From: Bacteroidota bacterium
GTDB lineage: Bacteria; Bacteroidota; Bacteroidia; JACCXN01
Assembly (NCBI GenBank): GCA_013696965.1
Contig: JACCXN010000099.1
Location: 1 to 33,701 of the forward strand
Length of the DNA stretch: 33,701 nt
Direction of reading: 5' to 3'
Shown piece by piece: positions 1-33,701 of this stretch. Numbering within the stretch: the stretch's first letter is position 1; each line of letters starts with the position of its first letter. The notes under the pieces were generated by a model. It had not been told where the DNA came from and searched no databases. It worked only from the letters and a program-made list of their open reading frames with translations. The position numbers were made by a program, and so were the translations under genes.

Positions 1-237
1 AATGAATATAACCTGGCTATACCATATGACTCTAAAAAACAAATTATACACATATGAAATAGCCATGCACGAACCGTTCACAAACGCTAATGAATATAAC
101 CTGGCTATACCATATGACTATTAAAAAACAAATTATATACATATGAAATAGCCATGCACAAACCATGCACAAACAGCAATGAATATAACCTGGCTATACC
201 ATATGACTATTAAAAAACAAATTATATACATATGAAA
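1..237 (+). repeat. 88-89 bp leader repeat, two full copies and one partial, ending in a gene start
   Basis: Unit 1 is 1-88, unit 2 is 89-177 and unit 3 starts at 178 and stops matching at 237. Each unit contains GGCTAT-nn-CATATG and, 22 bases on, CATATG-nn-ATAGCC, so it can fold into an imperfect hairpin with 12 of 14 stem bases paired. Units 1 and 2 carry ATG AAA TAG at 54-62 and 143-151, a two-codon Met-Lys reading frame. In unit 3 the same ATG AAA, at 232, is the start of the YESQA-repeat gene, and the sequence diverges straight after it. Units 1 and 2 differ mainly at their last 18 bases. The same repeat occurs inverted at 33585-33701. No unique spacers separate the units, so this is not a CRISPR. 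Confidence 0.93.
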
Positions 238-567
238 CACACACTACTTCTTATTATGTTAATGACTGCAACATTAACCTTAAGTGCCCAAAAAATATTT
301 AAGGTAAAATATGAGTCTCAAGCAGATTTAAAAGTATTTATAGTTAATTATGAATCACAGGCAGACTTGTTAGTATATATGGTGAATTATGAATCACAGG
401 CAAATAAAGACGGGCTTTGGTTTTCTGCAAAGTATGAATCTCAGGCAGATAAAAAAGTGTATTTTGTAGACTATGAATCTCAAGCTGACTTAAAAATATA
501 CTTTGTAAATTATGAATCGCAGGCTGGTTGGAAAAATAAATCCAAACAACATTTGCTAAAATTCTAA
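232..567 (+). CDS. Small secreted YESQA-repeat protein (DUF6150-like)
   Basis: The product has 111 residues. Residues 1-19 form a signal peptide (hydrophobic core LLLIMLMTATLTL, cleavage near SAQ), so it is exported. The mature part is six copies of a YESQA(D/N/G) motif, mostly spaced 13 residues apart with alternating hydrophobic residues (for example YESQADLKVYFV-type), which suggests short beta strands. The third copy is longer by two residues and the C-terminus is basic (GWKNKSKQ). This pattern matches small Bacteroidota proteins that I recall as DUF6150; the family name is from memory and function is unknown. The start codon is the ATGAAA at the end of the upstream repeat, and no Shine-Dalgarno sequence is visible. 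The next gene begins 20 bp downstream on the same strand, so the two may be co-transcribed. Confidence 0.85.
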   Translation: MKHTLLLIMLMTATLTLSAQKIFKVKYESQADLKVFIVNYESQADLLVYMVNYESQANKDGLWFSAKYESQADKKVYFVDYESQADLKIYFVNYESQAGWKNKSKQHLLKF

Positions 568-587
568 TACTCATTAATACTTAAATT

Positions 588-3500
588 ATGAGATTAAGAC
601 TAAAAACAACAACGGTTGTTTTGATTTTATTTGCAGTTGTTTCTGCATTGAGCTTCAATTCCTTTCACAATTCTGAAAACATAATTTATCCCAAATGGAA
701 TAATTATGAGGAGCTTTGGTTAAACGTTGATTCCTTGCGCAAAAAAGGAATGAACAATACGGCTTTACAAGTAACAGACGAAATTTATGCGCGAGCAAAA
801 AACGAAAAAAACGCTCCTCAAATAATAAAAGCACTTTTACACAGGGCAAGCATCTCCTCATTATTTGAAGAAGAAGCAGATGAAAAATCAATTGCTTTTA
901 TTCTAAATGAATTAAAAGAAATAAATGGTCCTGCAAAACCAATTCTTCATTCCATACTTGCTGAAATGTACTGGAAATATTACCAAAACAACAGGTATCG
1001 ATTTTTAGACCGCTCACATATTGCAGATGCTGAAAATTCTGATTTGCGTACCTGGGATTTAATAAAAATACATCAGGTTGCAGTGATGCATTATGAAAAA
1101 TCACTACTAAATGCAGATACCTTAAAACGAACACAATTAAATATTTTTGATCCTATCATTATTAATGGTGATACTTTAGCAAAAAAACTCAGGCCTACTC
1201 TTTATGATTTTCTTGCCCATCGCGCCATTGATTTTTACTCTCATGAGGAAACTGATCTTGCACTTCCTGCCTGGCATTTCCAAATTAATGATTCTGCAGC
1301 ATTTCTTCCTTATAAATATTTTATTGATCATAAATTTCAAATAAAGGATACAGGTTCTGTAAAATTAAAAGCCTTGATTCTTCTTCAAAATGTTTTGGAT
1401 TTCCATAAGAATGATTCCGTTCCAAATGCATTGATAGACGCAGATATTAAACGGCTAAAGTTTTCTCAGAGCAATGCAAATTTAGTAGAAAAAGACAGTC
1501 TTTATCTTGAAGGATTAAACAATCTCTATTTAAAATTTTCTAATTATTCTGCCTCGTCTGAAATTACTTATGAAATTGCTTATTATCATTTTTTTAAAGG
1601 GAATACTTATGAACCTTTTACAAATCCAAGTTTCCAATTCAATAAACAGAAAGCTATAGAATTATGTGAAAAAGAAATTAAAAAATTTCCTTCTTCTTTT
1701 GGTGCAAAAAAATGCAGCAATTTGAAAACAATAATAAAAGAAAAATCCCTCTCAGTAACCCTGGAAAAGACAGTTGCAGTTAACAGTCAATTTCCTGCAT
1801 TATTAACATTCAAAAATATTGATACAGTATATGTTAAAATAGTATCTGTATTAAATGAAAATAATATAAGAAGAAACTATAATTATAATGATGGAAACAT
1901 AGTAAAGGAAATGTTAAAACAAAAAGTTGTTGAACAATTCTCTATTCAGCCTCCACAGGATCAGGATTACCAACAGCATTCCCTGGAAATGGCAATGCCC
2001 AAATTAAATTCTGGACAGTTTTGTGTTTTGGTTTCTAACAATAAGGATTTCAATTTTGATAAACATATTGTAGCCTACTCCTTTTTGTGGGTAACAGACA
2101 TAAGCCATATGGAAAGGAAAACAAGTGAGGGTGGCTATGATGTTTTTGTGATGAATAGAAATTCAGGCAATCCAATAAAAGGAGCGGTAGTAAAATCATG
2201 GATAGAAAAATATGATTACAAAACCCGTAAATATGAACTGGAAGAATCAGGAAAATTTTTGACGGACGAGAAAGGATTTATTCATATCCCAATCTCCAAA
2301 GAGCATAGGAACTTTTATCTGGAAATAATAAAAGACAAGGATAAAATTTTTAATGATCAGGGAATCTATCAATACCGTTCTTCAATAATTGATGTTCCAA
2401 CAAAACTCAAAACATGGTTCTTCACCGACAGATCAATTTATCGTCCGGGACAAACAGTTTTTTTTAAAGGAATTTTAATTGAAACGAAGGGAGATTCTAA
2501 TCACATAAAAACAAATCACCCAACCGTGGTAACTCTTTATGATGTAAATTATCAAAAAGTTTCCGATTTAAAATTAGTTACAAATGAATATGGTTCATTC
2601 AGTGGAAGTTTTACACTTCCATCAGCAGGTTTAACAGGAAATATGCACATTAAGAATGAGAGCGGATCTTTTCATTTTTCTGTTGAAGAATATAAACGGC
2701 CAAAATTCGAAGTGACTTTCCTTCCCATAAAAGGCGCCTATAAGCCAGGAGATAAGATAAAGGCCAACGCGGTTGCAAAAGCATATTCTGGTGCTGCAAT
2801 TGATGGCGCAGAAGCAAAATACAGAGTGATTAGAAATGCCGTTTTCCCTAAATGGTGGTATCAACGCGAAGCTTTTTCTACAGATAGGCAAGTGGAAATT
2901 ACTCAGGGAATTGTTCAAACAAATCGACAAGGAGAATTTGAGATCGAATTTATAGCAGTTCCAGGAGATGCACATTTCTCTGAAACCAGACCTTTGTTTT
3001 ATACTTATACAATTTTTGTTGATGTAACCGACATTAGTGGAGAAACAAGAGGCGCTGAAAAAACAATTCCTGTTGGATATACTTCATTAATTCTTGATGC
3101 AACAGTTTCAACCCTTGTTGACAAAAACCATCCTGTTGCATTTATTTTTAAAACTACAAACCTGGAGGGACAGCCACAGGCAGCTAAAGTAAGCATTGAA
3201 ATAAGCAGGCTCGAAAATCAAGAAAGGGTTTTAAAAGAAAGATTGTGGAAACGTCCAGATAAATTTTTACTTTCTAAAAAAGAATTTATAGCAATTTTTC
3301 CAAATGATGAATACAATAATGAAAATGATTTAGAGCAAAGGAAAATAGATGAAATGGTTCATAAATCAACATTATATACATTAAAAGAAAAAGAATTAAA
3401 ATTAAACCAAATCAAGGAATGGAAGTCAGGAACATATTTAATTGAGGCTTTAGTTACAGATGATTCAGGAAATGAAATAAAAGAAAAATATTTTTTCACA

Positions 3501-6500
3501 CTATTTTCAAAACTTGATAAATCACCTCCATTCAACAGTCCATTCTTTTTTCAAGCTTTAACAAACAAAGTTGAACCCGGAGATAAGGCCTCGTTTTTAA
3601 TTGGGAGTAAACAACAAATAACAATGCTTTTTGAAATTGAACATAAAAATAAAATTGTTAAAAGGGAATGGCATACATTAAATAACGAACAAAAAATTAT
3701 TGAAATCCCTATAGAAGAAAAACACCGTGGTAATTTCACGATTCATGTAGTTGCCATAAAAAACAACAGGGGATATTCTTTTGCGCATACAATCTTTGTT
3801 CCTTATACCAACAAGGAACTTCAAATGGAATTTGAAACATTCAGAGACAAGCTCCAACCTGGGCAAAAGGAAGAATGGAAAATTAAAATCAAAGGGAAAA
3901 CTGGTGATAAAATTGCTGCAGAAATGGTAGCTTCTTTATACGATGCTTCTCTTGATGCGTTTAAACCTCATCAATGGAATTTTAATATTTACCCTGGTTA
4001 TTTTCCAACTCTTGGCTGGCAAAAAAGCCTTTCTTTTGGAATTGTTTCTACTTCTTCCTATTCCCATAAATATGAATTCCCTGAACAAATTTATAGAAAA
4101 TATGACGAGTTAAATTGGTTTGATAACAATGAAAGCACAAGATATTCAAACAAACAAATTCTAATGTCTCAAGGCTTAAACATGAATACACTTTCAAAAG
4201 ATGGAGATGGAATTGAAATTGCAGAACAATCACAAACCTATTCTAAAAAAAACGCATCAGACAAAGAAATGAACAATCCGCCTGCTGGAAACAAATCGAA
4301 AACTTCGGAAGAAAAAAGCGGAACAGAAAAATTAGCTGCGGATAAAGAATTCAAAACACGAAGCAATTTTAATGAAACAGCATTTTTCTTTCCGCATTTA
4401 ACTACTGATGAAAATGGAACTGTAATAGTAAATTTTATACTTCCTGAATCAATTACAAAATGGAAATTTTTAGGCTTTACCCATACTTTGGATTTAAGAT
4501 TCGCACAAATCGAAAAAGAATTTGTTGCCCAAAAAGAATTAATGATTTCTCCTGTTGTTCCACGTTTTTTAAGGGAAGGGGACGAAATGCTTCTTTCTGC
4601 TTCTGTTGTAAATATTACTGATAAGGAAAAAAAAGGAAAAGCCAAATTAGAATTGCTGCATCCTGTAAGCAGGAAAATTATTTCGGATTTCAAAAACGAA
4701 AACCCGGAAATTGATTTTATGGTTTCTGCCACATCTAGCACAAATGTTAAATGGAAAATAAATATTCCACAAGGCTTTCAGACAGTACTTATAAGAATAA
4801 CCGCAAAAGCAGGAAATTATACTGATGGTGAAGAAATTATAATTCCTGTTTTACCAAATAAAATTTTAGTCACCGAATCCTTACCACTTTTTGTGAGAGG
4901 TAAACAGTCCAAGGATTTTAGTTTTGAAAAACTGCTTAATCAAAAATCACCTACATTAAAAAATCACCGGCTTACTCTTGAATTTACTTCAAACCCGGTA
5001 TGGTATGCCGTGCAGGCTCTTCCCTACTTAATGGAGTTTCCATTCGAATGCTCAGAACAAATTTTTGGCAGGTATTATTCCAATGCCATTGCAGCACATA
5101 TTGCAAATTCAAATCCTAAAATTAAAGCGGTATTTGAACAATGGAAAAATTACAATCATGATGTCCATTTATCTGCATTGGAAAAAAATTCAGAATTAAA
5201 AAACATTTTACTTGAAGAAACTCCATGGGTTCTTGAATCAAACAACGAACAAGAAAGAAAAAAAAGAATAGGTCTACTTTTTGATCTTAATAAAATGGCG
5301 AACGAACGAACAAGAGCAGAACTGCAATTAATTAAAATGCAAACTCCAAACGGTGGATTTCCATGGTTTCCAGGAATGAAAGATGATCGATATTTAACCC
5401 AATATATAACTTCAGGTTATGGAAGATTACATAATCTTGGAATAAAAAATTCATCTGAAAATAAAACACTAAATAATGCAATTGAGAAAGCCATAGAATA
5501 TCTTGACGAAAGAATAAATGAGGATTACGAGAAATTATTCATAAACAAAACAGATACTTCTAAAAAACAAATTACTGCTTTACAAATACATTATTTTTAT
5601 GCACGCAGTTTTTATTCGGATTATCCACATAAGGCAAAAAACAAAAAGGCATATACTTATTTTTACAAACAAATGAAAAAACACTTGGCCACCGAAAGCC
5701 TTTATTTACAAGCCATGTGTGCACTAAGCATTTCCAGATTGGGAGAAAATAATTTATCAATTCAAATTGTAAAATCAATAAAAGACAATGCAATATTTAA
5801 TGAAGAAATGGGAATGTATTGGAAAGATAATATTCCAGGATTTAATTGGCACCAGGCACCCATTGAAACACAAGCATTGTTTATAGAAGCTTTTGGTGAA
5901 ATAACAAAAGATAAAAACGCAGTTGACGAAATGCAAATATGGTTACTAAAACAAAAGCAAACGCAGAATTGGAATACAACCAAAGCTACTGCAGAGGCCT
6001 GTTATGCGCTTTTGTTGCAAGGAAATAATCTAATAGAAAAAGATCCGGAAATAAAAATTTCATTAGGCATTCACAGTTTTAATTCCAGTGAAATAAACAA
6101 TAAAGAAACTGGAACAGGTTATTTTAAAAAATCATGGAATGATGATGAGATAACTAAAGACTTGGGAAAAATAAATGTAAATAAAAAGAGCGATGGAATT
6201 TCATGGGGAGCAGTTTACTGGCAATATTTTGAACAACTTGATAAAATTAAGCCGCATAAAACACCCTTAAAAATAAATAAAAAACTATTCCTTGAAACGC
6301 CTACAAGTAGCGGTATGCAAATAACACCCATAATTGAAAATACAAATTTAAAACCTGGAGATAGAATAATTGTAAGGATTGAATTAAGTGTTGATAGAGC
6401 AATGGAATATGTGCATCTAAAGGATTTACGAGCCTCAACCCTGGAGCCTGAAAATGTCTTATCTCAATATAAATTCAGAGATGGTTTGGGGTATTATGAA

Positions 6501-6689
6501 TCTACAAGAGATGCATCAACAAATTTCTTTTTTTCCCATTTACCAAAAGGAACTTTTATTTTTGAATACCCTTTGCGTATAACTCATTTTGGGAATTTTT
6601 CCGCAGGAATAGCAACAGTACAATGCATGTATGCGCCTGAATTCACAAGTCATTCAGAAGGGGTAAAATTAATTATAAAAGAAAAATAA
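588..6689 (+). CDS. Alpha-2-macroglobulin family protein with CxEQ thioester motif
   Basis: The product has 2033 residues, the size usual for large Bacteroidota alpha-2-macroglobulins. Residues 1-23 are a hydrophobic export signal with no lipobox cysteine. Residues 40-350 are helical, partly TPR-like. A carboxypeptidase-regulatory-like beta domain lies near 515-590. The MG2 domain begins at the characteristic TWFFTDRSIYRPGQ (Trp610). The A2M domain (FPHLTTDENGTVIVNF, then ITKWKFLGFTHT) starts near 1265. The thioester motif is CSEQ, Cys1488 to Gln1491, followed by an alpha-alpha toroid region (PNGGFPWFPG). Family knowledge: such proteins trap proteases through a bait region and a reactive thioester. 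A Lys/Glu/Ser-rich segment at about 1213-1261, directly before the A2M domain, sits where a bait region would be. The pbpC gene that often accompanies the proteobacterial type is absent here. Confidence 0.95.
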   Translation: MRLRLKTTTVVLILFAVVSALSFNSFHNSENIIYPKWNNYEELWLNVDSLRKKGMNNTALQVTDEIYARAKNEKNAPQIIKALLHRASISSLFEEEADEKSIAFILNELKEINGPAKPILHSILAEMYWKYYQNNRYRFLDRSHIADAENSDLRTWDLIKIHQVAVMHYEKSLLNADTLKRTQLNIFDPIIINGDTLAKKLRPTLYDFLAHRAIDFYSHEETDLALPAWHFQINDSAAFLPYKYFIDHKFQIKDTGSVKLKALILLQNVLDFHKNDSVPNALIDADIKRLKFSQSNANLVEKDSLYLEGLNNLYLKFSNYSASSEITYEIAYYHFFKGNTYEPFTNPSFQFNKQKAIELCEKEIKKFPSSFGAKKCSNLKTIIKEKSLSVTLEKTVAVNSQFPALLTFKNIDTVYVKIVSVLNENNIRRNYNYNDGNIVKEMLKQKVVEQFSIQPPQDQDYQQHSLEMAMPKLNSGQFCVLVSNNKDFNFDKHIVAYSFLWVTDISHMERKTSEGGYDVFVMNRNSGNPIKGAVVKSWIEKYDYKTRKYELEESGKFLTDEKGFIHIPISKEHRNFYLEIIKDKDKIFNDQGIYQYRSSIIDVPTKLKTWFFTDRSIYRPGQTVFFKGILIETKGDSNHIKTNHPTVVTLYDVNYQKVSDLKLVTNEYGSFSGSFTLPSAGLTGNMHIKNESGSFHFSVEEYKRPKFEVTFLPIKGAYKPGDKIKANAVAKAYSGAAIDGAEAKYRVIRNAVFPKWWYQREAFSTDRQVEITQGIVQTNRQGEFEIEFIAVPGDAHFSETRPLFYTYTIFVDVTDISGETRGAEKTIPVGYTSLILDATVSTLVDKNHPVAFIFKTTNLEGQPQAAKVSIEISRLENQERVLKERLWKRPDKFLLSKKEFIAIFPNDEYNNENDLEQRKIDEMVHKSTLYTLKEKELKLNQIKEWKSGTYLIEALVTDDSGNEIKEKYFFTLFSKLDKSPPFNSPFFFQALTNKVEPGDKASFLIGSKQQITMLFEIEHKNKIVKREWHTLNNEQKIIEIPIEEKHRGNFTIHVVAIKNNRGYSFAHTIFVPYTNKELQMEFETFRDKLQPGQKEEWKIKIKGKTGDKIAAEMVASLYDASLDAFKPHQWNFNIYPGYFPTLGWQKSLSFGIVSTSSYSHKYEFPEQIYRKYDELNWFDNNESTRYSNKQILMSQGLNMNTLSKDGDGIEIAEQSQTYSKKNASDKEMNNPPAGNKSKTSEEKSGTEKLAADKEFKTRSNFNETAFFFPHLTTDENGTVIVNFILPESITKWKFLGFTHTLDLRFAQIEKEFVAQKELMISPVVPRFLREGDEMLLSASVVNITDKEKKGKAKLELLHPVSRKIISDFKNENPEIDFMVSATSSTNVKWKINIPQGFQTVLIRITAKAGNYTDGEEIIIPVLPNKILVTESLPLFVRGKQSKDFSFEKLLNQKSPTLKNHRLTLEFTSNPVWYAVQALPYLMEFPFECSEQIFGRYYSNAIAAHIANSNPKIKAVFEQWKNYNHDVHLSALEKNSELKNILLEETPWVLESNNEQERKKRIGLLFDLNKMANERTRAELQLIKMQTPNGGFPWFPGMKDDRYLTQYITSGYGRLHNLGIKNSSENKTLNNAIEKAIEYLDERINEDYEKLFINKTDTSKKQITALQIHYFYARSFYSDYPHKAKNKKAYTYFYKQMKKHLATESLYLQAMCALSISRLGENNLSIQIVKSIKDNAIFNEEMGMYWKDNIPGFNWHQAPIETQALFIEAFGEITKDKNAVDEMQIWLLKQKQTQNWNTTKATAEACYALLLQGNNLIEKDPEIKISLGIHSFNSSEINNKETGTGYFKKSWNDDEITKDLGKINVNKKSDGISWGAVYWQYFEQLDKIKPHKTPLKINKKLFLETPTSSGMQITPIIENTNLKPGDRIIVRIELSVDRAMEYVHLKDLRASTLEPENVLSQYKFRDGLGYYESTRDASTNFFFSHLPKGTFIFEYPLRITHFGNFSAGIATVQCMYAPEFTSHSEGVKLIIKEK

Positions 6690-6730
6690 TTTTTCAGAAT
6701 TTTATTTTAATAAAATAATTTTCAGAAAAA
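6690..6730 (+). terminator. AT-rich hairpin after the macroglobulin gene
   Basis: Immediately after the stop codon, ATTTTAT (6699-6705) can pair with ATAAAAT (6710-6716), and an outer TTTTTC/GAAAAA pairing extends the arms to about 6690-6730 with internal mismatches. The stem is entirely A/T inside, so it is a weak terminator candidate; position is the main support. Confidence 0.35.
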
Positions 6731-6925
6731 CAAAAAAATATTATTCGATATTTTTGTTATAAAAACCTCCTGTACTGTATGGTTTTACAGTTGTTTTAGA
6801 GACATTGCATGGGGTATAACAAAGTGATTGTCAACAAATAAATGTTGAAAAAATAAACTACAAAAAGTAAAAAGCATGAATCCTTTTCACGTTATTCGTT
6901 GTATAAAAACAAAAAACAAAAAACC
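6731..6925 (+). promoter_or_regulatory. Leader region of the histone-like gene with a possible -7 element
   Basis: This gap of about 195 bases has no gene. TATTTTTG at 6749-6756 fits the Bacteroidota -7 consensus TAnnTTTG, but no good -33 TTG lies upstream. If used, it gives a 5' leader of roughly 165 bases. Within that leader TCAACA (6831-6836) and TGTTGA (6843-6848) form a six-base inverted repeat with a six-base loop. Confidence 0.3.
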
Positions 6926-7150
6926 ATGGCAAAAAAAGTAGCCCCAAAAAAAGCAGCTCCTAAGGCAGCAGCTAAGCCTGCAGCAAAAAAAGCAGCTCCT
7001 AAAGCAGCAGCTAAACCTGCAGCTAAAAAAGCAGCTCCTAAAAAAGCAGCGGCAAAACCTGCAGCTAAAAAATCAGCTCCTAAAAAAGTTGCTGCAAAAA
7101 AATCAGCTCCTAAAAAGCCAGCTGCAAAAAAAGTGGTTAAGAAAAAGTAA
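6926..7150 (+). CDS. Histone H1-like lysine/alanine/proline-rich protein
   Basis: The product has 74 residues built almost only from Ala, Lys and Pro with a few Val and Ser, in tandem KKAAPKAAAKPA-type units. It resembles the C-terminal tail of eukaryotic histone H1 and the H1-like proteins of several bacteria, which bind DNA nonspecifically. A nucleoid or chromosome-compaction role is inferred from composition only. I chose the ATG at 6926 (MAKKVAPKK); an in-frame TTG at 6899 would add nine residues but is a weaker start. There is no signal peptide or globular domain. A terminator follows 19 bases after the stop. Alternative: with such low complexity, homology to any one family cannot be proved. 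Confidence 0.82.
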   Translation: MAKKVAPKKAAPKAAAKPAAKKAAPKAAAKPAAKKAAPKKAAAKPAAKKSAPKKVAAKKSAPKKPAAKKVVKKK

Positions 7151-7169
7151 TTTTGAAACTTCAGAATTT

Positions 7170-7231
7170 AAACCCGGGATTGGTTTTATTATTTATAATT
7201 TTTCGATCCCAATTCCGGGTTTATTTTTTTT
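7170..7231 (+). terminator. Rho-independent terminator of the histone-like gene
   Basis: AAACCCGGGATTGG (7170-7183) pairs over 14 positions with CCAATTCCGGGTTT (7209-7222), with one G-U pair, around a 25-base AT-rich loop. A T-rich tract (7221-7231) follows on the plus strand. The right arm and loop lie inside the 3' end of the epimerase gene on the other strand, so it may also act as its terminator. Confidence 0.75.
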
Positions 7232-8215
7232 GGGAATAATACATCCATTTGCAATTTTTATTCCTTCAAAAAGATCATTGGTAATCAAATATGAACTATC
7301 CAAATCTGCCCAATCTGCAAGTGTTGAGATATGACTTGCGGCAGCTATTCCACAGGAAGTCTCTGTCATAGATCCTATTATTATTTTCATTTGTTTTTCC
7401 CTTCCAAGTTCAATCATTTTTAAGGCTTCATTCAATCCTGTACATTTCATTAATTTAATATTAATGCCATGGTAGATTCCATCTGCATTATTTATATCGT
7501 TAATGCGTTGTACAGCCTCATCTGCAATTATTGGAACAGAACTTCTATCCGCTAACCATCTTGTTTCTTTTATCATTTCTTTTGGCAATGGCTGCTCAAT
7601 ATATGTGCAATTGTAATCCTCAAGCATTTTCACAAAATCAAGTGCTGAATATTTGTTTTTCCATCCTTGATTAACATCTACTGCAAATGGTTTATCAGTG
7701 TTTTTTATTACTGTTTCAATTATTTCTTTGTCGTAATTACTTCCTAATTTTATTTTAAAAAAATTGAAATCCTTCGCTTCCGCAATTTTATTTTTTGTTT
7801 TTTCAAGAGAATCTATTCCAATAGTATAGGACGAAACGGGATATTCATTATTGGGAAGATTTAAAAATTCGGAGCAGTTTTTTTTTAGCAGTTTTCCTTT
7901 TAAATCATGAAGTGCAATATCAATGGATGCTTTAGCTGCAGTATTACCAGGATCTAATTTATCTATGTAAATAATGAAATCAGCAATATTTAACGGATCA
8001 ATTAAGTTAGAAAAATTGATTTTTTTCAAAAAATCAATTACGCTTTTTTGCGTTTCACCTAGGTAAGGAGGTAAACTTGCTTCACCAAAACCTATTAAAC
8101 CATTATGCTCTATTTCAGTAAGTATAATTGGTGTTGAAGTCCTTGAACCCATTGAAAGGGTAAAAGGATACTTAAGCATTAAGGTATATGAATAAAAGTT
8201 CAGTTTCAATTGCAA
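7193..8215 (-). CDS. Dipeptide epimerase-like enzyme, enolase superfamily
   Basis: The product has 340 residues and is cytoplasmic. The N-terminal capping domain covers about 1-120. The barrel carries the catalytic KxK motif (Lys154, Lys156), metal ligands in AVDVNQ (Asp180), IEQP (Glu207) and ADEA (Asp232), and the second-face lysine in NIKL (Lys254). That is the complete muconate-lactonizing subgroup set. A C-terminal DLD (304-306) matches the DxD that binds the substrate amino group in L-Ala-D/L-Glu epimerases. The likely reaction is epimerization of a dipeptide such as L-Ala-D-Glu from murein; exact specificity cannot be read from the sequence. It is divergent from the lipoprotein gene at 8264 with a 48 bp gap. 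The 3' end overlaps the terminator hairpin of the convergent histone-like gene. Confidence 0.9.
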   Translation of the reverse strand: MQLKLNFYSYTLMLKYPFTLSMGSRTSTPIILTEIEHNGLIGFGEASLPPYLGETQKSVIDFLKKINFSNLIDPLNIADFIIYIDKLDPGNTAAKASIDIALHDLKGKLLKKNCSEFLNLPNNEYPVSSYTIGIDSLEKTKNKIAEAKDFNFFKIKLGSNYDKEIIETVIKNTDKPFAVDVNQGWKNKYSALDFVKMLEDYNCTYIEQPLPKEMIKETRWLADRSSVPIIADEAVQRINDINNADGIYHGINIKLMKCTGLNEALKMIELGREKQMKIIIGSMTETSCGIAAASHISTLADWADLDSSYLITNDLFEGIKIANGCIIPKKNKPGIGIEKL

Positions 8216-8240
8216 AAAAAAATGATTAAGGTTACATTTG
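8210..8240 (+). promoter_or_regulatory. Bacteroidota-type promoter of the lipoprotein gene
   Basis: TTG at 8210-8212 is followed after 20 bases by TACATTTG at 8233-8240, a match to the TTG-N17-23-TAnnTTTG promoter of Bacteroides and Flavobacterium. The predicted transcript starts about 20 bases before the ATG at 8264. Confidence 0.6.
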
Positions 8241-8263
8241 CTTATATTTAAAAAACTAAAAAT

Positions 8264-8806
8264 ATGAAAAACTATTGGAAAACTCTTGTTTTACCTATTC
8301 TGTTAGGTATTGCGAGTTGCACTGGTGATAACAGTACAACAACTAACAATTCAGAACATGAAGTGCAAGCAGGATGGCTTGCCCTGGATTTAGCAATGCC
8401 TGGAATGCATTATGCACTTCCTATGCTTATTAATATTCCAGATGAGAATACAGCAAAAGGAAAATCAGAAATTATGGAAGGTCCTTCTGGAGGCACTCAA
8501 ATTTTGGCAGGCTCTGAATTCAACCTTGAAATAATTGCTTCCCCAATGACAATGGCTGAAAAAAAAGAAGACATTGAAAGAAATCCAATTTTTAAAATTA
8601 CTTATTTAACTGACGAACCTAATGTGATTTTTTATAAAGCAGAAATTACAGATACCGAAATTGTTCAATACCATTTTTATTTGATAAAAGAAATCGAAAA
8701 TGCAAATTATGGAATTGAAAATATTAAAAATGAAGATTTTTCTGAAACAGGAATCCAACGGATGATTGATGCTTCAAAAAGTTTAAGGCTAAAAGAAAAA
8801 GTTTAA
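8264..8806 (+). CDS. Small lipoprotein of unknown function
   Basis: The product has 180 residues. The N-terminus is a lipoprotein signal with lipobox GIASC, Cys19, followed by a Ser/Thr/Asn-rich linker, so it should be lipid-anchored in the envelope. The remaining part is a mixed alpha/beta domain (repeated Glu/Ile/Lys, motifs such as GSEFNLEIIASPMT and YHFYLIKEIEN). I do not recognise the family. It has its own promoter candidate and is followed at once by a strong hairpin, so it appears to be a single-gene transcript. Confidence 0.85.
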   Translation: MKNYWKTLVLPILLGIASCTGDNSTTTNNSEHEVQAGWLALDLAMPGMHYALPMLINIPDENTAKGKSEIMEGPSGGTQILAGSEFNLEIIASPMTMAEKKEDIERNPIFKITYLTDEPNVIFYKAEITDTEIVQYHFYLIKEIENANYGIENIKNEDFSETGIQRMIDASKSLRLKEKV

Positions 8807-8814
8807 AAAAGGCG

Positions 8815-8853
8815 TTGTAAAAGAATAATCTAAAAAAGATTATTCTTTTACAA
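8815..8853. terminator. 17 bp perfect hairpin after the lipoprotein gene
   Basis: TTGTAAAAGAATAATCT (8815-8831) pairs perfectly with 8837-8853 around an AAAAA loop, nine bases after the stop codon. The stem is AT-rich and the plus-strand downstream T-run is poor, so termination efficiency is uncertain; the symmetry would allow use in both directions. Confidence 0.65.
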
Positions 8854-8983
8854 TTATAAATTAAGGGTTAAAACAAAAGAAAAAACAGTCTTCCTGCCTG
8901 CAATTATTCTTTTTAAGCGATGTTTGTTTTCCTTTGCATGTTCTTTTCATCGAAAGAATAAAAACACAGCATGTAAATAAAAA
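8854..8983. other. Intergenic stretch with nothing recognised
   Basis: Between the 8815-8853 hairpin and the inverted-repeat element there is no convincing coding frame, promoter or RNA. It is the left part of a 411 bp gene-free gap between two convergent genes. Confidence 0.6.
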
Positions 8984-9215
8984 AAAGAGTCCGTATTTAT
9001 TATGAGGCCACTGAAAAAACTAACCCCGAAGGGATGATACAATTATAGATTAATATTTTTAATTCCGTCCAACCCCGGAGGGGAGAAATTATTGATTGTT
9101 TATTTTTATGCCACCCCTTCGGTTTTTTGGTTTTAATTGTTGTTTTTTTCTGTAATCCTGTCACCCCTTCGGGCTTAGCTTTTTCAGTGGCCTCTATTTA
9201 TTATACAGCCTCTTT
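8984..9215. repeat. Palindromic intergenic element (MITE- or REP-like) with inverted ends
   Basis: Core arms 9004-9037 and 9161-9194 are inverted copies matching at 31 of 34 positions (GAGGCCACTGAAAAA...). Weaker similarity extends outward to 8984 and 9215. Inside, four short GC-rich blocks sit in an otherwise AT-rich stretch: ACCCCGAAGGG (about 9023), ACCCCGGAGGGG (about 9072), CACCCCTTCGG (about 9112) and CACCCCTTCGGG (about 9162), two in each orientation and 49-50 bases apart within a pair. The element ends two bases from the ferritin stop codon and lies between convergent genes. It carries no transposase. Such elements are usually dispersed multicopy repeats moved in trans or transcribed hairpins; which applies here is unknown. 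Confidence 0.8.
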
Positions 9216-9217
9216 TT

Positions 9218-9727
9218 TTAAACTTTTCCTACCGGAGAGCCGGTAAGTGTATCCAAATCTCTATCGAATAGGTAAAGACCACCCTTATCGTTTCCAATTA
9301 ATTTTAGTTTATCAAGAATGTTTTTGGCAAGAGCCTCTTCTTCTATTTGTTCAGCCACATACCATTGCAGGAAATTTTGAGTGGTATAATCTTTTTCTGA
9401 AAGACAAGCCTCAACTAATTTGTTAATTTCTGTTGAAACAACTATTTCATGTGCATGCACCATTTCAAAAACCTTAGGAAGTGATTCGAACTCCCTTGGT
9501 GGTTCTTCTAGTGAAGGAATAATTGCTTTTCCTCCTCTTTCGTTAATATACTTAACAAGCTTTAGCATATGTAAGCGCTCCTCATCGGATTGTCTGTATA
9601 AAAAATTGGATACTCCATTCAATCCATTGTTTTCTGCCCAAGAGGCCATGGAAAGATAATACTGGGAAGAATATCCTTCCAGCTCAACCTGTTCGTTCAA
9701 TTTTTTTTCAATTGTGGAAATCAGCAT
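9218..9727 (-). CDS. ftnA: Non-heme ferritin
   Basis: The product has 169 residues, a normal bacterial ferritin length, forming a four-helix bundle that oxidises Fe(II) and stores it as mineral in a 24-subunit cytoplasmic shell. The ferroxidase residues fall at the same numbers as in E. coli FtnA: Glu17, Tyr24, Glu50, His53, Glu94, Gln127 and Glu130. There is no haem-binding methionine pattern, so it is not a bacterioferritin. It lies 10 bp downstream of the universal stress gene on the same strand and is probably co-transcribed with it, linking iron storage to a stress response. The inverted-repeat element lies directly after its stop. Confidence 0.95.
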   Translation of the reverse strand: MLISTIEKKLNEQVELEGYSSQYYLSMASWAENNGLNGVSNFLYRQSDEERLHMLKLVKYINERGGKAIIPSLEEPPREFESLPKVFEMVHAHEIVVSTEINKLVEACLSEKDYTTQNFLQWYVAEQIEEEALAKNILDKLKLIGNDKGGLYLFDRDLDTLTGSPVGKV

Positions 9728-9737
9728 AATTTAAAAT

Positions 9738-10568
9738 TTAAGAGTTGTAATTATGTAATACTAAAAGCGGTTTGTCAGTCTGAAAAACCATTGTCTTGGT
9801 CATACTTGTATGAAATATAGTTTCAAAAAGAGTGTATTTTTTGGCAAGCATAACAGTCCAATCAGGCTTATTACTCTCAACCAACTCTCTTATTCCTTCT
9901 ATAATGTCACCTTTTACTGCAAAATATATTTCTGTTTTAACATTGTTGAAATATTCGGAAAGCTTTAATTGAACTTGTGATTTTTCAATTACTTCTTGTT
10001 CAAATTCAGGAATAACAGAATATATTTGCAATTCAGCATTAAAAATTTTGATTAATTGGGATAAGAAGCGTAAATCTTTTGCATTCTTAATTTCTTTTAA
10101 ATCATAAGCAAATCCAATTTTACGGGGAGTTGTATACCTGGCATTTGAAGGCACTGCTAAAACAGGGCAGGCAACATTCTTAACCACACTGGCTGTGTTT
10201 GAACCAATAATGGTTTCCAATACTCCACTTGCTCCTTTAGTGCCCATTACAATCAAATCAATGTCCTCGTCCTTGATTAATTCAGCGCATACACTTACTA
10301 CATCTCCAATTCTGCTTTTTGTTTCACAATTGATATCTGCAAAACGTGGATTTTTCTTAATTCTTTCTAAGGTTTGTTTCAATCCTGCCTCTGAGTCTTC
10401 TTTGAGAATGCCCATTACAGATACCATTATATCTGCCCTGTTATAGGGCATATGGTAAGCATTCAGCAAAATTATTTTTGCGGAGTTTAACTTTGCAAGT
10501 TCAAGAGCATATTCTAAAGCATTATTTGCATCGCTTGAGAAATCTGTCGGAAATAATATGTTTTTCAT
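9738..10568 (-). CDS. Universal stress protein with tandem UspA domains
   Basis: The product has 276 residues: two UspA folds, about 1-145 and 150-276. The first has the complete nucleotide-binding signature G-xx-G-x9-GS in MGTKGASGVLETIIGSN (around 110-126) and the N-terminal LFPTDFS. In the second domain the matching stretch (LAKKYTLFETIFHTSM) lacks the glycines, so it probably does not bind ATP. This one-active, one-degenerate layout is common in Bacteroidota. No signal peptide: cytoplasmic. It is the first gene of a two-gene unit with ferritin, with a promoter candidate about 50 bases upstream. Confidence 0.92.
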   Translation of the reverse strand: MKNILFPTDFSSDANNALEYALELAKLNSAKIILLNAYHMPYNRADIMVSVMGILKEDSEAGLKQTLERIKKNPRFADINCETKSRIGDVVSVCAELIKDEDIDLIVMGTKGASGVLETIIGSNTASVVKNVACPVLAVPSNARYTTPRKIGFAYDLKEIKNAKDLRFLSQLIKIFNAELQIYSVIPEFEQEVIEKSQVQLKLSEYFNNVKTEIYFAVKGDIIEGIRELVESNKPDWTVMLAKKYTLFETIFHTSMTKTMVFQTDKPLLVLHNYNS

Positions 10569-10619
10569 AAAATAGAATATTTATTCCTAAATATACTGTT
10601 CTTTCCCTGAAGTAAAAAA

Positions 10620-10639
10620 CAAAAGTATTAATTTAATAC
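10620..10639 (-). promoter_or_regulatory. USP-ferritin promoter with overlapping 15 bp palindrome
   Basis: On the minus strand TACTTTTG (10627-10620) matches the -7 consensus; no clear -33 TTG is seen. A perfect palindrome GTATTAATTTAATAC (10625-10639) overlaps the -7 element and lies in the spacer, a typical place for a repressor operator. The same palindrome followed by TTTTGTTTTTT on the minus strand could instead be a weak terminator for the long operon that ends at 10661. Confidence 0.45.
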
Positions 10640-10660
10640 GAGGTAAAAATTGGTTTTTAA

Positions 10661-13600
10661 TTAAATTCTCACACCTATTACAAGAATATCATCTACCTGT
10701 TCTAATTTTCCTCGCCAGTTGTTGAAGGTTTCCTCTAGCCTTTGCTTTTGATTTACCATTGGTAAATCTTTAATTTCATATAAAAAGGATTTAAAGCGTT
10801 GGCTCATGAATTTTTTTCCTGAATCACCTCCAAATTGATCAGCAAAACCATCTGAAAATAAATAAAGGCTATCTCCTTTTACACCTTTAAAATAATGGTT
10901 GTTGTAATTTGTGTTTTCCATATCAGCAACACCTCCAATAGAAAAGCGATCGCCTTTAATCTCTAAAAACTCATTTCCAAAAAAGCAATACAGCGGCCTT
11001 AGAGCACCTGCAAAGGTAAGTTCAAGAGTATTTATATCAAAGCTGATAATACTCATGTCCATTCCGTCAATTGACTCTCTGTTCAAAAGGTCTTTATTTA
11101 AGGCCTTCAACACTTTTTTATGCAATTCCAAAAGTATTGCTGATGGATCAGTTATACCCATCTCATTCACTATCTGATTCAGAAAACTTGAACCAATCAT
11201 AGACATAAATGCCCCTGGAACACCATGTCCAGTACAATCCACTGAACTTATAATTATTTTATCATTCCTTTCGGTAAAAAAATAAAAATCACCGCTTACA
11301 ATGTCTTTGGGTTGAAATAATATAAAGGAATCAGGAAGTGCTTTGTTGATTTTTTTAAGATCAGGCAAAATGGCATCCTGAATGCGTTTGGCATAATTTA
11401 TACTATCCGTAACTTCTTTGTTTTTTCTTGCAAGTTCCTTGTTTTTATCAGCTAGTTCAACCGTTCGTTCCGATACCTTTTGTTCAAGCTCTTTTTTGGC
11501 CTTACTTAAACTTCTTATCCTTAATTTAACAAAACCATATAACAATCCAATTGAACAAAATAGAACAATTCCTTTAAACCAGAGCGTACTCCAAAATGGT
11601 GGAACAATTGAAAAGCGGTATGTTTCAGCTTCAATATTCCAGATATTATCATTGTTTGATGCTTTTACCATAAAAGTATAATTACCATGGGGTAAATTTG
11701 AATACACAGCTTCTCCTGATTTTGTTATGGGTGACCACTCCTCATCAAAACCCTCCAGTTTGTATTGATAGTTAACCTTTTCAGGACTTGTAAGACTTAT
11801 TCCTGAAAAACAGAAAGTAATGTGGTTTTGATCGTAATTAAATTTTGAATCAACAGGAAAATGGGCCTCTTTTTGAAATATTTTAATTCCATTTATCCTT
11901 GTAAGGGGTTCAATCATGTTGGTTTTATCTTCTGATGGATTGAATTTCACTACTCCCATAATAGTTCCAAACCAGATATTTCCTTGAGAATCGCGGCAAA
12001 TGGCATTGGCATTTGTTTCCACTCCTGAAAAACCATCAGCCTTACCGTAATGGGTAAACAATGAATTCACAACATCATATTTTTCTATCCCGTTACTTGT
12101 TCCTATCCAAATATTACCCGAATTATCTGAAATAAGTGAATAGGGCGATTCGGATTTTAATCCCTCTTTAATGGTAAAGTTTTTAAATACATTCCCATCG
12201 AATTTATACAAGCCTCCACCATATGCTCCAAACCAAATATTTCCAGCTTTATCCTCATTCATGCAAAGAATAAATTTATGGTTTATACCACTTTTCTCAT
12301 TAAAAACCTGAAACTTGTTTCCATCATACATAGTTAGATAACCACCAAGAGCACCAAACCATAAATTCCCTTTGCTATCCTTGAAAATGCGATAAATACT
12401 ATTTACGCTTAATCCATTTTCTGAATTAAAAACCAAAAATTCAGAAGTAGTGGGATTGTATTTTACTGCTCCTTCTTTTGTTCCAAACCATATGTTTCCT
12501 TCATTATCATCGCAAATGGCAAATACTGTGGATGAGGAAGGCAGCTCCATTGAGGAAAAAGCCTGAGGCTTCCCTGTTAAGGTGTCAATTCTATAAACTC
12601 CTGCATTCGCAGTACCAATCCAAATAATTCCCTTTTTATCCTCAAACAGAGATAGAACAGCATTGTTTAAAAATTCATCTGAAAAATAATTTTTAATTGA
12701 AAAATCATTTGATATTCTATCTGAATTGCCAGTAGTATTCGCAGTGTAATTTATTACTGAAATTCCATGGTTAGTGCCTAACCATAAACTTCCTTTGCTA
12801 TCCTCGATAACTGACCATATTAAATTGTTTGCAATACCATCAGCAATGTCAAAGGTTTGAAATCTTTCACCCCGGTATTGATTTAAACCCAAATCTGTAC
12901 CTATCCAAATGTTGTTTTCTCTATCCTGCACTATGCAATTAGCATTGTAATAATTCAGTCCCTGCCTAGTAGTGAAATGCTTTATTTTTCCATCCTTTGA
13001 AATTTTTGTAACACCACCTCCTTTTGTTCCAACCCATTTATTAGAATCTTTATCTGTATCAATAAAGGTGATTTTAGGTGAAAGAAGTTCTTCATTGATT
13101 TGCCCTTTAAGGGATGGATTTCCATTTGTCAACAATTCATCTGTAGAAACAATTAAAACCCCAATGTCTTCTGTTCCTACCCAAATTTCATTTTCGGATC
13201 CCTGTGCAAAAGTTTTTATTTTTGAAACATTTAAACCATTTAATTCATTTAGTGTTAATACAGATGCTTTGGTAATTTCAACTCCTTTTGGAACTATTGT
13301 AATTCCTTTATCTGAACCAATCCATAAGTTCTGTTTATTGTCAAATATTAAACATGAAATATTCTCGGATAAAAGGCCATTGGATTTTGAATAAGAAATT
13401 GCTTGAAAATCAGACGGATTTATTCTTAGAATTCCTTTGCCTTGCGTCCCAATCCATATAATTCCATTGGCATCCTCCACAATTGCTTTTACGGATTTAA
13501 AAGCTGTTTTTTCTTCCATTTCCAGGTTTTTAAACTTGTTGCTTTTTAAATCATAAACAGAAACTCCGCCTCCCCAATGTCCGAACCAAATATTACCTGA

Positions 13601-13909
13601 TTTAGTTTTACATGCCGAAACAACCCAGTCCTCGGCAAGCCCGTCTTTCTTTTTATAGGTGACGAATGACTTTCCGTTAAATTTTGAAACTCCACCCATT
13701 GTTCCTACCCATAAATTTCCTTCACCGTCCTGAAGTAATGTCTGTACTTGGGATTGAGTTAATCCCTGTTCAACCCCTAAATGAATAAAACTTGTTGTTT
13801 GAGCAGAAATGTTTGCTGCGAACACAAGTAAATAGAAAAAGACACTTTTTGCTAGTCCGGAAAGCAGAATTTTCTTCAAATTTTTCATGTGAAAGAAGGT
13901 TTTTAACAA
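10661..13909 (-). CDS. Two-component-regulator-propeller sensor with SpoIIE/PP2C phosphatase output
   Basis: The product has 1082 residues. An N-terminal signal is followed by periplasmic propeller repeats of the LWVGTxGGVxKF type at about 45-690, a Y_Y_Y domain (YQYKLEGFDEEWS) near 705-770, one TM helix near 780-798, a coiled coil to about 850 and a SpoIIE phosphatase domain from about 865 to the end. Metal-binding aspartates are visible in VSGDFYFF, SVDCTGHGVPGAFMS, DGMDMS, SDGFADQFGG and QVDDILVIG. The propeller usually precedes a histidine kinase; here the output is a Ser/Thr phosphatase, so it should sense an extracytoplasmic ligand and dephosphorylate a cytoplasmic target, probably an anti-sigma-factor antagonist. 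It is the last gene of the long operon, six bases after the coiled-coil protein. Met8 (13888) is an alternative start. Confidence 0.92.
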   Translation of the reverse strand: MLKTFFHMKNLKKILLSGLAKSVFFYLLVFAANISAQTTSFIHLGVEQGLTQSQVQTLLQDGEGNLWVGTMGGVSKFNGKSFVTYKKKDGLAEDWVVSACKTKSGNIWFGHWGGGVSVYDLKSNKFKNLEMEEKTAFKSVKAIVEDANGIIWIGTQGKGILRINPSDFQAISYSKSNGLLSENISCLIFDNKQNLWIGSDKGITIVPKGVEITKASVLTLNELNGLNVSKIKTFAQGSENEIWVGTEDIGVLIVSTDELLTNGNPSLKGQINEELLSPKITFIDTDKDSNKWVGTKGGGVTKISKDGKIKHFTTRQGLNYYNANCIVQDRENNIWIGTDLGLNQYRGERFQTFDIADGIANNLIWSVIEDSKGSLWLGTNHGISVINYTANTTGNSDRISNDFSIKNYFSDEFLNNAVLSLFEDKKGIIWIGTANAGVYRIDTLTGKPQAFSSMELPSSSTVFAICDDNEGNIWFGTKEGAVKYNPTTSEFLVFNSENGLSVNSIYRIFKDSKGNLWFGALGGYLTMYDGNKFQVFNEKSGINHKFILCMNEDKAGNIWFGAYGGGLYKFDGNVFKNFTIKEGLKSESPYSLISDNSGNIWIGTSNGIEKYDVVNSLFTHYGKADGFSGVETNANAICRDSQGNIWFGTIMGVVKFNPSEDKTNMIEPLTRINGIKIFQKEAHFPVDSKFNYDQNHITFCFSGISLTSPEKVNYQYKLEGFDEEWSPITKSGEAVYSNLPHGNYTFMVKASNNDNIWNIEAETYRFSIVPPFWSTLWFKGIVLFCSIGLLYGFVKLRIRSLSKAKKELEQKVSERTVELADKNKELARKNKEVTDSINYAKRIQDAILPDLKKINKALPDSFILFQPKDIVSGDFYFFTERNDKIIISSVDCTGHGVPGAFMSMIGSSFLNQIVNEMGITDPSAILLELHKKVLKALNKDLLNRESIDGMDMSIISFDINTLELTFAGALRPLYCFFGNEFLEIKGDRFSIGGVADMENTNYNNHYFKGVKGDSLYLFSDGFADQFGGDSGKKFMSQRFKSFLYEIKDLPMVNQKQRLEETFNNWRGKLEQVDDILVIGVRI

Positions 13910-13915
13910 ACCATT

Positions 13916-15310
13916 TTATTGTTTTAATTTTTTTATTTCGTCCTGATATGTTTTAAAATCAATCGATAAATCATTTTTGTAATAACTTTCGCTACCCCAG
14001 AAATAAACCACTTTTTTTAAAATTATTTTTTTTTCCCGGGTATGAGAACTGCATACATAATTTGTTTTTAGGAAACCTGATTCGGTAAATTCATTAAATA
14101 GTGCCATTGGCTTTTCCTTTTTTCTGATTTCAGATAGAGTAATTACTTTTTGATTTTTTTCAACCACAGCAACTGTTTCAATTAAGGTACTTAGCTGGCT
14201 CATTTTTACTGCTTTGTTTTCCTGATATTTTACATGGTATACATGCATTTCTTCAAGTAATGGTGAACTGAAAAATTTTAATTCATCCTCTTTTTTTATG
14301 CGCTCAGAAATTGCATTGTTTTCTGTAATTGATTTTAATTTTTGAAATTCTGTTTCATTTAACATTCGCTCATTTTCAGCAGAAGCTTTTAGCAATTCCG
14401 ATTCATATGAAGCTTTTACCGATTGATTTTTTTTAAATTCAACTTCTCTTTCCTTTTTTTCCTTGGCTATTCTTAAATCTTCATCTTCAGGATTAATATT
14501 TTCCTGTTTTAATTTTTCTTTTGGTGCTCCTTTTTGATTTGCAGTATTGTTATTAACACTTGTTTCTATTTGCTTTTGTTGGTCCTCTCTTAATTTGGCT
14601 TTTCTTAATTCCTCTTCCAGTCTTTTTTCCTCTTCCACTTTCCTTTCATTTTCTTCCTGTTTTATTCTTGAAAGGTTTTCTTTTTGTGTTCTATCTGCAT
14701 CCATTTTTGCATCTGCGATTGCCTTTTTCTTTTTTTCGGAATCAGCAATATCTTCATCTTTTTTTGCCGAATCAGAAAGTGGTTTTGCACCTTGATTTTT
14801 TAATTTCTGGGCATCATTTATTGCTTTTTCCCATTTTGCTTTTATCGAATTAAAATAGATATGATCGTGATCAAAGCGGTTTTCTTTGGGTATGAATTTT
14901 ATCGTAGCAAGGGGTTCCTTTAAAAAGGACACATCAACTCCTTCAAACCTTTCTACAATACTTACGGGGAAAGTAAATTCACCACCTATAAATTGATTGG
15001 GTTTTTGTGGAGGTAGTTTAGTAGAAATTCCAATTTTAACAGTTACATGATCAGGCTTTGAAACTTCTACTATATATTCACGGTTAATTTCCGTTAAAAG
15101 AAAGTTGAATTTTCCATTGGAAGTGGTAATAATGGATTTTTCAAGTTTTCCGTCTTTCAGTAGTTTTACCAGAGCGCCTTCGCATTTTTGCTCATACCTT
15201 ATAACAGTTCCTTTTATTTCTATTTCCAGTTCAACTTGTGAAAAAACCTGAGTAACGTGTAAAAACAAATAGAGAACCAGTAGGAGAAAAAAACATCTTT
15301 TCATTGTCAC
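13916..15310 (-). CDS. Secreted coiled-coil protein with carboxypeptidase-regulatory-like domain
   Basis: The product has 464 residues. A signal peptide (about 1-25, ending VFSQ) leads into a carboxypeptidase-regulatory-like beta domain (about 28-105; EIKGTVIRYEQKCEGALVKL). Residues about 155-375 are a highly charged Lys/Glu/Asp/Ala coiled coil resembling TolA or TonB linkers, but with no TM anchor. The C-terminal about 90 residues (LIETVAVVEKN... to KVVYFWGSESYYKNDLS) form a small domain I do not recognise. It sits two bases downstream of the OmpA-family gene, so it is probably translated with it and may act as a periplasmic strut for that complex. Met3 is an alternative start. Function is inferred from context only. 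Confidence 0.8.
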   Translation of the reverse strand: MTMKRCFFLLLVLYLFLHVTQVFSQVELEIEIKGTVIRYEQKCEGALVKLLKDGKLEKSIITTSNGKFNFLLTEINREYIVEVSKPDHVTVKIGISTKLPPQKPNQFIGGEFTFPVSIVERFEGVDVSFLKEPLATIKFIPKENRFDHDHIYFNSIKAKWEKAINDAQKLKNQGAKPLSDSAKKDEDIADSEKKKKAIADAKMDADRTQKENLSRIKQEENERKVEEEKRLEEELRKAKLREDQQKQIETSVNNNTANQKGAPKEKLKQENINPEDEDLRIAKEKKEREVEFKKNQSVKASYESELLKASAENERMLNETEFQKLKSITENNAISERIKKEDELKFFSSPLLEEMHVYHVKYQENKAVKMSQLSTLIETVAVVEKNQKVITLSEIRKKEKPMALFNEFTESGFLKTNYVCSSHTREKKIILKKVVYFWGSESYYKNDLSIDFKTYQDEIKKLKQ

Positions 15311-15312
15311 CT

Positions 15313-18300
15313 TTAGTATTTCAAGGTTACATCAAATTCTGTTCTTCTATTTAACTTGTGAAGTGAATCAGAACATGAAATTCCTTCGAGACATTTATTT
15401 AACAAATTCTTTTCGCCATATCCAATTGTATTAATTCTTTTTGATTGAATACCTTGGGAAGTAATGTATTTTTTAGCTGATTCTGCTCTTTTTTGCGAAA
15501 GCCATTGGTTGTATTTTTCACTTCCCCTTGAATCAGTATGTCCTGCTATATTAAGGTAAATCCCTGGATTATCCTGCAATGCCCTTACTGCTTTGTTTAA
15601 TATATTGGTAGCGTCTGGTAATATTTCATAACTGTCAAAATTGAATTGGATGTATTCAATTTTTACAATTTTGCCTGTTTTATTTTCTTTGAGTTCCTTT
15701 ATTTTAACCCAAGTATCTTCAATGGAAACAGCCGATAATGAATTGTTTTCATTTAAAAGCAAAGTGAAATTAAATTTACCTTTTTCTGCAGTAGCTGATT
15801 TAAGCAGTTTCCCTTTGGTATCCGTTAAGTAAAGGTTATTAAATTTGATTTTAGTATCTTCTCCCTGGTTAATGTTTACTACATAATTGTTATTAGGGGG
15901 TAAATTAGTGAATTTGAAATTACCCGAATTATCAGTAGTTGCAGATTGAACAAGCTCTCCCTTTTCATTCATTAAATCTACTGTTACTCCAGCTGCTCCA
16001 TCTTTAAGGTTTTCATCCTGAAATATTTTACCCTTGATTTCTATCCTCAGTGCAGTGTCAAATTCTTCAACTCTTCCCATTCTTGCAACATCTGAGGGCA
16101 ATAGCTGGAAATTAAATTTATCATCTGAGTATGTTATGGTTTTAACAATATTCCCATACTGATCAGTTAAATACAGAACCTTGTGTTTGATGGTAGCATC
16201 TTTTTGATCCAAATCAATTACATAATTAACGCTTGGATCGAGTTTGGTGAACTTAAATGTACCAGAGGTATTGGTGGTGCTTTCCTGCATTTTTTTACCC
16301 TGTTCATTTAATAACATAACTACAAGATCAACTACAGGTGTTTTATTTTCTTTATCTGATATAAACATTCCTTTTAACTCCATTTTGAATGATGTATCAT
16401 TTTCTTTTAAACCTGATAGAGAAGCAAATTCAGAAGGAAGAATTTTAAAATTAAATTGTCCTTTATCCAAAACGATTTCATCTTGTATGATTTTTCCATC
16501 TGAATCAGCAAGGAAAAGACGCTTTGAATTTAACTTGGTGTCCGTTTGACTAATACTTACAATATAATTATGATCAGAAGGGATATTTACAAATTTAAAA
16601 TTACCAAGAGCATCTGTTTCAGCAGTTTGAACAACTTGTCCATTTTCATTTAGTAAATTAATTTTTGTTCCTGATGAAGGGGTTCCTTTCTCATCCGTAA
16701 AAAGCATTCCCTTCATTACCAGTTTATCCTCCTCAAGTATTGTTTTTAATACAAAAGCATCTGAGGGGAGTATCTCAAATGAAAATTTACCATCCTTAAA
16801 TACAATTTTCCTGATTATATTTCCATAATCATCAGCAATAAATAATTCTTTAAACCTAAGATGAAGATCTTTTTCATCAATATTGATAGTATAGTTATTA
16901 ATTTCTTTTGTGCTTTCAAATAAAAATCCGCCTTTTATATCGGTTTTTGATTTAAAAAGTACATCTCCATTTAAATTAACTAAACTTAAATTAAGGCCAG
17001 GAACAGGGGCTTTGGTTTTTTCATTTGAAAACACTTTACCCTTGAGTAAACTTTTAATTAATAAATCTTTCTCTTCAAGGGTATTTAAAGTAAAAAAATC
17101 AGCTGCTAAGAGTTCATATTTGAAATTCCCACTTTTATTAGTATATATTGTTTTAATTGGATTTCCATTTTTATCAGTAATAACCACTTTAGTATTCGGA
17201 CTTAATTTCGTGTCTGTTTCAGGTAAATAAAATGCAAGATTGTGGTCAGGAGGCAAATTTAAGAATTTGTAATTTCCTTTGTTATCAGTGTATGTGGAAT
17301 ATTTTTCTATTCCATCCATATCAACAAGTATTATTTTTTGATTTAATAAAGGAGTTTTAGGATTTTCTCCTGCAACAATACTTCCTACTAAATTTATGCG
17401 GGAATCATCTATTATTTTGTCGCCTAACTTGTAGGGATCAAAGGGTAAATTGTAAAAAGCAAATTCATCCTCCTCATTAACTGTTGTTTTTTTTATTATA
17501 TTATTGTTTTCATCAGCCAGATATATTTTTTGACCATAATTAAACCTTGTATCCTTTTCCTGAATTTTCACAATAAACTTTTCATCAGGTGGTAAATACC
17601 TGAAGTTAAAACTACCATTTCCTTCTGTGGTTGTAGTTTGAATAACAAACCCGTTTTCAGACATTAAAAGCATTTTTACATTCGCTCCCGTATCATCTCC
17701 ATTTTCTGATAAAAGTAATTTTCCTTCTATTGCATTCCAATGACGGGCATTTCGGAATTGAAAAATATCATCTGCCCCTTTGCCTCCAGGGCGGTTAGAA
17801 CTAAAATATCCTTCAGATTCATCTGTATTAAACACAATTGAAATATCATCATAAGAAGAATTTAAAGGGGCAGACAAATTCTGAATGTCTTTCCAATTTG
17901 TTAATTCTCCCTTTGCCGCAAATATATCCAGCCCTCCAAAGCCTTGATGGCCATTAGAAGAAAAATAAAAATTACCTTTTGTGCTTACATAAGGAAAACA
18001 TTCGTCCATTTCTGTATTAATAACTGGTCCAAGGTTTCTTGGTTCACTCCAGTTTTCTCCCGAACGTTCACTTACATATAAATCTTTTCCTCCAAATCCT
18101 CCAGGCATGTCACTGGAAAAATACAAATATTTTCCATCAGGTGTTAGGGCAGGGTGGCCTACGGAATAATCGTTGCTATTAAATGGAAATTCCTTTATGT
18201 TAGTCCATTTGTTTTTAATTAATGTTGCCGTATAGAGTTTAGGCCTGTTTACAGAACCTTTTCCTTTTAGTTCCTTTTCTGTTTTGTTAAAAACAATAAA

Positions 18301-18999
18301 ATCCTGTTCCGTATTAAAACTAACAGGGCCATTTTGATAATCGGAGTTTAATTTAAAGGAAAAGTTCTTTGAACTTGTATATTCCTTGCTTTCTTTTTTA
18401 GCATTAAGTTTTGAAATTAATACTGTTGAATAGGGGCTATTACTGTATCCATCAGTAAGATTCTCCACATAATCTTTTTCTCTTTCAGAAACATAAACCA
18501 ATCCTTGATTATGTATTACAGGAGCATAATCGGAGTATTTACTATTTACTTCACTAACTCTGTGAACTACGAATAATGGCGTTTGGTCTATCAGTTTACT
18601 TATGCCCTCTGCAGCCTTTAATAACATAATTCCTTTTTTATCTCCAGGAACAAGATTGTTATATTTTCTAAGGTTTATTACAGCCTCTTCGTAATTGTTG
18701 ATATTCATTAAAACTTCTCCGTAATGTAAATAATTTACAGGTTTAGGTTCTGTTTTAGAAATTAAAAGAGAATAATAATGTGCAGCTAATTCATATTTTT
18801 TAATTAGCCTGTAACTTTCAGCCAGCTTTTCAATTGCTTGTGCTCCATGCTTTTTACCTACAGCTCTTTTATATAAAGGAACTGCTTTGGCATATTGTAG
18901 ATTATCAAAATAAGAATCAGCCCGTTTTATTTGAGCCCAAGCATTATTTAATAGTACAAATACAAGTAATAAGGTAAAAAACAGTTTAAAATTTTTCAT
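15313..18999 (-). CDS. Large OmpA-family protein: TPR, PD40 propeller, six tandem repeats, OmpA domain
   Basis: The product has 1228 residues. The signal peptide ends at AWA (about 22). TPR helices cover about 25-110. A PD40-type propeller (HPALTPDGKYLYFSSD, FPYVSTKGNFYFSSN) covers about 150-415. Six tandem units of about 110-115 residues follow (420-1090), each with a carboxypeptidase-regulatory-like start (KGxxFxDE) and a NFKFxNLPxxxNYxVxI core. The OmpA C-terminal domain at about 1112-1228 (IQFNFDSYEILP, NIAGHTDSRGSEKYNQWLSQKR) has the Asp and Arg that bind diaminopimelate of peptidoglycan. The TPR-PD40-CTD-OmpA order resembles PorE of the type IX system, but with one regulatory domain expanded to six. 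Thirteen bases after the PorP/SprF gene, it probably links that outer-membrane protein to the cell wall. Confidence 0.92.
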   Translation of the reverse strand: MKNFKLFFTLLLVFVLLNNAWAQIKRADSYFDNLQYAKAVPLYKRAVGKKHGAQAIEKLAESYRLIKKYELAAHYYSLLISKTEPKPVNYLHYGEVLMNINNYEEAVINLRKYNNLVPGDKKGIMLLKAAEGISKLIDQTPLFVVHRVSEVNSKYSDYAPVIHNQGLVYVSEREKDYVENLTDGYSNSPYSTVLISKLNAKKESKEYTSSKNFSFKLNSDYQNGPVSFNTEQDFIVFNKTEKELKGKGSVNRPKLYTATLIKNKWTNIKEFPFNSNDYSVGHPALTPDGKYLYFSSDMPGGFGGKDLYVSERSGENWSEPRNLGPVINTEMDECFPYVSTKGNFYFSSNGHQGFGGLDIFAAKGELTNWKDIQNLSAPLNSSYDDISIVFNTDESEGYFSSNRPGGKGADDIFQFRNARHWNAIEGKLLLSENGDDTGANVKMLLMSENGFVIQTTTTEGNGSFNFRYLPPDEKFIVKIQEKDTRFNYGQKIYLADENNNIIKKTTVNEEDEFAFYNLPFDPYKLGDKIIDDSRINLVGSIVAGENPKTPLLNQKIILVDMDGIEKYSTYTDNKGNYKFLNLPPDHNLAFYLPETDTKLSPNTKVVITDKNGNPIKTIYTNKSGNFKYELLAADFFTLNTLEEKDLLIKSLLKGKVFSNEKTKAPVPGLNLSLVNLNGDVLFKSKTDIKGGFLFESTKEINNYTINIDEKDLHLRFKELFIADDYGNIIRKIVFKDGKFSFEILPSDAFVLKTILEEDKLVMKGMLFTDEKGTPSSGTKINLLNENGQVVQTAETDALGNFKFVNIPSDHNYIVSISQTDTKLNSKRLFLADSDGKIIQDEIVLDKGQFNFKILPSEFASLSGLKENDTSFKMELKGMFISDKENKTPVVDLVVMLLNEQGKKMQESTTNTSGTFKFTKLDPSVNYVIDLDQKDATIKHKVLYLTDQYGNIVKTITYSDDKFNFQLLPSDVARMGRVEEFDTALRIEIKGKIFQDENLKDGAAGVTVDLMNEKGELVQSATTDNSGNFKFTNLPPNNNYVVNINQGEDTKIKFNNLYLTDTKGKLLKSATAEKGKFNFTLLLNENNSLSAVSIEDTWVKIKELKENKTGKIVKIEYIQFNFDSYEILPDATNILNKAVRALQDNPGIYLNIAGHTDSRGSEKYNQWLSQKRAESAKKYITSQGIQSKRINTIGYGEKNLLNKCLEGISCSDSLHKLNRRTEFDVTLKY

Positions 19000-19012
19000 A
19001 AATCAGGCCAGG

Positions 19013-19927
19013 TTAAAAGTACCTGGGACTAATAGATTTAACTTTTCTTAGGTTAAAATCATAACCAATAAACAATTCATGCGAACCTCTTGCAAGGCGA
19101 CCAATTCTATTGATACCAATATCATAAGAATAACCAAATCTAAAATTCTCGTTTATCCTGAATTGAGTTAAAAGTACTACTGAATTTTTTGGACGAAAAG
19201 ATACACCAACCCAAACTTTATGATCAATAATTAAATTGACATTAAGATCAGTACTTAATGGTGCGTTTTCAACAGCTTTTATTAAAATTGAAGGCTGAAG
19301 CGCAAGCCTGTCATTAATTTCAAAAGTATTGCCAAGGGTATAGAAAAAATGCATTCTTAAATGACTTTCGATTCCCTCCAGTTTTACAGGTGTAATGCGC
19401 TGGGCATATCCAATATGATTTGCACTAAGCCCTGTATAAAATTTTTTAGTATTGTAAAACAAACCAAAATCAGCATTAAATACGGTAGTTTGAGTTCTAC
19501 TGTTGAAATTATATACATCTGCCTGATCTTTATAATCAATTTTATCCCAATGAAAATTGTAAGTTATTCCTCCAGCTCTTAATCCAAAGGCAAGTTTACC
19601 AACGCTTAAGGGAATCCTGTATGCGTAGGAAGCGAGGTAACCGACAGAATTTTTTGGTCCTATTGCATCATTAAATACCTGCAGTCCCACACCCACTCTT
19701 GTAGTTAATGGTGTGTTAAGGCTAAGGGTTTGTGTATTTGGAGCCCCGGGTATATTAATCCATTGGTTCCGATTAATTGCCAGTGCAGTAAATGCTTCTC
19801 TACTTCCTGCATATGCTGGATTAAGTACAAAAGGATTAAACATGTATTGGCTAAACTGGGCATCTTGCTGAGCAAATCCCAATGAAACCACTAATGTTAA
19901 ACATATGCTACTTAAAAACTTTTTCAT
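19013..19927 (-). CDS. PorP/SprF family type IX secretion outer-membrane protein
   Basis: The product has 304 residues. The signal peptide ends at GFAQ (about 19) and is followed by the family hallmark QFSQYMFNPFVLNPAYAGS, then alternating amphipathic strands of an outer-membrane beta barrel. Family knowledge: Flavobacterium SprF is needed for secretion of SprB, and PorP/SprF proteins pair with type-B sorting-domain cargo encoded next to them. That is the arrangement here: the gene with a type-B domain ends 10 bp upstream. The OmpA-family gene is 13 bp downstream. Core T9SS genes (sprA, porV, gldKLMN) are not in the window, so this is an accessory PorP/SprF copy. Confidence 0.95.
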   Translation of the reverse strand: MKKFLSSICLTLVVSLGFAQQDAQFSQYMFNPFVLNPAYAGSREAFTALAINRNQWINIPGAPNTQTLSLNTPLTTRVGVGLQVFNDAIGPKNSVGYLASYAYRIPLSVGKLAFGLRAGGITYNFHWDKIDYKDQADVYNFNSRTQTTVFNADFGLFYNTKKFYTGLSANHIGYAQRITPVKLEGIESHLRMHFFYTLGNTFEINDRLALQPSILIKAVENAPLSTDLNVNLIIDHKVWVGVSFRPKNSVVLLTQFRINENFRFGYSYDIGINRIGRLARGSHELFIGYDFNLRKVKSISPRYF

Positions 19928-19937
19928 TAAATCAGAA

Positions 19938-20693
19938 TCAATTCGTTAATTCAACCCAGCCTTTGTGAACATCATTGCCTAAAGTTACAATATAAAAATA
20001 GGTTCCATCTGGTAAAGGCTTCCCGTTTTTATTGTTTCCAATCCATACTGCGGTATTATTATCGTAGCCTTTGGAGGCCCAAACTTTATCGCCCCAACGA
20101 TTATATATTTCCACTGAATTTTCAGGAAAATTTTCTATTCCATCTATTATCCAGGTATCATTTTCTCCATCTCCATTAGGTGTTATACCAGAATAAATAT
20201 GAAAAAAACAGGCACTTGTTCTTTCAAGTTCTATTGAAAATTCTATACTACTTGTTTTTCCGTAACTGTCTGTTACTGTAACAGAGTAAATTCCAGTTTC
20301 CAATCCGTATATTGAATCCTGCGAACCAACAGCAGGGGTCCAATTGTAAATATAAGGTGCAAACCCTCCATTAACTTTTATTGCAGCATAGCCATCCTTT
20401 GCCCCCCTACAACTTTCACCCTTTGAAACAAGGTCCAGTTCCAGGTTCTGAACAATATTAGGTTGATGAAAACCTTGTGTCAAAAAATAATTATTGGATG
20501 AAGAGGTAACAATTACTGCTTCTCCGGCAGAGTAGGAGAGACTGCCCCAGGATCCTTCTGAATAACCGCCTGCGCTGCCGATTAGGACAGGGGTTAGCTG
20601 TATTTGTTGGGCTTGTAGGCCTTTTAAAAGTGTCAGCAAAAGAAGAGTTGTTAATTTTATTTTATCCATCATTGCTACGATAAATGATTCCAC
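19938..20693 (-). CDS. Small SprB-repeat protein with T9SS type-B (CHU_C) sorting domain
   Basis: The product has 251 residues. After a signal peptide (best start Met9, MDKIKLTTLLLL, at 20669; ends LQAQ) comes a short beta segment containing the GSWGSLSYSAGE pattern found in many T9SS cargo proteins. One SprB repeat (GGFAPYIYNW to GIYSVTVTDSYGKT) lies at about 103-150. The C-terminal domain, about 168-251, is the gliding-motility-associated CHU_C type: GITPNGDGENDTW, IYNRWGDKVW, GKPLPDGTYFYIV. It is therefore exported through the type IX system and displayed at the surface. SprB itself is thousands of residues; this is a miniature. It precedes PorP/SprF by 10 bp. It may be an anchor or adaptor for the two large proteins encoded just upstream, which lack such a domain (inference). 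Confidence 0.92.
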   Translation of the reverse strand: MESFIVAMMDKIKLTTLLLLTLLKGLQAQQIQLTPVLIGSAGGYSEGSWGSLSYSAGEAVIVTSSSNNYFLTQGFHQPNIVQNLELDLVSKGESCRGAKDGYAAIKVNGGFAPYIYNWTPAVGSQDSIYGLETGIYSVTVTDSYGKTSSIEFSIELERTSACFFHIYSGITPNGDGENDTWIIDGIENFPENSVEIYNRWGDKVWASKGYDNNTAVWIGNNKNGKPLPDGTYFYIVTLGNDVHKGWVELTN

Positions 20694-20703
20694 TCTTAAT
20701 TTC

Positions 20704-23700
20704 TTACCTTATCTGCAACCAGTTAGTACCATCTGAAATAATTTCAATGCTAGTATTAACTGCAACTGATGTTGAAGTGGCACCTGTACTTAAAAGAACA
20801 TAACTTGGACTTACCGTTATTGCAACGCCACGCGCAACAAGAATATACCTTCTGTTGGGGCAAGAACTTGCCGCAGGAAGTGTAAAGGTTGATGCTGTTC
20901 CACTCAGATAATAGATTGCAGCTGTGTTATCAAGCGTTGTGGCTGTGGTAACTTTTTTAACCGTTGTTCCGAAAGCTCCGTTTATATCTAATGTGCTCTT
21001 AGGGGCATTTATTCCTATCCCAACATTAACTGCGTTACTTCCGGTAGCGCCCAAAACCATGCTATTACTAGAGCCTACTGAAGAGCCCCAACCTATTGCA
21101 ATTGCATTTGTTAATCCTCCGGTACTAACATCAGCAAAATCTCCAATTGCAATGTTTCTCGAACCCGTTGTATTGTTAACTAATGCATTAAAACCAATTG
21201 CGGTATTCTGACTACCAGTACTATTATTACTAAGAGACCCTTGTCCGACAGAAGTATTCCTAAAACCTGTAGTATTTAACATTAATGCGGAAATACCCAA
21301 AGCTGAATTATAATAACCTGAGGTATTTGCATTTAAGGACTGTATGCCTACAGCAATATTTGAAACTCCTGAAGTATTACTGTATAAAGATTGATACCCA
21401 ATAGCTATATTTTGTTCTCCATCAATATTATTATAAAGAGATTGAGCACCAATAGAAATATTTCTAATCCCAATAGTATTCTTAAAAAGAGCCTCGTACC
21501 CAATTGCTTCATTACTACTACCCGTTGTGTTATTATACAGTGAGAAACTTCCTAAAGACAGATTTTTATTGCCATTACTATTACTTGTTGGCTGATTAAA
21601 ATAAAGAGCCTTATAACCGATTGCCACATTATCAGTAGCCCAGGTTACATTGCCATTTGCGAATGACTGAGTGAATAAAGCATCTCTTCCAATGGCAATA
21701 TTTTGGGAGGCATAAGTACTACTATTTAAAGCACTGCTTCCAACAGCTACGTTATCATAAGCATTGTTTAATCTCAAGGCGTTTACACCAAAAGCAGTAT
21801 TTGAACTTCCTGCAATATTATCACGGAGAGCATTTAAACCATAGGCGGTATTATTGATACCGGTATTGGAATTCCCGCTTAATAAACCAAAAAAAGTATT
21901 CCCGTTTACATCAATTCTTCCAGCCTTTTGGTTATTCATTTTGAAATTTAACGGAACATTATCCGTGGTACCTATAAAGTTAGTTCCATCAACAGTGCCT
22001 GCATTTCCTGTCAAATTCCACCCTGAACCTCCGCCTCCAGCAGACTGCCATGTAGCGTTACCAGAAGCATCTGAAGTCAGAACATATCCTAGGGCAGCTC
22101 CAGTCGTTACCTGAAGGCTATTTGTTTTTGTTTTCCCGTTTACATCTAGTTTGGCTGTGGGTGCAGTGGTATTAATACCTACATTTACGGCATCTGCTCC
22201 GGTTCCTCCTAAGACTATAGAATTATCTGCATCTACTTTTGCATTATACCCGATTGCGGTAGCATTAGTTCTCTGAGTGCCGGAAAGATCCGCATAAGTA
22301 CCAATAAAAGTGTTTTTTGTTCCTGAGGTATTGTTCTGTCCTGCACTGTAGCCCATAGCAGTGTTATAAAAGCCAATTGTATTTCCAAAGAGAGCTCCCA
22401 ATCCGTTTGCTGTATTTTCGTAACCTGTGGTATTGGAATAAAGTGCCTGTGCTCCATGAGCAGCATTGTTATACCCTGTAGTATTAGAACCGATTGAGCC
22501 GGAGCCTGTAGCTGTATTATATGTTCCGGAAGTGTTTAAATTAAGAGCATTATAACCTGTAGCTGTATTATCAGTTCCGATAGTATTATATTGAAGAGAC
22601 CATGTTCCGGTTGCTGTATTGCCAAAACCTGAAGAATTAGATAATAATGATTGATATCCTATCGCAGTGTTGGTGTTTCCTGTATTTGAAGAAGGTGTGT
22701 TCGAGCCTTTAAGTGCCTCATATCCAACAGCTACATTATAATTAGTAAATGCTGTTAAAGTATTATTAGCGTTTGCCATGGAAAAAGCGCCTATTGCAAC
22801 AGCATTAGAACCTGCAACATTATTGTAAAGCGCATTTCTACCCATTGCAACATTCTGATCACCGATAGTATTATTATAAAGCACATCCCTTCCAAAAGCC
22901 GAGTTGTTATTACCCGAATTTGTAGAAAAAAGGGCTTGATGCCCCGTAGCTACGTTCCCTAAGCCCGTAGTATTATTAAATAAAGCCCAGGTCCCGAATC
23001 CTGAGTTATATCCCCCAGTAGTATTTTTATTAAGAGCATTAGAGCCAATAGCTGTATTAAAATTACCTGACGTATTGGAAAATAAAGCCTGTGTTCCGTG
23101 AGCTGTGTTTTGAGTTCCTGTATTGGAAAATGCTGCCTGATAACCTAAAAAGGTATTGCCATTTGAACTTTCTATTCTTCCAGCCCTAACATTGTTTACC
23201 CTCATTTCCAAAGGAACATTCGTAGTGGTACCAATAAAATTTGTTCCATCAACTGTTCCTGCATTTCCTAATAAACTCCATACATTTGCAGCTGAAGCGA
23301 CAGCCCATGTAGGCGGTATTCCGGGGCCGGCAGAGGTGAGTACCTGTCCGGAAGCTCCTGGTAAGTTATTAGGCATTAACGCACCCGAAAATTTAATATT
23401 TCCTGAAACATCAATTCTTTCCAGAGGAATAGCTGTACCAATCCCTAAACGATTGTTTGCATTATCCCAGAAAAAGTTTGCGTTGTTTTGAGTTAAAGAA
23501 GTACCGTTGCTGAAAATAACAGACCCCAAATTATATGGTGTGGCATTATTGGTTCCGCCATTGCCAATAGGCACAATACCAGATAATGAAATGCTGGGAT
23601 TTGTGCCTCCTGTAGATGATAATGGAGCGGTAGCGGTAACATTTGTTACACTTGCCGGAGGTATCGTCCAGGAAAGTGTCCCGGTACCATTATTAGTAAG

Positions 23701-25200
23701 ATAACTAGAGGCTGGACCTTGAGTAGTTGGAAATGAAGTAACAATATTATTTATCTTTACAATATTCCCGGTAGAATTTACCTGAAACTGGCTGCTTGTC
23801 CCGACCGAAAGAGGAGATAAAGGATTAGTAGTACCAATGCCAACATTACCAGCATTGCTTATACGCATGCGCTCCAATGAAGTTGAAGAAGCATCGGGAG
23901 TTGTCCAAAAGGTAAGTGCAGTAGGAATATCGGCAGACCCGGAACTTGCAAGATCTCTTAAAGCAAGAATCTCGGCTTGGTTAATTGCACTGCCGGATGC
24001 TGAAAATGTTAACGACCCTAAGCTCATCCCGGAAGTTCCCACTGCAGCATTTTTCTGAATATTTAGCATGGATGATTGGTAGGTTGAACCGCTTACAATA
24101 ACCCCGGGGCTTGTAGAAGAACTTGTATTAAAAACGTGCTGGGATGCCGTATGTGCCGATGTGTTTGCCGTGTGATTTAAGCGGATGCTTGCCCCTGTAC
24201 CACCTTTTAAAAGGAAATCGTTATCAGTTGTTCCTGCATAATTAATTCCCGGGAAAGTTCCGGAGTTACCAGTTAAACTCCAGCCTGTAGAACCTCCAAA
24301 AGTTGAAGGGTCAACCCAGGTATTTATTCCACCTCCATTGGATTTTAAAACATACCCGTTTATCCCCGGATCACCTCCAGGCATTAAGGCACCCGTGTAA
24401 CGGATACTTCCATTTACATCAAGCCTTTCTCCGGGGCTGTTGGTGCCTATTCCCACATTTCCAGAGGCATCAATTCGCATTCTGTCATTCATTCCACTGG
24501 TCTGAAAAACAATTCCATTAGTTCCACCACTGGAACGGATTCTGAATTCACCGCCACTAGTACCGCTTCCCTCCAAATCGACAAAAGAATTACCAAAATT
24601 GCTACTTAATTTTAACACATTATTCGTATTTATAGCTGTACTTGAGGAAAAAACTTCAAGAGCAAAATTGTTACTCGGAGTAGTACCTATTCCAATATCT
24701 CCATTTGTGGCAATTCTCATTCTCTCCAGTGAATTAGTTGTAAACTTAATTGGTCGAGCGTTATTTGTACCAAAAAAATCAGTAGCAGTAATTGAATTCC
24801 CACCTAAAGACCAACCTGTGGAAGAGGGATTATTTCCTAAACCACTTGTCATTTGAAAAGCATTAGCACTTTGATCAAAAATTAAAGTAACAAATTGCTC
24901 TAATATAATATCACCTGAAACCAAAGGCTGATTTCCATGCTTGTATATATTAATTGGCCCCAAGCCATTTACATTTAACGAAGCTGCACCTGTAACTGTA
25001 TGATTGGCTTTAAATGTAACTGTAATTCCAGGAGTATATGAAGTGAAATTTGAAGGATAATCATTTAAAGTGAATGCATTACCAGTACCAGTGGATATAA
25101 CCTGCCACTGTGCGTTAGCCTTAAATGTCAAGGTAGACAATAGTAAAATCAGAAGGAAACTAAAGCATTTCATCTTTCTATTTTTTTTAAAAGCTTTCAT
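20704..25200 (-). CDS. Giant surface protein with YadA-like beta-roll repeats
   Basis: The product has 1498 residues. The signal peptide ends at KANA (about 30). Residues about 140-640 carry repeated ERMRI-xxxGNVGIGT-xxP-xxLDVNG modules typical of tail-fibre and surface-fibre stalks. Two blocks, about 680-985 and 1090-1390, consist of short repeats NTAxGxxALxxNTTGxx, which resemble the YadA/Hia left-handed beta-roll head. Each block begins with the same GTVDGTNFIGTT module and ends with AIG...SIVLGxTGxxAVNVGI, so one block is a duplication of the other. The C-terminus is a small beta domain (TLPAASSCPNRRYILV, ISDGTNWLQI). No peptidase S74 chaperone, T9SS sorting domain or membrane anchor is visible. 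It follows the collagen-like gene by five bases. An adhesin or fibre role is inferred. Met10 is an alternative start. Confidence 0.85.
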   Translation of the reverse strand: MKAFKKNRKMKCFSFLLILLLSTLTFKANAQWQVISTGTGNAFTLNDYPSNFTSYTPGITVTFKANHTVTGAASLNVNGLGPINIYKHGNQPLVSGDIILEQFVTLIFDQSANAFQMTSGLGNNPSSTGWSLGGNSITATDFFGTNNARPIKFTTNSLERMRIATNGDIGIGTTPSNNFALEVFSSSTAINTNNVLKLSSNFGNSFVDLEGSGTSGGEFRIRSSGGTNGIVFQTSGMNDRMRIDASGNVGIGTNSPGERLDVNGSIRYTGALMPGGDPGINGYVLKSNGGGINTWVDPSTFGGSTGWSLTGNSGTFPGINYAGTTDNDFLLKGGTGASIRLNHTANTSAHTASQHVFNTSSSTSPGVIVSGSTYQSSMLNIQKNAAVGTSGMSLGSLTFSASGSAINQAEILALRDLASSGSADIPTALTFWTTPDASSTSLERMRISNAGNVGIGTTNPLSPLSVGTSSQFQVNSTGNIVKINNIVTSFPTTQGPASSYLTNNGTGTLSWTIPPASVTNVTATAPLSSTGGTNPSISLSGIVPIGNGGTNNATPYNLGSVIFSNGTSLTQNNANFFWDNANNRLGIGTAIPLERIDVSGNIKFSGALMPNNLPGASGQVLTSAGPGIPPTWAVASAANVWSLLGNAGTVDGTNFIGTTTNVPLEMRVNNVRAGRIESSNGNTFLGYQAAFSNTGTQNTAHGTQALFSNTSGNFNTAIGSNALNKNTTGGYNSGFGTWALFNNTTGLGNVATGHQALFSTNSGNNNSAFGRDVLYNNTIGDQNVAMGRNALYNNVAGSNAVAIGAFSMANANNTLTAFTNYNVAVGYEALKGSNTPSSNTGNTNTAIGYQSLLSNSSGFGNTATGTWSLQYNTIGTDNTATGYNALNLNTSGTYNTATGSGSIGSNTTGYNNAAHGAQALYSNTTGYENTANGLGALFGNTIGFYNTAMGYSAGQNNTSGTKNTFIGTYADLSGTQRTNATAIGYNAKVDADNSIVLGGTGADAVNVGINTTAPTAKLDVNGKTKTNSLQVTTGAALGYVLTSDASGNATWQSAGGGGSGWNLTGNAGTVDGTNFIGTTDNVPLNFKMNNQKAGRIDVNGNTFFGLLSGNSNTGINNTAYGLNALRDNIAGSSNTAFGVNALRLNNAYDNVAVGSSALNSSTYASQNIAIGRDALFTQSFANGNVTWATDNVAIGYKALYFNQPTSNSNGNKNLSLGSFSLYNNTTGSSNEAIGYEALFKNTIGIRNISIGAQSLYNNIDGEQNIAIGYQSLYSNTSGVSNIAVGIQSLNANTSGYYNSALGISALMLNTTGFRNTSVGQGSLSNNSTGSQNTAIGFNALVNNTTGSRNIAIGDFADVSTGGLTNAIAIGWGSSVGSSNSMVLGATGSNAVNVGIGINAPKSTLDINGAFGTTVKKVTTATTLDNTAAIYYLSGTASTFTLPAASSCPNRRYILVARGVAITVSPSYVLLSTGATSTSVAVNTSIEIISDGTNWLQIR

Positions 25201-25205
25201 TTAAT

Positions 25206-28200
25206 TTATTTAAGTATTACCCTTCCAAATGCACCGGATCCCACAGCATCTAGCCATAATCCGATGGAAGAGCCTGCTCCAGGTGTGGAAACACTACCTG
25301 CCCCTCCGGGAGTTGTTGAAGTAATTACATGTTGCCCCCTAACAGAACCATTAGGGCCTGCTTTAACTTCCACGACTCCTGAAATAGCTACACGACATTC
25401 CTGGCCGGCACCACAATTTTCATACATTACTCCAACAACTGAAGTATGTCCATTAATATTGGTTGAGGATATTCCAGTGGTTGGATGAATAATAACGATA
25501 TCTCCTTTAGCTAGAGCTGCGGTATTATTGACCAATACAACAGTAATTGCATCGCTTGTTGCAGCTGTTCCAGCACCAAGCCCAATATCACCTGCTACCT
25601 GTAGTTTACTTGTAGGTACTGAAACCCCAATTCCAATGTTCCCATTATGAGTGATTATCATTCTATTTGTGCTGCTTATGGCATCATTTTCAGTAGTAGT
25701 GAAAATTAATTCAGTACCCATTCCTATGGTTGACCAATTTTGACTGGTTCTTGCAGACATACCTGCATTTGGACCATTAGGACCCCATGTTAATCCATTA
25801 TAACCACTAAGGCCATAAATTCCTAATGTAAATCCTGAAGGAGGAGCTGATGGAGAACTTAGAACATTATCTGATCTGAAAATCAAGAAACCTGGTTCTG
25901 ATATGGATGAGCCCATCAGCACAGTGCGGGGCTCAGTATCACTTGCAATGTGAAGAACAGTTCCAGGAGCATTTGTTCCGATACCAACACGGCCCGTAGA
26001 AGTAACCCTCATTCTTTCTAAAGAGAATGTTTTTATAGCAAAATCCTGTTCATTTGTGGTTCCGATAAAACTATTTGGATCAGTAATGTTATTTCCAAAC
26101 AATTCCCATGCGTTTGATCCACCACCACCTGTATCCCAAGCAGTTCCATCCCAATGCACAAAGTTTTTAAGATCCAAATCATAAACAAGTAAACCTGCTT
26201 CTGAATTATTAAGTCCTGAAATTGCAGTTCTTTGAGCCGTACTTAATCTTGGTATTAATATACCTCTAACAGTATCTTGAATATGTAATTTTGCGAAAGG
26301 GTTTGGAGGATTTTCACCAATGGAAACATTTCCATTACCATTTATTATCATTCTCGTTTTCTTTTGAACACTGCCAATATTTGTAGTATAAAAATGCAGC
26401 CTGGCACCATTTCCAGTAGAAAATGATTCTGTAGAAAAAGCAGAAATTCCTGCAGCTGGTCCAGAATTCATTATTCCTATACCATCATGCCCACCAAACC
26501 CAAATTCACCTAATTTGAAATTAGCAGGAGTAGCTGACATTCCATCTATAATTCCTCCTGACCTTGCAACATAAAAACCTCCCTCTTGAACAGCAGAGTT
26601 TAGTAAAAGGTAGGGCATGCTATCATTAGTAATTTGCAGGGCAGACATAGGATTTTTTATTCCCATTCCAATTAATCCGTCTTTTTTAATAGTCATTCGA
26701 AGATTGTTTACAGTCCTAAATTCTAAATCTACGCTGTCAATAGTTCCAATGAAATCCACGCCCTCAACTGTACCAGTATTTCCTAACAGTGCCCAAGCAT
26801 TTGCAGCTCCGTCAGCTCCATTGCAGATATAACTTGTAGATGTAACCTCACTAAAATCAAGAAACCCATCATTATTTAAATCAGTTCCTGTTTCCATTAG
26901 TTGTCCTCCATTAATACAATTTACTCCTGCGGGCTCAAAAGTTAGATTTGTTAAGGAATTTAATCCGGTTGCTCCAGTGGCTCCGTCTATTCCATTATTT
27001 CCAGTTGCGCCAGTTGCTCCATCAAGTCCATTATTTCCTGTTGCTCCCGTGGCACCGTCTATTCCATTGTTTCCCGTTGCTCCAGTTGCTCCATCTATTC
27101 CATTATTTCCTGTTGCACCTGTGGCACCGTCTAGTCCATTGTTTCCTGTTGCGCCTGTGGCACCGTCTAGTCCATTGTTTCCTGTTGCTCCCGTTGCTCC
27201 ATCTATTCCATCTACTCCATTTGTTCCGTCAAGGCCTGTGGCTCCTGTTGCGCCATCTATTCCATCTACTCCATTTGTTCCGTCAAGACCTGTAGCTCCG
27301 GTTGCTCCGTCTATTCCATCTACTCCGTTTGTTCCGTCAAGACCTGTGGCTCCGGTTGCGCCATCTACTCCATTTGTTCCGTCAAGGCCTGTGGCTCCGG
27401 TTGCTCCGTCTATTCCATCAATTCCGTTTGTTCCGGCAAGTCCTGTGGCTCCTGTTGCTCCGTCTATTCCATCTGTTCCGTTTGTTCCGTCAAGACCTGT
27501 GGCTCCGGTTGCTCCGTCTATTCCATCTGTTCCGTTTGTTCCGTCAAGGCCTGTGGCTCCGGTTGCTCCGTCTATTCCATCTGTTCCGTTTGTTCCGTCA
27601 AGGCCTGTTGCTCCCGTAGATCCATCTAAACCATTTGTTCCATCAAGACCAGTTGCACCTGTGGCTCCATCTAAACCATTGTTTCCCGTTGCACCGTCTA
27701 GTCCATTGTTTCCAGTTGCTCCCGTTGCTCCATCAAGTCCATTGTTTCCAGTTGCGCCAGTTGCTCCGTCTAGACCATTGTTTCCCGTTGCTCCCGTTGC
27801 TCCATCAAGTCCATTATTTCCTGTTGCGCCTGTGGCACCGTCTATTCCATTGTTTCCCGTTGCTCCCGCTGCTCCATCTATTCCATTATTTCCTGTTGCG
27901 CCAGTTGCTCCGTCTACTCCATTGTTTCCTGTTGCTCCAGTTGCACCGTCTACTCCATTGTTTCCTGTTGCGCCCGTTGATCCGTCAAGTCCATTTGTTC
28001 CGGTTGCTCCCGTGGCACCGTCTATTCCATTGTTTCCTGTTGCTCCCGTTGCTCCATCAAGTCCATTATTTCCTGTTGCGCCTGTGGCACCATCTATTCC
28101 ATTGTTTCCTGTTGCTCCCGTTGCTCCGTCTATTCCATTGTTTCCTGTTGCGCCCGTTGCACCATCAAGTCCATTGTTTCCAGTTGCACCCGTTGCTCCG

Positions 28201-28760
28201 TCTAGACCATTGTTTCCTGTTGCGCCTGTGGCACCGTCTATTCCATTGTTTCCTGATGCACCGGTTGCACCGTCTATTCCATTGTTTCCGTTTGTTCCAT
28301 TAAGACCTGTTGCACCCGTAGCTCCAGCTACCCCACTTTGTGCAGTACCGGCATGAAAAGCATATGGAACAGCCTGGAATTGGGTTATACCCATACTGAT
28401 GTAATTGGTTCCCCCAAGAGGATCAATGGAAACCTCAAGAAAATGAGAATTTGAAGCCCAAGCAATGGATTGTATATTTCCTATAGTACTTGTTCCATTG
28501 CCAATTACTATATTAAATAAACCAAACTGATTTGTTATTATCTGATGGGATTCAAGGTAGGCAACGTTTGTGGGAGGGTTGCCTGTTAATACTTTTATCT
28601 GAACTCCAATACTTGCGTTTGCAAGTGCAACTCCGTTTGCATCCCTGGCGATTGCCTGATAATTGATACCTTGTACAGGTACTGTTTGAGCAATTGCTGA
28701 AAAGTAAAAAGAAAAGGCAATTATAACAAAAGAGAAAACTAATCTGTAAAATTTTATCAT
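25206..28760 (-). CDS. Collagen-like surface protein with proline-free Gly-X-Y array
   Basis: The product has 1184 residues. The signal peptide ends near Ala24. Residues 25-140 are a globular domain (GINYQAIARDANG, LESHQIITNQFGLFNIVIGNG) seen at the start of many Bacteroidota surface proteins. Gly143 to Asn601 is 153 uninterrupted Gly-X-Y triplets, mostly GAT-GAT-GNN-G(I/L/V)D, with no Pro, Lys, Arg or Glu. A short two-cysteine module follows, containing a perfect EF-hand loop, Asp627 to Glu638 (DLNNDGFLDFSE); it resembles DUF7151 as I recall it. Then come two tail-fibre-like GxIGxG modules, one sharing the GTVEGVDFIGT motif with the next gene's product, and a C-terminal beta domain. No T9SS domain is visible. 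It is the first gene of the seven-gene operon. Probably a trimeric calcium-stabilised fibre (inference). Confidence 0.88.
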   Translation of the reverse strand: MIKFYRLVFSFVIIAFSFYFSAIAQTVPVQGINYQAIARDANGVALANASIGVQIKVLTGNPPTNVAYLESHQIITNQFGLFNIVIGNGTSTIGNIQSIAWASNSHFLEVSIDPLGGTNYISMGITQFQAVPYAFHAGTAQSGVAGATGATGLNGTNGNNGIDGATGASGNNGIDGATGATGNNGLDGATGATGNNGLDGATGATGNNGIDGATGATGNNGIDGATGATGNNGLDGATGATGNNGIDGATGATGTNGLDGSTGATGNNGVDGATGATGNNGVDGATGATGNNGIDGAAGATGNNGIDGATGATGNNGLDGATGATGNNGLDGATGATGNNGLDGATGATGNNGLDGATGNNGLDGATGATGLDGTNGLDGSTGATGLDGTNGTDGIDGATGATGLDGTNGTDGIDGATGATGLDGTNGTDGIDGATGATGLAGTNGIDGIDGATGATGLDGTNGVDGATGATGLDGTNGVDGIDGATGATGLDGTNGVDGIDGATGATGLDGTNGVDGIDGATGATGNNGLDGATGATGNNGLDGATGATGNNGIDGATGATGNNGIDGATGATGNNGLDGATGATGNNGIDGATGATGLNSLTNLTFEPAGVNCINGGQLMETGTDLNNDGFLDFSEVTSTSYICNGADGAANAWALLGNTGTVEGVDFIGTIDSVDLEFRTVNNLRMTIKKDGLIGMGIKNPMSALQITNDSMPYLLLNSAVQEGGFYVARSGGIIDGMSATPANFKLGEFGFGGHDGIGIMNSGPAAGISAFSTESFSTGNGARLHFYTTNIGSVQKKTRMIINGNGNVSIGENPPNPFAKLHIQDTVRGILIPRLSTAQRTAISGLNNSEAGLLVYDLDLKNFVHWDGTAWDTGGGGSNAWELFGNNITDPNSFIGTTNEQDFAIKTFSLERMRVTSTGRVGIGTNAPGTVLHIASDTEPRTVLMGSSISEPGFLIFRSDNVLSSPSAPPSGFTLGIYGLSGYNGLTWGPNGPNAGMSARTSQNWSTIGMGTELIFTTTENDAISSTNRMIITHNGNIGIGVSVPTSKLQVAGDIGLGAGTAATSDAITVVLVNNTAALAKGDIVIIHPTTGISSTNINGHTSVVGVMYENCGAGQECRVAISGVVEVKAGPNGSVRGQHVITSTTPGGAGSVSTPGAGSSIGLWLDAVGSGAFGRVILK
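26958..28334 (-). repeat. In-frame 36/54 bp minisatellite encoding the Gly-X-Y array
   Basis: The DNA repeats mainly with a 36 bp period (GAT-GAT-GNN-GxD) and, in the middle (about 27190-27630), with a 54 bp period (GAT-GAT-GLD-GTN-GxD-GxD). Unit sizes are multiples of three, so gain or loss of units would change fibre length without breaking the frame. The repeat also creates a long spurious open frame on the plus strand. Confidence 0.9.
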
Positions 28761-28837
28761 ATAACTTCAGTAAAATGCAATTTGGCGAAATTAAAATTTT
28801 ATTTGCTAAAATCCTACAAAAATTGCAATGAAGTTAT
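28761..28837 (-). promoter_or_regulatory. Promoter and inverted repeat before the surface-protein operon
   Basis: On the minus strand TTTG (28820-28817) is followed after 23 bases by TAATTTCG (28793-28786), one mismatch from the -7 consensus, giving a transcript start about 25 bases before the ATG. The same gap has an inverted repeat: TGAAGTTAT (28829-28837) with ATAACTTCA (28761-28769), extended by AATTGCA/TGCAATT. One arm touches the start codon at 28760 and the other lies three bases from the preceding stop. In read-through RNA it could act as a weak terminator or hide the start; in RNA from the local promoter it could not form. Confidence 0.5.
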
Positions 28838-28839
28838 TT

Positions 28840-30630
28840 TTAAATTCGTACTCCAATTATAAGAATATCATCAACTTGCTCCTCATTTCCTCTCCATTCT
28901 TCGATTATATTATCAAGATAATTTTTTTGCTCTTTTGTATTTAAATGTTGGATATCAAGCAAGGTTTGTCTGAATTGTTTTGCCATGAATTTTTTTCCCT
29001 TACTGCCCCCAAATTGATCTACGTAACCATCGGAAAAAATGTAAACAGTATCGCCCTTTTCAAGGTTAAATTTATGATTGGTATAATATTTTTGATTTTC
29101 TCCCACAAACATTCCAATTGGGAACTTATCGGCCTTTATTTCAATTAGTTCATTTTTACGAATAATATAAAGAGGATTATATGCACCTGCATACTCGATT
29201 TCATTTTTTTCAAAGTCGATGGAGCAAAGGGCAATATCCATTCCGTCTTTTGTTGTGTTTTCATCAAGTCCTTGATGAAGTGTTTCACTAACACCGTTAT
29301 TAAGATAGTTTAATATTGTTGCAGGTTCTAATTCATTAAGTTTATTAACTATATGTTTAAGTATATTATATCCAACTATAGACATAAAAGCACCAGGAAC
29401 TCCGTGTCCTGTACAATCTACAGCAGAGAAAAATACTTTGTTTTCCTTTTTCTCAAGCCAATAAAAATCACCACTAACAATATCCTTCGGCTTGAAAAGA
29501 ATAAAGGAATCGGGTAGATGTTTTTTTACAATTGAATCTGGAGGCAATATAGCCTCTTGAATTCTCTTTGCATATTTAATACTATCTGTTACTTGGTTAT
29601 ATAGAAATTCTAATTTTTCTCGCTGAACTTCAATCTCCTCCTTTTGCCTTACAACCTCCGCAGTTCTTTCCTCGACTTTTCTTTCTAATGACCGTTCATT
29701 TTCCCGAAGATCATCACGCATTTTAATTAATGCAAAACCTAGATTATCCTGATCACTTAATGGTTGATATTCATAATCAAAATTTCCAGCACCAACTTCA
29801 TTGGCAAACACCCTAGTTCTAATTACACTCTCTATTAATTGATTTAATGCAACAGACATTTCACCAATTTCATCATTTCTAAATGAAATCTTTTGCTCTG
29901 TTACAGTTCCCTTACTCATTAGAAGAAGTATTTTTTTCAAATGATTGACGGGCTTTACAATCGAATTCACTGTTAATGTAGCAATAAGCACTCCTCCTAA
30001 AAGGAGTATCATTCCTAGACTTTTAACAATTAATAATAATAAATCAAAGGATTTAAGCATTTGATCACTAACTCTAGTTGATCTTTCATGATGGGTAATT
30101 ATTAGATCGGAAAGATTCTCAAGAATTATTTTTGTTTTTGTATCAATTTCTCCATCTTCATCTACAGTTGGACGAAAAAAGAAAACAATTGTTGGGTCAT
30201 CATAACTGGAAAAGGAATTCAAATTTGTCATGATTTCCTTATGCTCTTTGAACAGCAATTCAATTAAGCTAAAAATACTTGAAATTGTATTTTGTTCATC
30301 AAGACTCCAGTTTAAGGAAAGTTCATTAATTTTTCTTTTAAGTTCAGGATAATCTTCATTTATTAACTTGCGAAGTTTTTCTTTATCAAAATTATCGTCA
30401 CTAGATTGAATAAAGGCCCAGTTTGTAATATACATTTTTGACCTAACGATCATTAAATTGAGTTCTTCCAGGGCGCCAACAGAGGGTGAAATTACATTTG
30501 TAATTTCATCATTGATTTCTTTACTTTTGTTAATTGTATTTTGTGTAAAAAAAAAGGCTGTTATTGTTAATAAAATAAGAGTTCCAAACCCAAATCCTAT
30601 TTTTCTGCCTATTGTAAACCTAAATTTCAT
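28840..30630 (-). CDS. Membrane sensor with HAMP and SpoIIE/PP2C phosphatase domain
   Basis: The product has 596 residues. TM1 is about 11-31, a helical periplasmic sensor of four-helix-bundle type spans about 32-195, TM2 is about 197-222, HAMP about 220-275, a coiled coil (ERSLERKVEERTAEV) about 305-350, and the SpoIIE phosphatase about 355-596. Metal-site aspartates appear in VSGDFYWL, SAVDCTGHGVPGAFMS, DGMDIALCS, FSDGYVDQFGG and QVDDILIIG. The output domain is a close paralogue of that in the propeller phosphatase at 10661-13909 (both share YAKRIQ(D/E)AILP and LPDSFILF(Q/K)PKDIVSGDFY). It is the third gene of a unit with YfiR-like and TPR proteins, 21 bases after the TPR gene. It probably relays a periplasmic signal to a Ser/Thr-phosphorylated regulator; no partner kinase or STAS protein is in the window. 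Confidence 0.93.
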   Translation of the reverse strand: MKFRFTIGRKIGFGFGTLILLTITAFFFTQNTINKSKEINDEITNVISPSVGALEELNLMIVRSKMYITNWAFIQSSDDNFDKEKLRKLINEDYPELKRKINELSLNWSLDEQNTISSIFSLIELLFKEHKEIMTNLNSFSSYDDPTIVFFFRPTVDEDGEIDTKTKIILENLSDLIITHHERSTRVSDQMLKSFDLLLLIVKSLGMILLLGGVLIATLTVNSIVKPVNHLKKILLLMSKGTVTEQKISFRNDEIGEMSVALNQLIESVIRTRVFANEVGAGNFDYEYQPLSDQDNLGFALIKMRDDLRENERSLERKVEERTAEVVRQKEEIEVQREKLEFLYNQVTDSIKYAKRIQEAILPPDSIVKKHLPDSFILFKPKDIVSGDFYWLEKKENKVFFSAVDCTGHGVPGAFMSIVGYNILKHIVNKLNELEPATILNYLNNGVSETLHQGLDENTTKDGMDIALCSIDFEKNEIEYAGAYNPLYIIRKNELIEIKADKFPIGMFVGENQKYYTNHKFNLEKGDTVYIFSDGYVDQFGGSKGKKFMAKQFRQTLLDIQHLNTKEQKNYLDNIIEEWRGNEEQVDDILIIGVRI

Positions 30631-30651
30631 ATAAAACTATCCTCTTAATAT

Positions 30652-31527
30652 TTAATCTAGTTTTTCTAACCTAGCTTTAATCTCATTTGATTTTTCAATT
30701 TCATGCAGACTAAAATAAATTCCTTCCAATCCTTTTAAAGTCTCCTTTTTTTGCGGATCCAATTTGTAAGCTTTTTCCATAAAAGGCAATGATTGTTTAA
30801 AAATGCTTACTGTTGATTCCTGTACTTCCATGAATTCAAAAATATCCATGTCAAAATCAAGTTCATTGATAATATTTACAGCTTTATTATAATAAAGAAT
30901 TCCTAAATTATAATTTGCACTGATGTTTTCAGGATCAATTTGCAAAACATTAGCATACAAATCTTCAACCTTTTTAAAATATGCAATATTTGCAACTCTT
31001 TCTGAATCATAAATACTGGTAAAAACAGAAGCCAAAGCTAGTTTAAATTCAATTTCCATTGATTTTAAAGATTGATGTTGACCAAGCATATTTTGTATTT
31101 CCTTGAAACTTTCAAAGTTTTTTATTGCTATTTGATAATCTTTTGGATTAAGAGTTAAAACAACATCATTGAAAAAAGTTGTTGCCAGATATTTCAAATT
31201 TTGTTCATTATCTTCTTTGTGCTCATTTGCTTTGTCAAGAGAAATTGATTTTTTAAATGATTCCAAAGACTCTAATCGTAAATTTGAAATTGGGTTTGAT
31301 TTCTGTGAGGCTTTATAAATTTCCTTATAAATGAAGCCATGTACATACCAAGTATATGGATCCAAGGAAGAAATTTCATCATTAGCTGCATCATCAATAG
31401 CTAATTTTGCCTCTGAATAATTTTCATTTTGAAAATGAGTCAGGGCAATTGCAACCTTATTACTTTGTGCATAAGCACTAAGATTAATTGCAAGTAGCAC
31501 AAATAGTATGAATTTAAATTTATTCAT
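30652..31527 (-). CDS. Periplasmic TPR protein
   Basis: The product has 291 residues. The signal peptide ends at AYAQ (about 21). The rest is helical, with TPR pairs visible at about 25-60 (ALTHFQNENYSEAKLAIDDA), about 195-225 (VEDLYANVLQIDPENISANYNLGILYYNKA) and about 240-290 (SLPFMEKAYKLDPQKKETLKGLEGIYF). TPR domains mediate protein contacts, so it may scaffold the YfiR-like protein encoded five bases upstream or present a signal to the sensor phosphatase downstream. No enzymatic motif is present. Function beyond this is inference from the operon. Confidence 0.85.
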   Translation of the reverse strand: MNKFKFILFVLLAINLSAYAQSNKVAIALTHFQNENYSEAKLAIDDAANDEISSLDPYTWYVHGFIYKEIYKASQKSNPISNLRLESLESFKKSISLDKANEHKEDNEQNLKYLATTFFNDVVLTLNPKDYQIAIKNFESFKEIQNMLGQHQSLKSMEIEFKLALASVFTSIYDSERVANIAYFKKVEDLYANVLQIDPENISANYNLGILYYNKAVNIINELDFDMDIFEFMEVQESTVSIFKQSLPFMEKAYKLDPQKKETLKGLEGIYFSLHEIEKSNEIKARLEKLD

Positions 31528-31532
31528 TCCAA

Positions 31533-32081
31533 TTAATATACATTTACAGCAAGTGTTGATAAACTTGTACTGACTTTTAAATCATATTTTTCGGCATTTC
31601 CCTTGTTTAATTCAAATGCCTGTTTATTATCCTGAACAATAAAATTGATAGCTGAACCTTGCCTTGCCAAACCAGCCTTTTCAGTTATTAGCAAGGTGCT
31701 CCCATTTTTTACTTTATTTAATATTTCCTGAAAATCAGAAGTATGATCGGGAGATACAATTAACATGTGGCACTTTTCAATAGAGGATGCTGATTGAAAC
31801 TTTTTTATTTCGATAGCTTGATTTCCTGCTCTTCGGGTAGATGCAAGATTATTTAATTCAGAAGACAAATTAGAATTTCCAATTACACCGATTACAAAAT
31901 TTCCTTCTTTATAATTTAATGGCCATTCAATATTTTTTGTAAAACCATAGATAAACATGGTTTTCATTTTGGCATTTGTATTTACCGTTTGATTATTTAG
32001 ATTATTGCCAAAAGAAGAGAGAAGAGCAGCCAAAATGGTTACACATATTACCCGTAAAGTATATGTTTTTATTGTTCTCAC
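31533..32081 (-). CDS. YfiR family periplasmic protein (DUF4154)
   Basis: The product has 182 residues. After an export signal (about 1-25) the YfiR fold is marked by KMKTMFIYGFTKNIEWP, FVIGVIGNSNL, IEKCHMLIVSP, TLLITEKAGLARQGSAINFI and FELNKGNAEKYDLKVSTSLSTLA. In Pseudomonas, YfiR is a periplasmic repressor of the diguanylate cyclase YfiN. Here only one cysteine (Cys104) remains in the mature part, so the disulfides known to stabilise Pseudomonas YfiR cannot form. No cyclase is nearby; instead the operon ends in a HAMP-SpoIIE phosphatase. The likely role is to bind and control that sensor from the periplasm (inference). It is the first gene of the three-gene unit. Confidence 0.9.
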   Translation of the reverse strand: MRTIKTYTLRVICVTILAALLSSFGNNLNNQTVNTNAKMKTMFIYGFTKNIEWPLNYKEGNFVIGVIGNSNLSSELNNLASTRRAGNQAIEIKKFQSASSIEKCHMLIVSPDHTSDFQEILNKVKNGSTLLITEKAGLARQGSAINFIVQDNKQAFELNKGNAEKYDLKVSTSLSTLAVNVY

Positions 32082-32128
32082 GTATTAAAAAAATTCAATT
32101 CTAATAGTACAGTTAATTTGGCAAGACT

Positions 32129-32165
32129 CAAATGTATAAAATTTAATTAAAAAAAAAAATTCAAA
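32129..32165 (-). promoter_or_regulatory. Promoter of the YfiR-TPR-phosphatase operon
   Basis: On the minus strand TACATTTG (32136-32129) is a full match to TAnnTTTG. A TTTG (32165-32162) lies 25 bases upstream, slightly beyond the usual 17-23 spacing. The leader to the ATG at 32081 would be about 40 bases. Confidence 0.5.
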
Positions 32166-32285
32166 AGACTGTTATTTCAAAAAAAATAGCAGAATTTAAA
32201 AGTTGTATTTTTCAATTGCAAGAATGATTTGTACTGTATTAGGTAAAGAAAAAAAAGAAAATTTAATACAAAAAAAGAGGATGAA

Positions 32286-32321
32286 AAAACAAAGCGATAC
32301 AATTTTGTACCGCCTTGTTTT
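32286..32321 (-). terminator. Rho-independent terminator of the tRNA gene
   Basis: Read on the minus strand, AAAACAAGGCGGTACAA pairs with TTGTATCGCTTTGTTTT over 17 positions including two G-U pairs, with a two-base loop, and a T-rich tract follows. It starts two bases after the tRNA 3' end. Confidence 0.8.
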
Positions 32322-32322
32322 G

Positions 32323-32396
32323 TGGGCCCACCTGGGCTCGAACCAGGGACCCTCAGATTATGAGTCTGATGCTCTAACCAGCTGAGCTATAGGCCC
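32323..32396 (-). tRNA. tRNA with CAU anticodon, probably Ile2 (lysidine type), else elongator Met
   Basis: The 74 bases fold into a full cloverleaf: acceptor GGGCCTA/TGGGCCC with one G-U pair, D arm GCTC/GAGC, anticodon stem TCAGA/TCTGA with loop CTCATAA (anticodon CAT), a five-base variable region, and T arm CCTGG-TTCGAGC-CCAGG, with A73. CCA is not encoded. It is not the initiator: the anticodon stem lacks three G-C pairs and position 1-72 is paired. C4-G69 and C5-G68 are the pairs that E. coli TilS uses to pick tRNA-Ile2 over tRNA-Met, so Ile2 is favoured; the rule may not transfer fully to Bacteroidota. Confidence 0.93.
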
Positions 32397-32400
32397 GGAT

Positions 32401-32423
32401 AAATCTTGTTTAATACAAGATTT
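32401..32423. other. Nine-base-pair perfect hairpin just upstream of the tRNA
   Basis: AAATCTTGT (32401-32409) and ACAAGATTT (32415-32423) form a perfect stem with a TTAAT loop. On the minus strand it lies in the 5' leader of the precursor tRNA, four bases from the mature end. On the plus strand it is followed by GCTCTTTTTT and could terminate antisense transcription. Confidence 0.55.
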
Positions 32424-32456
32424 GCTCTTTTTTATAGTTTATTATAAAACGGATTG

Positions 32457-32487
32457 CAAAAGTATATATTTGCATCATATAAAACAA
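32457..32487 (-). promoter_or_regulatory. Promoter of the tRNA gene
   Basis: On the minus strand TTG (32487-32485), a 20-base spacer and TACTTTTG (32464-32457) match the Bacteroidota consensus exactly. The transcript would start about 50 bases before the mature tRNA. Confidence 0.65.
32465..32472 (+). promoter_or_regulatory. -7 element of the HAD gene promoter
   Basis: TATATTTG matches TAnnTTTG and lies about 30 bases before the ATG at 32502. The -33 region is weak (TTTA 23 bases upstream). It directly abuts the tRNA -7 element on the other strand, so the two promoters are back to back. Confidence 0.5.
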
Positions 32488-32501
32488 TAACATTTTAAAA
32501 T

Positions 32502-33134
32502 ATGTTGAAAATTGATTCTAACAAATACAAAAACATAATTTTTGATTTAGGGGGTGTTATCTTAAACATAGATTATACCCTAACTGTTAATGCTTTCATT
32601 GAACTAGGAATAAATAATTTTGAAGGATTGTATTCAAAGGCAAATCAAAACCCGGTATTTGACAATTATGAAACCGGGAAAATTAATTCAAATGAATTTA
32701 TAAAGGAAATTTCAAAACAATCCAAAACACCTCTTGATTCCATATCAATAACAAATGCCTGGAACTCCATGTTGCTTGACTTGCCGAGTGAGCGGCTTGA
32801 TCTTCTAGAAAAAATAAAAAGCAAGTACAGGATTTTTTTATTAAGCAATACTAATGAGATTCATTGGATATCCTACTCTTCCTATTTAAAAAAGACATAT
32901 GGATTTGAAGATCTTTCCAATTACTTTGAAAAGCAATATTTGTCTTTTAAAATAGGGATGAGAAAACCAAATAAAGAAATATTTGACTTTGTATTAAAAG
33001 AGAATGCCTTAAATGCTGAAGAAACCGTTTTTATCGATGACTCTATTCAACATGTTCAAGGAGCATTAGAAAGAGGTATTATGGGAATACATTTAACCGC
33101 AGGACAAACTATACTTGATCTGTTTAACCATTAA
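32502..33134 (+). CDS. HAD-family phosphatase (YihX-like)
   Basis: The product has 210 residues and is cytoplasmic. HAD motif I is FDLGGVILNID with nucleophile Asp15, motif II is LLSNTN, motif III is the lysine in GMRKPN, and motif IV is FIDDS. The DLGG form of motif I, with glycine two residues after the nucleophile, is found in the YihX/epoxide-hydrolase-N-like group of sugar-phosphate and related phosphatases. The helical cap lies at about 20-90. The substrate cannot be named from sequence. It has its own promoter candidate, and its last 11 bases overlap the 3' end of the epimerase-like gene on the opposite strand. Confidence 0.88.
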   Translation: MLKIDSNKYKNIIFDLGGVILNIDYTLTVNAFIELGINNFEGLYSKANQNPVFDNYETGKINSNEFIKEISKQSKTPLDSISITNAWNSMLLDLPSERLDLLEKIKSKYRIFLLSNTNEIHWISYSSYLKKTYGFEDLSNYFEKQYLSFKIGMRKPNKEIFDFVLKENALNAEETVFIDDSIQHVQGALERGIMGIHLTAGQTILDLFNH

Positions 33135-33537
33135 CTGTTTTTATTTCCTGACAAAGTTCTATAAGAACCCCATTTGTGCTTTTAGGATGAAGAAAGGCGA
33201 TTAGTTTATTGTCAGCCCCTTTTTTGGGAATTTCATTTAGGATAACAAAACCTTCTTTTTTTAACCGATTTATTTCATACAGGATATCTACTACCTCAAA
33301 AGCAATATGGTGAATTCCTTCGCCATTATTTTCAATGAATTTTGTTATTGGGTTTTGAGTACCTATACCTTCTAACAATTCTATTTTTGATTCGCCAGTA
33401 ATGAAAAATGAAGTGCGAACACCTTCAGTTTCCACAATTTCAGTTTTGTAAGGCGCTTTTCCAAATAATATAGAAAATAAATGATTAGAATCTTCCAAAT
33501 TTTTAACAGCAATACCTATATGTTCAATTTTTAACAT
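33124..33537 (-). CDS. mce: Methylmalonyl-CoA epimerase-like VOC protein
   Basis: The product has 137 residues from the ATG at 33537 (MLKIEHIGIAV). A longer frame from 33558 adds seven unconserved residues and is less likely. It has the two beta-alpha-beta-beta-beta modules of the glyoxalase/VOC fold, with metal-site candidates His6 (EHIGIAV), His76/His77 (GIHHIAFEV) and Glu127 (GVLIEL). Length and pattern fit methylmalonyl-CoA epimerase, which interconverts the 2R and 2S isomers in propionate metabolism; the mutase genes are not in the window. A terminator-like hairpin lies 14 bases upstream of the start. Another VOC enzyme cannot be fully excluded. Confidence 0.9.
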   Translation of the reverse strand: MLKIEHIGIAVKNLEDSNHLFSILFGKAPYKTEIVETEGVRTSFFITGESKIELLEGIGTQNPITKFIENNGEGIHHIAFEVVDILYEINRLKKEGFVILNEIPKKGADNKLIAFLHPKSTNGVLIELCQEIKTVNG

Positions 33538-33550
33538 AATATTAAATTTA

Positions 33551-33583
33551 AAAGGCACGGAGAATAATTATCTCCGTGCCTTT
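33551..33583. terminator. Perfect 13 bp hairpin between inverted repeat and epimerase gene
   Basis: AAAGGCACGGAGA (33551-33563) and TCTCCGTGCCTTT (33571-33583) pair perfectly with a seven-base loop ATAATTA. It is GC-rich at its core and has T-runs on both strands, so it can work in either direction. On the minus strand it would stop transcription coming out of the right-end repeat before the epimerase gene. Confidence 0.8.
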
Positions 33584-33701
33584 ATTTCATATGTATATAA
33601 TTTGTTTTTTAAAGGTCATATAGTATAGCCATGTTATATTCATTAGCGTTTGTGAACGGTTCGTGCATGGCTATTTCATATGTATATAATTTGTTTTTTA
33701 A
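33582..33701 (-). repeat. Inverted copies of the left-end leader repeat
   Basis: Read on the minus strand, 33701-33645 is the last 57 bases of a repeat unit, nearly identical to the left-end units (same GAACCGTTCACAAACGCT tail as unit 1), and 33644-33585 is a second unit up to its ATGAAA. Here the ATG (33590) AAA is followed at once by TAA (33584-33582) and then the 33551-33583 hairpin. The outer unit is cut off by the window end. Confidence 0.92.

Follow-up and report, generated by a model that had tools for sequence, protein, structure and literature searches.

The T9SS recognises its cargo by a signal at the cargo protein's own C-terminus. In Flavobacterium johnsoniae, a type B substrate, SprF and PorE are encoded in one operon, Fjoh_3952-3951-3950 (PMC9143113, PMC12618676); complexes of PorE, PorP and a type B protein have been shown experimentally (PMC9143113) and are proposed to be static (PMC12618676), and the Cys of the SprF C-tail links SprF to GldK (PMC12635249). 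The MAT fibres of Bdellovibrio are displayed at the cell surface and have a conserved N-domain (PMC10769870).

We examined a 33,701-nucleotide stretch of DNA from a Bacteroidota bacterium (hereafter the window), in which ten ORFs, all on the - strand, span positions 10661-32081 with intergenic gaps of 5, 21, 79, 5, 10, 10, 13, 2 and 6 bp in transcription order. This reproduced the coordinates of an earlier sequence-only reading, which had described ten one-direction genes with gaps of 2-21 bp and one of 79 bp. Domains were assigned with Pfam and NCBIfam profiles, applying family cut-offs. The locus consists of two recurrent modules that meet at the 79-bp gap, with the following features:

31533..32081, - strand: YfiR/HmsC-like periplasmic protein, module 1 (DUF4154, 108.9 bits)
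30652..31527, - strand: TPR protein, module 1 (TPR match under the Pfam cut-off)
28840..30630, - strand: HAMP + SpoIIE/PP2C phosphatase, module 1 (two TM segments, helical periplasmic region)
28761..28839, - strand: 79-bp gap between the modules, a wide junction of conserved position
25206..28760, - strand: collagen-like fibre, module 2 (signal peptide, no T9SS CTD)
28359..28673, - strand: colN, beta-rich N-terminal fibre domain (weak Bdellovibrio MAT_N match)
26958..28334, - strand: Gly-X-X segment, 153 uninterrupted triplets, no proline
26823..26960, - strand: DUF7151, after the collagen segment (66.1 bits, cut-off 27.2)
20704..25200, - strand: second giant fibre, YadA-head/phage tail-fibre-like repeats (signal peptide, no T9SS CTD)
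19938..20693, - strand: mini type B T9SS cargo, proposed fibre adaptor/anchor (CHU_C, 96.4 bits)
20409..20627, - strand: chucN, putative N-terminal fibre-partner domain of the mini-cargo
19947..20201, - strand: type B CTD sorting domain of the mini-cargo
19013..19927, - strand: PorP/SprF shuttle barrel (PorP_SprF, 259 bits)
15313..18999, - strand: PorE-like TPR/PD40/CarboxypepD repeats/OmpA protein, probable peptidoglycan anchor
13916..15310, - strand: coiled-coil secreted protein, lineage-specific
10661..13909, - strand: Reg_prop propeller + Y_Y_Y + SpoIIE phosphatase (PP2C motifs intact)
9738..10568, - strand: universal stress protein (USP), outside the finding, recurrent module 1 neighbour elsewhere
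9218..9727, - strand: ferritin, outside the finding, recurrent module 1 neighbour elsewhere

Most of the earlier gene assignments stood: the YfiR-like and PorP/SprF genes, the collagen-like fibre with its collagen and DUF7151 matches, the HAMP-SpoIIE gene (SpoIIE confirmed, HAMP match weak in Pfam/NCBIfam), the OmpA scaffold, which resembles PorE/CHU_0125, and the propeller-SpoIIE gene, with nine Reg_prop repeats. The fibre read as a beta-roll is rather YadA-head/phage-tail-fibre-like, and the supposed mini-SprB kept its CHU_C domain, its SprB repeat scoring under the cut-off (21.9 bits, cut-off 28). The gene named TPR fell short of the Pfam cut-off; it has full-length orthologues (33-42% identical; in ~115 of 395 Bacteroidia genomes).

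Like the PG1035-PorP-PorE genes of P. gingivalis and the F. johnsoniae operon, the window encodes a type B cargo, a PorP/SprF and a PorE-like protein together; here, by contrast, the cargo is a mini-protein that bears a fibre-partner domain, CTD-less fibre genes precede it and, in nine families, so does the YfiR/SpoIIE module. The mini-cargo (251 aa) scored 53.8 bits against TIGR04131 (cut-off 35), as a type B CTD does, and the PorP gene lies directly downstream after a 10-bp gap. The PorE-like protein has the architecture of TPR, beta-propeller, CarboxypepD and OmpA and scored 329 bits against PorE and 399 bits against CHU_0125, both under the cut-offs, and we therefore call it PorE-like and not PorE. 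The genome also encodes the SprA translocon (2698 bits). With the SprB-SprF gliding pair, the locus shares genes for giant surface proteins, a PorP/SprF and a type B CTD. It differs in giant proteins that lack a CTD, in the presence of a PorE-like gene and in a PorP without the Cys-X-Cys that gliding SprF has in its periplasmic C-tail; no Cys occurs in the last 40 residues, either here or in the fibre-linked relatives compared. A PorE-like gene beside a PorP devoid of C-tail Cys suggests a static rather than a gliding element.

The fibres recall Bdellovibrio MATs in their signal peptide, conserved beta-rich N-domain and phage-like chimeric body (PMC10769870), the matches being weak; the window fibre differs in scoring under the family cut-off, in its collagen body, in the T9SS parts alongside and in that the domain search found no S74. 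colN matched the MAT_N model NF053851 at E 4.6e-7 with 29.8 bits against a cut-off of 60, and all 13 relatives also match that model. Its AlphaFold model (pLDDT 90) found no match in the PDB at E <= 0.001 by fold, nor did a sequence search of the PDB, so the PDB speaks neither for nor against MAT kinship. The second fibre is similar to phage tail fibres (tblastn, 36% over 48%) and weakly matches the Bdellovibrio MAT Bd1334 (PDB 8OML). Both fibres are probably trimeric, as their collagen- and YadA-like bodies suggest. A profile search recognised no T9SS signal in either, so PorP cannot be their direct carrier by known rules.

Module 1 combines traits of two signalling systems. As in YfiBNR, a periplasmic YfiR-family protein lies next to a HAMP enzyme of the inner membrane, and the locus also encodes an OmpA protein; in place of the PAS-HAMP-GGDEF effector, however, stands a HAMP-SpoIIE protein with PP2C phosphatase output, whose periplasmic region came out as a helical bundle in the model (mean pLDDT 68.6) where YfiN has a PAS, and a TPR protein is added. 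As in SiaABCD of P. aeruginosa, HAMP is joined to PP2C, and the C-terminal phosphatase half matched the solved SiaA domain (6K4E; E 4.5e-55); unlike that system, the locus has YfiR and TPR genes in place of SiaB/C/D, and the protein reached 227 bits against the SiaA equivalog (cut-off 700). Orthologues of this phosphatase are 52-58% identical, with invariant PP2C Asp motifs. The YfiR-like protein (orthologues 41-50% identical) scored under the YfiR equivalog cut-offs and had no match in a sequence search of the PDB; it has just two Cys, one inside the signal peptide, so the Cys pairs known from P. aeruginosa YfiR are missing. None of the publications consulted describes this full gene composition, and the sequence-only reading likewise knew of no such system.

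Of 60 loci sampled from across Bacteroidia, 57 have the module 1 genes side by side. The order YfiR-TPR-HAMP/SpoIIE-fibre-CHU_C-PorP-PorE was found again in other families, so the arrangement is more than chance: module 1, fibre(s), type B CTD, PorP and PorE follow one another in 13 further loci (seven families including the window's), and in two more families module 1 precedes CTD-PorP-PorE with no recognised fibre. Since the modules are joined in nine families, conservation is not limited to the PorP-CHU_C-OmpA trio, an outcome that the earlier proposal had named as counting against it. The junction from HAMP/SpoIIE to the next gene is wide (46-462 bp) in all linked loci measured, a set without L127, except L125. 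The window's 79-bp gap had been taken to bear a promoter and may do so; a sigma-70 promoter/terminator scan gave signal at background level, which speaks neither for nor against one.

PorP was rejected as a general anchor of such fibres: in an extra sample, 38 of 40 fibre loci had no nearby PorP, and owing to this scarcity the search turned up a type A partner. Scored with a profile grown from the window's own mini-cargo, chucN was carried by all 25 of the small type A cargos that adjoin a fibre versus 0/20 elsewhere. Of 157 CTD proteins with no fibre next to them, 148 lack it; the other nine are all type B, and most of these have a fibre one or two genes away. Among CTD proteins of the loci fetched, chucN thus appears nearly confined to fibre loci. 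By profile it occurs either with a type A signal (8/8 partners tested pass TIGR04183) or, as in the window, with a type B signal (2/2 pass TIGR04131) plus PorP and PorE. In the extra sample, enriched for fibre loci by design and with phylogenetically non-independent rows, a chucN+CTD cargo of 150-225 aa lay directly upstream of 22 of 55 fibre genes versus 8 of the 286 remaining ORFs (Fisher 1.4e-13), and a chucN+CTD partner was directly adjacent in 24 of 39 fibre loci. No recognised partner was directly adjacent in 15 of the 39, so some fibres are partnerless, or their partner lies farther off or has diverged. Two loci, L125 and L204, carry a mini-cargo and no recognised fibre; each of the three fibres in L285 comes with a partner of its own. 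Judged by sequence comparison, the new point is this pairing rule, a CTD-less fibre with a tiny T9SS cargo, across many Bacteroidia.

What the sequences themselves carry (the modules, their order, the pairing rule, intact PP2C motifs and SprA) can be fitted to a model for which we see even chances: a two-module locus with a phosphatase switch, in which the mini-cargo acts in trans to export or tether the fibres. The two giant phage-tail/MAT-like fibres would cross to the periplasm by their Sec signals, where the N-domain of the mini-cargo would bind the base of the fibre, probably at its N-domain. SprA would hand the mini-cargo to PorP, and the mini-cargo would thereby carry the fibre to the surface or catch it there; the PorE-like OmpA protein would tie PorP to peptidoglycan, giving a static fibre. 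We infer binding by the fibre-partner domain, the export route, co-transport and topology; the mini-CHU_C cargo is likely the missing link between PorP and the fibres. For module 1, we infer a YfiR-phosphatase contact, a phosphatase target and regulation of the fibres: as in a YfiBNR/SiaA hybrid, the YfiR-like and TPR proteins would restrain the HAMP/SpoIIE phosphatase until the envelope state shifts, and the released phosphatase would dephosphorylate a cytosolic partner, changing expression or activity, fibres included. STAS genes and an RsbW-like gene are present, and the candidate targets are two stand-alone STAS proteins opposite the RsbW-like kinase. More tentatively, in Bacteroidia the passage of CTD-less, multi-subunit phage-tail-like fibres through the T9SS, or their placement onto it, may take place in trans, by means of a dedicated mini-cargo adaptor whose fibre-binding domain is fused to a type A or B signal, the type B form adding the PorP/PorE anchor and often the YfiR-phosphatase switch.

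In many loci module 1 has no fibre genes and adjoins ferritin, USP or ECF sigma genes, and so it need not serve the fibre. A general envelope/redox stress switch, with the fibre as one of several outputs or none, is a plausible reading that falls a little short of an even chance, and it is compatible with the export half of the fibre model. About half of the evaluable module 1 loci have no fibre genes, other neighbours being USP (12 loci), ferritin (11) and ECF sigma-like genes (10); USP and ferritin also lie in the window beyond the finding, and the wide junction separates the modules. Nevertheless, module 1 has fibre genes as neighbours more often than any other kind, in every case downstream and on its own strand, and this in seven families; several genomes with a fibre-PorP core elsewhere or on another contig (among them G007, G008, G020 and G175) keep module 1, although Sphingobacteriales do not. 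Pedobacter, Mucilaginibacter and Flavihumibacter have module 2 with no module 1. As each module occurs without the other, module 1 was rejected as a defining part of the fibre machine; the earlier idea of one machine holds insofar as the parts fit a scheme of sensing, export and anchoring, but not as an indivisible ten-gene unit.

It seems unlikely that the mini-cargo merely caps PorP, with the CTD-less fibres surfacing by an unrelated route and co-location reflecting a shared adhesion function. Bdellovibrio, to our knowledge, has no T9SS and yet displays MATs, so another export route is possible. The absence of a CTD from the fibres, the speculation that PG1035 is a cap (PMC9143113) and the display of MATs with an unidentified partner (PMC10769870) all favour capping, but chucN accompanies fibre loci whether its cargo is type A or type B, is rare among CTD proteins away from fibres, its few exceptions lying mostly in fibre loci, and comes as one partner per fibre in L285. 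A prophage, tailocin or contractile injection system remnant that supplies the tail fibres, the rest being coincidence, is highly improbable and was rejected: both fibres match phage tail-fibre families, but they have Sec signal peptides, the identical order recurs across many bacterial families, and the fibres are the sole phage-like genes among the window proteins searched, which include no sheath, tube or baseplate.

If the mini-cargo does export or tether the fibres, a T9SS signal would be able to act in trans, on widespread CTD-less giant fibres. The model would also offer a candidate for the protein that keeps a MAT-type N-domain on the cell and, in the YfiR/PP2C switch, a first guess at fibre control. 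The pairing may further provide a simple route to annotate many Bacteroidia tail-fibre-like proteins as likely surface adhesins.

Of the two remaining genes, the coiled-coil gene had no orthologue in the loci compared and was rejected as core; for the propeller-SpoIIE gene, a propeller gene after the OmpA gene recurs in one other family only, where the output is a cyclase.

Ten minus-strand open reading frames, separated by gaps of 5, 21, 79, 5, 10, 10, 13, 2 and 6 bp, are present at 10661-32081 of the window, a single complete contig (33,701 bp) of a 3.86-Mb Bacteroidia genome. The sequence-only reading had proposed this one-strand locus, and domain searches bore out its gene labels with small corrections. 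Most of the genes fall into module 1 (YfiR-like, TPR and HAMP/SpoIIE phosphatase) and module 2 (fibres, a mini-cargo with a type B T9SS C-terminal domain (CTD), PorP/SprF and a PorE-like OmpA protein). The surroundings are as follows:

1-567: contig end, with tandem repeats of 89 bp and then a DUF6150 protein in which YESQAD motifs recur
588-6689: bacterial alpha-2-macroglobulin-like protein, 2033 aa
6899-7150: histone H1-like Lys/Ala/Pro repeat protein, 83 aa
9218-10568, same strand as the locus and just past its end: universal stress protein and ferritin
32322-32396, same strand as YfiR and directly upstream of it: tRNA-Met

We then compared loci from two entry points: PorP-like matches in 60 relatives, named GTDB genomes and fetched regions (annotated by blastp and later by HMMs grown from orthologues), and 60 TPR loci picked among the better matches of a 395-genome class-wide search and spread over families. 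YfiR, TPR and HAMP/SpoIIE were adjacent in 57/60 TPR-entry loci. The full series of module 1, fibre(s), type B CTD, PorP and PorE was found in 13 loci beyond the window (families f16, f21, f28, f33, f37 and f44), giving seven families when the window's own is counted (f1; just three genomes among the samples drawn). Families f25 and f55 had module 1, CTD, PorP and PorE without a recognised fibre, and several more loci were broken off by contig ends past module 1 and a fibre. The junction following HAMP/SpoIIE spanned 46-462 bp in all linked loci measured except L125 (L127 was not measurable), while most other junctions were under 40 bp; we therefore regard the 79-bp gap as a real module boundary. 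An additional type B CTD protein of ~850-940 aa (L199, L207, L236, L255, L256) or, in f16, a Kelch-OmpA protein (L121, L249) lay between HAMP/SpoIIE and the fibres. In f33 (L217, L236, L248, L126), the propeller gene following the PorE-like gene has the position of the window's propeller-SpoIIE gene and another output, a class III cyclase in place of SpoIIE (two with an HD domain).

The two modules also occur apart. On a phosphatase tree, 29 loci had fibre or type B CTD genes linked to module 1 and 29 did not, at least one of the latter (L201) being only contig-cut. The linkage label was clustered (10 changes versus 19.7 in shuffles), and at least 6 changes were forced by starred branches, indicating that linkage arose or disappeared on several occasions. 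Pedobacter, Mucilaginibacter and Flavihumibacter carry collagen-like fibre, short type B CTD, PorP and PorE, but searches for the TPR gene came up empty in eight genomes with this cassette, and P. puniceum gave a weak partial match only. A fast PorP tree with long-branch warnings grouped the window's PorP, together with most fibre-linked PorPs from outside Sphingobacteriales, in a single supported 29-member clade. Most members of this clade have a type B cargo of 174-287 aa as their partner; many of the remaining PorPs accompany much longer SprB-like cargos.

In the window, the collagen-like protein contains 153 unbroken Gly-X-X triplets with zero proline; this segment (26958-28334) is rich in Thr, Ala, Asn and Asp. 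Its N-terminal domain has a confident beta-rich AlphaFold fold (pLDDT 90) with no PDB counterpart at E ≤ 0.001, and it matched the Bdellovibrio MAT N-domain model below the cut-off, as did 13/13 relatives tested. The fibre N-domain is present in 240/395 Bacteroidia genomes. For the second fibre, matches were to phage tail fibres and, at a weak level, to the solved MAT Bd1334 (8OML). No T9SS CTD was recognised in either fibre.

To sample further, forty fibre loci were picked away from those already studied, and PorP was absent in 38. Leaving out type B locus L306, 24/39 had a partner protein with a type A CTD directly beside the fibre (150-225 aa, larger in two cases), and this partner shares a homologous N-domain with the window's mini-cargo; all eight type A partners tested pass TIGR04183. 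PorP-less fibre genes were often paired in this way (L267-L305, e.g. L281, L293, L304), and L285 has three such pairs. Using a partner-domain profile grown from the window's protein and a type A CTD model grown from fibre partners, in a fibre-enriched sample whose rows are not phylogenetically independent, we found partners directly upstream of 22/55 fibre genes versus 8/286 other ORFs (Fisher 1.4e-13); among CTD proteins in the loci, the domain occurred in 25/25 small type A proteins beside fibres and 0/20 elsewhere, and overall in 44/60 beside fibres versus 9/157 elsewhere (Fisher 1e-23). All nine exceptions, the window's own mini-cargo included, are type B, and most sit within one or two genes of a fibre. 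Type B partners lie directly downstream of fibres, ahead of PorP.

Type B cargo uses its own PorP as both shuttle and anchor, and PorE ties this PorP to peptidoglycan (PMC9143113, PMC12618676), and type A cargo has been observed within the SprA pore, bound to carrier loops (PMC10994853); the window's genome encodes SprA. Mobile SprF requires a Cys-X-Cys in its C-terminal tail (PMC12635249), a motif absent from the window's PorP and from the fibre-linked PorPs listed. The mini-cargo may thus be an adaptor tying the fibre to a static PorP/PorE anchor, either exporting the fibre or capturing it outside. The anchor trio, MAT fibres, YfiR and SiaA-like phosphatases are known individually. We found no description in the open-licence literature of collagen-like or tail-fibre-like proteins linked to T9SS in such a way, and neither the joint locus nor the pairing of fibre and mini-cargo with two CTD types seems to have been described before; the pairing offers a testable way to find more.

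The regulatory half of the mechanism is the weaker half. PP2C motifs are intact in both window phosphatases, and the C-terminal half of HAMP/SpoIIE is homologous to SiaA, a PP2C phosphatase of solved structure (PMC7647112). Its periplasmic part was modelled as helical (mean pLDDT only 68.6), whereas YfiN has a periplasmic PAS domain (PMC4655355). Candidate partners of the phosphatase are an RsbW-like ATPase and two STAS proteins that stand alone and carry NSSG/DSSG. A general stress role would be compatible with the ferritin, universal stress protein and ECF sigma neighbours of module 1. In several families (L217, L219, L234-L236, L244, L246, L248 and others), module 1 adjoins a ferritin gene, a universal stress protein gene or both; the window's pair sits at the opposite end of the locus. 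In L202, L203, L223, L241, L243, L245, L252, L253 and L255, YfiR has a divergent ECF sigma-like gene next to it, often accompanied by an anti-sigma-like gene.
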